DNA from: Hericium rajendrae
Lineage: Eukaryota > Basidiomycota > Agaricomycetes > Russulales > Hericiaceae
Assembly: GCA_033439255.1 (NCBI GenBank)
Contig: CM065879.1
Span: 2,518,501 to 2,582,500 of the forward strand
Direction of reading: 5' to 3'
Length of the DNA stretch: 64,000 nucleotides
This document shows, one piece after another, positions 1 to 64,000 of this stretch (positions are counted from its first letter, which is position 1; each line of letters opens with the position of its first letter). The notes beneath the pieces were generated by a model that saw only the letters and a list, made by a program, of their open reading frames with translations, ran no database searches and was not told the DNA's origin. A program made the position numbers and the translations under genes.

Positions 1-14
1 CTGTCTTGCACAGC

Positions 15-401
15 CTACAATTCGCTGTCCATTTGCTCATCGAAACACTCATCCAGTCCCTTCTGCGCTCCCTTCTGCATTGCCACTAGTGCCAATTCTG
101 TGTCCTTCAAGTTTCCCAATGACTCCCATAGCTGTCGTGCAACATCACCAGTAAACCAATGGTCCTCTCCAAGGCGGCAAAGCACACCCTGTAGGCTCTC
201 CTTGACGGCAAGTCTGAGATCATCAGGCACTGCAGCCAGCCGGAGCATGTCTGCGTCCGAAACGATGGGTGCAACGATCGTTGCTGGCATGTTGCCATGA
301 GCTTTGCTAGATTCGATCAAGGCAGACGTCATCCGCTGTGACCCATGCACTGTCGGCATAGGTATTTGATCATTTACATCCTGATTTTTGCTCTTTTGCA
401 C
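15..401 (-). CDS. hypothetical protein fragment, unknown function
   Basis: An open frame of about 129 codons ends at a stop near the left edge of the window. The first codon of the stretch is GTG, and the frame stays open for some distance upstream, so the true start is not visible. It may be an exon of a longer gene. The residue mix is that of a real soluble protein, with an alpha-helical C-terminal half rich in L, A, E and D. I do not recognise a family. It lies just outside the truncated end of element B, as does the open segment at 606-855, and the two may be exons of one disrupted gene. The bases between them (402-605) show no convincing splice pair. Confidence 0.35.
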   Translation of the reverse strand: MQKSKNQDVNDQIPMPTVHGSQRMTSALIESSKAHGNMPATIVAPIVSDADMLRLAAVPDDLRLAVKESLQGVLCRLGEDHWFTGDVARQLWESLGNLKDTELALVAMQKGAQKGLDECFDEQMDSEL

Positions 402-605
402 CTTCTTTCGAGAGTTAGAGGATGCAAAAGCAAGACACAGACACGCACTGGCTGAGAAGCACTTATTCTCCCGCTATTCTCCCTTTTTTTCACAGCCTTG
501 ACAGGTTGCGACGCTCTTTACATCATCTTTTCTGCTGAAACATTCTCAAAGTCACAATCTCTTATGTGGGTCAGCCAAACTAACAACTCTGAGGACAATG
601 ATGCC

Positions 606-855
606 TTACATTGTAAGCACTTCTGTCTCAGTGGTGGGTATTTCTATCCAGCTGGCAAGGCCTATACCCTGCGCCCTAGATGCGAGGTATATCCCATCAA
701 AAATGAGGCAGCACAGCCACAGATTGTCTGAATCGCTGAAGGCATCTACGCTTCGGCCAAGAACCAGGTTCTCAATGCCCAGAGTAAGGAGTTTCGCCAC
801 CTCCATCGCTGCCTCACTGAGTTGATCAACCTCTCGAATGGTCAGCACCTTACCC
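606..855 (-). pseudogene. unknown protein fragment cut by element B
   Basis: This minus-strand frame of about 80 codons has ordinary coding composition (an internal segment reads EVDQLSEAAMEVAKLLTLG) and stops at 606. At 855/856 the sequence changes abruptly into element B, which copy H lets me place to the base. The upstream part of this gene is therefore missing. I do not recognise the family. It could belong to the same gene as 15-401. Confidence 0.35.
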
Positions 856-1744
856 AACACTATCTAACTAGTCAATGGAGGTCCTGAGTAGACCTCATGC
901 CCTTCCAATCCTTGTGCATTGTGTGTGCGCAGGAACAGGCATGTGCTCACCCAGCCATGGCGTACATGGGCAGCATGGCACAGCGGGATGCGCAGATCCC
1001 GCGTGGCCCTACACTGCATGGCCGTGCACCATGTGAGGCAGTGTGAGATGTCATGTGGGGATCGTGGGGCCATGCGCAACATGATGTGGTCATGCGAAGC
1101 TGTCTGCGGATGGGGCATCGATGGGCAGGATGGGATATGCGGATCATGCGTGGCCATGCGCGAGCTGGCGTGGCCATGCACCATCGTGCGCGGCCCTGCA
1201 TGAGCTGGTGCGGTCATGCGCGCCATACCATATGTGCACGGGTCGGGGTGACAATGTAGGAGGCAGGGCATCAGCGCACGTGTTGTGCACGAGGCAAGGT
1301 GGGGTGCCCGAGTCATGTGTGGCTGTGTACAAGCTTGCGTGGCCGTGTATGAGCTTGCATGGCTGTGCGCGGAGGGAGGCAGTCATTTGAGGAGCGTACA
1401 TCTGAAAAAATGGTATTTTATATAGCTGCAGGTTAAGTCATGGGTGCTATTATTGAGCTATGAGAGCTATGTAGTTTGCTTATCCAGCTATGTAGAGCTA
1501 TGAGAGCTTCCATAGCTTCCATAGCTATTGGTGTCAGTTATATAGTCTTACTATAGCTTTCATAGCCAGCAGTTTGAAATATATAGTACTATCATACTTA
1601 GTAAGGTGAGCTATGAATACTATTAGTACTATTAGTACTATGTCAAGTCACCCAGGTACTTAGATGCAAAATATTTAAAGTCAAAATTACTTATATTCAG
1701 TATAATTCTACTACAGAACAAGTACACTACAAGTACAAATACCG

Positions 1745-2560
1745 CAGGCATGCACGGCATGTACAGGTAGGGCCGCGCACAGGGACAAGTGCACTGATGG
1801 AGTGTGACAAGGTGCACACATCCATGAGGCGCGGCGCGGCGTGGCAATCGTGGACAATGCGGCAGTCAGGTGTGAAGAGCGGCAGGCCCGTGCAAGAGGC
1901 GCACGGGGGGGAGTGAGGGACGGCAAGATATCGGTGGGTGTTAGGTGCCGCATTCAGGGCAGGGGCGCGCGCGCGAGGTGTGGAGGCCAGGCATGGGGTG
2001 TCGAAGGCGGCGCGAGGCAGGGGCTGGCAACGGGCCCATGTGCAAGGCACGGGAGGTGAGCATGCGGGGCAGGCGCAACGTGGCAGAGCCCATGCGCGGC
2101 GTGGCAGGCCCACGCCGGAGGCGAGGTGCTGGGGACGTGCAATGCGCGGCGGGCATGTGCGAGATGTCGGCAGGCTGCGCAAGGCCCGCGCGTGACTCGC
2201 GGGGTGGCGCAAGGCACACAGTGGGCGCACAAGGCCCGTGGGGTGTGCGCGAGGCTCCTCGTTCGTGGCTCCAGTCGTGCGTGTGCTGACCTGACCGTAC
2301 ACAAGGGCGCGGGCATGGTCGCGGGCCGTGTCCATCCGTTCGTGCACTGGTGCGGACGTGCGGGGCTGCCCGTGCACCTATGAGGCCGTGCGCGGGCAAA
2401 TCGGGTGCACTGGCAGCCGTATGCAGGCATTGCAGCAATGCACGGTGCCGGTGATGTGTCGTGTGTGGCGAGGGCGCGTGGTGGAGTAGGCCCAGAGGTC
2501 ACGTCGCAAGACCTAGGATAGTGGTGAGATGGGGAATGTGCTACTACATGCTGGCAGCTA
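1745..2560. repeat. GC-rich variable arm of element A
   Basis: A GC-rich, CpG-bearing block with many near-repeats of GTGCGCGAGGC- and CATGCG-type words. Open frames occur in several frames on both strands only because stop codons are rare at this composition. None has a convincing start, splice pattern or domain, so I call it non-coding. It occupies the same place as the GC-rich arms of the other copies. Confidence 0.6.
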
Positions 2561-2787
2561 ACTACTCGAATGATGACTAAGCATCAGGGAAACTCCCGCA
2601 GATCACGTGCTCTATGGCAGTAGGGACCCCCTTGGTCCCTACTCCAGCGGATGGCGACGAGATGGGGCGGGGTGTGGACGGGCAGCGACAGGGAGACGGG
2701 GACGGGGATGGAGTGAGCAGGACGGTGGGCGCGGGCTGTTGGAGCCACACAGTGATGCGCAGGAGGCAGAGCGAGGCACGCTGAACG

Positions 2788-2813
2788 AGTCTCATTGTCG
2801 TGGCAACGAGACT
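2788..2813. repeat. hairpin 2 of element A
   Basis: Imperfect 26-bp inverted repeat with 12-bp arms around a GT loop; the core is TTGTCGTGGCAA. Equivalent hairpins sit at the matching place in B, E, F and H with different but still complementary outer arms. Confidence 0.7.
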
Positions 2814-2935
2814 TGATGACATCGTCGTCTGCGTTGTCGAGGGAGTGGGGCAGGTAGGATGTGGTGAGCGTTGGCGCGGAGTATCGTAACGTGTCGTGCA
2901 GAGGTGGAGGCGATTGGCCTGAAGGCAGAGAAAAC

Positions 2936-2968
2936 GAGTATCACTCGTGCAGAGCATGAGCGATACTC
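2936..2968. repeat. hairpin 1 of element A
   Basis: Inverted repeat with 15-bp arms (2936-2950 and 2954-2968) containing GAGTATC and GATACTC. Two positions are not Watson-Crick pairs: one can form G-U in a plus-strand transcript, the other in a minus-strand transcript. It lies about 50 bp beyond the minus-strand donor at about 3014. Confidence 0.75.
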
Positions 2969-3329
2969 ATTTTATTAGCACGATACAAAAATAGAAAAGA
3001 CCATGCATACTTACCTGAAAGCCCTCAGCCCAGTTCTAAGCCCTCCTGACCGTGAGGCGACGCGAAGCGTCGAGTGTGTGGAGAGGGAGGTACGGGGTTG
3101 GAGACGAGAGAGGAGGGAGTGATGAGGTTGAAAGCACAAGTCGCGCTTCAGCCACAGGACTCGACTTGCGCGGTTGAGTTCTTTTGAGCAGAACAAATTG
3201 AATAAATCAATTTTAAATCAGAAAAAAAGACTGGTGTTACAGAATGTACATAGGCCAACATAACATGAGAAATGATCCTAGATACTGTACCGTAGGCCAC
3301 TGACCAGTGACAACAACTTACTCAGATCT

Positions 3330-3420
3330 GGCACTTAGCCTCTGTTGCAAAGCCCGGCAACCTTCGGCCCGGCGCTCGGCAGCCACGTTTCGGGCCCCGC
3401 TCGCAACGCCTATATAAGGC
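3330..3420 (+). promoter_or_regulatory. core promoter of element A with TATA box
   Basis: TATATAAGGC stands at 3411-3420. About 75 bp upstream is a conserved block around AGCCTCTG followed by GCCCGGC. The same pair of blocks occurs in B, C, E, F, G and H at the same spacing. The likely transcript runs rightwards into a leader with the donor AAGGTAAGT near 3609. Confidence 0.65.
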
Positions 3421-3771
3421 ATGCACGACGCGCATTGCCTCTTGCTCTTGAACCCCCACTATCCCTTGCCACATTGATGCATTTGTCGTCGTTGTTTCTC
3501 GCTCGCCGTCGTTTGCTTGCTCCTCATTGTCGTTTGCTCGCTCCTCGTCATCATTTGCTCGCTCCTCATCGTTGTTTGATTACTCGTCATCATTATTCTC
3601 TTCGTTGTTAAGGTAAGTTCTCATTCTTAATTATCTTATAACGTATATACTAATGTCTTTATACTTATTACAGTACTATTGTAGTCTTAATGGGTAAATT
3701 TTATTATATCTTATACTAATGTCTTTAAATTGTCTTGTAGATTTTCGCTTTTTTGTTAGTTTGGTGAGTCT
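3421..3771 (+). ncRNA. predicted spliced non-coding leader and micro-exon, element A
   Basis: Downstream of the TATA box is a C/T-rich leader with no long frame shared between copies, ending at the donor AAG/GTAAGT (about 3611). An acceptor TTGTAG (about 3740) follows. The next 23-25 bp contain TTTTCGCTTTTTT and run into a second donor, GTGAGTC (about 3765). Similar acceptor, TTTTCGCTTTTT and donor trios occur in B, E and, less clearly, C, F and H. Splicing and transcription are inferred from sequence alone. Confidence 0.45.
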
Positions 3772-4838
3772 TCATGTGTTATCTTTATTATCTTCTAATA
3801 GTCATGTCTTTTCTTATTTATATTTATCTTATCTTATATTTTGTTATCTAATCTAATCTAATCTATTTCTATGAAAAATAAATAGTTTGTATTAGATATT
3901 TTTATAGTTGTTTGTATAGTTTGATTAGTTTGTATTATTGCTATATAATGTTTAATAAGATACAATTGACTTACTTCTATGGTTAGTTTTATTGTGCTAT
4001 AATATTTTTATTTTATATGTCAAATTTTAAAATAATTTAGAGAGATGAACTATAGTGTAAAAAGTTGACATAGCCTTGAGAATCTGAGATAACATAAATA
4101 GTATTCATATAGTCTATGGTATAAATAGTATATATATTATGTATAGTTAGCATAGCTTGTATAGCTATTTTATACTATGATATCTATACCTTATAGTAAG
4201 GTAGCTATGATAGCTATGATAGCTCTCTATAGCTTTCTTATTTGGCTCTATAGCTCTATATAGATGAGCCTTAAGCTATATAGAGGTATGAAGAAAAGGA
4301 GACAGCTATGGAGCTATTAGAACTATGTAGTCAATATAGTCATATATAGCTCTAGCAATTTTCTCAGATGTACACGGACTCGTGCTGTCATGCGGGCCCT
4401 GTTCGTGTGCACAGAGTGAGGTAGTCGTGAGCCGCGGGATGCACAGGATGGGACGGGGTGTGCCAGTCTTGCGTGACCCTACACGCACTCATGTGGACCC
4501 GCATGGACCTGCGTGGTCATGTGCTTGCATGTGAGAGCTGGCGCAGATGGTACCCGTGCCATTCGGGCATGCGAGCATGTATGCATGCAAGTCGGAGCCT
4601 CGCGCAAGTGGGCACCATGTGCTGCCATGCGCGTGCTGGCTGGGCCATTCGCGGGCGTACGCCTAGCCACATGTCGTGGCCCGAGTGTGTTGTCGATGGC
4701 ACGAAGGTGATGGTGGGCAGACAGATGAGGGCCTTGTGAGGGCCTTGTGAGATGATGGGCCTGCACGAACCTGTTGAGGACGTGCGGGATTTGTTGAGGC
4801 GATACAAGGGCAGGAGGCCGGGGGAACGACGTGTCGCA

Positions 4839-4860
4839 CCTCATTGCCATGGCAACGAGG
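4839..4860. repeat. hairpin 2 of element B
   Basis: Near-perfect 22-bp inverted repeat centred on TTGCCATGGCAA, arms CCTCA and CGAGG (one A/C mispair where H has a G-C pair). Confidence 0.7.
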
Positions 4861-4984
4861 CACGACAACGTGAACACGGACAGTGTTGTCAGGGCGATGG
4901 GACTGCGACGGGCTCATGGATGTGGGTGCGGGGTGTTGAAGGTGATGGGGACATGGTGCGTGCAGTTGCAAGAATGAAAGCACA

Positions 4985-5011
4985 AGTATCGCTCGGTGAA
5001 CGAGCGATACT
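4985..5011. repeat. hairpin 1 of element B
   Basis: Perfect 11-bp arms AGTATCGCTCG and CGAGCGATACT around a 5-bp loop, about 55 bp beyond the minus-strand donor near 5064. Confidence 0.75.
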
Positions 5012-5359
5012 CGCTGTGTTAGTATAAGAAACGAATGAAAGAGAGTTTTTTTACTTACCTATTAGCCTCTCAAGCTGTCCACTAAGCCTTCCCGAGTCTT
5101 GAAGATGCCATGTGTATGGAGAGAGACAGAGACGAAGGAGGAGATGGAGGGAGTGTTGCAAAGACACAAGTCACGCAACGACTTCAGCCACAGCAGCATT
5201 CGACTCTCATGTTTAGCGGTTTCGACTCTAACAAATCAAATAAAATCCATTTAATTCACAAAAAATGTGAGAAGATATAGCACACCGGTAGAAATATAAT
5301 GAATGGACCATCTATGTAATTACTGTACAACACACTTGTAGGTATCAAAATCCACTTAG

Positions 5360-5448
5360 TAGAATCTAACGGCCAGCCTCTGGCACGATGCCCGGCCTGG
5401 TCTCGGCAAGCTACATTTGACACTCCGATTGCCACATCTATATAAGAT
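5360..5448 (+). promoter_or_regulatory. core promoter of element B
   Basis: TATATAAG at 5439-5446, with the conserved block CCAGCCTCTGGCACG about 70 bp upstream and GCCCGGCC after it. Downstream come a leader and the donor CGGTAAGT near 5541. Predicted micro-exons follow at about 5603-5631 and 5692-5719, each with a TTTGCTTT core and a GTAAGT donor. Confidence 0.6.
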
Positions 5449-6867
5449 ATGCACGATGTGCTGTCTCTCTCTCTTCCCTACCACTACCATCCCTCGTTTT
5501 TCGTCGCTCTCTCTTCTTCTGCTTCAACTTTTTAATGTTCGGTAAGTTTTATATTGTTGCTATATTATTTTATTGTTCACTAACCCTACTGTTCTTTGTA
5601 GACTTTTATATCTTTGCTTTATTATCTTAAGTAAGTCTTATGTTTTTCTGTATCTGTATCTTGTATACTAATTTGTTGACTTTGCCTTTAGATTATTTTT
5701 GCTTTTTCTTGTCTGTGGAGTAAGTCTTATCTTATCTTTTTTTGTCTATGTTTTATCTTTAAGTTCTATCTTATCTTTAAGTTCTATCTTATCTTTAAGT
5801 TCTATCTTATCTTATCTTTGTATCTTATCTTATCTTTGTATGTTTTGTTGTCTTATCTTGAAGTGTTGATCTTTACAGTGTATCATAGATGTGTAGTGTT
5901 TGTAGCTTTGTACTAAATGTGCTGTAATTTAATATTGTTTGAAATATAATGCTTTTAAATTTTCGATGTTTTAAATGTTATAGATGCAACAAGATTCAAA
6001 TATATTATATATGTATATTTAAATTTTTTTTAGTACTCTTAAGCAGCATACAAGACATAGGTGATATAGAGTAGATAGCAGCCTTACTAGCTAGACATGA
6101 TATGATAACAGAGATATACCACATAGCTGACACATCTGGAAAAACCGTATGTACTATCGTGAACTACTGTTGGCTACAGTAGCTACAGTAGCCAGAGTAG
6201 TTGACATAGTGTCTGTAGGACTCTTCTTATTTTTCATACCTACAGTAGACAGATATTGTCTACTGTAGTTCACTATAATACAGGTTTACTACTATAGACA
6301 AGTCAAGTTCTCAAAATGTGCAATCTTCTACAAATGCTATAATGTGCTACCACAACTACAGTAGTCCATACATGCTACAATAGATTTATTGCACATATAC
6401 AGTCTGTTATATTTGCAGGTCTTGACCACTCAATATAACATCCAAGTCAATAAAAAAAAACTATGTAGTTCATAAGGATTTAATCAAACAACAATCAAAA
6501 TTTATTAACTAGCAAATACATGGTACTATACAAGGCTATACTATGAGAGGATTCAAAAGTATAGAGACTGTAAGACAAACAAACATTAATAAAGGTCATC
6601 ACAAAAGGTTCAAATGAACACTTACAAACATCACAAAAAAAGCAATATCTAACAAGTAGTAAAAGCTAGTTAGTGAAACATCAAAGACTAAAAGCAACTT
6701 ATCAAAATTTAAAAAAAGCGAAAATGTATACACCCATAGTAAGGGTAAGACATAAGCACAAAGATTACTAGACATAAGAAAAGAAAGACTCACCATGCAA
6801 AAGCTTGAGTCAATGACAGAAGAGATGATGGGGGTTGGAAAGAAAGAGAGGTTGTGCGTCATGCATG

Positions 6868-6960
6868 CCTTATATAGACATCACGAGCGGAGCCTGAAAT
6901 GCAGCTGCTGCAACCTGGCCCGGGTGCTACTGGGTGCTGTGTCAGAGACCAAGACAGCAG
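6868..6960 (-). promoter_or_regulatory. core promoter of element C
   Basis: On the minus strand, a TATATAAGG box (6868-6877) is preceded by a GTCTCTGACACAGC block. Transcription would run leftwards through a donor (GTGAGT, about 6790) toward a segment holding TTTTCGCTTTTTTT near 6712. Confidence 0.55.
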
Positions 6961-7317
6961 ACTTTACTAAGTTTGTGTCACTGTCCAATAGCTTATAGTA
7001 CAGTAGCTAGATAGTTCCATCATTCAAATGAATTAAACTAATGAAATATAGCTACTGTTGTTTTTTCAGATTTATCCTGATTTTATTTGATTTACTACAT
7101 TACAAACATTCGAACTCGCACGCATTCAGTGATTAAACAACTTAACACACATTGAAGTTTCTCGCAGCTGCTACCATCAACTCCCCTCCCATCTCTCCTC
7201 TCCTCCTTCTTTCCTCCCCCTTTCATGTAGAATCAAACACTGGTGGACAGTTATAGGATGATGAGGGCCTGGCAGGTAAGTAAAAAAAAATCTCTTTGTT
7301 TATTTGTGCTAACACTA

Positions 7318-7345
7318 AGAGTATCGCTTATTCAAGCGATACTCT
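7318..7345. repeat. hairpin 1 of element C
   Basis: Perfect 12-bp arms AGAGTATCGCTT and AAGCGATACTCT around a 4-bp loop, about 45 bp after the donor CAGGTAAGTAAAA. Confidence 0.75.
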
Positions 7346-8242
7346 CATTTTCCTTCTCCGTCCCTTCGAGTCACTTCCCGTCGTTGCCCCCTCCTACTTT
7401 GGCCCCCCCTCGATATCACCACCACGTGCCTCTCTCACTTATTGCATGCATGGTGCCACCCACCGATGTGTCGCACCACCCACCAATGCGTCGTGCTGCC
7501 TACCGCATGCCCCTCGCCACCCACCAATGTGTCATGCCACCTACCACCCTGTGCACATCCTGTGCTCGCATGCCACACTGTGCTTGTCCCCTGCCTCTCC
7601 TGCATCATGCCTTGCACACTGCACCTGCCCGTGTGACCATACACATCAGTACTTCGGTCGAACACTGACGCCCTGATGGCCCTGACGGCTTTATTAGCTA
7701 TAATACTTAAGCTCAATATCTTGTTAAAACCCTCGTACAGTCGGTAGAATCAAATATAGTTGATGTATATGATCGTGGTCAAACTTGTGCACTTAGAATT
7801 GTCAGCCTGACAGCCCTGGAGATGAGAATTTGAGCATGAAATTCTTACCCTGACCGTGTTTTAGGCATAGATGAAGCCTGAAGACTGAATCGCACTGACG
7901 TGTTCTGACCACACTGATTGTTACCCTATATGGTAACTGTCAGTGCGGTCAGGGCATCTGCCTAACTACTGATGCATTGCACCATGCCTGCGCTGCGCCT
8001 CACCTGTGTGCTCGCATTCTGTGCCCATGCCTGCACCCCATGCCTCCGATGTGCATGTGTGCTCACCTGCTGCACCACACCATGCCTTGCCCATGTGTCT
8101 GTCCACTGCACTGTGCTGCGCCTCACCCACAAGCCCATCTATTGCGCCATGCATACACTCACAGAATTGCACTCACAGCCACATCCATGCCACGTCGTGC
8201 CTCACCCATGCACCGCACTGCACTGCACGCCCTCTTTGCATG
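7346..8242. repeat. GC-rich arm of element C
   Basis: C-rich sequence with many short imperfect repeats of CCACCNATGCG- and CTGCACC-type words (notably 7440-7560 and 7970-8240). It has no supported gene. It lies between hairpin 1 and the palindrome at 8243-8280. A stretch with ordinary composition (7690-7960) interrupts it. Confidence 0.5.
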
Positions 8243-8280
8243 ACGAAGAATCTTGCCCAAATTTGGGCAAGATTCTTCGT
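8243..8280. repeat. 38-bp perfect palindrome in element C
   Basis: A perfect inverted repeat with no loop: 19-bp arms, the left beginning ACGAAGAATC and the centre CCCAAATTTGGG. It marks the far edge of the GC-rich arm. One half-copy recurs at about 9353-9380 (TTTGGGCAACATTCTTCGT). Confidence 0.85.
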
Positions 8281-8539
8281 CCTGCTCTGTGCCGCTCTGC
8301 CAAGGGCGTGGGAACTTCCAAGGTGACACCTAAGAAATCAGAGGTATCAATATTGCAGTACCACACATCTAGTACTTACCTGATTAATATAATAAAATGA
8401 AAGCCCTGTATTGTGTGAGCAAAATAAGCCTAAGATCATAGAAAATGATGGAGATTTGAGAAAGTGAAAAAAAACTCGCCTAGGAGGGGGAATGATGGGA
8501 CAAGTTTGTCCCTTGCACGATGAAATGTCCACCAATATG

Positions 8540-9070
8540 GACGCGTGAGGGCGTATTTGAAAGCTACAAATTAGAACTTTCAGCCGAGCCTAAGAGAGCT
8601 GTGATACGTACAATATATCCCAAGATATGGCAAAAACACGTTTTGCCACATCATCCAGGAGATCTTGCTGTTGCGCAGCGCTACCTGGTCCTATCGATGT
8701 GTATGTAGGCTTGTTGGAAAGGTATGAATTAGCGCTTTTCAAAACTGTTAAAATGTCATCGATACGTACTGTATTGATCGAGATATGACAAATTCGCTAA
8801 AAGGCGAATTTTGCCTTACTAGGAGGAGAGAATGTCTTGCTGCGGAGCAACGGCTGGTTGGATTGACTCATATGTAGGCTTGTTCGAAAGCTATGAATCA
8901 TAGCATTCAAACAAGCCTATATACGAGCCGATGCATGCCCTGCTCGTTGCGCTATGCCAAGATCCTTCTATCAGTAAGTACCTATCAGAATAAGACAGGT
9001 AACTCACCTAATACTTATCCAAATGCCTCGCATGTGGGCTTGTTCGAAAGCTACAATGAGCATGATTCGA
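8540..9070. repeat. degenerate tandem repeat, period about 160 bp
   Basis: At about 8553, 8704, 8872 and 9030 the sequence returns to a module like GTAGGCTTGTTNGAAAG followed by a TATGAAT-type word. Between modules there are matching words such as GATACGTAC and AGATATGRCAAA. No gene is supported here. A related word, GTTGGAAAGGTACGAATCAG, occurs at about 27485 outside the element. Confidence 0.55.
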
Positions 9071-9927
9071 ACGACGCCAAAATCGTGTAAGTCGACGAAG
9101 GTTTGAGGTCTAGAGAGAAACATTTGTGCTATGATTCAGAAGATTACTTGACGTACCTATCAGAACCATTTTTTGGAGCCAAGGCCCAGATACAAAGCCC
9201 AGAGGCAAGGGCAGTAGTAGAACCTATAATTCCATATGCATTAGTATCAATACATACTGTGAACTTACCTTGAGACAGGACTTCAATGTTTCAACTTGTT
9301 GAGTTGCAGTGCTCCAGTACAGCCACACTTGAGACGACAAATCATGCCTATATTTGGGCAACATTCTTCGTCCTGCTGCTCACACAATGTGGCAACACTC
9401 AACTCTATACAGTCTTAAGTAAACTTATGAGAGTTGATCATATATATCATATTTATGTTGCTAACTAATGGTATATGTATATAAGAATCATAGAATAGTT
9501 AAAGTCAATGATATAATGCATGTTAATATGTTGTCTACTGCAGCTACAGCAGGTGCATCATAGCTACAGCAAGCAGATGATGTCTACAGATTCTTTGATC
9601 AAAATGTGCCTTGCATAATTATGTGCTACAGAAGCTACGGCTAAATTACAGTGGTCATGATTCTTCTATTACATCACTAAGTCTAGATCAGTAGCGCTAA
9701 TCTGACATCAGTAGCGCCCATCAAACTTCTGATGATCGGTAAGCATGTTTGATGGATTTGCAGTTTTTCCTGATGGCCATAGCTATGATAGCTATGATAG
9801 CTATGATAGCTCTATATAGATTACCTCACTACTATGGAGTAGCTATGTAGAAAAGAGGACTCCTATGGCCCTATCAGAGCTATGTAGACTATATAGTGTC
9901 ATATACCACTGGTCCTTTTCTCAGATG

Positions 9928-11592
9928 ATGACATGAGGTCCATGAGTGGGACATGAAGCGGGACATGCGTAGCCATGAGCTGGAAGTGCGGAGGTTCCAG
10001 AGAGAAGATGGGGCCCAACAATTCTCGAATGGAAACACCAGAGGTAGACATGGATGGAGACACTAAGAGGCTAACACCAGTCACCATGGAAGGCACAGCC
10101 GTCATGGTGGCAATGGAGGGTTTGGGTGCTGCAGATGGCTCAGCTGAGCTCATTTGGGCAAGAAGAGACAGAGGAGCAGTGGACGGGCTGGAGATATGGT
10201 TGAGCAACATTGCTGCACATAGCAGTGGGGTGTGAGGAGCAGTTGAGAGAGAGGATGCAGCCTGCGAGGATTCCTCGGAGATGCGGGACAATAAAGACAG
10301 CTCAGTCCATGGTCAAGAGGAGGAAGATCCCTCATACGAGGAATGGGGATGGTGAATGGAGGTGGCAGGAGATGAGGATCACTGGCATTTGGGTGCAGAG
10401 CAGTGAGCAGGCAATGAGGATAGGGAACGAGAACAGAATTGGCAGTGAGAGGTAGGCAGAGAGCGATAACGCTGCCAATTGGCCAGCTGCTGCGAGGTGT
10501 ATAAAGGCCGATAACTGTTTGATTGGCCTGAGGGACACGGGAGCAGTGGCAGAAGATGACTCTCCTGCTGCGTACACATTGACGAAATCATCCTGTCACT
10601 GAGCCTTGACATGAGATGTGTCCATGACTTGTTGGAGAGTGGACATGTCAATGGTGTTATGGACAGGGGAACCGACGGCAGACATGGGGGAATTGCTGAG
10701 ACTCACAAGATTCTCGTCATTGGGTGTGGGGTCATGGCAGGCTTTGCCCTTTCCTTTGTCGTGGGGTGGGGGTGTTGAAGCTGGAGGAGTTGGCAATGAA
10801 AGGCAAGGTATGGGTGATAGGATGTTGAAATACGGGCAACAGGATGTTGGAATACGGGCATGGAGAGGCCATGGCAACATCCATGTTGGGGGCAGGCACT
10901 GACACGTGAGAGGATTGGTGTCATCAGAAGTGCAGACCCAGAAGGGAGGGCTGAGACTGGCAAGGCCATCACAACAGGTGCCACCGTGGAGTTCACAGTG
11001 ACCGATGAACTTGAAGGTGCAGCACCCGCAGGTGAGGGCAGAAGGACAGCCATTGCAGAATCCACGAGAGGCTGAGGCAGGTGAGGGGAGGAGTATGGGG
11101 GTAACAGGAAGGGAGTGTGTGGGGGAGTTTGGAAGTCAGATGGTTGGATACGGGGTTCTGTCATTGACACGTGGTGGACGTTATAAATGGTTGGTCCAAC
11201 CTCCTCTCTGCCAAAGTTGTCATCATCATCTGGGACTGTCTGAAGGCCTATGTCTTTTGGTACTTTGCCTTGGGCAATGATGCACTAGCCTTCCATGAGC
11301 AAGTTCCAGTAGAATACACAGGTGCCAATCTACAGCCCATTCTTGATGGTCTGCTAGCTGTGACCTTCTTCTTCAAACATGTCCTCTTTTGTGTCATGAA
11401 TGAGAAACCACCACCATCATTGACGTGGCATCTGCCCCATATTGATGGTGACCTCGCAATGGGTGGAAGCAGCTGGGGCAGTCGTTATGTGGGAGGACAA
11501 TGCTGCTGGTTGAGAGGATGACACTGCTGATTGTGCTGAGCAGGTGATGTGTGAGGTGGGTGCTGTCCTTGCATTATGAGCCTGTTGATGGT
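9928..11592 (-). pseudogene. decayed low-complexity Ser/Pro/Thr-rich coding remnant
   Basis: Non-repetitive sequence between B and D. Two minus-strand open segments (about 9899-10291, whose first 29 bp are the end of B, and 10703-11170) are rich in S, P, T, A and L, and several stops separate them. They lie downstream, on the same strand, of the better preserved segment at 11594-11832 and are probably the 3' part of that gene or its flank. A 22-bp tandem duplication (ATGTTGRAATACGGGCA core) lies near 10823-10860. I cannot assign a function. Confidence 0.3.
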
Positions 11593-11593
11593 G

Positions 11594-11834
11594 TCACCTG
11601 CTTTGCCATTGGCCAGCACCCAACTCAGTATACATAGCATTGCAAAGGGTGATGGTCCAGTCATGAGGTTGGTGGCAGGCAGGGTCAAGGCAGTAGACGT
11701 CCTCGCAAGACACGGAGTCTGCATCCCACAAGTAAGTGACTGGTATGCCATGATGAATGAGCCAGTTGAGATCAGGGAGCTCCCTCATCCCCATGATGGG
11801 ATCGAGATACATGCCAACATTAGCCACCATATCA
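11594..11834 (-). pseudogene. unknown protein, C-terminal part, split by element D
   Basis: About 79 codons with strong coding character, including the segments MYLDPIMGMRELPDLNWLIHH and a Cys-rich VSCEDVYCLDPAC. The frame continues exactly into the segment at 22911-23455 when element D and one copy of its CA duplication are removed: a GGC TTT G codon run before D meets AT ATG GTG after it. It was therefore one gene before D inserted. I do not recognise the family. Confidence 0.65.
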
Positions 11835-12037
11835 CATCTGGAAAAACAGTTTTTTGGGTGATAGCCGAGGTATGGCTATGATAGCCGAGCCTTGGCTATA
11901 GTAACTGAGCCTTGGCTACTGTAAGCCACCGGTTTGATATCTGGAGGCCCGACAATCTTACAAAGCCAGAACTGCAGCTACCATATGTCCTGTAGCACTG
12001 GTAGATCACAAAAATAAACTGTTCCCTCTGAGCTATT

Positions 12038-12460
12038 TGTCACGGATCGCTCCATTTCTCTCCGCCTTCTTCTCTGCCATCAAGGCATTGCGTTGGTCAT
12101 GTGCTCCAGCAGCCTCATCACATGTTCACTTCCTCACATGACCTGGGGCTATCCTTCACCCATGCCCTTGTTCCCCTTTGGGACATCCTATTGTTCTCCC
12201 TCCCATTGTTCTCCTTTTGGCCACCATTGTTCTCACTCTATTGTTCGACCCATTATGGTGTCCATTGTTCTTTTCCCATTGTCGTCCCAGTACTTATAGG
12301 CTCCCTGTCGCTCGCCTATTTCCCTAGATTGTCCATTTCGTCTGTACCGTACTGTACCTCCAATACAGGTCACTGCGCTGCTAGTCGCTCTCTGCTCTCT
12401 CACTCCCATCATCGCTGGTGACTTGGGTGGTTCTCTGCTGTCTACGACCGAGTCTTGACA
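12038..12460 (+). repeat. 5' LTR of gypsy copy 1
   Basis: 423 bp, TG...CA termini, matching 18716-19138 with five transitions by eye. Short open frames inside it are shared by both LTRs and have no protein features. Confidence 0.95.
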
Positions 12461-13003
12461 CCTGGACAATCTCTCATACACCTGCCTCACCTCCCTACTA
12501 TCACCCATCATACCTTTCTTCTTTGAACCCTTCACCGCTGACATCTTCACCGAATCCCGACATCCATTCCATCAACCTCATCTCCCCTTTCCCATCGCCA
12601 ACACCATCGAGGGCAGTGCACTCATCCCCCTCCTCCGCTATTGTGCTGTGAAGCGTTGGGAAGCCGAAGGAGTTTGGTTTCGATTGAGGTCGTGGAAACC
12701 ACGTGCAGGTGCTATCTCCATTGCCTTATACGTTCGAATTCGAGTTTCCTTTGACGTCGACTTGCAAGAATTCACGTTCGGTGCCTCGGATATCGCTTAC
12801 CACTGTCGCCAACCCAACCGAGGATCCCCTGCAAGTATCCTACCATCGACCTCGTTCCCCTTTTGCACACTAGGTCTCTTCACCCCCGAACCCTCGCCTG
12901 AGCCTGTGTGGGCCAGAGAACGCCTCGGCCACCGATTCCTCAGAAACCCGTACTTGGACCCCCTGTACCCTCGTGCTCTTGGTCGTCGCCCAGTCGCGGC
13001 TGA

Positions 13004-14689
13004 CTTCTTCTAGACCTCACCATTGATCCCACCGACCCCCGTTTCCAGACCACAGAACCATACCCACTCGGCATCTTTGCCTCGCTCGACAAATACTTCA
13101 TCTACACCCTTTCTGGCATCGTTCGAATAGACTTCGTCACTCCGGACGAGGACGAGGACGATCCCGCACAGTGGTACTTCGCTGATCGTGACGACCAGGC
13201 AGACCTCGAGCTTAACGACTTCGACGTCGCAGCCACAGAACACCGCCGCCAACACCCCGCTACCCCGCCGCTTCCCACCGTCACCCTTCCTAGTGCAGAT
13301 TCTCCCCCTGCTCGCACCACCCCACTTGTTGTTCCCCCAGGTATTACCTTCAACCCGGTAACCAACAACTACTACGCATACCGCTCCGACACCAATCAGC
13401 TTGTAGTCAGTTGGAGACCCAGCCTCGTAGAAGAAAGTGACCTGTGGTTTTGGCAGGCCAGTACCCTCTTCTTAACCACTGCAGAACTCGCACTCTCTCA
13501 AGCAGTTATAGAGAATCTCGCTCAGCAACAAGCTACCCGCCTCGATACCCTTCGGGCCCCACTACCACCACCTGTTTCGACGCCTACCCCAGTACCAGTC
13601 CCCTCACCTGCTCTACCCGTTGCTGCTGTTGCATCGACATCCACCATCAATGTCAAACCAATCATTACCACAGCTCCCCCTGTTCAGCCATCCATCGATA
13701 TGTCCAACCCTGAGATCGGCGTCAAACCTGCTCCCTTTGAGGGAGATCGTTCCAAGTCCAAGGAATTCCAGCTGCGTATTCGCTTATTCCTTCGCGCCAA
13801 TTCTGTCAGGTATCAAGATGATACCGCCCAGATCTCCCTCTTCCTCGACCTCTGCCAGGGCCCTATCGCCGGCCAGTGGGCCACCCAGCGCGTCGAGGAG
13901 ATCCTTGAGGATGACGATCTCGTGGCTGCAAACACATCTCCAGCTCATGTTCCCCGTTACGCCAATCTCACCGCCCTTCGAACTCGCTTCAACTTGGACT
14001 TCTCTCCCCTTGACGACTCCAAGGATGCCTCCCATGCTATCCAGACCCTCCAGATGGGTACGCGCCCAGTAGTCGACTACATCACCGAGTTTGAGTCCTT
14101 CGCCCCTCGCACCGGCTACAATGACGTGGCCCTGATCGACTGGTTCCTGCATGGCCTCAACAGCGCCCTGCGCGATGATTGCCAGTGCAGCTACCCCACG
14201 CCCACCACCCTGGCTGAGTGGAAGGTGAGGGCCCGTGACAGGAATGCTGCCTACCTCATGCGCACCCGGTTCCAGAGTCCCCGCCCTACAACTGGGCGCA
14301 CCCTGGTGAGCACTCGCTCTCCTCAGTCCACATCTACTGGCCGATCCCGCACAGTTGCTGCTACAGGTGCCCCACTGCCCAAACTCTCGGAGCCTGACCG
14401 TGAGCGCCTCAGGCGTGAGGGCGGTTGCTTCTGCTGCCGCCAGAAGGGCCATGGCTTCCGCGACTGCCCCCTCAATGCCGACTCCAACCCCCGTGCCCCA
14501 ACCCCTCGTGTCCGAGCGCTAGAAACCGGCTCTGCCCCGGGAGTAGCTTCAGAAGATGCAGCCGTCACCCTCGCTGTCCCCGCCATCAACAGATCCATCG
14601 CCGACTTATCGTCGCAGTTGAAGGACTTGAGCGAGGAAGAGAGGGAAGAGGCAAAGGCTGCATTAAAGGATATGGTTGAGGGTTTTTAA
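13004..14689 (+). CDS. gag: Gag polyprotein of gypsy copy 1
   Basis: Structural capsid/nucleocapsid protein of the retrotransposon, acting in cytoplasmic virus-like particles. The frame is open from 13004 to the TAA at 14687, about 560 codons. It has an acidic N-terminal region, a Pro/Thr-rich linker, a capsid-like domain (from about 13700, reading IGVKPAPFEGDRSKSKEF then a retrotransposon-gag fold signature around YITEFESFAPRTGYND) and a CCHC zinc knuckle, C-x2-C-x4-H-x4-C, at about 14427-14470. There is no ATG before 13700, and an in-frame TGA lies at 13001, so either the start is at 13700 or the 5' end has decayed. The pol frame is -1 relative to gag and overlaps its end at a GGTTTTTAAA run. 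Confidence 0.85.
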   Translation, partial: LLLDLTIDPTDPRFQTTEPYPLGIFASLDKYFIYTLSGIVRIDFVTPDEDEDDPAQWYFADRDDQADLELNDFDVAATEHRRQHPATPPLPTVTLPSADSPPARTTPLVVPPGITFNPVTNNYYAYRSDTNQLVVSWRPSLVEESDLWFWQASTLFLTTAELALSQAVIENLAQQQATRLDTLRAPLPPPVSTPTPVPVPSPALPVAAVASTSTINVKPIITTAPPVQPSIDMSNPEIGVKPAPFEGDRSKSKEFQLRIRLFLRANSVRYQDDTAQISLFLDLCQGPIAGQWATQRVEEILEDDDLVAANTSPAHVPRYANLTALRTRFNLDFSPLDDSKDASHAIQTLQMGTRPVVDYITEFESFAPRTGYNDVALIDWFLHGLNSALRDDCQCSYPTPTTLAEWKVRARDRNAAYLMRTRFQSPRPTTGRTLVSTRSPQSTSTGRSRTVAATGAPLPKLSEPDRERLRREGGCFCCRQKGHGFRDCPLNADSNPRAPTPRVRALETGSAPGVASEDAAVTLAVPAINRSIADLSSQLKDLSEEEREEAKAALKDMVEGF

Positions 14690-14691
14690 AG

Positions 14692-17600
14692 CGCCCCCCA
14701 GTCACGTCGTCCGTGGGTGGCAAGAAACATTTCTTTGATCCGTCGAATCGCTTCTCTGTACTATCCGACCCCTGTGAGCAATCGTATCCATCGTCTTTGT
14801 GCATGTCCGCTATCACGCCCAACCGTCAGACACCATCCATTACGCTCCAGGCCAAGATTATCACTGCCCCGATCAAGAAACAAATCGACGCTGAGGCACT
14901 TCTCGATAGTGGTGCAGAAGGCATCATTATGCACCCTGAGTTTGCCAAGAAACACCAGTTCCCCCTCAAGAAACTCCCTAAACCCTTTCCCGTTCGCAAC
15001 GTGGACAACTCCGAAAACATCATGGGCTGGGTCCGCTATTCAGTCAACCAGAACATCCGCATTTACGCCAAGGACTCGACGTCCTTCCATGAGGAGACAG
15101 CTGAGTTCTATCTCGTTGATATTGGCGACTATGACATTATCCTTGGGACCGATTGGTTACAGGAACACAACCCTGAAATTGATTGGGTCTCTCATCGTGT
15201 TGACATGACTCACTGCCCTCCCTCTTGCACCCTGAATAAGCCCCCGGTCAAAAACCTGTCCACTCGCACAGAACGCCGCCAATCAGCCCCTCGTCCACCA
15301 GTCCTCAGTACTGCTGCTGTACTACTCCCCCCACCTTGTCCCCCTCCATTGCTCCCACTGCCCCTGCCATTTGCTCCTGCCCCACTTCCCAAATACGTGA
15401 TCCCTGCTCGCTGAGTCCAAGGTGTCCATCTTCGCTGCATCCACCTGTCCAAAGTCCCTGCACGTCTGTTTACTGAGGACGATGACCCGCGACCTAATGT
15501 CGATGATGACTGGGTTGAAGAGGGTCTTCGCCTAGCTGGTGTTCTCCCTGACTGGGACACACCACCCCCTCCAGATGACGACCCAGACTACCAGCATACC
15601 ATCCGTATCCGTCGCTCTTTCACCAATGCTCAGAAACTGGCTGAGCATGTGGCCGCCCATGTTGCGGAGAAGTCCTTTGCTGAGATGGTTCCCCCTCAGT
15701 ACCAGGATTTCCAACCCGTCTTCGATGAGGAATCCTCCCATCGCCTTCCTGAACGTCGCCCTTGGGATCACGCCATCGACCTGAAAGATGGTTTTGAACC
15801 CCGTTCATGCAAGGTCTATCCCATGGCTCCCACTGAGCAGGAGGACCTCGATTCGTTCCTTGATGACCAGGTCAAAAAAGGCTACATCCGTCCGTCCAAA
15901 TCCCCTATGGCGAGTCCCTTCTTCTTTATCAAGAAAAAAAATGGAAAACTACGCCCCGTCCAGGACTATCGCACCCTCAACAAGGGCACCATCAAGAATG
16001 AATATCCCCTGCCCCTCATCTCTGAACTCGTTGACAAGCTCAAGGGTGCCAAAGTCTTCTCCAAGATGGACGTTCGTTGGGGTTACAACAACGTTCGCAT
16101 CAAGGAGGGCGACGAATGGAAAGCTGCCTTCAAAACCAACCGCGGTCTCTTTGAACCCCTGGTGATGTTTTTTGGTCTTACAAACTCCCCTGCCACGTTC
16201 CAAGGAATGATGAATGAACTTTTCAAGGATCTCATTGACACGGGCAAAGTCGTCATCTACATGGATGATATCCTCATTTTCACCGAAACCCTCGAAGAAC
16301 ATTGTGACCTTGTGCGCAAGGTCCTCCAACGCCTCCAGGACAATGACCTCTTCCTCAAACCAGAGAAGTGCTCTTTCGAGCAGCCCTCCGTTGAGTTCCT
16401 CGGTCTCATCGTCTCCCATAACACGCTTGCCATGGACCCCGTCAAGGTTGCAGGCATCGCTGAATGGCCTGCCCCCCGTAACGTCAAGGACGTCCAGTCC
16501 TTTGTTGGCTTTGGCAACTTCTATCGACGCTTCATCCAGGACTTCTCCAAAGTCGCCCATCCCATGTTTGACCTTACCAAGAAAGACCATCCTTGGGCCT
16601 GGTCTGCTGAATGTCAACATGCCTTTGAGGCTCTTAAAGCTGCGTTCACCTCATCCCCAGTCCTTATCATGCCTGACCCATCCAAACCCTACTTGGTTGA
16701 GGTCGATGCCTCAGACTATGCCACAGGAGGTATCCTATCCCAGCGCGGGGAGGACAAGCAATGGCACCCTGTTGCTTACATCTCCAAGGCCTTCACTGCC
16801 CCTGAACGCAACTACGACATTTATGACAAGGAACTCCTGGCCATCATCCGCGCCCTCGAAGCCTGGCGCCACTACCTGGAAGGCTCTCCCCATACTGTGG
16901 AGATCTGGACCGACCATAAGAACCTGGAATACTTCAAGTCTGCCCAAAAGCTGAGTCGTCGTCAGGCTCGCTGGGCTCTCTTCCTCACTCGTTTCGACTT
17001 CACCTTGATCCACAAACCCGGTATTCATCACCGGCCAGATGCCATGTCGAGACGACCTGACCATAGAGAGGGGGTGGACGACGACAACTCAGATCGTGTC
17101 CTCCTCGACCCCAAGTACTTCCAGATTCGTGCTACACGTCCAGCCGCTGTCAAGTCCATTGGCAATGCTGATCTTCGCCAACGCATTCGCAATGCCAAGA
17201 CCAAGGATATTGAGGTCGTTCAAGCCCTTGACGTGATCCTGAACAACGGTCCTCGCTCCCTCGTCAAGAACCTCCAAGAATGGAACTACGAGGATGGCCT
17301 CATCCTCTTTCGTGGCAAAGTCTACATCCCTGCTGACAAAGACCTTCGTCGAGATATCGTCAAACTGCATCACGACACTCCCATGGCTGGTCACCCCGGA
17401 CGCTACAAGACCTACGAGCTCCTCAGTCGCAACTACTGGTGGCCCGGTATGTCTGTCTTCATTTGTGATTATGTCGATGGCTGTGCTACCTGCCAGGCCA
17501 CCAAGGTTCAAAATCACCGCCCTCATGTTGAAACAATTCCCAATGCCATCCCTACCCGTCCTTTCCAAGACATTACCTCAGACTTCATCGTCAAACTCCC

Positions 17601-18819
17601 AGAATGCCAAGGCTATGACTCCATCAATGTGGTCGTTGACCGTTTTACAAAGCACGTCTCCTTCACTCCTTGTAAAGAGACCATTACCAGTGATGGCACA
17701 GTCGACATCCTCTTTGACAGGATTTATCGGAACTATGGCCTCTGGGAACGTCTCATCTCTGATCGTGGCCCACAGTATGCAGGCAAAGTCATGCGTGGCG
17801 TCTTTGACAAACTTGGTATCAAGTCCTCCCTCAGCACCGCCTATCATCCACAGACCGACAGCGAGTCAGAACGTGTCAATCAAGAACTCGAGCAGTTCCT
17901 TCGCACCTTCTGCAACTACCGTCAGGATGATTGGGTCCAATGGCTCCCTTACGCTGAGTTCTCGCACAACCACCGTATCCACAGCGCCACTAACTGAGCT
18001 CCATTTGAAATGCTCCTCGGCTATATTCCCACTGCCATCCCCACTGTCAACCCCACATCATCTACACCTGCCGTCGAGGATCGTTTCCGTCATCTTGAAC
18101 AACTTCGCACTGAGGTCCAGGCCAGCCTTCAAACAGCTGCTGATCTCATGAAGCGCAACAACCAGGACCATATGCACGACACCATCCACTTCCAGGTTGG
18201 TGACAAGGTCTGGCTCGACGGCAAGAACATCAAAACCACACGACCCAAAGCTAAGCTTGCTGATCGACGCCTGGGACCTTTCGAAATCACTGACGTCCTG
18301 GGCCCAGTCTCTTATCGACTGAAGCTACCACCCACCTGGCGTATCCACCCGGTGTTCCACACGTCCCTGTTGTCCCCTTACAAGGAAACCGATGCTCATG
18401 GTCCCAACTTCCCTGCACCACCACCTGACCTTGTGGAGGGTGAGGAAGAGTATGAAGTTGAGTCTGTCCTCGATGCTCGTCTCACCCGGAACAAATGCGG
18501 CATTGAATATCTTGTCAAATGGGCAGGCTACCCTGATTTGGAGAATCAGTGGCTTTCGTGTACCTCCCTTTCCAATGCCCATGGTGCAATTACCGACTTC
18601 TACACCCGCCATCCGCATGCACTCAAGGCTCCCAATCTTCGTGGACTCATCTACCTCGACCCCGTCCATGCTCATCACGCACTCCAGGCGAAAGTGCGTC
18701 TTAGAGAGGGGGTGATGTCACAGATCGCTCCATTTCTCTCTGCCTTCTTCTCTGCCATCAAGGCATTGCGTCGGTCATGTGCTCCAGCAGCCCCATCACA
18801 TGTTCACTTCCTCACATGA
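14692..18819 (+). pseudogene. pol: Pol polyprotein of gypsy copy 1, two in-frame stops
   Basis: Enzymes for reverse transcription and integration. In order: aspartic protease (LLDSGAEG at about 14899-14922), reverse transcriptase (YMDD at 16258-16269), RNase H (VDASDYATGG, then YDKELLAIIRALEAWRHYL), integrase with an HHCC zinc domain (LHHDTPMAGHPG ... CATCQATK) and a DDE core (ITSDFIVKLP, LISDRGPQYAG, SERVNQELEQF), and a C-terminal chromodomain (about 18445-18620, EYEVESVLDARLTRNKCG then YLVKWAGYP). TGA at 15412-15414 sits between protease and RT and is shared with copy 2. TGA at 17995-17997 in the integrase is private to this copy; copy 2 has an Arg codon there. The frame runs on into the 3' LTR. 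The first codon of the pol frame is not defined. Confidence 0.93.
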
Positions 18820-19138
18820 CCTGGGGCTATCCTTCACCCATGCCCTTGTTCCCCTTTGGGACATCCTATTGTTCTCCCTCCCATTGTTCTCCTTTTGGCC
18901 ACCATTGTTCTCACTCTATTGTTCGACCCATTATGGTGTCCATTGTTCTTTTCCCATTGTCGTCCCAGTACTTATAGGCTCCCTGTCGCTCGCCTATTTC
19001 CCTAGATTGTCCATTTCGTCTGTACCGTACTGTACCTCCAATACAGGTCACTGCGCTGCTAGTCGCTCTCTGCTCTCTCACTCCCATCATCGCTGGTGAC
19101 TTGGGTGGTTCTCTGCTGTCTACGACTGAGTCTTGACA
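18716..19138 (+). repeat. 3' LTR of gypsy copy 1
   Basis: 423 bp with TG...CA ends, followed at once by the CTATT duplication. Confidence 0.95.
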
Positions 19139-19293
19139 CTATTCTGCACTCTCAAAGGCATGCTTTAATGCCCAAATCATTCTTTGATTTCACTATAGAT
19201 GTTCACAATGATTCTCATTGAGCCTACAGTAGTTACAAAAACAATATAATTTACAAGATTCTAATATATCTTCTTCAAAGGATCTGAGCGTGA

Positions 19294-19321
19294 GAACTGT
19301 TTTGCTGCAGCAAAACAGTTC
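19294..19321. repeat. 28-bp perfect palindrome, outer edge of D arm 1
   Basis: A no-loop palindrome with centre TTTTGCTGCAGCAAAA. Its arm word GAACTGTTTTG recurs in the hairpin at 22443-22476, at the outer edge of the other GC-rich arm. Confidence 0.85.
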
Positions 19322-20626
19322 CCATATTTCACATCCATGGGGGTCAGCAGCAATGCTTGCAAGTTGGTGCATGTGCGGTGCAGGCATGGGGGAGATGGTG
19401 CGGGTGCAGACGAGGCGAGACAGGCGTGCACGAGGTAGCACAGGGGAGGCGATGCAGGTGCGGGAAAGGTGGCACTGATGTGCGTGAGGCAGCGCAGATG
19501 CAGAGAAGATGTCGTGGATGCAAAGGAGACTGCGCGTGCATGCACAACTCAGTGCAGACATGCGGAGATGGTGCGGGTGCAAACGAGGCAGCATGCGGGC
19601 ATGGGGGAGACAATGCCGGCATGCACGAGGTGACATTGACGTGGAGGAGATGGTGTGTGCAGATGTGTGCGACCCAGCGTGAGCATGCGTGAGGGGCGCA
19701 TGCACGAGGGAGATGGCACAGAGCAGGAGAGGTGGCGCAGATGCAGACGAGGTGGCGCAGATGTGGACAAGGCAGCACCAGTGTGCAGAAGGCGGTGTGA
19801 GTGTGCAGAAGGTGGCGCGGGCGTGCAGAAGGTGGGCAGGTGTGCAGAAGGCAGCGCAGGCATGCAGGAAGCGGCACAGGTGTGAGGGAGAAGGCGCGGG
19901 TGCAAGGGATGTGGTGCAGACATGAGGGATGCGGCACGGATGCGGGGAAGATGGCGTGGACACAAGGAAGATGGCGCAAATGTGTGCAAGGTGGCGCCAG
20001 TGTGCGGGAGATGGCGTGGGCATGCAGGAGGTGGCACAGGCATGCAGGAGGCAGCATGGGCATGCAGGAGGTGGCGTGGGCACAAAGGAGAAGGCACGGG
20101 TGTGAGGGATGTAATGCAGATGCGAGGGATGCGGCACAGATGCGGGGGAGCTGGCACAGATGCAAGGAAGGTGGTGTGAATGTGTGAGGTGGTGCTGGCA
20201 TGCGGAAGGCAGTGCGGGTGTGCAGAAGGCAGCACGGGCATGCGGGAGGTGGTGCAGGCATGCGGGAAGCGATGCGGGTGCGCGGAGGATGGTGTGGACT
20301 CGGCACCAGTGTGCTCGACTTAGCGCAGGTGTGAGCACGGGCATATGTGACTCGGCATGGGCACGAGCGAGGCAGCAGGGGCAAGAGAGTGGCAGCGCAG
20401 GTGCAGAGGACTCAGCGTGGGCGCAGGAGACTCAGCACAGGCAGGTGCGAGTCAGCGTGGGTGCAAACAACTCGGCAGAAATTGAGGGAGTCGGCGGTGG
20501 TGTGCATGAGTTGGTGAGGCCATGCGCGAGGAACAGGGGGCATTGCGAGTCAGCGGGGGTGTGCACGAGTCAGCGACCATGCGCGAGGATTAGGAGGGGG
20601 GCACGCGCCATGCACAGGATAAAAAT
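19322..20626. repeat. GC-rich minisatellite arm 1 of element D
   Basis: About 1.3 kb of G-rich degenerate repeats of roughly 20-33 bp, built on words like GGTGGCGCAGATGYG and GCATGCRGGAGGTGGC. Both strands show long open frames (up to 383 codons) purely from lack of stops; they are repetitive, have no domain and differ entirely from the other copies, so I reject them as genes. The array is closed by palindromes at 19294-19321 and 20627-20662. Confidence 0.75.
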
Positions 20627-20662
20627 GAGAATATTGCCCATATTCCAACAGGCAATACTCTC
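20627..20662. repeat. hairpin 1-like inverted repeat, inner edge of D arm 1
   Basis: 12-bp arms (20627-20638 and 20651-20662, one mismatch) around a 12-bp loop. The arms GAGAATATTGCC and GGCAATACTCTC resemble the GAGAGTAT core of hairpin 1. Confidence 0.65.
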
Positions 20663-20828
20663 TAGATTAGTGCAAGGAAAAGTCAATAGAGCTGTCGCAC
20701 TCACCGTGTAGCCCTCTATGGCTCTTCCCTGTAGTGAATTCAATGAAATACCTGCGAAAGATGTGTAAGTTATCCGTCAAAGGAGGATAACATACCTTGC
20801 AGGTTTGAAAAGACAGCTGTGAGACGTG

Positions 20829-20844
20829 TTTGGCTGCAGCCAAA
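20829..20844. repeat. 16-bp palindrome in the centre of element D
   Basis: TTTGGCTGCAGCCAAA, reminiscent of the centre of the palindrome at 19294-19321. It lies in the central zone between the two inner hairpins. Confidence 0.6.
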
Positions 20845-21158
20845 TGTTTTCCATGTGCCCTCTGCCTTTTTTTTGTTCAAAGTCGAAATGCGCGCACGCA
20901 CGGCCCGCCGCGCACCGTGCTGTTTTGTTGCCCATATATGGTCAATAAAATGAATCGGGCCACGCGGCCCCATGCAGCTTGACTTGCGTGCGACTTCACT
21001 TTGCCTGCCACGTTGTCTTCCTTCCACCCACCCACCCCTTCCTCACAGTGGAATTTTTACTGTAAGTGTCTCTTAATCTTTTTTTTTTTGATTTTTGTTG
21101 GGCTGGGAATAAAGATGAGTGGTTACAGTTTTTGCTGTAGCTTTCTTGTACTAATCAA

Positions 21159-21192
21159 GAGAGTATCGCTCGTGGTGTCGAGCGATACTCTC
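21159..21192. repeat. hairpin 1 of element D, inner edge of arm 2
   Basis: Perfect 14-bp arms (GAGAGTATCGCTCG and its complement) around a 6-bp loop. It follows the donor CTGTAAGTG (about 21062) as in the other copies. Confidence 0.8.
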
Positions 21193-22442
21193 ATTTTGTA
21201 CACTCCCACCTCCCGCACATCCTCGCTGACTTCTGCATGCTTTTGCCGACTCCCGCACACTAACCTCGACTCCCGCATGCTCACTCCGATTTGTGTGCCC
21301 CCACTGACTCGCTCGCACCCCCACCAACTCCCGCACGCACCCCCACCGACTCCCGCACACCTGTGCTGCCTCTTGCATGCCCGTACCAAGTCAAGCTTCC
21401 CCATCAACTTGTTTGCATCCACATTGACTCGTGTGCACCCACATTGACTTGTGCGCACACCCTCCACCCTCCACACATCCCCGTCAACCTGCGCGCATCA
21501 CCGCCGGCCCACATCCCATGCACCCTTATCGACTCCCGCATGCCCACACGGGTGAGTAAGTCGACAAGAGCATGTGGAAGGCAGTGTGGGCATGCCGGGA
21601 GGCGACAGGGGTGCGAGCAAGTTGGTGAGGGGCACGAGCGAGTCAGCACGGGCATGAGGGGGTCGACGGGGGCATGCAGGAGCTGGAGAAGGAGTGCGCG
21701 GGAGGCAGAGGGAGTCGGGGTAGGCACACGAGAGGATAAGTCGGTGCACGGGAGTTGACCAGTGTGCGAGGGGTCGGGGTGGGCGAGAGGTGGCAGCCGA
21801 CTCCCGTGCATCTCTACCGCCTCCTGCGTGCCCTCACCAACTCTCATATGCCCATGTCACCTCTCACACATCCCTGCCACCTCCTGCATGCTGCACTGAC
21901 TCCCGCATGCTTCTGCCACCTCCCGCGCATTTCTGCTGCCTCCCAGGTGCCTCTGCTGCCTCCCGCACCTTCTGCTGCCTCCTACCCACCCGTGCCAACT
22001 CCCACCCACCCATGCTGCCTTCCACGTGCTCCCACCACCTCCTGCGTGCTCCCATCACCTCCCACGTGCTCCCACTGCCTCTTCCTGTCCACGCTGACTT
22101 CTGAACACCAGTGCCACCTCCCACATGCCTCTGCTACCTCCTGCGCCCACGCCGATGCCCACGCACCCACACCGATGCCCACATGCCTGCACCGACTCCC
22201 TTGCATCCGTGCTGCCTCCTGCACCCTCCCACTGCCTCCCACCCACCTGTGTCGACTCTCGCATGCTGCCTCTTATGTGCACGCATGGACTCAAATGCAC
22301 ATGCACTGAAGCCCTGCATCCCCGCCAACTCGCATGCACCCTGCACCAATGCCTGCATGCTCGTGCTAACTCCAGCATGCCCCTGCCAGTACCCACGCAC
22401 CTGCGCCGGCTCGCGCATGCCCATGCTGCCTCCTGCAGTGCA
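21193..22442. repeat. GC-rich minisatellite arm 2 of element D
   Basis: About 1.25 kb of C-rich degenerate repeats with period near 30 bp, of the form CTGCCTCCCGCGCATNC / CCACCTCCTGCRTGCTCC. The segment at about 21555-21760 is inverted (G-rich) within it. No gene is supported. Closed by hairpins at 21159-21192 and 22443-22476. Confidence 0.75.
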
Positions 22443-22476
22443 TGGGAACTGTTTTGCTATATCAAAACAGTTCCCA
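22443..22476. repeat. hairpin at the outer edge of D arm 2
   Basis: Perfect 14-bp arms TGGGAACTGTTTTG and CAAAACAGTTCCCA around CTATAT. Same arm word as 19294-19321. Confidence 0.85.
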
Positions 22477-22910
22477 CGAGGCATTGGATGCTGTGGGTAT
22501 AGAAGAATATAGAGGGGAAGATATTATGCACTAGTAATATTAGTGTACAAGATGTAACTAGCTAGAATACAAAATTTTGCATGATATATTGTTTGAGGTG
22601 TGATCAGAGATGATACTGAATTATAACAAACTATATTATACTGAATCTCACATACTGTGGTATAGCACCACAGTAGCCAGCATAAGCTACAGTAGCCAGC
22701 ATAAGCTACAGTAACTAGCATAAGCTATAGTAGGTATACAATGTATAGACTGCTACAGATCACTACGGATGGCTACGGATGGCTACCTGTAGTTGTAATA
22801 GAGACCCACCTATCAACAGATGCTACAGAAAATATATAATCTATTATAGCTATTGTAGACCATATTTTCTACTGTAGGCTAAAGTAGTATGGACACTTTT
22901 TCCAGATGCA

Positions 22911-23455
22911 AAGCCATTGTCCTGCATGACAGCGATCCAGTCCGACAGCTGAAGGAAGAATGCACGGTAATTTGATGGAGCATTGGCCATGATCCAGCAA
23001 AGATATCTCCACCATTCGAGATAGCCTGCATGCACCTGCTGAAGGAATGTGGCATGTTCGGAGTAACTTTGAACAGAGCGAGCTGAGTCTGGCTGCTCAA
23101 TGTCTAGGGGGAAGTGTCGAATACCTAAGGCTCAGGCAAGAGTGGTAGCGACATTCATAAGTTGGGTAGAAGTGACTTCCACTGATCCCCAGTAGGTAGG
23201 GTCGAGGAGCTGGCCAGTGCCATGGGGGTTGCTGATAATAAGATGGCTATTGCCATTGTTGAACCAGGCCCAGTGTTCAGCCATGGATGCATTGTATACA
23301 GGGTGGTAAGGCATCCAGGAAGAGCTGATGTCATACCAGATGGGGTAGACAATGCTGTCAGGAGTCTCAAGGTATGTTGGCAGTGTATAACGTCCCGATG
23401 CATTGGTCAGATCTGACAGCAGAGGTCTGAGGTTGTGTGTAGGCTCAGGTCAGAA
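22911..23455 (-). pseudogene. unknown protein, N-terminal part, split by element D
   Basis: An open minus-strand frame with strong coding character (segments such as MPYHPVYNASMAEHWAWF and VHAGYLEWWRYLCWIMANAP) that joins in frame to 11594-11834 when D is removed. One TGA (about 23132-23134) interrupts it at a Gly-free Leu-Ala/Ala-Leu junction, plausibly a CGA to TGA change. Upstream it is cut at 23455 by element G; the sequence on the far side of G (26643 on) is AT-rich and does not look coding, so the start is probably close. Trp- and Tyr-rich soluble protein of unknown function. The nonsense codon and insertion make it a pseudogene. Confidence 0.65.
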
Positions 23456-24690
23456 CATCAGAAAAATATGTTACTGGTATATAACACTATGTAAGCTATA
23501 TAGCTTTCCTAGGTCCATAGCTGTCCTCTTTTATACATAGCAGTCTCATAGCAGTCAAGTAATCTATGCAAAGCTATCATAACTTACTATAGCTGTCATA
23601 GCATAGAGCATAAGCTATCATAGCTATTATAGTATAAAGTATAAGCTATCATAACTGTTATAGCTATTATAGTATAAGATAGCTATAGAAGCTATGTCAA
23701 CTATGTGCTATATCTCTATGATGATATTACATCTAGCTAGTAAGATTCATATCTACTCTATATCATCTCTCTTAGATATATTGTTTCAGCATGTAATAGA
23801 AAACAATTATAGATCTAACTTGGGGAAAGAGGGCCGATGCTCTACACAGCAATACGATTCCTTTTGAATTGTTCTAACTTTGTAGTGTTATGCTCACAGA
23901 ATTAATAAGATAACATCAGAGAAATATGCAGGTCCTACATAGTTCTACATATCTTATATAGAAGTTATAGGCCCATAGCACCTCCCTTTACTACATAGCT
24001 CTTATAGCCCAAAGGGAGAGCTATGAAGTGCTATGAGATGCTACAGAGTTAAAGAGGGTGCTATGATCTGCTATTATAGCTATCATAGTTAACTATGAAG
24101 CTATTATAGAATACCTAACTATTAAATCTATCAGAACTATGTTATTTATTTATGCTACACTCAATATGTAAACTTAACACATCTATCAAAGCAATAAAAT
24201 CTATCAGAACTATCAGAATCATGATTAATATATAAAGCAAATTTTATATTTACTTTATTCATAGTAAAAAGATCACATCAAAAGATAATAACAAAAGAGT
24301 TAATCAAATTAGATTATATTAAATCAATCTAAATTTACAACAACATTTGATAACTAACTACAAATTATATATTAGAGACACTAAAAAGTTTTCAAGTTAA
24401 TTGAAAATTTTTATTTAATGAATGAGTAATGACACTTACAAAGACTATAACAAAACAGAAAAAAAACATAACCTATGAGATCAAGGAAGTCAACAAAACA
24501 TCAAGACATACTAAAGCTTAACAAGACTATACAAAAAGTGTAATCTAAAGATATAAGATAAGTATAGACTAGCAAACATAAAGACAAAGACTTACCGAGC
24601 ACCGAGCAAAGAAAGACAGACTTAAAAGAAAACTCAGAGCGAAGGGAGAAGGTGGTGGTTGAAGAGAGAAAGAGAACACGCATTGCGCGA

Positions 24691-24780
24691 GCCTTATATA
24701 ACTGAGCCCAGATGTGCCCGGTCGGAGCCACAAATGTGGCTGCTGGGCGCTGCCGGGCGCCGTGCCAGAGGCTAAGTGAT
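24691..24780 (-). promoter_or_regulatory. core promoter of element G
   Basis: Minus-strand TATATAAGGC at 24691-24700, preceded by the conserved AGCCTCTGGCACGGCGCCCG block. Leftward transcript: leader with a donor GGTAAGT near 24596. Confidence 0.6.
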
Positions 24781-25137
24781 AGATTTTGTTAACTTGTGTC
24801 TGCTGTTTAGTAGCGTACAGTAGATGAGTTAGATATGTAGCTCATACATTAGAATGCTATTAATAAAATATACATGTCGTCTTTTTTTCTGAATTATAAC
24901 GATTTTATTCGAAGAGTAAAGTTCGAAACATTCAAACTCGCACTTTTGGTAGCTCAAGTACGGCACGTCGTTCGACTTGTCTTTATCCTCACTCAGCTCC
25001 CCTTGTATCCCACCCTCCTCGTCGCTCCTCTCGCTTCTCGTCACCCCGAAGATTGGCAGGATTACTTGAAGGCTTAGTGGAGGGCTCAAGGTAAGTAAAA
25101 AAAACCACCTGTATTTGTGTTTATCGTACTAATTCCA

Positions 25138-25168
25138 AGAGTATCGCTCAGATAACGAGCGATACTCT
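25138..25168. repeat. hairpin 1 of element G
   Basis: Perfect 12-bp arms AGAGTATCGCTC and GAGCGATACTCT around a 7-bp loop, about 45 bp after the donor AAGGTAAGTAAAA. Confidence 0.78.
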
Positions 25169-25169
25169 C

Positions 25170-26260
25170 GTTCTTTCATGCCTTCAGCCACCGTCACCCT
25201 CTCCCTCCCATTCTTCGCCTTCCTCACGTCCTCATGGCCGTCCTCACCCTCGCTGCATCCTCGCAGCGCCGTCGTGTTACAATACGCGACGTTGTCTGCT
25301 GTGGCTCCAACGCCCCCGGTGCAGCCTGCACCTGCCCTCACGCTGCCACGCCCTCCATGCCGCCCTGACAATGTATGCGCCGACTGCATGCATACGAGCT
25401 CGTGTGTGGCCCTGGCTGCATGCACCTGTGGCCCTCCGCATGGCGTCGACACCTTCCAAGTGCCATGCAAGTGCCATGTCGATGCCCTGCGCACCATGTC
25501 TGTGCCCTCCACGCCACCTTCACACCCTCCATGCAGCCTCTCCACCCTCTGCACCATGTCTGCAACCTTCGCGCAGCCTCAGCACCCTCAACGTCGCCTT
25601 CACGCCTTCTGCATCGCCTCTCCGCCTTCCATGCAGCTTTTGCGCCCTCCGCATCATCTCCACCTCCTCCACATCGTCTCCACGTCCTCCGCGCAGCCTC
25701 AACGCCCTCCGTGTCGACTCCACACCCTCCACATTGTGTCCCTGCCTTCCATGCAGCCTACGCACCTTCAGAGCAGCCTCCGCGCCCTCCACATCACCTC
25801 CACGCCCTCCGCACCACCACCTCCACACCATCTGCACAGGCTCACCACCCTCCGCGCTGCCTCCACGCCATCCACGCTACATCCACACACTCTGTGCCGT
25901 GTCTGCACCATGTCCGCGCCATCCGCGCCATATCAGCGCCATCCGCGCTGTGTCAGCACCATCTGCGCTGTGTTCGCACCCTTTGCGCCATGTCTGTGCT
26001 GTCTGTGCAGCGTCTCCACCCTTCGCCGCACCTCGTGTGCATCATCAGTCATGCACGCGACTATAACGCTACGCACACGCACCTCGGCAGCACTTTATGG
26101 CAGTGCAGCAGGCAGCACCATGCGCGCAATAGCGCCGTCGCACATAAGGTGCTAATGCCACGAGCACAATGTCGGCAAGCTGCACGCCACGTCAGCAGCC
26201 CACGTGCGACTGCTACATGATGGTGTATGGCTGTAGCCTACATGTGTGCAATGCTGCCCG
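25170..26260. repeat. GC-rich arm of element G
   Basis: C-rich degenerate repeats of about 30-33 bp, such as CCTCCGCGCAGCCTCNACG and CCATCCGCGCTGTGTC. Three forward frames stay open for 230-325 codons because the repeat lacks stops; no domain and no conservation with other copies, so I treat it as non-coding. F carries a related arm. Confidence 0.65.
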
Positions 26261-27133
26261 AGTGAGTTCCATAATTACAATTAGTTTCTGTAGCTGTAGA
26301 CTAGTTTTTATAAATGTATCCCTAGATATTAGTAAATCTTTTTTTTTGGAAGTTGGAAATCCCTCATTTAATAAAATCAAAAAATTTGACTTGTGATTAT
26401 GGAGTCTACCATATCTGACATAGGGCTGATAGAGTCCATAGCAAGGCTATGATTGTACATAGCTCTGATAGTAATGGCTTACAGGTATATAGGTCTATAT
26501 ACCTTTTGCCTGCTGCTATAAAGGCTATCATAATGTGCATAGCTCTACATAGGTGCAAGGGTGGCTATATAGATCTCATAGCACTATGCTAGGACACATA
26601 CTTTAGTACTGAGCTATATAGATTTCTAATTTTTCAGATGAACAGAGAATTGAATATACTAGTATTGTAATGCTGCAAAGATCTCCATCTTCAAAGTATA
26701 TTGTTTTACACTTATCTCTTGTTTTTAAACTTTGTTACCAGCAAGAGTTGAACTAATGACAAAATAATGGTCATGTGCAATAGCGAGCCTGGTCAGGCTT
26801 GCTGTTGCATGTGACCTCTCAAAAATTGTGTTTACATTTATGAAGTACATAAGTGTGGCCTTTGAAGGTCTGTCAACTGTTGTATGTTGCCTAGATTGAT
26901 TTTATTTTTGCCTTCTAGGGGTCTGAATCAGTAATTTGGCTATATCTCTGTCAATTCTCTAGCTATAAACATAAACTCAAGTGTTTCTAAATAGTACTAT
27001 CAATGGCCATATTAAAACGATTTTGACTGATTTTTTATGCTACTCAGTATTTGTCTATTCTCAGATGATTTGATGATTTGCCCTAGACTTGAATGATTTT
27101 TTCGATTTTTTCCTGCTTATAAATCGCTTATGT

Positions 27134-27221
27134 AATCCGCAGCACGGGCAAAATGACGTACTCCCGTCCCCCTCATGATGTCATGGGATGGGAGTATGTC
27201 ATTTTGCCCATGCTGCAGATT
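27134..27221. repeat. foldback with 37-bp arms and CpG decay in one arm
   Basis: Arms 27134-27170 and 27185-27221 flank a 14-bp loop. By eye there are four mismatches, and at all four the left arm keeps CpG while the right arm has TpG or CpA. Confidence 0.85.
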
Positions 27222-28211
27222 ATGTAAAATCTTGAAAATAGTCAAATAGGAGGTTTTGTGATAATTCGAGTGTACCTCCTTAAGTACTGGAGATATCATC
27301 GGTCCCTTGATTGCGTCAGAAAGAGCTCCATTATACCTTTTCAACAACGCTAGGTACACTACAATTGGATGAGTCGATAAAAAGATATGGCCTCAACAAG
27401 TTTGCCCCTACCTCTAACACCAACCCTTCAGTAATCGCTACCGCGTTTTCTCAATACTTATCCGATCGTCTTGTATAATATGCCGTTGGAAAGGTACGAA
27501 TCAGATCTTTCCAACGGTATCTTTAGCGTGTAAATAGCGCCACTCATTGCTCCACTACAATGCAATCACTATGATCTTCTTCTCAAGGATATCTTTTGAA
27601 GTGATTTGCTCATATCTCAGTGATTTCTGGACCTATTGTTATGAAAACAAATGTTCTGAGGAGGTAAGATTTGCTCTCATTATATTACCATACATCACAC
27701 TCACTTACATCAATAAAAAGATACAGACTTTACTATGAAGTACATTTATCCCCTATCTTGTAACAAGTTTGCACTTTTTCATACTGAGAACTTCTGGTCC
27801 TAATATGACTAGCATTGACTTACATATGCATATAGTCTAACAATGATTCAGTTAAATTTAAAAGACTGAATATCTCTAAGAAATATCCAAAATTATAAGA
27901 ATGGCAATTGGCAGAATCAAACTTATAACCTCACTTTATATAAGAAATTAGTTAGAGTAAATGATTCCAAAAAATTAGAATGAGATATAAATGTTATGTA
28001 TAATGATTGTGAACAGTGACAGCGAGATATGTTGATTGTAAAATGAAATAAAAGAATCCAAGGTTGAACTAGAATTGAACCTGCAAACTCGTCAGATTGT
28101 TGACTTGTGATTATATAAGCCAACTGCCAAATGGGGATGGTCATCGTTTTGGTGTCGTTTTCGATAGGAAAAGCTGGTATAGAGTAAATGATTGTAAGGA
28201 ATCGTAATTTT

Positions 28212-28322
28212 TTCAAATCTGGAGGTCAAATATCTGAAAATTATCTGCAACTGTTTGAGAGCATCTGATAGTGTCTGATACTGTCTAATCCATCTGACTG
28301 ATATTTGACCTCCAGATTTGAA
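28212..28322. repeat. inverted repeat with 23-bp arms
   Basis: TTCAAATCTGGAGGTCAAAT... at 28212-28234 reads in reverse complement at 28300-28322. The loop is rich in ATCTGATA-type words. Possibly a small terminal-repeat element; no target duplication was identified. Confidence 0.65.
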
Positions 28323-29194
28323 AAAGTTTTGGATTAGACACTCTCAGATTTAAAAAAAATTCAGATATCAAAGATTGTGATATATCTATTAGTTAGAGAT
28401 TAAAAACTTTTTATATCTGACAATAAATGTCTTTCCTTGAATGTAAAAGTCTGATCAGATATTTGCTTCTCAAGATTGCTTTCAGATGGATCAGTGTTAA
28501 CATCTGAAAAATGTACCAATGCTATATTGCTCTATATAACTTATATAGAAGTCATAGCTCCATAGCAATCCCCTTTTATACATAGGGTCCTTATAGCTGA
28601 AGGGCAGTCTATGGTAAGCTATGTAGCCAGATAGAATTGCTATGCACTACTATGATAGCTATGATAGCTATCAGAGCATAGGGCATAGCTATGGTAGCTA
28701 TAATGACTATGTCAATTATACTATGTATGTCCATTATCATATCATATCTAGCTTAACAGGATTGCTATCTATTCTATATCATCTCTAACTGATATATTAC
28801 TTAGAAACACTGGATGACTTTTCACGGCCTTAAATCTATGGTATGATATTCTGGAGATCATTTCAAATGCCTCGCTAATGTCCAAAATGACCTCCTCATC
28901 CAATCAGGTCGTGCAAATCAGTAGACTCTGAATCTAAATGAGCTTCAAAACATATCGTAGAATAAAAATAAGACTGCAGAAAGTCATCCACTATAACTAT
29001 ATATATAGAATAAGAGAAATTTTTTAGAGGCTTAATTGTCTTGTTATATCTCAGTCAAATAAAACATCGAAATTTTAAAACATTACATCAATTTTTATGG
29101 TATTAATACAAACATTACAAAAGACTACAACAATCCTATACTAATATACAAACTATAAGAAAAAGCTATGTAACATTACCAAACATTATGAAAA

Positions 29195-29320
29195 AGCGAA
29201 AATTATCTACTACAATGACACATCATTAGTATAAAGTAACAACAAACATAAGAAAGAACTAAAAACTTACCTAAAGATCATAAAAGCGAAAATGAAGTCT
29301 ACAAAATTAAGACATTAGTA
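29195..29320 (-). ncRNA. predicted micro-exons of element E
   Basis: On the minus strand an acceptor TTGTAG is followed by a 28-bp segment containing CATTTTCGCTTTTATG and a donor GGTAAGT (about 29270-29300). A second trio with ATTTTCGCTTTTTC lies at about 29195-29222. Same motif, spacing and strand logic as in A and B. Exon status is predicted only. Confidence 0.45.
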
Positions 29321-29907
29321 CTATCAACAATAAAGGAGACAATAGACTTACCAACAACATACAAAGGTTGAAGTAGTATAGTAGAGAGAGAAGAGAAAGA
29401 CGAGAGAATGTCGAAGGGAGATGGTAGTGGTTGAGAGGAAAGAGAGGTCGTGCATTGTACATGCCTTATATCGCCAGCGCAGAGTGGAGCTCAAAATGCG
29501 ACTGCCGGGTGTTGCCGGGTGCTGCGCTAGAGGCTGGTGACTTAGATTTCACTAAGTTGGCTTGCATGTACAACACCATATAGTACAATAGGTACTTTTG
29601 TAGCTCACTAATCGTGTAGCACTGATAATTTTATGTTCCTGGCATTTTTTTTCATATTTTAATACAATTTATTTGATTTGTTGGACTCAAAACTGCCAGC
29701 CGTGCAAGTCGAGCACTCGACGTGCGACTTGATGCGTCTCTCGTCTCCATCCCCTACTTTGTCTCGTCTCACCTCAACTCTCACCACCCCTCGTTCTTTA
29801 CACAAGCAACACACGGTGTCGTTCAATGGTCGGAAGGGCCAGCAGGAGGACCGAGGACCTCTAGGTAAGTAATTATTACATTCTTTTTGATCTTCGTGCT
29901 AATCAAA

Positions 29908-29940
29908 CGAGTATCGCTCATTTGCAATGAGCGATACTCG
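29908..29940. repeat. hairpin 1 of element E
   Basis: Perfect 15-bp arms (left CGAGTATCGCTCATT) around TGC. Confidence 0.85.
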
Positions 29941-30014
29941 TACCGTTCCACCACCAACCCATGAGACCACCCCATTCTGCTCCCTCGACAACACCGTCAA
30001 CGACGATGACGTCA

Positions 30015-30040
30015 GGTCTCATTGCCGTGGCAACGAGACC
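30015..30040. repeat. hairpin 2 of element E
   Basis: 12-bp arms GGTCTCATTGCC and GGCAACGAGACC around GT, one non-Watson-Crick pair. Confidence 0.8.
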
Positions 30041-30398
30041 CAACTAAATGTCATTTGACGTGCTCTCCCCTGCTTTACCGCAAAATCAACGATGCAAGCC
30101 CCCATGCCGCCTCTGCTCCTGCCTTCCTGACGTCCTCACCATCGCTGCTGCCATCGCCATCGCCGTCGCCCCCACCGTCGCCCTCATCGTTGGCCCCACT
30201 GCCAGCACACATGTGCCCACTGCCAGCGCATGCATGCGTGTGGCCTCGCCTGCATGCGTGGGGCCTCACATGCTGGCAACTTCGTGCGCATGGCCGCAGA
30301 TGGTCACCAGTGCACCCATGCATGCTGTGCTGGCAGCTACAGACTGCGTGCATGGGGCCACGCATGCTGGCGGACGACACGCCAGTGCATGCACACAC

Positions 30399-30680
30399 GT
30401 GCGGGCAGCCGTGGATGACCCTGCCATCACGCACGCATGCTGGGGGCTACGCGCGGTTGCAGGTGACCCCAATGGCATGCACACAGCTGCGGACAGTCCC
30501 ACCAGCATGCGAGCTGTCATGCACGGCCCCCCACTGTGCGTGCGGGCAGCCGTGGATGACCACGCCAGCGCATACGTGCGCGGGGGGCTATGCATGCTCG
30601 CAGGTGACCCCAACGGCAAGTACATGGCCGCGGACAGCCCTGCCAGTGCGCGAGATGTCACGCACGGCCCTGCCCCGCCT
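30399..30680. repeat. tandem duplication in GC-rich arm of E, about 141 bp
   Basis: Unit starts (GTGCGGGCAGCCGTGGATGA) at 30399 and 30540; the units also share GCAGGTGACCCCAA and CATGCACGGCCC-like words. No gene is supported; the long frames here are repeat artefacts. Confidence 0.7.
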
Positions 30681-30851
30681 GTGCACGGCCGCACTGACTG
30701 CCCCTGCACGTGTATGCACACATGGCGAGGCAACCACGCAGGGCCTGCCAGGCCATGCCCGGCCTTGTCTGCTGACACGGGGCCATGCAGGACAACAACT
30801 GCGTGCAGGGCCGCTCATGACCACGCCAGTGCATATGAGCACGGTCCCCGT

Positions 30852-31233
30852 TGTCAAGACTGGGTTCAGGGGAACAGTAAAGCCATCCAAGTCACCCCAA
30901 GAGATCAAGGATCAAAGAGCAGAGGATGTCATAGAGAGTAGAGACAGGCTGAGAATGTCTAGGGTACAATGGGACTGGATAGTCAAGTGGACAAACTGAG
31001 GAAGCCAGTCAGGAAGGTAGCCCTATATATACTGGAAGGATAGCCCAAAGGAGAACAAGGGATATCCTGAAAGGGGAACAAGGGGAAGGAGAACAAGGGA
31101 TGTCCCAAAAGGGAACAAGGGATATCCTAACAGGGAACAAGGGATATCCTAACAGGGAACAAGGGAACATAACAAGGGAGTGTCCATATAGGGAACAAAG
31201 GGAATGAAGAAGACCAATGGGTGATTCATGACA
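30852..31233 (-). mobile_element. solo LTR in element E
   Basis: 382 bp with ends TGTCAAG and CATGACA, flanked by the perfect 5-bp duplication CCCGT (30847-30851 and 31234-31238). Internally it has several copies of AGGGAACAAGGGATATCC, related in reverse orientation to the LTR of the gypsy family here (GACATCCTATTGTTCTCC-like). Best read as the remnant of LTR-LTR recombination of a relative of that family. Confidence 0.85.
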
Positions 31234-31802
31234 CCCGTCTGCTCACATGGGGCGACACAGGCTGGCGGATGACTGCACCAGCCCACCGCATGCAGTCAGC
31301 TGCATCTGCGCATACAAGGCCATGTGCACCGGCAAAGGCATACGCAGGGTGGCTGCGCACACTGATAAAGGCATGCGCGCAGCCATATTTGCATGCACGA
31401 GGCCACGCACACCGGTGCCGGATGACTGCGCCAGCACCTAGTGGGCGCTACATCGTCAGTGTGTGCCATTGTGTGTATGGGATGCATAGTTAGTCCCTTC
31501 TGTAACTTAGCAGACCAACTTATAGTATTAGTGACATTTAAATTTAATGATTTTGACTTCACACCTTTGATGATATCTGGCTTAACATAGTCAGCATAGT
31601 GTTGGTAGGAGCCATAGCTTGCTCTATGTATTTGACAGTAGCAGCTATGTAGGCTATGTATTTCACACTGTCTGCTATGAAGGCTATGATAACTCTCATA
31701 GCTCTACATAGCTTAACAAGTCAGAGCCATAGACTTCATAGCTTACCTGTAGGATCCATAGCTTGACCTTTTGCTATATAAAAATTAGATTTTTCAGATG
31801 AA

Positions 31803-32364
31803 GACTCAGTCATAGACAGCAGAGAACCACCCAAGTCACCAGCGATGATGGGAGCGAGAGAGCAGAGAGCGACTAGCAGCGTAGTGACCTGTATTGGAGG
31901 TACAGTACGGTACAGACAAAATGGACAATCTAGGAAAATAGGCGAGCAACAGGGAGCCGATAAGTACTGGAGCGACAATGGGAAAAGAACAATGGACACC
32001 ATAATGGGTTGAACAATAGAGTGAGAACAATGGTAGCCAAATGGAGAACAATGGAAGGGAGAACAATAGGATGTCCCAAAGGGGAACAAGGGCATGAGTG
32101 AAGGATAGCCCTAGGTCATGTGAGGAAGTGAACATGTGATGGGGCTGCTGGAGCACATGACTGATGCGATGCCTTGATGGCAGAGAAGAAGGCAGAGAGA
32201 AATGGAGCGATCTGTGACATCACCTCCTCTCTAAGATGCACTTTCGCCTGGAGTGCATGATGAGCATGGACGGGGTCGAGGTAGATGAGTCCGCAAAGAT
32301 TGGGAGCCTTGAGTGCATTTGGATGCCAGGTGTAGAAGTCGGTGATAGCACCATGGGCATTGAA
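31803..32364 (-). pseudogene. gypsy copy 2: 3' LTR body and end of pol
   Basis: Minus-strand match to 18716-19138 (LTR) and to the pol C-terminus after the chromodomain. The LTR starts at 32219 on this strand. The pol part ends where F inserted, at the site matching 18570-18575 of copy 1. Confidence 0.9.
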
Positions 32365-33198
32365 CATCTGAAAAATTTGCAGGTCCTACATAGTTCTACA
32401 TATCTTATATAGAAGTCATAGACCCATAGCACCTCCCTTTACTACATAGCCCTCATAGCCCAAAGGGAGTGCTATAGAGTGCTATGAGATGTTATAGAGC
32501 TAAAGGAGGTGCTATGAACTGCTATCATAGCTATCATAGCTAACTATGAAGCTATTATAGGGTGCCTAGCTATTAAATTTATCAAAGCTATGTTACCTAC
32601 TTATGTTATACTCAATATGCAAACTTAGCACATCTATCAAAGTAATAAGATCTATCGGGACTATCAAAGTTTTTATTCAGCTACAAAGCAAATCTTATAT
32701 TCATCATTATTACTAAAACATAATATCAAAATATTATTTTGAAAGTAATTATTCCAATTTTATATTATATTAATCAATCTCATATATTAACATTATAATC
32801 TAATAGACTTTATAATTTACTACAACAATATATACTCACAACTCAAAAAGATAATGAATTAATAAAACCTACTTTAATCTAAAAAGTGAAAATCTATTTA
32901 TTACAAAGATATTAAATAGCAAAAGACATAGAGACAAAGACAACAGAAGATTAGCCCACCTTATCTTGAGAAGATAACAAAGATATAACTAGAAAGAACA
33001 TTAGTAATAATAAAAAAACATAGAACATTAAATTAAAGTCAACATACCTTGAAGATAATTGAACAAAGGAACAACGAGCAAAGAAAGCACAACAACGAGC
33101 AAAGGAGGAGCAACAGCGAGCAAGCAACAATGACGACGACAATGACGCGGCGAGAGATGGTGGGGGTTAGAGAGCAAGAGGCAATGCACGTTGCGCAA

Positions 33199-33285
33199 GC
33201 CTTATATACGATTCCCAGGTGAAGCCGAGATTCGTGGCTGCCGGGCGTTGCTGAGCGCCGTGTCAGAGACTGAGTATTAGATTTC
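33199..33285 (-). promoter_or_regulatory. core promoter of element F
   Basis: Minus-strand TATATAAGGC at 33199-33208, preceded by an AGTCTCTGACACGGCGCTC block about 70 bp upstream. Confidence 0.6.
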
Positions 33286-33642
33286 ATTAACTTGTGTTAG
33301 CTGAATCGTAGCGTACGGTACATAAGTCAGACATGTAGCTCATACAATCAATTGGTATGAATGTATTTTATATATAGTCTTTTTTTCTGAATAATGGTGA
33401 TTTTATTCGATTAACAATGTTTGAGATGTTTGAACTCGCGCAATCGGTAGCTCGAGCACTAAGGCGCCATGTCGTTCGACTTGTCCTCCATACTTCTCAA
33501 GGATCCCCATTCATCCCTCCACCTTGCTCTCCTTGCTCTCCTCGTTTCTCGTCAACTCGAAGGCCTGTAGGATTTGGTGGAAGCTTGGAGGGCTCAAGGC
33601 AAGTAAAAAAACACTTATATTCGTTTCTATTGTACTGATTCT

Positions 33643-33675
33643 GAGAGTATTGCTCATTATCTGAGTGATACTCTC
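33643..33675. repeat. hairpin 1 of element F
   Basis: 14-bp arms GAGAGTATTGCTCA and TGAGTGATACTCTC; the two non-Watson-Crick positions are both G-U in a plus-strand RNA. Confidence 0.78.
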
Positions 33676-33679
33676 ATTT

Positions 33680-34930
33680 TTCCTCGTTCTTTCATGCCTC
33701 CACACCCCCATCACCACCCTTTCCCCATTCTCGCCCTCCTCGCATCCTTGCCGCATCCCCCGCATCGCTGCTGCATCGCAACACGCGATGTTCTCCGCGT
33801 GTGGCACCGACACCCCGTGGCCCACCCCAATGATCCTGCGCATGGCTTCAACAGCCTGCGCCATCCCTTGCGCCTTCCGCACCACTGTGGTAGCCTACAC
33901 CTCACCTCAGCACCCTCGTACGGCCATGACAAGTTACGGCACCACAACCCAACAACGAATGTCGAGTCCCATTGCTGTGGCAACGGGACTCAAGAGTCGT
34001 ACCGTGCCCCTGCGCCATTCCTGCACCCCCAATTGTGTGTGCAGGAGTGCGTACATCCTGGACGGCGTATGCATGCATCCGTGCGTGGCCCTGGCGGTGC
34101 ATGCCTGTGTCCACCCACCTAGCCTCTGACTGCGTGCACGACTGTGCACGGTCTTGATACCCCCGCTATGCTATGTCCGTGTCCCCGTCCTGCGTGCCAT
34201 GTCCATGTCCCCTCCGCATCACCTCAACACCCTCCGCATCGCATCCACACCCTCTGCGCAGCCTCGATGCCTTCCGCGTCACCTTTGCGCCCTCCATGCC
34301 CTCTGCGCCGCCTCCACGCCTTCTGCGCTGCCTTCCTGCCCTCTCGTGCCACGTCTGCAGCCTCCCCGCCCTCCGCGCCATGTCCACAGCTCCGCGTCAC
34401 TTCCTCACCCTCCGTGTCACCTTCGCGCCCTCCACGTCACCTCCCCACCCTCCGCGTTGCCTTCTCACCCTCCGCGTCACCTCCGTGCCTTCTGTGCCAC
34501 CTCAACGCCGTCCGCACCGCTCCATGCCTTCTGTGCCGACTCCATGCCTTTCGCACCACGTCCCTGCCCTCCACGCCACATCCTCGCCCTTTGCTCTACA
34601 TCTATGCACTCTGTGCCATTATCCCGCCCTCTGTAATGCCTCCCCGCCCTCCACGCACTCTGCGCCGTGTCAGCACTGTGCGCTCCACCTCTCTGCACTC
34701 CTCGCCACTTCTCCGCACTCTGCGCACCTTGCGCACATCGTCATCATCTGCACGTGACTATAACGCCACGTGCATGGACCCCAGCAGCCTGTACGCGACC
34801 CCGCCATCGTAGATAGGGTGCTGACACCATGTGCATGGCATTAATACCACGCGTGCAACGTCAGTAGCCTGCACATGGCCGCTACATGATGCGCACAGCC
34901 GCGATCTACATGTGCATCATGGCTGCCTGG
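33680..34930. repeat. GC-rich arm of element F
   Basis: C-rich arm whose middle (34190-34740) is a degenerate 15/30-bp repeat (CACCCTCCGCGTCACCTC-like) related to the arm of G. No gene is supported. Confidence 0.6.
33964..33991. repeat. hairpin 2 of element F
   Basis: 13-bp arms GAGTCCCATTGCT and GGCAACGGGACTC around GT; the outer stem is G/C-shifted relative to E and H but stays paired. Confidence 0.8.
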
Positions 34931-35170
34931 ATTATGTTTTTAATTACAACTAGTTAGATGCCTTGTACCAATTATGACTCTGATATAATAAAATTAAAAA
35001 ATTTGACTTCTGATTATGGAGTCTACCATATCTAACATAAGGCTGATAGAGTCCATAGCAAGGCTATGATGGTACATAGCTCTGATAGTAATGGCTTACA
35101 GGTACATAGGTCTATATACCTTCTGTCTGCTGCTATGAAGGCTATCATAGTGTGCATAGCTCTACATAGA

Positions 35171-36435
35171 GTATGTTCAGTCACTTAGTGCATTGAGGTA
35201 ATGCCAGGCGAGCTTGACAAAGTGCCATTGTTGAATGGTCATCCCGCGCCGGCCCGTCGGTCACAATGTAGCAGTTACTCAATGACAGGCCTGCTCCCCT
35301 TATGTACCAATAAGTCATTGTCTGGCCTCTGGTCATTTAATCTGTAGTGTCCATTTATCATTGACTGGCCTGGTTCACTATGTACCAATGGGTCATTGTC
35401 TGGCCCACTGGATGTGGTGGGAGGTCATTGGCTGGCCCGTACTCATGAAGTATCTACTATCCATTTCCCATTGACGGGCCTGTAGTATATACCAATGCAT
35501 CATTGACGGGCTGGTCCTCTCACAATACCGCTGTACATTCATCATTCACCGGCCCGTCCTCTGACGTCCATTGGGTCATTGGCTGGCCCACTCGAACCCG
35601 TGGGTTGTCAATTGCTTGGCCCGTCCTCTACCATCCATCAGGTCATTGACCGGCCAGTCCTTCTATAATACCACTGTACATTCATCATTGACTGGCCCGT
35701 CCTCCAACGTCCATTGGGTCATTGACCGGCCCATTCCATCCCGCGGGTTGTCAATTGCTCGGCCCGTCCTCCAACATCCATTGGGTCATTGGCCGGCCAG
35801 TCCTTCTATAATACCACTGTACATTCATCATTGACTGGCCCGTCCTCCAACGTCCATTGGGTCATTGGCTGGCCGGTCCTCTCACAATACCGCTGTACAT
35901 TCATCATTCACCGGCCCGTCCTCTGACGTCCATTGGGTCATTGGCTGGCCCACTCGAACCCGCGGGTTGTCAATTGCTTGGCCCGTCCTCTACCATCCAT
36001 CAGGTCATTGACCGGCCAGTCCTTCTATAATACCACTGTACATTCATCATTGACTGGCCCGTCCTCCAACGTCCATTGGGTCATTGACCGGCCCATTCCA
36101 TCCCACGGGTTGTCAATTGCTCGGCCCGTCCTCCAACATCCATTGGGTCATTGGCCGGCCGGTCCTCTTACAATACCGCTGTACATTCATCATTGACTGG
36201 CCCGTCCTCCAACGTCCATTGGGTCATTGACAGGCCAGTTCTCTTATAATACCACAGTGCACGCTCGTTACTGGGGTGAAGGTGGGTGATACCGTGTTAA
36301 TATATTCCATGAGATACAATGGAATTGCATGAATTTTGGAACCTAATGAGACAAGTGCGACATCATGGAAACATAAATCAGAGTGCAGCAGGCTGCTCCT
36401 GGTCCGCCGGTAAGGCAAGGACAACTCCACCTGCC
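35171..36435 (+). repeat. left terminal inverted repeat with internal tandem repeats
   Basis: Complementary to about 55500-57285. Inside is a patchwork of about 60-bp units containing GGTCATTGACYGGCC, GGCCCGTCCTCCAAC and CATCATTGACTGG. One block of 362 bp is duplicated in tandem (about 35515-35876 and 35877-36238). Open frames here are repeat artefacts. Confidence 0.88.
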
Positions 36436-37262
36436 GTGGGTAAGGGGTGGGTGTAGGTTGGGGAGCTGGCCATTACCGAGCACCTTGCTGAATGTGTGCT
36501 GCAGCACATCGAAAATTTAGATAATGTCATATCATGCATGGTGGGCTTCTTTGCCTCCAGAGCCACCCCATTCCGCGGGCCATAGGTTCCGCGGGCCATA
36601 GGGTTGGGGGGACAACCCAATTGCCGCGGGTAGGGGAAGGGTGATGTCTGGGTGGGTTCCAGGAAGATTGGGCAGCTGGCCGTTACCGAGTACCTTGCTG
36701 AACCCGTGTTGTAGCACACACCACACCAGGATGGTATTTATCGAAGTTGATTCTGTGGTGCTGCAGACCACCAGCAACACCCGAACCCCCTCCATGCTTG
36801 CCGACTCATCCGTGACCGGCGGGGACAAGGCCACAGTGCTTGCAGGTCTTGGGACAAACGAGCCACCATTTGCTTTAGGATGTTTTCGTGATGTGCCGCG
36901 GCATCACAATTCCGTCCCTTTCCTCAGGCCGCCCGTTTCCGTGCATGTGCAGGGGCAGCGGCAAATGCACGATTCCCCCCCTGCATGCAGCAACCTCGCC
37001 CGTGTTCTTATCTACCAATCCCGGGGTATCTCGAACAAGGGCTGTTTCTGACCTTCATGATTGCCTTTACTCTTATGAGTCGACCCATAAGCCAAGGGTC
37101 ATGCCCCAGTCTGGTACACTGCTAAGGACTCATTCATCATTTTCACAATTGGCTCTGGACTGCGATCATGCACAGCGTTTGGATCGGACAGTGTCTACTA
37201 CCACCATTTCCTATGATGCTTGAATATTGTCCGTCACAGATCAGGATCCTACAGCACATTGA
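36436..37262. other. interval between left TIR and first gene, possible gene remnant
   Basis: It starts with two imperfect copies, about 190 bp apart, of a segment containing GCTGGCCRTTACCGAG and ACCTTGCTGAA. From about 36730 to 37220 there are plus-strand segments with coding-like composition in two frames (for example NEPPFALGCFRDVPRHHNS) that could be a frameshifted or spliced gene. I cannot find a consistent model. Confidence 0.3.
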
Positions 37263-38398
37263 TTAATGATCCCAACGACGATCCTCGCGCCATGCAAAAT
37301 ACTGATCCTTCAAGTGCTCCAATGATTCCTCTACCTTCTGGTGGATGTCAATCATGTCCTGAAACCTCTTGCTGCTTTGCGCCGCATTGTCCCTCTGGGA
37401 AGCCATCAAACTAATGGCGGACTGCATGATGACTGCTGCCGGGTGTCCAACTTCACCGGTATTCAAAAATGGCTGGTCCAGGGGTGGGAGACTCCTCTCC
37501 AGATCTGTCTAGATGGAGAGTGAATGGTCAACCTTCAATCACATAAATCATAATTTACCATCATGAACAACGCGGCCTGTCGGGCCTCTGGATCCCCCTT
37601 GGGACCAATATTCGTGGTCCAGAAACCCTAAATGTCTATGAGACCCAATCATCACATAGTCCATATTTTCTTACCGGTGCATTGGAGCCTTGGTCTACAG
37701 CCTTGCCCTTGCTGTTAGATGGCAACGGATTGCCACGGCATGAAGATGAGCCCTGTGAGTCAGTGTTAAGACTGATTATGTAGTCTCAATAACGGCCCCT
37801 ACTGCTGTGGTATTGCCACCCTTGACCTGAAGGACCTCCATCAGTAGGAGGGTCGTCATGATATCCAAACAACCACCTACCGCGGCTTCGCTGCCTGCTG
37901 GAGCAGCCTTCCGCTGTTGAAGAATTTTGGTGCCAGCATGATTGATGAATGCAGGAGACATACCTTTTTCTTTGGCCTGTCTTCATCAGAGTCCGGAATG
38001 ATGATGACTTCTCTCTCCTGATCTGTTGGACGTAAGGGTCCCAGTTTGGAGGCAATGAGCATCCCACGGGATCTAGTCCTTGGTTGGCCTACCTATGGAC
38101 ATTGTGTTTGCCGCGGCATTCTGTGGGCCATTGGCGAGCAGCATGTCGAGTTCTTCCATCAAATCGACAGGCTCCTGGGCCTGGTTTTCATTTTTCGCAG
38201 GAGCCCACAACGTGTCCGGGGCATCCTCCAACATCGCGCCCAATCGTCATCGTCTGGAGCATTCACCCTGCTCGCATTGCTGGTGTCCGGACCACGAGAA
38301 GGTGGCAAGTCGTCTACTGGCATGAAAGGAGACAGGGATTCTTCCTTCGGGATGGTGTACAGCCCGTCGAAGAGAGAGAGATCAAAGTTGGAATTCAT
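37263..38398 (-). CDS. hypothetical accessory protein of the KDZ transposon, multi-exon
   Basis: Unknown function. Exons on the minus strand: 38398-38093, 38022-37964, 37913-37881, 37826-37803, 37752-37675 and 37508-37263, all with GT-AG borders and compatible phases. Start ATG at 38396-38398 (MNSNFDLSLFDGLYTIPKEE) and stop TAA at 37263. The second exon gives an acidic/basic nuclear-type motif IIIPDSDEDRPKKK; the last exon is a predicted helix ending in DQYFAWREDRRWDH. Within the first exon the frame works only if either an extra intron (AGG/GTGAAT to AACCAG/GCC) is removed or one base is missing near 38240; the removed part looks coding, so I lean slightly to a frameshift. It shares a 188-bp intergenic region with the divergent gene at 38587. 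Confidence 0.6.
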
Positions 38399-38586
38399 CA
38401 ACAAGTTGACCAGATTAGGTAGTTCGCGTGTTGACGTGGCGAGCCACGGATTACCCGATCGAGATCACGTGATCAGCTGTCAGAGACGCGGCGCAAGTCA
38501 ACACGACGCGGTGAACTCCGTCGCGTCTGATCTCTTCTGTCCACATCCACTCCCCATTGCTATCTGCTCAGTTTGCTCTCTTTACA
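38399..38586. promoter_or_regulatory. divergent promoter region between two transposon genes
   Basis: 188 bp between two divergent ATGs, so both promoters must lie here or inside the genes. It contains GATCACGTGATC (38463-38474) and no clear TATA box. Confidence 0.4.
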
Positions 38587-41500
38587 ATGTCCACTCCAGA
38601 ACGCACTCTCACCCCCTTGCAGATCCAGCACGTCGTGCGGGTTGCATACATGGCACAGGCCATCGCTTGTTACAAGCAACAGGACAACCCAGATGTGGCC
38701 GCTTGGACTGCCCTTCTGGAGAACCACGTTGTATGCTACCTTCAACTGATTTTTTACGACTACTTTCTTCTTACCGTGCGCACACCGACAGCGTGAGGTA
38801 CATGCCGGCATGAAAAAGATCATGATTGCCGGTGATCATTGTGGCCTCTCGGCCTTGTTTCTCAGCTATGTGGCCGAAAGCCAAAAAGCCAAGGAACAAA
38901 ATCATCTCATCCGCATCTGTGATGTCTACGAAGATGATCCACGTGTTGAGCCGCGCAAGGCTTGGGTTCGTATTTGGGCCACGATGGAAGAGGCGGCGGG
39001 TCCCGCGGGGCAGCCGGATGGCTCAGGTATCTGGTGGGCACACTTAGGTATTTTTCATTCCAGCATATTTCTTTTGTTTTCAACATTTTCTGATATCCCT
39101 TCTGCCCCACAAGCAGCGCCCCACCATCCACCTGGCCCTGTGGTAGACAGGCCTGTGGTCCCCACCGGTGCCCAAGCCCCCACAGCAACCCTGCCTCCAG
39201 CAACGGCGAGGCCTCCTGAGAGCACAAATGCACCCGCGGCACCCGCGGCATCCTCGGCACCCACAGCACCCGCAGCACCCGCGACACCTGCAGCACCTGC
39301 GGCACCCGCGGAACCCGCGGAAACCGTGTCACCCTCGGCACCCGCAGGCGCACGACACGCGGGATACCTCCAGCCCGGACGACACCCGCGGCACCCATGG
39401 CACCCGCAGCACCTGCGGCACCCGCGGCACCCGCAGCACCCGCGACACCTGCAGCACCTGCGGCACCCGCGGCACCCGCAGAAACCGTGTCACCCTCGGC
39501 ACCCGCTGGGCGCACGACACGCGGGATACCTCCAGCCCGGACGACACCCGCGGCACCCATGGCACCCGCAGCACCCGCGGCACCCGCGGCACCCGCAGCA
39601 CCCGCGACACCTGCAGCACCTGCGGCACCCGCGGCACCCGCGGAAACCGCGGCACCCACCGCACGCTGGGGACGCCCTGCATGCACCACCCCTGCACCAC
39701 GCACAGCACTGGATCCCACCCCACCATGCCGTCAGCCCAAAACGCGGAAGAAGCTGGATTTCGTGGAACTCGACACCCGACAGAGCCGCAAGCATGCAAA
39801 TTCGGACGAGGAGACCAACACGATGATGGAGCAGGGCCGGAAGTGTGCCCGCAGCAAGCCCACCCAGTCGACCAAGAAGGATGAGGTGAACGCTGGACCT
39901 AGTGGCCAGGGGACCTCTCGGCCGAAGAAGAGGGTGTACAAGACGCCGGCCCTCGTTCCCACTGAGGACGAGGAGGAGGATGAGGAGCCCGTGCCGGCTA
40001 AGAAAGTAAGCTGCAGCCACAACTATTTTGTGCCGTGCACTGATCCCGCGGGTTCCAGACATGCAGAAGCAAGCCGCCTGCCACAATAGACGAAGATATG
40101 GCTGAGGGCGAGGAGAACGAGCATGAAGACAAGGTCCGGAATGAAGAGGAGCACCAGGACGAGGAGGACGAGGATGCCGCCGCCACCGAGGATGACGACG
40201 ATGATGACGACGATGAGCCTTTGGCCAAGGTGATGCCCCACCTTCATAGATGATTGCACTGCTGACCATAACATCTGCTGTGCAGCGTCAAAGGGTAAAG
40301 GGCCCTACTAGCCAGGCAGCAGAGCCCGAATTACCATCAAGCAAGGTAAGTACCTCTCAATGCCTTGAGGTGTAGACACCAATGCCGCGGAATCTAGAAG
40401 GGCAAGAACACAAAGCGGGTAGCATCGCCTGACAATCAGGGTGATGCTCCTCCCACCAAGGTACTTAGTATTTCAAATATCAGGATGACACAAATTGACT
40501 CGGTCCACCATTTACAGAAGCAGAAAGGTAAGCAGGCAGCAAAGCCTGTTGAAACAGAGGCGGAGATCCCCATCGTAAATGTGAGTGGCATTGTTGCATT
40601 GTTGACCAGGACTGATCCTGTCATGAACAGAAGGACAAAGGGAAGCAGCGTGCATCACCACAAGAGACAGTGCAGAAGGTGCTTCGGAGTAAGGTGAGCA
40701 ATGATCATTGCTGACCGTTGTTTGCACACACTCAGCCCTTATCCCGCGGCATATCACAGGCCCCTCCCGCGGATACTGCTCAGAAGGTAGTGGAAAGTCA
40801 TACTCTAAAAGTCTTGCGAGGCTGATATTAGGAGTAGCAGAATGAGGTCAAGGACAAGACAAAGCGGTACAGCGACAGCCAGCTGAACGAGGCTGAACTC
40901 CGGTTCTGACTGGCTGCCAAAGCAGTGAAGGTACATCCCTTCGCTGTTTCCATTCCACGACACTGACCAGTGTTGCCAGCTGAGTCCTTGTGGGAACTGT
41001 ATTGCGCACGGCAAAAAGGAACTGTGCTCCTACCCAGGAGTGGGGTCTGCCTGCCTCCTGTGCACCGCCGGCAAGAAGAAGTGCTCCCTCCGACCCTGTG
41101 GTGTCACAAGTGGGGGGGTGGTCAACTACACCACACCCGAGCTCTGGGATGTCCTCATTCGTCATGGTCAAGGCCCTCTTCCACCCCTTCCTCCTGGGTT
41201 CGAGCACCTGCCGCTGCCTCCCAACCACATGCCGGCTGGCATGGCATCAGCTGCTTCGCAAGATCCCGCGGCATCGACGTCCTCGGCTCCCGCGGGATCC
41301 CAACCCATGGTATCTCGCACGGAGTATGATGGCCTTGTCTCCCGAATGGAGCACCTCATCATGGAGGTTCGCACCCAAGGCGGTGTTATCGAGCAGCTCC
41401 GCGGGATGGAGCCAAAGTTTGCGAAGCTGACGTATGACATTGACGACCACAAGACCGCGATGGCCACGAGATTCGAGGACATCGATGCCCGCATGGACTG

Positions 41501-42050
41501 CATCAACATGGCCCACTTCAACGACATGGAGCGCATGGAGCACCGGATGGCGGACGTAGAGGGGAAGTCAAAGACGATCGACCCCGCGGTTCTCGAGGAA
41601 GTGGGAAACCACTTCCAGAAGACAATGCAGGATGGCCAAAGCCAGCTCAAGCAGGACCTGCTGGAGTCTTACCGCGAGATGCTGCAGAACGACTTGGGTC
41701 GCATGAGGGAGGAGGTAGCCGCGGAACGGGCTGCAGGAGGTGAAATGCGAGCTGAACTCGCTAGACTGACTGCTACTCATGCGGAGAGGCTCCCTCAGTC
41801 CACACCAGATGGCGGTCAGCTCCCAACTATAGCGGCCTCTCTGGCTCCGAACAAGGCATTGACCCTCGGCTTCGGGTGGGCTTCCCGTCAGTCATTGACG
41901 CCCTGTCCGTCTGGCAGTGGTGCCGCGGGTGGTGGTCAGAGTCCGGCCTCCCAGGAGTCCAACGGTGCCGCTGGTGCCGTGGGTTCCCACTCCCCCCGGG
42001 ACTTGCAGGAAAGTGCCAATGAGGACTCTGCAGGTGCCGGGCATGCGTAA
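38587..42050 (+). pseudogene. Zn2Cys6-like coiled-coil protein, frameshifted and with a stop
   Basis: Probable DNA-binding, dimerising nuclear protein. Exons: 38587-38730, 38792-39047, 39114-40005, 40074-40229, 40286-40345, 40398-40460, 40518-40580, 40631-40693, 40736-40786, 40841-40930 and 40980-42050. The last exon opens with C-x2-C-x8-C-x8-C-x2-C-x6-C (CGNCIAHGKKELC to KKKC), close to the fungal Zn2Cys6 cluster, followed by about 200 residues of heptad-rich coiled coil. Upstream is an Ala-Pro minisatellite region and an acidic tract (EDEEEDEEPVPAKK and a run of Asp). Damage: the first 162-bp repeat unit is 161 bp long, giving a frameshift near 39350; TGA at 40907-40909 follows a Phe codon where CGA is plausible. 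The protein is unusual in having four 60-63-nt lysine-rich exons in a row. Confidence 0.75.
39235..39660 (+). repeat. Ala-Pro coding minisatellite, 162-bp unit
   Basis: The unit carries GCACCCGCGGCACCCGC runs and one ACCGTGTCACCCTCGGCACC marker (39321 and 39482, 161 bp apart). The second unit has GCTGGGCGCAC where the first has GCAGGCGCAC, one base shorter, which puts the two units in different frames. Confidence 0.8.
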
Positions 42051-42437
42051 TTGACACCTGCTTTCCACTCGCATCTAATTGTTTTGTTCTGCATATCACT
42101 CGATTGTCGGTTTACATGTCTATTTACGATATCATCATCTTGAATTAATCGTGGTCTTTGAATTAATCATGGTCTTTGAATCAATCATGGTCTTGATGCT
42201 CTGCAAACAGAACTGACATATATTGAGATGGGAGGTAAGGTAACAATCGTTTCAGGGAGTCATGAATGTCCAGTAATTTCGTATGGAAGCCTCTATGCAG
42301 TGTTGAAACCACACCAGTATCTGTTCCCGTGGAGTTGAAACCGCGGGATATCACCATGGTCGGTGCCCATACTAACGCCTTCTGTGGCTGCTAGCACCTT
42401 CCTTCCCACTGGTGCCTGATGCTTTATCACCGGTCGT
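42051..42437. other. convergent intergenic region, nothing recognised
   Basis: Lies between the 3' ends of two converging genes. It contains a short triplicate TTGAATCAATCATGGTCTT-like repeat at about 42145-42195 and one CCGCGG (42341). Confidence 0.5.
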
Positions 42438-45400
42438 TCATGCAGCGGGTTTCTTTCGCAGTGCTGGGGTCTCAATAACCACCTCCAGAGGGCGCCCCTT
42501 CCTTCTTGCAGATCGTTCGAGCTCTTCCATACTAATCCCGTGGCTTGATCCAGCAGCAGGAACATCGATCATTCCCGCGGGATTCATACCACTAGGTCCT
42601 GCTGCACTCTTCCAAACAGGACCAGCTGCCTTGGCCTTACCCCATTTTGCCTTCGAAGCATCCTGCGCCATCGCCCTGCCTTGCTGTTAGTACCAAATAA
42701 ACATAGCAAGGGATGACAACAAACTCAAGGACCCGTTGGCTGGGCTTTGGTTGACGGGGCACCTCAAGGATGTTGGCAGAGGTAATGTCTGCCTGCGTGT
42801 GATTCTTGTTACGTTTGGGGGCTGGCTGCCCTTCCACTTCATCTCCACGGCGACGCTTCTTGCCAGTGTCAGACGACTGCGTCAAGCCATTCCCCCTCTG
42901 GACACAACTCTGCAGTCAGTGACCCATGCCGCGGGATCGTATGAGAAGTGGTACCTTCTTGGCACGCGGCTCTTCCACGGCATCCTGCTCTTGACGCCTC
43001 ATGAGCATCTGCGACGACTTGACGGTGGCCTGTTAGTGAGACATGGCTCAGTGGTTAGTTACTCATGTGGCTGCATCTTAGCAGGAGTCACACCTTTGGT
43101 GCAGGTTCCTGTTCAGCTTCGGCAATATCTCCAGTCTTCCTCATCGCAGACTGCTTACTGGGCCCCTTACACACATAGCACCGTGATAAGTGACCAATGT
43201 GGCCAGGTCTTAGCCAGAGACATACCTTCTTGGCAGGTGGCTGTGCCCCATCTCTCTGTCCACGCCGTGTCTCAGTCCGAGATGACTTTGCACCACCCTG
43301 TTTCTAAACAAATAGTTCCAGGTGAGTCATCGATACCGCGGGATCCTGGCAGAAGACGGACCTTTGGTGCAGGCTCCTCTTCAGCCTCCTGGTCATCGTC
43401 TTGATGCTTCTTGCTGGTCTCCAACGACTTGCCGGCCACCTAGAGATAGTTTCCAGATCAGAAACCCATGGCCCGATTGGAATAGAATATGAACCTTTTT
43501 GCCAGAACGAGCCAACACAGACGACATTCGTTTAATCGTGGCAACCAACACGTGTTCATACTGTTCTTCAAACCAGCCTGACTGATGCACATGCTTTGGT
43601 GCATTTTCGTCACGATATGTCTTTGCTTCCACATCATGCATCAGCATGCCCAGAAGGAGTGCCAACACTAACAGTGCCCTCTTTGAGTATAGATCCCGCG
43701 GCTTCGTTGACTTGCCTTTGCTCTTCTCAGAAAGTGGAATGTACCAAGGCTCACCATCGATCCACTCTACCACATGTCGGACGCTTTCTTTGGTATGCAG
43801 GGATTTTGGAAGCCACTCCTTCTGGAAAGACCATCCACCCCACTTTGTGTCCCACCCTTCAGGCAGATGCATTGCCTGCGGAGGGTAGGAATTCTACAAT
43901 ATCATCCAAGTTCAGATCGTGTAATGACAATTAATGACCACATACCTTAGAGCTGTTGATGGCATCCAGAAGGTCGTGGTACTCTTTAATCATGCTCAAG
44001 GAACGAAGATAATCCATCCTATTTGCATCGGAGGTACCAGTCGCCGCTGGGCTGTCACCGGTAGTTGGGCGACCAGCACTTCTGTTTGGTGCCATAAGAC
44101 GCTCGACATCTTGTTCGCTGCCAGCCTCCTCTTCACCCATTGATATGTCATCTTCGAAGTATGATCCATGAATTGCGGACAGGGGGGCTGGTGGGGGTGT
44201 GGGGGTACGCGACCGTTCTTGCAGAGCGGGGGGATCCCACGGGTGGGTTGCGCACCTGCTGCACTGTCGGAGTGAACCGCACTGGCTGCTCGACTGTGGT
44301 CAGGCCTTCCACTCGACTTCGCACCGATGGCTAATGGGCGGGAGGGTGTGGGGGTGGTCCCAGGCGCAGCTTGCCCTGGACTATTCCCCTTGTTGGTAGC
44401 CCTGGGCCGACTGGTCACCACAGGATCCTCATCCTCATTGCTTCCACCTCCATTGGTTCCCTCTTGTACATACTGAAGTAAGTCCTCGAACCCAGTGTCG
44501 GAGTCCTCTTCCAAGTCTGACCGAGCTTCCTTGCCTTGCCTGCCATTGCCCCCGTCTGGAGCTGGCGAGCTTTCCTCTGGGCCTGGAACATGTTCTTCCT
44601 CGTCGTCCTCTTCCATGGGCACAGGTTCTTGTGATTCGTCACCAAAGATGTCAGCCAGATCCATCATCTTCTGAAAATCTTCCTCTTCCTCCTCGCCTTC
44701 CAGTTCCTCTTCCGGATCCTGCTCCTGTTCCTGTTCCTCATCTTCGTCTGAGTTGCCGCTGGATTGAGGTTTCCAATCGTCAGACGCAGAGCTCTCAGAT
44801 CGCTCCGGGGTCGAGCGAGCTGATTTCTCGGATGGAGAACGTTGCCGAGATTTCCGTGGCTTCTTTGCAGTGCTGGACGCTGATGCCGCGGGTGCTGATG
44901 CTGTGGGATGTGACGCCATGGGAGCCGATGCCGCGGGACGAGCTGGCCGATTCTTGCGGGGCAGCACAGTGCATGGCCCTTGCCCAGGGACCGGATCAAG
45001 GGCACGTTTGGGCACCACCTTGCCACGTACAGTGTCAGCCCAAAAAGACCAGCGGAATGGCATCTTGTTGTCATCGTCCCTCTCTATCCAGTGCTGGTAG
45101 ATTTTGTTCATCATTTTGACAGTCCATTTTGAGGGATGGTGCCAAGTGTCCCAGCCATCTGGAAGGTATTCGGCCTTAACGTACCCGGTTCCAGACTTCC
45201 AAACATCACCCCAGGGGACAGGTCCCTGGTTCACACCTTTAGAGATGTCTTCTCAAATGTCAATATCTGCAGAGCATGGTATACGATGCCGCGGGACTTA
45301 CGGTAGTGTGCTGTGAGCCAACCCCGATGAACTTCTGTTGCGTCATGCGGTCCAACACCTTCCACTCGTCCATCGGCAAAAGGACAGGCCAGCCGCTGTC

Positions 45401-46492
45401 TACATCGTACTTGATCTCCATGATGCTCACGTCCTCTTCATCGATGTCGTCGTAGCCTTGAACTTCTGGATCTAGAATTCATCAAAACGACATGAGGGGG
45501 AGCCATGAGAGAATGCCGCGGGATGGAGATAATGCACTCACTCAAAGCGAGCTCTGCCCACTTTCCGAATGCATCGGCCACGTTGGGTTCCGTTATCCAT
45601 TTCGGGTTGGTGTCCGTAAAACCTTTCTTGTCCAGGATCAAGTTATTCGTGTAGTCATGTCTGCAAATAGTTAGTAAAATGACACATTCCAACAAATACG
45701 AACTTACTCTGCTTGGCACAACATGCCCTTGCTATTCACATGGGCGGACATCACAATGAGGGTCATCCCGCAATGCCGGAACATCTCCTTTGAGAAATCC
45801 TTGATGTATTTCACTGCCCGGTTGTCCGCATTTCTGGGTAAAAATCAGCATTGCAAGACGAGATCATTGCGGAAAGCACTCACTTCTGCTGGACCTCAAC
45901 TGGCGGCCCACTTTCTGACCATTCCTGTGCCAATGCAGCATATCCCTCCATCTCATCTGCATCCACATGTTCTTCGAGGAACGCAGACAGTAATTGTTGC
46001 CAATTCGAAAAGAGGTTAACGTCAGGAGCATGGTGTGCTATGAATGCGTCCAAGTCTGCTTTTCTAACTTGCGCTGCGACCAGCCGCTTGTTGTACTTGC
46101 TGACGAAGTGATGGTCGGGGCCTGTCTCCTTTTTTCTACCATTGTTGTTGAACCACTGAGCGACTGCCTGGTGCAAGGATTAAATATGGAAGGAATGACA
46201 TGATGTGGTGCACGCTTACCCGCTTCACAAGAAACCTGTCTTCCTTCCAGTCCTTGAACTCCTTCGGATACTTATCCCTCATTGAATTCATGGCATTGTT
46301 GATGACCATCTGTCGTGCCTGCTTATCGCCATCCCGGAACTCTTCGACATATGCCTTGATGACCTTCTTGTATCTGTCCGGGAGCGAAAGGGTCTTAGGA
46401 TCGATACCCTTGGGAGGGGGAACGTCCCGCGGCGCAGTTGACTTGGGCTTCTTGCTGTTCGTCTTGCCCTTGGAAGGTCCGCGAGGTGCCAT
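42438..46492 (-). CDS. large multi-exon KDZ-associated accessory protein
   Basis: No function known. Start ATG 46490-46492 (MAPRGPSKGKTNSKKPKST). Supported minus-strand exons include 46492-46220, 46167-45884, 45833-45708, 45660-45542, 45471-45302, about 45240-44217, about 44140-43946, 43893-43495, a run of short lysine-ending exons between 43440 and 42730, and 42683-42438 (stop). Early exons give a globular region (AVAQWFNNNGRKKETGPDHH; DFSKEMFRHCGMTLIVMSAH). The middle has a long Ser/Pro/acidic region, and then another globular segment (GWDTKWGGWSFQKEWLPKS). The short exons end in EPAPK or AKK. The join into the exon at 45240 does not keep phase in my reading, so either a splice site is misplaced or there is a small indel. 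It is divergent from the TET/JBP gene. Proteins with this opening are, as I recall, common hypotheticals in mushroom genomes. Confidence 0.65.
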
Positions 46493-47058
46493 TTTGTCAG
46501 ATGGAGGTAGGAATGAGGATGTGGGAGGGTAAGGGTGTAGGTTGACTTGTTGAGAGGACCACGTAGCACTTACCCAAGTGAATGCCGTCGGTATTAAATC
46601 ACCCGGTCGGTTAGCGTGAAGCTATCGTAAGTCTGGGGCACAGCAAGACGTTGCAGTGGCCAACAGTCAGGTAGTAGGCAACGGTCTCAATCTACAGCAC
46701 ACAGCAAACTATTTATATTCTTGTCTCTGAAATGTCGATGAGCAAGAGACGTCGTCAGTCATGCAGTCCAGCGACACTGCACTATGCAGCAAGGGCTGTC
46801 CCTGCCACGGAGTGGTGCCAGCAGCCATTTGATGATTACATACAAAGCATAACACAGCTTCGATGCCTCAGCAATAGATGCGGTGATAAGAAACCCACAA
46901 AAACACATTCTGCCCCGAAAAATGAATTTAAAGATGGCAAGGCAGCACGATGTATCTACGCCCAGCAATAGCCGCGTAGGAACCAAACATAAGCAATCAT
47001 TAATGAACGCACCATCAATAGAACCTGTGTCGTTGCTGTCACCCTGCCTGCCCCTGCC
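46493..47058. promoter_or_regulatory. divergent promoter region between accessory and TET/JBP genes
   Basis: 566 bp between two divergent ATGs. It includes TATTTATATTC (about 46712) but no obvious conserved promoter; short open frames here are not supported. Confidence 0.35.
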
Positions 47059-48395
47059 ATGTCACCTCTCCTGCCCATCCCTTATTCCAGAGCGGTTGCA
47101 TGCCCATACGAGGTTGAAATGGCAGACTATCTTTCTGCCCGCTTTGCAAATGTTCTGGCACAGAGGGGAGCCGCGGGATTGAGCATTAGCGATGTACGAA
47201 GGCCTGCAATACTACCTCTCCATGTCCTGATCGAGTTGGACTTCATTGCCCACAAACTGGCAGATGCCGTGGAAACCAGAGGTATGTTTACGGCATCGTA
47301 CCACGGCATCTGATTGACGTGCTTGGCAGTACAAGTACATTGGGACATGGCTCGCTACGCAGAGCGGAGGAGGACTGAGGACACCCCTGCATTCTTGAAG
47401 CACTATCCGCCTCTATCTGACCACCCAGTGCAGACCAATCCTTGCGTCGGGGTCGATATTGGGGAACAGGCCTTCTTGTGGTACTTGCCTGACTTGTTGT
47501 CAGAGGAGCGTGAAGTATGCCTAGTTTCAGTTGCGATATGCAATATTTTTATGATTTCCACATGCAGAGGAAGATGCTAGAGGCTACAGAGCACCTCAAT
47601 GAACACTTCAAAGTCGCTACCAGCACCAGCCAGGCAACATGGCGTGAGTATGCTGGGCTCTTCATTGATCCCGCGGCAACCCATCGCTTCTCACCTGGCA
47701 CGGTCACCCTCTCTCCAGGATGGTTTGCACAGGGTCATGATGTATGTGCAGTGGATATATGCATATACGTAGGCTACGTTCTGACGTATGTACAGATGCC
47801 AGGTGATGATTGGACGGTGTCAGCAAATTTGAACCCAAAACGTCGCAACAAAATGACAGCGAAACCATTCAAATGGCTCCGAGATATTGCGGAATCCGCG
47901 GCTCTTATCAGTGCAATTCTAGCAGTGGTCAACCCAGACCTTTATCGTGCCGCGGCTTCCGTGATTGGCGTACAGAGGGAAGACGAACACTTGGCTTCAG
48001 TTGCACATCGATGGAGTTCGGTATTCAATGGAGTCTCCATCATATCAAATCGCATCACCCCATCACACAGAGATAGCCAAGGCCTGACTGGAGGCTACGA
48101 CATCTTGTGTACCATAGGAGACTACTCCGGGGCCCGATTCAACCTTCCTGGTTTGAATTGGACCCTGAACTACCCCAGGCGCACAGTCATAGCCGTGGCA
48201 GGGAAGTCCCTGAACCATGCTGTGGGCCCATTCCGCAGAGAGCGTATCTGCTATGCGTGGTTTTTGAGAGACAACGTTCACAAACGGGCAAAGGTTATTT
48301 CTCCAGGCTGGATGAACCTGCGGGAGTATTTGGATTTATTGCCACAGGATAGAGATGGTCTAGCTGATGAAGATGGTGATAATTGCCATCGATAA
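47059..48395 (+). CDS. TET/JBP-family 2-oxoglutarate/Fe(II) DNA-base dioxygenase
   Basis: Predicted nuclear enzyme oxidising 5-methylcytosine (or thymine, in the JBP branch) with Fe(II) and 2-oxoglutarate. Exons 47059-47281, 47330-47514, 47568-47741 and 47796-48395 give 393 residues with all phases consistent and no internal stop. The C-terminal half has the double-stranded beta-helix signature: HRD metal ligands at residues 285-287 (in ITPSHRDSQGLTGGYDI), the distal His near residue 335 (KSLNHAVGP) and an Arg at about 344 (RRERICYAWFLRDNVH) fitting the 2-oxoglutarate-binding position. Length and motif spacing fit the short fungal TET/JBP proteins, which are known to sit next to KDZ transposases. 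It ends 92 bp before the transposase start, same strand. Family confidence is high; substrate is inferred. Confidence 0.87.
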
Positions 48396-48487
48396 GAGTT
48401 ACGAATACCATCGATCAAATTTACACATGTTCTCGTCGAGCAGGTTTGCCGTGTTCTTGTATTCTACAGTCATCTTCACCCAATCTC

Positions 48488-51400
48488 ATGGTAACCAGAA
48501 AGAGTACTACCAGGGTTCGTCGCAAGGAATTTGGCAATCCAAGTCAACCCGCTCGAGTGGCACTAGTGCTCAAGGAGACGTCCCGCGGATATCGCCAAGT
48601 TGCGATTCCAATCCGTAATGTGAATCCCAGCAACCCGGCCCGCCGGGCCAGGAGCACACCACTGCGCGGCGCATCCGGTCAGCAATCTGGAGAGGGCCCG
48701 AAAGAGGACACCATACCGGATGTGGATCCCGATCGTGTACCCCTTGCAAATACATTAAGGAAGGTAAGTATTGAATTGGCATCGAGTCACGTAGTGCGGC
48801 GGCATGACTGGCTTTACAATAGGGCCAGCATGACTTCCTACGGGAATGGCTTGATGAGCATCAGGATTATCTCCATATCCTGTTGGAGCATGAATGTCGG
48901 CCTGCGGATGGCAAGTGCATCTCATGCAAGGAGCGCCCAGGTCTGTGGAAATGTGGAGATTGTGTGGGCCGACCCTTTGAATGCACGGCATGCTGCGCAC
49001 GGCGCCATCTGGCACTTCCACTCCATCGCGTTGAAAAGTGGACTGGCGAATTTTTTGCACCTTCATGGCTGCGTCTAGCTGGTGTTCGGGTCCACCTTGG
49101 TCATGGTGGAGAAGCATGTCCACATGCTGCGGGAAGCTGGAAGGGAGATGGAGTCCGGGTTGAGGATGAGGACGATGATGCAGAGGATGATCAGACGAAC
49201 CAGAGTAACGAAGACAACACACTGCACTTCCAGACAGATTCAGTCCGCAAGCAGGACATGGATAATGAAGGCAATCTCATTCTCTGCTTGATCGATTCAA
49301 ACGGAGTCCATCAGCTGCCAGTCATATGGTGTCAGTGTCCAGATGCAGAGGCACCAGCAAAGCAGCTGTTTCGGATGGGCTTCTTCCCAGCCTCCTTCAA
49401 TGCACCACAATCTGCATTCACGTTTCATGTTTTGGATGACTTCCGACTGGATAATTTAGAATGCAAGACCACAGCCTGGCATTTCTATGCGAAACTGCGT
49501 CGGCTCACGAGCAGTGCATTTCCGGCCAGTGTACCGGTGAGATACATACTTTCTTGTAATCAGAGGGAAATTTCTTTGATCAGATATTCCTCCAGAATCG
49601 GTACAGAGAGCTTCTCAGAGTAGAAAGAGAATGGCGCGATATGAAGTTGAGAAAATGGTTTGGGGCTGGCCATACGGACTTGGACAAGCCAGATGCCGCG
49701 GGTGCATTTGCGCTGTTTTGTGCAGCATGCCCTCAGCCAGGGTTCAACTTGCCGGACAATTGGAAGGAATTAGATCCACGGAAGTAAGCTGCATGTCACC
49801 TCAAGAATATTCCTCTCAGATTCATACCTCGTCAGGTGGATTTTCTTAAGAACATTTGTCATGGATGGCAATTTTGACTCGACTGGGGTGAAGATGCGAA
49901 AGCCAGAGAATGATGTCCAGCTCAGTGATGGCACCGGATTCATGGTGGGAAGGAAAGAGTATCAGGAACATCTTAAAGTTGCTTTGGAGGTCACCAAGGT
50001 AGGGTGGTTCAGCATTGCCGCGGGTCAAGGTTGCTTGACCATGTTTTAGCGCTCCACCTGCAATGAGCACCGCGCTGTAAACTGTGTCAACTCGGATCGT
50101 CACAACATTGAAAACACCGGAATCGGTGCTACCGCCTGTGGCCATGGTGCTTACTATCCCCATTCTGTTGTTGACTTTCAAAAAGGCGAAAGGTGCGTCC
50201 CGCGGGTTCCATATCGCTATCCCGCAGCATGGCTCATGCACCCCCTCAACCAGACAAATGAACATGGACTACTCCATGTGCCAGGCCATCAACCACAATA
50301 CTGAAGGGATAGAAATCATCTTGAAATACTATGACGTCATTTGTCAATGGTGGAAGCATTTCGATGAGCGAGTAGAGAGAAGTCCATATCTCAACCTTCC
50401 AACGAGTTTGAAGGAAATGAAGAAGGCGATTGGGCTGTTCCATGTCCACGGACACAAGGATACTTGCATCCCGTCGTTCTCACCAAACTACATCATTGGA
50501 GCCAGACAGTTTGATGGGGAAGTCGTCGAAACACTCTGGGCACCACTGAACAAGATTTCTCGCAGTACGTCTGGTATGACGACTTCTCATTGCCGAGAGG
50601 TCCTGGACGACCATATGAATGACTCAAATTGGAAAAAGATGACAGGGATGGGTGGGTTCATTCACTCCCGAGCAATAATCATTGATCCTGATCATGGTGC
50701 ACAGTATCGTACCTTACCCGCAAGTATAAAGAGGGCAAGGCAGGCATTGCGGAGGCACGTCTTGGGTTCGAAAATATCGACGCAACAGTCGGGGCTGAGA
50801 ATAGGGACACGTGGCTCAAAGCAGAGCAGCGTGCGCAGGATAAGCGCAGCGATAAGCCTGAAGTCATGGTCCCGATATATGACACAGTAATCAAAACAGG
50901 TGCACGTAACCTGGTACGACGTGTTCCCGCGGCAAGGGGTTGATTTCCGTGGGATACACAGCCCCTTCAAGAGCAGAGATCCTATCCAAATTGAATGAGC
51001 GAGAGCGAAAGAAGGAAAAGGGGCAAGGTGCCGCGGCATGGATTACTCTAGGACTTCGCATTCAGGAAACTCAGTAAGTCTTGCCAAAGAATGCCTTATT
51101 CATTCAGCATTTCATTCTTTTAATGGAACTGGCAGGCTATCTATCCTAGCACATCTGCGCAAGTTGGGAAAAAACCTTACCGCAGAGCAGAAAAATGATC
51201 TAGCAGACCGCAGACGTCGTCTCCAGGCCAGGGTTTCGACATTTGAGAGGGCGGCAGGCGACTATCTCCCACAGGATACAGATGTCACAGGTGGTGGCAT
51301 CCCATTGTCTGAAAATGAAGGGGAAGACTTCGACCTTGTAGGTGAAGATGGCGAGGATATCGAGCAGCCGGAACAGCAACATGCTCCAGGGAATGCTGCA

Positions 51401-52224
51401 GCAGACGGCACAAATGTGTATGTCCCAGTGGAGAGGGTCTCCCTGTCAATCCCATCCTGCCTGGACGACAAGTTGCGTGCGTTGCCGGAGATGCGCTCGC
51501 TTGTTGCCAAGGAGGCCGAGTTGAGGGAGGGCCAAGCAAATGATGCGTTGCAGAGCCTTCGTCTAGCATTGGGACATAAGGCGTTTGTTTTCAGACATGA
51601 CGTCCGCAATGCTGGCAGTCAACGCGGCAAAACCCGAGCCTGGGCAGATGTCATGTCCATCGAAAACACAGTACAACAGCAGGCCCGCATATATCAGAAG
51701 GCAAGAGAGGCATTAGTTACATTGAAAGTCAAGTCGTCGGTCCTGAAATGACTTCAGCTGCTGGAGAGGGCACAGCTCAAGGTCCATACCGTGGTATTGG
51801 ATCCCGCGGCAAGGGGGCTGCGGAATGCAAATCTGCCATGGTTCTGGAGTGTAGATGTGAAAGGGGACTCCGCTGAGGCTACATGGCTGGCAGATTGTGA
51901 GCCAAAATCATTCTTGCATGTTCGATTGTTCATCCTTGTCTTACAGTCCATCGTGTCCAATGGCTCCACGCCCGCGCTCGGTTGCATCGCTGGGAGGAGC
52001 AAATGGTAGTGCTTCCATTTGAAATGGAGTGGACTGTCCATGGGTTCAGGACACGTGGAGCAGCCTGGAATGCTAGGAAGATATGGGCTGACAGGAAGGG
52101 GAAACTGGGTCACTTGGCATATGCAGCCCGTCAGAGTGCAATGTGGGCAGAATTCGCAACCACCGCAGAAGCTGCATTTGCTCTTGCTAGAGGCGACGAT
52201 CCTCTATCGCAGTTTGGCATGTAA
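48488..52224 (+). pseudogene. KDZ transposase with CxC2 cysteine cluster, one late stop
   Basis: Transposase of the Kyakuja-Dileera-Zisupton superfamily with an RNase H-like DDE core. Exons: 48488-48763, 48823-49536, 49584-49783, 49836-49998, 50050-50192, 50254-50651, 50705-50899, 50962-51073, 51136-51896 and 51947-52224; phases fit throughout. The CxC2 cluster occupies exon 2 (KCISCKERPGLWKCGDC then FECTACCARRH). Core motifs: FCAACPQPGFNLPDNW, first Asp in VMDGNFDS, STCNEHRAVN, ATACGHGAYYPHSVVDFQKG, second Asp in YYDVICQWWKHF, LFHVHGHKDTC, and the Glu in DGEVVETLWAPLN followed by VLDDHMNDSNWKKM. TGA at 51749-51751 interrupts VLK/LQLLERAQ in the C-terminal region; CGA to TGA is likely. Otherwise near full length, so it has been silenced recently or reads through. 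Confidence 0.93.
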
Positions 52225-52299
52225 TATATTCAGGTTATTGAGTTCGAGTCGGGTCCAAATCAATGCATACATTTGTCACTAAGGCAGTAGTTATGTCTT

Positions 52300-52434
52300 T
52301 GATGCGATTCCGCGGCATTAAATCCCACGGCAGCATATCCTACCGCATGGTACCACGTCCCGCGGCACTGTATCCCATGTCCCGCGGCACTGTATCCCAT
52401 GCCCCGCGGCACTGTATCCCACTGCCTATCATAT
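52300..52434. repeat. tandem array of CCGCGG-bearing 22-bp units
   Basis: Between the transposase stop and the next gene, a unit like GTCCCGCGGCACTGTATCCC repeats about five times; CCGCGG is intact at 52310, 52360, 52382 and 52404 and decayed to CCACGG or CCGCAT in the others. Confidence 0.8.
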
Positions 52435-53538
52435 TCACTTGTCACATATATCCCCAGAGCTGCCCGCCATGTTTTCGATACCATGATACGCTTTGCTTAT
52501 GTTGGCCCATTTGAGCAGGGCCCCCATCTCCATTGCCATCTGATCGTCTTCACCCTGCCTTGATTTCAGACCGGTTATCATGTTCTTGGTCAGGGTAATT
52601 GCACTGTCGATGTTCTGCACCATGGGGTCATTGCGTCGAATCTGTATGAATACAGAAGTAAATAGAGTCCAGCAGCATTGGTCGTGGCTCACCTCTGTCA
52701 CAGCCAGTTGGATGGCGACGATGAGATGGTCCAGAACGTTTGGCGGTATCGAGACCCCTCCCTTTCGGAAAGCCTTATCCAGTGCTGTTGCCTGGGTATT
52801 CACTTGCTTCTTTGAAAGCCACTCCCCCCCACGTTCTATCCACCACAATGGCATGTAAATTCTGGTCAGGGTAGTCTTACCCCTTTGAAAGGGTATATGA
52901 GACACAGAAACAGGGGTCTTATGGGCCTCGTATGCCTTGGTGCATATGTGGAATGTGTTGTATGCATTCCTTAAATAGTCGTGGACTAGGAGGGGTTCGC
53001 AGTGGAAGGCTGCCCACCCGATGATGAAACCCGCAGCATCCTAGTCGGGTTCAGCATCAATCAGAATCCAATCAGATCAATCACCACTTGCCAATTCTGC
53101 CTTTATGCCGGCATAGATCTGATCCTTCATAATATCATAATCTGGGTAATCCACCTTGTCTTTCAGCCATAGGATGGCATCACGAATGCGCCAAGCAGAC
53201 TCGTTGAGGAGCTGTTGTGCGAGGCAATGCGGAGGTGCTTGGGGAAAGTCCGTGTCTTCTGGATTTAGGGGAGGGGGTCCATCCCACTCCTCCTCATCAT
53301 ATCCATATTCGTCTAGGGTCGGCCAGCTACTGTCTACACTACTGATTAGCAATGCCAGGATCTCGACAATTCCGCACACACCTGAGCCGCGGGTTTGGTC
53401 CGTCAATGGATTGATATCCTGGTCTGAACCGTCGTTGCTAGGATGGCTCTGTATTTGGCTTGTTTTCCAGCGAACTTGGTCAAATAGAACGAGATGACAG
53501 AGGGTGCGGAAGTGTGGACAAAATACCGAAAGGGGCAT
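52435..53538 (-). CDS. hypothetical accessory protein of the KDZ transposon
   Basis: Unknown function. Start ATG 53536-53538 (MPLSVFCPHFRTLCHLVLFD), first exon to about 53085 with an acidic stretch DEYGYDEEEWDGPPPLNPED. A short intron follows, then a second exon from about 53040 (AAGFIIGWAAFHCEPLLVHD, then LWWIERGGEWLSKKQVNTQA). An intron at about 52643-52691 is well bounded (GTGAGC ... ATACAG), and the last exon ends KWANISKAYHGIENMAG. The phase across the first intron is not resolved. It is tandem with, and 71 bp downstream of, the gene at 53610-54414; both converge on the transposase. Confidence 0.55.
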
Positions 53539-53609
53539 TGATCAGATCATCGGACTGTGGAATACTACTGCCAGATTTGGATAACACTTTAGGCTAAAGA
53601 ACAAAAGGT

Positions 53610-54414
53610 CTATGAATTTGTACGTCCGTCTGTATCATTGCCATCGGTGACGTCCTCTGCATTGGCACCACGTGTACTATGATTACCCTTCATCGCCGCC
53701 CCTATTTCGCTATTCCACTGCTTCACCTTGGTATCCTCGGCAGCCAACGCCCTCTGCAGCATACCGCGCGCTTCCTGTTGGGCTGTTTCTGACTCGTTCA
53801 AAGCCTCCAAAAAACTTTTGTTTGTTTCCTCGAAAAGATCTGCAGGAGGTGCAGAGCCAGGTACAGTATAGTAACCATTCTAGATATTTGGTAGATTTGA
53901 GAATTTAGTGTGTATGATCTGGCAAGAAACATTTCAACTCACTCTCGAGAAGAGGGCGGCGTTATACCGCGGGAGTGTATCGGTCAATGGTGGCATGCCG
54001 TGGGTGAGTCCTGGGCTAACAATGCCGCGGGATGTGTGCGCACGAGCTGCACGAGCAGTCATGGTTGAGGTGGATTCAGGAATGAGAGGATGCCATGAAC
54101 GATCCATATCTTCTATGAAGCGATGATAAATAGATTGTTGGACTTCATCGGAACATTGGATGCTATCATGGCTCAGTTGAACCAAGCCAAAATCTCTGGC
54201 AAGTACTACCTAAAACGATGGTGATAGTGTGATTAGCACATTGACATGGCTTTGTGAAGATGGATTGCTGTACCCATTGCTTCACATTCAGGTTAGTGTC
54301 ACCGACTTCCGATGCCTGTAGTGCAGCAAGAGACTTTTCCACCCGACGTTTTCGTTCCTGTATATCGCGGGTGCGGAACTCTTCAAGGGGGTCTGGTGAG
54401 GGACTCGTTGACAT
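53610..54414 (-). CDS. hypothetical helical accessory protein of the KDZ transposon
   Basis: Unknown function. Start chosen at ATG 54412-54414 (MSTSPSPDPLEEFRTRDIQE) because the upstream frame has only GTG. Exon 1 ends at KQW with donor GTACAG (about 54275). Exon 2 (about 54210-53943) encodes VQLSHDSIQCSDEVQQSIYH and an Ala/Arg-rich segment. Exon 3 (about 53840-53610) is a predicted coiled coil (FEETNKSFLEALNESETAQQ) ending at a stop at 53610. Acidic and helical overall, no catalytic motif seen. Confidence 0.55.
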
Positions 54415-55085
54415 ATGGAAAGTGATGGATGGAGATGAAGTGTAGACCTCGCCGCGAAACCGTACCACATGACAATTCAGGCACGTGCGCGATACCAGTT
54501 GTGATTGTTAAAGTTAGTGTTTTATGCAATGCGCACATGTGCGGGTATATGTTATATACCATACGGCTGGTTTATATTTTGAATGACTAATTTTGTCTGC
54601 AGTGAAACCCCCCACTGTGATTGATCCCGCGGCATCACGCTGCAATTGATCCCGCGGCATCACGCTGTAATTGATCCCGCGGCATCAAGTGGGCCTGCCA
54701 ATGACCCAATGGTACGTAAGGGGACTGCCCGGTGAATGAAGAATGTACACTAAATTTTTAGAGGACAGTGTGACCAATGACTCAAATGTCATGATGAGGC
54801 GAGCTGGTGATGACCCAATGGATGTCAGAGGATGGACCGGTGAATGATGAATATACAGTGGTATTGTAAGAGGACCGGCCGGCCAATGACCCAATGACCA
54901 GTAGAAATTGTTAAGAGGATGGTCCCATTAATGACCCAATGGACGGTAGGGGACCAGCCGAGCAACTGAAAACCGGCGGGATCGAATGGGCCAGCCAATG
55001 ATCCATTGGACATAAGAGGATGGGCCGGTCAATGATGAATGAACCGTGGTATTATAAGAGAACCGGCGTGTGGGGGTATATGTTA
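54415..55085. other. intergenic region with CCGCGG array and TIR-like repeats
   Basis: Three tandem 25-bp units with TTGATCCCGCGGCATCACG at about 54621-54690, then units related to the terminal repeat array (for example GGACCGGCCGGCCAATGACC). No gene seen. Confidence 0.6.
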
Positions 55086-55309
55086 TACAAGCTCATTAGT
55101 GGCCTCGCCATCCGTCGGTGCGTGCTTCAATCGATTTGGGTGTTGTGTTCAGCATCTGAGCCTCTTGCAGTGCATGCTACGGTGTGCTCCGCTTCGTTAT
55201 GGAGTCCGGTGCCAAGGGTTGCGAAGTCGTTGTTTCCGGCAAGCTTTGTGCTGCCCGTGCCAAGTCGATGAAGTTCACCGACGGCTTCATGATCCACTCC
55301 GGTCAGCCC
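55086..55309 (+). pseudogene. RPS3: captured fragment of the ribosomal protein S3 gene
   Basis: A genomic piece of the 40S ribosomal protein S3 (uS3) gene inside the right part of the transposon. Two exon parts flank a normal intron: exon end 55086-55117 (YKLISGLAIR and the first two bases of the next Arg codon), intron 55118-55170 (GTGCGT ... TTGCAG), exon 55171-55309 ([20 protein letters not shown] then [16 protein letters not shown]), then a further donor GTATGT. The splice gives RRACYG, the expected S3 sequence. Retention of the intron shows DNA-level capture, not retrocopying. Both ends of S3 are missing, and the frame carries a Cys in KLC where Arg is conserved (CGT to TGT). Not functional as S3; it could contribute an exon to a chimeric transcript. 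Confidence 0.92.
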
Positions 55310-55377
55310 GTATGTTTCCATCATGTCGCACTTGTCTGATATATCCTGTGAGTCAATCACCGGCGGCGGCTGATTAC

Positions 55378-55510
55378 CCGCAGGAGGTGGGTTGTCCCTG
55401 CCTTACCCACGGCAGGTGGGGTTGTCCCTGCCTTGGCAGGTGGGCGGCAAGTGGGTTGTCCCTGCCTCATCCGCAGCAGGTGGGTTGTCCCTGCCTTACC
55501 CACGGACCAG
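55378..55510. repeat. tandem repeat GCAGGTGGGTTGTCCCTGCC
   Basis: Four or five imperfect units of about 29 bp with CTTACCCACG spacers. Related words lie near 36410-36440 and 36605-36635 at the other end of the transposon. Confidence 0.7.
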
Positions 55511-57285
55511 GAGCAGCCTGCTGCGTTCTAATTTATGTTTCCATGATGTCGCACTTGTCTCATTAGGTTCCAAAATTCATGCAATTCCATTGTATCTCAT
55601 GGAATATATTAACACGGTATCACCCACCTTCACCCCAGTAACGAGCGTGCACTGTGGTATTATAAGAGAACTGGCCTGTCAATGACCCAATGGACGTTGG
55701 AGGACGGGCCGGTGAATGATGAATGAACAGTGGTGTTATGAGAGGATGGGCTGGTCAATGATCCAATGGACGTTGGAGGACGGGCCGGTGAATGATGAAT
55801 GTACAGCGGTATTGTAAGAGGACCGGCCGGCCAATGACCCAATGGATGTTGGAGGACGGGCCGAGCAATTGACAACCCGTGGGATGGAATGGGCCTGTCA
55901 ATGACCCAATGAACGTCAGAGGACAGGCCGGTGAATGATGAATGTACAGTAGACATTGTGAGAGAACCGGCCCGTTAATGATCCAATGGACGGTAGAGGA
56001 CGGGCCCATCAATGATGAATAAACGGTAAAAATTGTAGGAGGACAGGCCAGCCAATGACCCATTGGATGGTGGAGGACGGGCCCGTCAATGATAAATGTA
56101 CAGGAGACATTGTAAAAGGACGGGCCAGCCAATGACCCAATGTACAGTGTTATTGTGAGAGGACGGGCCCGTCAATGACCCGATGGACGGTACAGGACGG
56201 GCCGAGCAATTGTGATGCCGCGGGATCGAGTGGGCCAGTCAATGATGAATGTACAATGGTATATTCTAAGAGGACGGGCCCATCAATGACCCATTTGTAT
56301 ATACTGCAGGCCCGTCAATGGGGAATTGATAGTAGAAATTGTGAGAGGATGGGCCGGTCAATGACCCAATGGACGTTGGAGGACGGGCCGGTGAATGATG
56401 AATGTACAGCGGTATTGTGAGAGGACCGGCCAGCCAATGACCCAATGGACGTCGGAGGACGGGCCAGTCAATGATGAATGTACAGCGGTATTGTAAGAGG
56501 ACCGGCCAGCCAATGACCCAATGGACGTCGGAGGACGGGCCAGTCAATGATGAATGTACAGCGGTATTATAGAAGGACTGGCCGGCCAATGACCCAATGG
56601 AGGTTGGAGGACGGGCCGAGCAATTGACAACCCACGGGATGGAATGGGCCGGTCAATGATCCAATGGACGTCAGAGGACAGGCCGGTGAATGATGAATGT
56701 ACAGCGGTATTGTAAGAGGACCAGCCAGCCAATGACCCAATGGATGTCGGAGGACGGGCCAGTCAATGATGAATGTACAGCGGTATTATAGAAGGACTGG
56801 CCGGCCAATGACCCAATGGAGGTTGGAGGACGGGCCGAGCAATTGACAACCCGCGGGATGGAATGGGCCGGTCAATGATCCAATGGACGTCAGAGGACAG
56901 GCCGGTGAATGGGGAGAGTACAGTGGTATTGTAAGAGAACCGGCCCGTCAATGATGCATTGGTATATACTACAGGCCCGTCAATGGGAAATGGATAGTAG
57001 ATACTTCATGAGTACGGGCCAGCCAATGACCTCCCACCACATCCAGTGGGCCAGACAATGACCCATTGGTACATAGTGAACCAGGCCAGTCAATGATAAA
57101 TGGACACTACAGATTAAATGACCAGAGGCCAGACAATGACTTATTGGTACATAAGGGGAGCAGGCCTGTCATTGAGTAACTGCTACATTGTGACTGACGG
57201 GCCGGCGCAGGATGGCCAATCAACAATGGCACTTTGTCAGGTTCGCCTGGCATTACCTCAATGCACTAAGTGACTGTTTCATGTG
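55500..57285 (-). repeat. right terminal inverted repeat with tandem repeats
   Basis: Inverted relative to 35171-36435. The array of ATTGACCGGCC-type units is longer than on the left (about 1.3 kb), including duplicated 225-bp blocks near 56490-56940. The segment 55530-55690 is the mirror of 36236-36400. Confidence 0.88.
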
Positions 57286-57383
57286 CTACATAGATGTAAG
57301 GGTGGCTATATAGACCCCATAGCACTATGCTAGGACATATACTTTAGTACTGAGCTATATAAATTTCTAATTTTTCAGATGAA

Positions 57384-58865
57384 AAGGGAGGTACATGAAA
57401 GCCACTGATTTTCCGAACCAGGGTAGCCTGCTCATTTGACAAGATATTCAATGCCACATTTGTTCCGGGTGAGACGAGCATCGAGGACAGACTCAACTTC
57501 ATATTCTTCCTCGCCCTCCACAAGGTCAGGTGGTGGTGCAGGGAAGTTGGGACCATGAGCATCGGTTTCCTTGTAAGGGGACAACAGGGACGTGTGGAAC
57601 ATGGGGTGGATGCACCAGGTGGGCAGCAGCTTCAGCCAATAAGAGACTGAGCCCAGGATGTCAGTGATTTTGAAAGGTCCCAGGCATCGATCAGCAAGCT
57701 TAGCTTTGGGCTGCATTGTCTTGATGTTCTTGCCATTGAGCCAGACCTTGTCACCAGCCTGGAAGTGGATGGTGTCATGCATATGGTCCTGGTTGTTGCA
57801 CTTCATGAGGTCAGCAGCTGAAGGCTGGCCTGGACCTCAGTGCGAAGCTGTTCGAGATGACGGAAGTGATCCTTGACAGCAGGTGTAGACAATGTGGGGT
57901 TGACAGTGGGGATAGCAGTGAGAATATAGCCGAGGAGCATTTCAAATGGAGCTCGATTAGTGGTACTGTGGATATGGTGGTTGTGTGAGAACTCAGCATA
58001 GGGAAGCCATTGGACCCAATCATCCTGACGATAGTTGCAGAAGGTGTGAAGGAACTGCTCGAGTTCTTGATTGATGCGTTCTGACTCGCCATCGGTCTGT
58101 GGATGATAGGCAGTACTGAGGGAAGACTTGATACCAAGTTTGTCAAAGACACCACGCATGACTTTGCCTGCATACTGTGGGCCATGGTCTGAGATGAGGC
58201 ATTCCCAGAGGCCGTAGTTTCGATAAATCCTGTCAAAAAGGATGTCGACTGTGCCATCACTGGTAATGGTCTCTTTACAAGAAGTGAAGGAGACGTGCTT
58301 TGTAAAATGGTTGACGACCACATTGATGGAGTCATAGCCTTGACATTCTGGGAGTTTGATGATGAAGTCTGAGGTAATGTCTTGGAAAGGACGGGTAGGG
58401 ATGGCATTGGAAATTGTTTCGACATGAGGGCAGTGATTGTGAACCTTGGTGGCCTGGCAAGTAGCACAGCCATCAACATAATCATGAACAAAGACAGACA
58501 TACTGGGCCACCAGTAGTTGCAACTGAGGAGCTTGTAGGTCTTGTAGCATCCTGGGTGACCAGCCATGGGTGTGTCATGATGCAGCTTGATGATGTCCCA
58601 ACGAAGGTTCTTGATGAGGGAGCGAGGACCGTTGTTCAGAATCACATCAAGAGCTTGAACAACCTCGATGTCCTTGGTCTTGGCATTGTGAATGCATTGG
58701 CAAAGATCAGCATTGCCAATGAACTTGACAGCAGCTGGACATGTAGCACAGATCTGGAAGTACTTGGGATTAAGGAGGACACGATCTGAGTTGTTGTCAT
58801 CCACCCCCTCTCTATGGTCAGGTTGTCTCGACATGGCATCTGACCGATGATGAATACCGAGCTTG
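57384..58865 (-). pseudogene. pol: gypsy copy 2: integrase and chromodomain part of pol
   Basis: Minus-strand continuation of the pol in copy 2. Integrase motifs are present (YYWWP-like zinc region, DFIIKLPECQGYD, ISDHGPQYAG, then QTDGESERINQEL) and then the chromodomain (EYEVESVLDARLTRNKCG). Differences from copy 1: a deletion of about 26 codons after SLIKNL, a 4-bp deletion near 57821 that shifts frame, and many Arg to Cys/His/Gln changes. It retains the Arg codon (in TTNRAPF) where copy 1 has TGA. Confidence 0.93.
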
Positions 58866-59710
58866 CATCTGAGAAAAGGACCAGTGGTATATGACACTAT
58901 ATAGTCTACATAGCTTTGATAGGGCCATAGGAGTCCTCTTTTCTACATAGCTACTCCATAGTAGTGAGGTAATCTATATAGAGCTATCATAGCTATCATA
59001 GCTATCATAGCATAGACTATAAGCTATCATAGCTCTCATAGCTATGTCAGCTATGTGGTATATCTCTGTTATCATATCATGTCTAGCTAGTAAGGCTGCT
59101 ATCTACTCTATATCACCTATGTCTTGTATGCTGCTTAGAGTATTAAAAAAAATTTAAATATACATATATAATATATTTGAATCTTGTTGCATCTATAACA
59201 TTTAAAACATCGAAAATTTAAAAGCATTATATTTCAAACAATATTAAATTACAGCACATTTAGTACAAAGCTACAAACACTACACATCTATGATACACTG
59301 TAAAGATCAACACTTCAAGATAAGATAACAAAACATACAAAGATAAGATAAGATACAAAGATAAGATAAGATACAAAGATAAGATAAGATAGAACTTAAA
59401 GATAAAACATAGACAAAAAAAGATAAGATAAGACTTACTCCACAGACAAAAAAAAGTGAAAATAATCTAAAGGCAAAGTCAACAAATTAGTATACAAGAT
59501 ACAGATATAGAAAAACATAAGACTTACTTAAGATAATAAAGCAAAGATATAAAAGTCTACAAAGAACAGTAGGGTTAGTGAACAATAAAATAATATAGCA
59601 ACAATATAAAACTTACCGAACATTAGAAAGTTGAAGCAGAAGAAGAGAGAGCGACGAAAGACGAGGGATGGTAGTGGTAGGGAAGAGAGAGAGACAGCGC
59701 GTCGTGCATG

Positions 59711-59800
59711 TTTTATATAGATGTGGTGATCGGAGCATCAAATGTAGCTTGCCGAGACCGGGCCGGGCATAGCCGGGCATCGTGCCAGAGACTGGCCGTT
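59711..59800 (-). promoter_or_regulatory. core promoter of element H
   Basis: Minus-strand TATATAAAA at 59711-59719 with the conserved CCAGTCTCTGGCACGATGCC block about 70 bp upstream. Confidence 0.6.
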
Positions 59801-60154
59801 AGATTCTACTAAGTGGATTTTGATACCTGCGAGCATGTTGTACAGTAATTACATAGATGGTCCATTCATTATATTTCTACCGGTGTGCTATATCTTCTCA
59901 CATTTTTCGTGAATTAAATGGATTTTATTTGATTTGTTAGAGTCGAAACCGCTAAACACGAGAGTCGAATGCTACTGTGGCTGAAGTCATCGCACGACTT
60001 GTGTCTTTGCAACACTCCCTCCATCTCCTCCTTCGTCTCCATCTCTCTCTATACACACGGCGTCTTCAAGACTCGGGAAGGCTTAGTGGACAGCTTGAGG
60101 GGCTAATAGGTAAGTAAAAAAACTCTCTTTCATTCATTTCTTATACTAACACAG

Positions 60155-60185
60155 CGAGTATTGCTCGTTCACTGAGCGATACTCG
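60155..60185. repeat. hairpin 1 of element H
   Basis: 12-bp arms CGAGTATTGCTC and GAGCGATACTCG around a 7-bp loop; one U-G pair in a plus-strand RNA. Confidence 0.78.
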
Positions 60186-60307
60186 TGCTTTCATTCTTGC
60201 AACTGCACGCACCATGTCCCCATCACCTTCAACACCCCGCGCCCACGTCCACGAGCCCGTCGCGGTCCCATCGCCCTGACAACGCTGTCCGCGTTCACAT
60301 CGTCGTG

Positions 60308-60329
60308 CCTCGTTGCCATGGCAACGAGG
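60308..60329. repeat. hairpin 2 of element H
   Basis: Perfect 22-bp palindrome, arms CCTCGTTGCCA and TGGCAACGAGG. Confidence 0.85.
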
Positions 60330-61340
60330 TGCGACACGTCGTTCCCCCAGCCTCCCACCCTCATATTGCCTCAACAAATTCCGCACATCCTCAACAGGTT
60401 CATGCGGGCCCATTGTCTCACAAGGCCCTCACAAGGCCCTCATCTGTTCGCCCACCATCACCTTCGTGCCATCGACAACACACTCGGGCCATGACATGTG
60501 GCTAGGCATGTGGGCCACGTACGCCCGCGAATGGCCCAGCCAGCACACGCATGGCGGCACATGGCACCCACTCGTGCGAGGCTCCGACTTGCATGCATAC
60601 ACGCTCGCATGCCTGAATGGCACGGGTACTGTCTGTGCTAGCTCCCGCATGCAAGCGCATGACCACGTGGGTCCATGCAGGTCCACACGAGTACATGCAG
60701 GGCCACGCAAGACTGGCACACCCCGTCCCATCCTGTGCGTCCCGTGGCTCACGACTACCTCACTCCGTGCACACAAACAGGGCCCGCACGACAGCACGAG
60801 TCCGTGTACACTCCTCAAATGACTGCCTCCCTCCATGCATGGCCATGCAAGCTCATACATGGCCATGCAAGCTCGTACACAGCCACGCATGACTCGGGCA
60901 TCCCGCCTTGCCTTGCGCACAATACGTGCGCTGATGCCCTACCTCCTACATTGTCACCCTGACCCGCGCACGTATGGTATGCTGCGCATGACTGCGCCAG
61001 CTCATGCGAGGCTGCACGCGATGGTGCATGGCCATGCCAGCTCGTGCATGGCCACGCACAATCTGCATATCCCATCCTGCTCGTCGATGCCCCATCTGCA
61101 GACAGCTCCGCATGATCACATCACGTTGCGCACAGCCCCACGATCCTCACACGACATCTCACACTGCCTCACATGGTGCACGGCCATGCAGTGTAGGGCC
61201 ACGCGGGATCTGCGCACCCCACTGTGCCATGCTGCCCATGTACGCCATGGCCAGGTGAGCACGTGCCTGTTCCTGTGCACACACAATGCGCAAGGATTGG
61301 GAGGGCATGAGGTCTACTCAGGACCTCCGTTGACTAGTTA
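60330..61340. repeat. GC-rich arm of element H
   Basis: Repeats of CATGGCCATGCAAGCTCRTAC- and GCCACGCATGACT-type words; matches 856-1398 and 4373-4838 of B in reverse. Frames are not conserved as protein between B and H. Confidence 0.65.
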
Positions 61341-61682
61341 GATAGTGTTAGATCTTGTACTTGCCTTGTCTGTTGTAGTCTAGCCTTGAATATAATAAAA
61401 ATTTGACTTACATGTCTTGAATATCTAGGTGGATCATCATAAGGACTGTAGTAACCATAGTAGTCATAGTCCCTCTTGGTAATTATCATAGTCCTATGTA
61501 TATGAGACCCCTAGCTATAGAGGCTATGACACCCTATGTATTTAACACTTCATGCTATAGAGGCTATCATAGGCCTCATAGCTCCATATAGCTAGATAGT
61601 CCAAGTTCATAGCTCCCATAGCTCACTGATAGGGCCCATAATAGGACTTGCTGCTATATATAAAACAGATTTCTCAGATGTG

Positions 61683-64000
61683 TGGATCAAGGTGAAGTCA
61701 AAATGAGTGAGGAAGAGAGCCCAGCGAGCCTGACGATGACTCAGCTTTTGGGCAGACTTGAAGTATTCCAGGTTCTTATGGTCAGTCCAGATCTCCACAG
61801 TATGGGGAGAACCTTCCAGGTAGTGGCGCCAGGCTTCGAGGGCACGGATGATGGCCAGAAGTTCCTTGTCGTAGATGTCGTAGTTGTGTTCAGGGGCAGT
61901 GAAGGCCTTGGAGATGTAAGCAACAGGGTGCCATTGCTCGTCCTCCCTGCGCTGGGATAGGATACCTCCTGTGGCATAGTCAGAGGCATCAACCTCAACC
62001 AGGTAGGGTTTGGATGGGTCAGGCATGATAAGGACTGGGGATGAGGTGAACACAGCTTTAAGAGTCTCAAAGGCATGTTGACATTCAGCAGACCAGGCCC
62101 AAGGATGGCCTTTCTTAGTAAGGTCGAACGTGGGGTGGGCGACTTTGGAGAAGTCCTGGATGAAACGCCAATAGAAATTGCCAAAGCTGACAAAGGACTA
62201 GATGTCCTTGACGTTACGGGAGGCAGGCCACTCAGCAATTCCTGCAACCTTGATGGGGTCCATGGTGAGCATGTTATGAGAGACAATGAGACCGAGGAAC
62301 TCAACTGAGGGCTGCTCAAATGAGCACTTCTCTGGCTTGAGGAAGAGGTCATTGTCCTGGAGGTATTGGAGGACCTTGCGCACAAGATCACGATGTTCTT
62401 CGAGGGTTTCAGTGAAAATGAGGATATCATCCATGTAAATGATGACTTTGCCCGTGTCGATGAGATCCTTGAAAAGTTCATTCATCATTCCTTGGAACGT
62501 GGCAGGGGAGTTCGTAAGGCCAAAAAACATCACCAGGGGTTCGAAGAGACCATGGTTGGTCTTGAAGGCAACTTTTCATTCATTGCCCTCTTTGATGCGA
62601 ACATTGTTGTAACCCCAGCGAACATCCATTTTGGAGAAGACCTTGGCACCCTTGAGCTTGTCGATGAGTTCAGAGATGAGGGGCAGTGGATATTCATTCT
62701 TGATGGTGCCTTTGTTGAGGGTACAATAGTCCTGGACAGGGTGCAATTTTTCATCTTTTTTCTTGATAAAGAAGAAGGGACTCACCATAGGAGATTTAGA
62801 AGGACAGATGTAGCCTTTCTTGACCTGGTCATCAAGGAACAAATCGAGGTCCTTCTGCTCAGTGGGAGCCATGGGATAGACCTTGCAAGAGTGGGGTTCA
62901 AAACCATCTTTCAGATCAATGGCATGATCCCAAGGGTGACGTTTGGGAAGGTGATAGGAGGATTCCTCATCGAAGACAGGTTGGAAATCCTGGTACTGAG
63001 GGGGAACCATCTCAGCAAAGGACTTCTCTGCAACACGGGTGGCCACACACTCAGCCAGTTTCTAAGCATTGGTGAAAGAGCGACAGATATGGATGGTCTG
63101 TTGGTAGTCTGAGTCATCATCCGGTGGGGGTGGTGTGTCCCAGTCAGAGAGAACACCAGCTAGGCAAAGGCCCTCTTCAACCCAGTCATCATCGATGTTA
63201 GGTCGTGGGTCATCGTCCTCAGTGAACAGGCATGCAGGAACTTTGGACAGGTGGATGCAGCAAAGGTGGACACCTTGGACTCAGCGAGCAGGGATCACAT
63301 ATTTGGAAAGTGGAGCAGCGACAAATGGTGGGGGCAGCAGGAGCAATGGAGGGGGGCAAGGTGGGGGAAGCAGTACAGCAGCAGCACTGAGGACTGGTGG
63401 ACAAGAGGTTGATTGGCGGTGTTCAGTGCAAGTGAACAGGTTCTTGACCGGGGGTTTATTCAGAGTGCAAGAGAGAGGGCAGTGAGTCATGTCAACATGA
63501 CAAGAGACCCAATCAATTTCAGGGTTGTGCTCCTGTAATCAATCAGTCCCAAGGATAATGTCGTAGTCACCAATGTCAATGAGATAGAACTCAGCTATTT
63601 CCTCATGGAAGGACGTCGAGTCCTTGGCATAAATGCAGATGTTCTGGTTGACTGAATAACAGACCCAGCCCATGATGTTTTTGGAGTTGTCCACATTGTG
63701 AATGGGAAAGGGTTTAGGGAGTTTCTTGAGGGGGAACTGGTGTTTCTTGGCAAACTCGGGGTGCATAATGATGCCTTCTGCACCACTATCGAGAAGTGTT
63801 TCAGCATCAATTTGTTTCTTGATCGGGGCAGTGATAATCTTGGCCTGGAGCATAATGGATGGTGTCTGATGGTTGGGCATGATAGCGAACATGCACAAAG
63901 ATGATGGATACAATTGCTCACAGGGGTCAGATAGTACAGAGAAGTGATTCGACGGATCAAAGGAATGTTTCTTGCCACCCATGGATGACGTGACCAGGGG
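61683..64000 (-). pseudogene. pol: gypsy copy 2: protease, RT and RNase H part of pol
   Basis: Minus-strand pol, running off the window. Protease LLDSGAEG (about 63790), RT with YMDD (about 62430), RNase H with VDASDYATGG (about 61985). Stops include the TGA at about 63281-63283 shared with copy 1, a TGG to TGA change near 62575 and a CAG to TAG change near 62200. No gag is visible. Confidence 0.93.

Follow-up and report, generated by a model that had tools for sequence, protein, structure and literature searches.

Non-coding transposons of probable Plavaka affiliation with a conserved promoter-like centre in Hericium rajendrae

Eight related copies (A-H) lie in a 64,000-nt stretch of the Hericium rajendrae genome (GCA_033439255.1, contig CM065879.1, 2,518,501-2,582,500 of the forward strand), hereafter the window. 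Judged from sequence, they are probably (about 0.88) non-autonomous DNA transposons of the Plavaka group, related to CACTA/EnSpm and with PlavakaB-like ends. This reading rests on terminal 11-mers common to the copies and to coding Plavaka elements, subterminal matches in copies D, E, and G, target duplications of equal length, and the finding of no coding sequence. The copies and the elements nested in them are as follows; letters E-G may differ from the lettering of an earlier note on this DNA.

Copy A: 1399..4370, minus strand, target duplication TA; within copy B; identified by ends, flanks, and an empty site in H; central module on the minus strand
Copy B: about 856..9927, minus strand, H-like, split by A and C; identified by self-comparison of the window
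Copy C: 6133..9777, plus strand, CATCTGGAAAA to TTTTCCTGATG with two extra bases; CA duplicated; within copy B
Copy D: 11835..22908, plus strand, target duplication CA; both ends match a 12.4-kb Plavaka element
Gypsy copy 1: 12038-19139, nested within copy D
Copy E: 23914..26640, plus strand, CATCAGAGAAA to TTTTTCAGATG; target duplication AA; both ends match the Plavaka element on C7
Copy F: 28501..31800, plus strand, target duplication AA; host sequence is gypsy copy 2
Copy G: 32365..57381, plus strand, target duplication AA; within gypsy copy 2; both ends match the C7 Plavaka element
KDZ element, 22 kb: 35170-57285, nested within copy G
Copy H: 58866..61680, plus strand, 2,815 bp, target duplication TG; within gypsy copy 2; left end matches the C7 Plavaka element

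Ends, flanks, and empty sites agree, confirming the proposal of the earlier note that the eight are real insertions of one group with terminal inverted repeats. The empty sites agree for A (compared with H) and for F, G, and H (compared with gypsy copy 1), and the duplications are those claimed previously for A (TA), D (CA), E, F, and G (AA), and H (TG). For copy C, the claimed CA stands in that the empty site has CA, but the duplication is imperfect, since two extra bases (GC) intervene between the terminal ..CTGATG and CA. Copy B matches H at 91-99% over three pieces in the self-comparison; its outer left end was not found. The uninterrupted copies (A, C, E, F, and H) measure 2.7-3.6 kb. A search of the window for known RNA families gave nothing at the gathering score.

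The ends recur far beyond the window. The motif CATCTGRRAAA has 1,279 exact places in the 46.77-Mb host genome versus 48 for its reversed control, and within the window, with up to one mismatch allowed, it has 21 matches versus a shuffled mean of 5.45, a level reached in 0 of 100 shuffles. The ends have CATC in common, and their fifth base is mostly T, with A at the left of E and at the right of C and L050. Individual places of the end motif, and of the palindrome core and intron-like unit described below, are drawn from the first ones in contig order. The count of 1,279 would correspond to roughly 600 elements, provided that most carry an exact motif at both ends; it includes related families lacking the palindrome. 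One such related family, with GGAAAA ends and no palindrome, has 28 ends that are 95-100% identical, and movement of this transposon group is thus partly recent.

Among 28 end pairs elsewhere in the genome, 24 are flanked by an exact 2-bp duplication of varied sequence, one by 3 bp, and three by none; in 10,000 shuffles the mean was 3.15 and the maximum 10. Two of the pairs (L112/113 and L114/115) stem from one insertion whose surrounding segment is duplicated, and counting them once gives 23 of 27. The sample includes 17 C1 pairs chosen by eye among the first 100 listed places of the end motif, with at least two similar C1 pairs (296510/300491 and 305888/308607) left out, and 11 of the 12 H-type pairs found. 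The twelfth, C9:655839-662186 (in L052), is flanked by GT/GT, and an element nested within it by GC/GC; neither is in the count. The paired, inverted recurrence of the ends and the non-randomness of the duplications thus both hold in the larger sample.

Coding elements with such ends are present in the same genome. Five contain PF18759, the Plavaka domain, between CATCTGGAAAA or CATCTGGGAAA ends and are flanked by short duplications that match:

C2:3857472-3869885: Plavaka, 12.4 kb, flanks TC
C4:1119862-1132277: Plavaka, 12.4 kb, flanks TG
C2:25000-37414: Plavaka, 12.4 kb, flanks CA
C9:546613-559938: Plavaka, 13.3 kb, flanks CA; collinear match to the 12.4-kb element along its length
C7:2174513-2180901: Plavaka, 6.4 kb, flanks TT, with GGAAAA/GGGAAA ends

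The three 12.4-kb copies are nearly identical, with a perfect inverted end repeat of 16 bp. The C7 element was read without 743 bp from its middle; its domain match carries one in-frame stop, and the sequence on its two sides is identical for five bases (TTGTT) rather than only two. A search for the domain scored 123 of 166 candidates; its matches, at least 132, are pieces of domains.

Several other candidates were rejected or set aside. Loci L050, L051, and L053 show that C1:626169-635219, taken as a single 9-kb Plavaka element with CATCTG ends, consists of a Plavaka gene flanked on each side by a distinct non-coding insertion, a case showing that pairing ends around a Plavaka gene can mislead. 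C14:64208-76994 has flanks CT/CC and hence no duplication. At L120 (C12:1964348) a CATCTGAGAAAAGAG end is 1.75 kb away from a seemingly split Plavaka gene, whose domain pieces are about 12 kb apart; the near end alone was read, and the locus was not counted. For L117, L118, and L123, the ends close to Plavaka genes are indistinguishable from separate insertions.

The terminal motif of all eight window copies matches the ends of the PF18759-carrying elements, and for D, E, G, and H the match is long. Compared with the C7 element, E matches at 71% over 127 bp on the right (E 6e-11) and 65% over 204 bp on the left, and G at 71% over 77 bp on the right and 67% over 197 bp on the left. The left end of H matches the far end of C7 at 70% over 126 bp, and also 54 bp at its other end, so that the left/right order relative to C7 is clean only for E and G. 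The right end of D (22704-22908) matches the far end of the 12.4-kb element at 83% over 222 columns, its left end (11835-11866) matches the other end at 87.5% over 32 bp, and D 11835-11898 matches the end of the C9 and C4 elements at 78%. Copies D, E, and G therefore have subterminal sequence in common with Plavaka in the correct left/right order. A, B, C, and F match Plavaka ends beyond the terminal motif only in short pieces of B, none long enough to count alone. Outside the window, a 3.68-kb element (L052:1188-4865) with no coding match to the Plavaka sequence compared is 90% identical over 199 bp to the far end of the C9 element; it has a 48-bp palindrome in common with the 12.4-kb Plavaka element and also carries the central palindrome of the window copies.

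The similarity of E, G, and H to C7 is only 65-71% over the long matches, which speaks against the Plavaka assignment. A competing placement is in a different superfamily, be it Tc1/mariner, KDZ, or one not yet described, with a resemblance to Plavaka restricted to the outermost bases. Such a placement would fit the presence of a KDZ transposon inside copy G and the result that none of the Plavaka candidates examined could be completed with AAAAA or AGAAA (CATCTGAAAAA or CATCTGAGAAA type) at each of its two ends. We consider it improbable, as D, E, G, and H resemble Plavaka elements for up to 77-222 bp inward, and the duplications are not confined to TA. Tc1/mariner elements duplicate only TA, whereas TA makes up 3 of the 24 duplications; the poor fit to Tc1/mariner suggested earlier is borne out. 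The KDZ element of the window duplicates 8 bp, by which it was rejected as the mobiliser.

No transposase was found in the copies themselves. Pfam, searched at E 0.01 with ten long open frames chosen from the elements, returned nothing, and four Plavaka frames compared with the window by tblastn gave no match better than E 0.95, while a separate positive control worked; this agrees with the earlier description of the copies as non-coding. The elements are accordingly classed as non-autonomous Plavaka members only. Stop-to-stop open frames of 200-412 codons do occur in A, D, E, F, and G, and with the retained intron-like unit they could be taken to mean that a fast-evolving or repeat-rich protein is encoded downstream of that unit, making the elements autonomous or semi-autonomous. 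This is very improbable: besides the ten frames without a Pfam match, several overlapping frames are open across the same stretch, and the open-frame region of F contains a direct repeat, as seen by self-comparison.

The elements have in common not a gene but an internal plan, as follows.

H palindrome: 60156..60184, plus strand
A palindrome: 2936-2968
Palindrome starts in the other copies: 4984 (B), 7319 (C, two mismatches), 21161, 25139, 29909, and 33645 (D, E, F, and G)
H TATA box: 59714..59721, two-strand, -442 from the palindrome
TATA equivalents: A at -448 (about 3411-3416), C at -448, E at -444, G at -442
H intron-like unit: 60108..60161, plus strand; AGGTAAGTA, branch-like CTAAC, then the palindrome

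The palindrome, GAGTATCGCTC...GAGCGATACTC, is at the centre of all eight copies with 0-2 mismatches, and its core has 342 exact copies in the genome versus 0 in the reversed control. The hairpins noted before are likewise upheld. The 62 half-sites of the 31 C1 palindromes listed read CG in 46, TG in 8, and CA in 8, the pattern having let only those two positions vary. The end test of these palindromes left out 6 of the 31 and used ends up to C1:4253126. An intron-like unit (AGGTAAGTA..CTAAY..GAGTAT) is present in A, B, C, E, F, and H and absent from D and G; genome-wide it has 202 exact matches (91 + 111) versus 0 in the reversed control. Five copies (A, E, F, G, and H) have leftward donors (GTAAGT/GTATGT) between -538 and -643; the one in D is at -364, and C has no donor nearby. 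Outward donors thus occur in most copies, as had been claimed. A two-strand TATA box lies -442 to -448 from the palindrome in five of the seven window copies scored (A, C, E, G, and H), an alignment reached in 0 of 5000 random shifts. The earlier claim of a central TATA in all but D holds for these five and for the lack in D, but F reads TTATATCG at this position; B was unscored. The eighth element scored, L052:1188-4865, has none. With the palindrome in eight of eight copies, the TATA box in five of seven, and the intron-like unit in six of eight, the fixed internal plan is upheld, and in most copies the centre looks, from its sequence, like a conserved two-way promoter, with splice donors that point outward and a palindrome.

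The palindrome was looked for around Plavaka genes as well. A scan of 15 loci around Plavaka genes, with up to six mismatches allowed, gave nothing in 13; the match in L117 is exact, but with a CATCAGGAAAA end about 1.3 kb away it is taken as belonging to a neighbouring non-coding element, and that in L013 has six mismatches, a level also reached by the shuffled control. With a stricter pattern, applied to loci including the 30 Plavaka loci L009-L038, matches were confined to L052 and the window, although this pattern also missed copy C and L001-L008 (up to 1.5 kb on each side of the first eight listed ends). As the Plavaka sequence examined is without the central palindrome, the non-coding elements did not arise from those Plavaka elements by deletion alone. 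With respect to the transposase side, the module is oriented one way in E/G and the other way in D/L052, which makes its derivation from the promoter of the transposase gene no more than a possibility.

We infer that the central unit is transcribed and that its transcription aids persistence of the element. A broader proposal, offered tentatively, is that the group is under selection for a complete two-way transcription unit rather than a gene: a TATA box working in both directions, first exons that run outward to splice donors, a branch-like site, and, where the 3' splice site probably lies, the palindrome. Elements of this kind would spread as mobile two-way promoters that open their own chromatin and splice outward into neighbouring DNA, and the palindrome would be a binding site or an RNA hairpin acquired by this parasitic class. 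Alternatively, the module may be unselected and owe its presence simply to recent shared ancestry or to gene conversion. The partly recent movement is in keeping with this, although the GGAAAA family that documents it lacks the palindrome, as are interior alignments between E and G (457 bp), between A and G (101 bp around the TATA box), and between G and H (104 bp at the module). However, no other window interiors aligned, apart from the B-H pair, and among the exact matches listed the spacer between donor and palindrome varies widely while the donor, branch-like site, and palindrome are constant. We regard an unselected module as possible but doubtful.

Although the earlier note left the mobilising enzyme unnamed, the PF18759 elements with such ends and duplications in the same genome allow the Plavaka transposase to be named as the likely mobiliser, presumably acting in trans. 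Most likely, transposase from coding elements elsewhere would bind the CATC(T/A)GRRAAA ends and the adjoining repeat-rich stretches, excise the element, and join it to the target with a 2-bp stagger, which would yield the 2-bp duplication. An orphan repeat thereby becomes one half of a testable partner pair in one genome. The group, with its 342 exact palindrome cores, has retained regulatory anatomy instead of coding sequence. Should the promoter be active, this probably mushroom-forming host would contain hundreds of mobile two-way promoters equipped with splice donors, and these could rewire the genes next to them.

A search of the open-licence literature, judged mostly from titles and the starts of abstracts, gave no title on such elements among those listed. 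MITEs are short, under about 800 bp, and the window copies at 2.7-3.6 kb fall outside that size. CACTA elements have repeat-rich subterminal regions, and the window elements share this feature. They differ from CACTA/EnSpm in lacking CAC ends and in duplicating 2 rather than 3 bp, CAC ends and a 3-bp duplication being characteristic of CACTA/EnSpm sensu stricto (Kojima, 2025; PMC12730594). The earlier statement that the ends are not CACTA is literally correct, but Plavaka is placed with CACTA/EnSpm, in CMCT, by that study (PMC12730594). KDZ (Kyakuja-Dileera-Zisupton) elements duplicate 7-8 bp (PMC12730594), a length not seen in the 28 end pairs, and the window KDZ copy has a Tet_JBP domain, an 8-bp duplication (CTACATAG), and different ends. 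The PlavakaB lineage, with CATCA..TGATG ends and duplications of 2 or 3 bp (PMC12730594), is like the present group in its CATC-starting ends (some exactly CATCA), its 2-bp duplications with one of 3 bp, and its PF18759 relatives in the same genome. Unlike PlavakaB, the window elements mostly begin with CATCTG, are non-coding, and carry a central promoter-like unit and palindrome, neither mentioned in the available text of that source. MarorhAT-4 non-autonomous elements, which have terminal inverted repeats and are 597-631 bp long, likewise lack a transposase and have ends in common with a coding partner, as far as the accessible part of the report goes (PMC9674265); unlike them, the window elements are 2.7-3.6 kb long and carry a conserved promoter-like and splice unit.

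The terminal motif CATCTGRRAAA is enriched both in the window, where it occurs at 21 places at ≤1 mismatch (shuffled mean 5.45), and across the surveyed host genome (46.77 Mb in 19 contigs, the window being C2:2518501-2582500), where it has 619 forward and 660 reverse matches, the reversed pattern having 27 and 21. The boundaries of the eight non-coding TIR element copies, A to H, were set from self-comparison of the window and inspection of the ends. The two gypsy copies in the window are empty sites for each other: copy 2 is broken by F, G, and H and copy 1 is intact there, with a clean 2-bp duplication in each case. Copy B, which is H-like, is broken by A, with H intact at the same point and again a clean 2-bp duplication. 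Copy C also lies inside B, but its right edge carries two additional bases. Copy D is flanked by CA on either side and has gypsy copy 1 nested within it, and copy G contains a 22.1-kb KDZ transposon with a duplication of 8 bp:

35170-57285, KDZ transposon nested in copy G; inverted ends of about 1 kb, repeat-rich; 8-bp duplication CTACATAG
47514-48392 (frame), Tet_JBP Pfam match within the KDZ transposon
48823-49620 (frame), CxC2 Pfam match within the KDZ transposon
50081-50887 (frame), KDZ transposase Pfam match within the KDZ transposon

Target duplications were also tabulated for 28 inverted end pairs, 17 among those listed for contig C1, plus 11 of the 12 H-type pairs (those found with the two ends of copy H), the ends alone being read. 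An exact 2-bp duplication was present in 24 (TG 5, AA 3, GA 3, TT 3, TA 3, CA 3, AT 2, CT 1, TC 1), a 3-bp duplication in one, and none in three. When the right flanks were shuffled 10,000 times, the mean was 3.15 duplications and the maximum 10, against the 24 observed.

The same genome carries Plavaka coding elements. Searching with PF18759, the Plavaka domain, gave 132 matches, each counted as a piece of the domain (123 of 166 candidates scored). The best named relatives of the host's Plavaka transposase come from mushroom-forming fungi (65% to Dentipellis), which points to an Agaricomycete host. The first coding candidate, C1:626169-635219, was rejected as a single Plavaka element, being a Plavaka gene between two separate non-coding insertions. 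One Plavaka family starts at an identical base, CATCTGGAAAAAGTG, at four sites (two on C2, one each on C4 and C7), and extension of one site gave a 12,414-bp element whose opposite end is the inverted CATCTGGAAAAAGTGT. Three complete 12.4-kb copies have duplications TC, TG, and CA. These three (L042, L047, and L054; one of them at C2:3857472-3869885) are near-identical; in addition to the transposase they contain many open frames, and two strong palindromes lie at 0.32 and 0.51 of the element length. The element at C9:546613-559938 (13,326 bp, duplication CA) is collinear along its length with the 12.4-kb element. When another 12 Plavaka genes were read on their 3' side, one more element was completed, C7:2174513-2180901 (6,389 bp, read except for 743 bp in the middle), which has TT on either side, the agreement extending to TTGTT. 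None of the complete Plavaka elements found has AAAAA or AGAAA at both ends. A further copy from the 12.4-kb family is interrupted exactly where an H-type end lies, at C7:2315556, so that Plavaka elements, too, appear to be targets of H-type insertion. The stretches concerned are:

C7:2315557-2318801, first stretch at this site
C7:2312054-2312898, second stretch at this site

Several non-coding elements match Plavaka elements at their ends. Both ends of copy D match the 12.4-kb element (83% over 222 columns and 87.5% over 32 bp), with short interior matches at palindromic stretches. Both ends of E and G match the C7 element with left/right order preserved, and the left end of H matches the far end of that element and also its other end, over 54 bp. 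The 3.68-kb element L052:1188-4865 shares 90% identity with the C9 Plavaka end over 199 bp, contains the window palindrome, and has an internal palindrome in common with the 12.4-kb element. Copies A, C, and F gave no long end match to any Plavaka element in this comparison. With the matches of D, E, G, H, and the 3.68-kb element, the ends form a chain linking coding to non-coding elements.

A second non-coding family (L044, L050, L051, L053), about 2.3-2.7 kb long, has ends CATCTGGAAAAAC..GGTTTTTCCTGATG. Among its left ends, 28 are 95-100% identical, which suggests that it moved recently. One Plavaka gene on C1 lies between two copies, and so does its duplicate on C11. Flanks are AA/AA in L050 and L053 and AG/AG for the left copy in L044; L051 has no duplication. 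The window palindrome is absent from L050 and L051, which are related elements of GGAAAA type, and L050 has a different palindrome at 0.41 of its length.

Every one of the eight copies has the window palindrome, GAGTATCGCTC-loop-GAGCGATACTC, at 0-2 mismatches; the core pattern of the palindrome has 342 exact genome matches (reversed control, 0). The palindrome was not seen within the Plavaka sequence scanned. Of the 25 C1 palindromes within the end list's range, 17 have an exact end in the correct orientation ≤3 kb away (shifted positions, 2,000 trials: mean 6.2, maximum 13) and eight have one on both sides (mean 1.4, maximum 6). Directly before the palindrome is an intron-like unit, in which AGGTAAGTA is followed by a spacer, CTAAY, and GAGTAT; it is exact in six of the eight copies and has 202 exact genome matches against 0 in the control. 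In A, C, E, G, and H, a TATA box that reads as such on either strand lies some 445 bp upstream of the palindrome, at offsets agreeing within 6 bp; when seven elements were shifted at random 5,000 times, no shift brought five TATA boxes into line. At that offset the box is absent from D and L052:1188-4865 and broken in F. Farther out, a donor (GTAAGT or GTATGT) occurs on the opposite strand in A, E, F, G, and H. In most copies these parts match the central TATA promoter, the donors on either side, and the hairpins of the earlier note.

Other palindromes were observed. Copy C has two more strong ones away from the central module, at 8238-8285 (48 bp) and 8867-8927 (61 bp). Downstream of the central palindrome are GTTGCCATGGCAAC-like palindromes at 4843 (B), 30021 (F), and 60312 (H), and weaker ones at 2794 and 33971 (A and G). 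Such sequence, which resembles the RFX/Crt1 X-box, has 15 matches in the window at ≤2 mismatches (shuffled mean 4.0).

The window copies are real insertions with 2-bp duplications and have ends in common with Plavaka elements; no coding content was found in them. Conservation of the module may reflect a benefit to the element, for which open chromatin, outward transcription, or a binding site are candidates, and its centre could act as a bidirectional promoter. Non-autonomous DNA transposons are mobilised by a transposase that recognises their ends, and the Plavaka transposase would be the one that moves the window elements. The group is most likely one of non-autonomous Plavaka elements, marked by an unusual conserved regulatory core.
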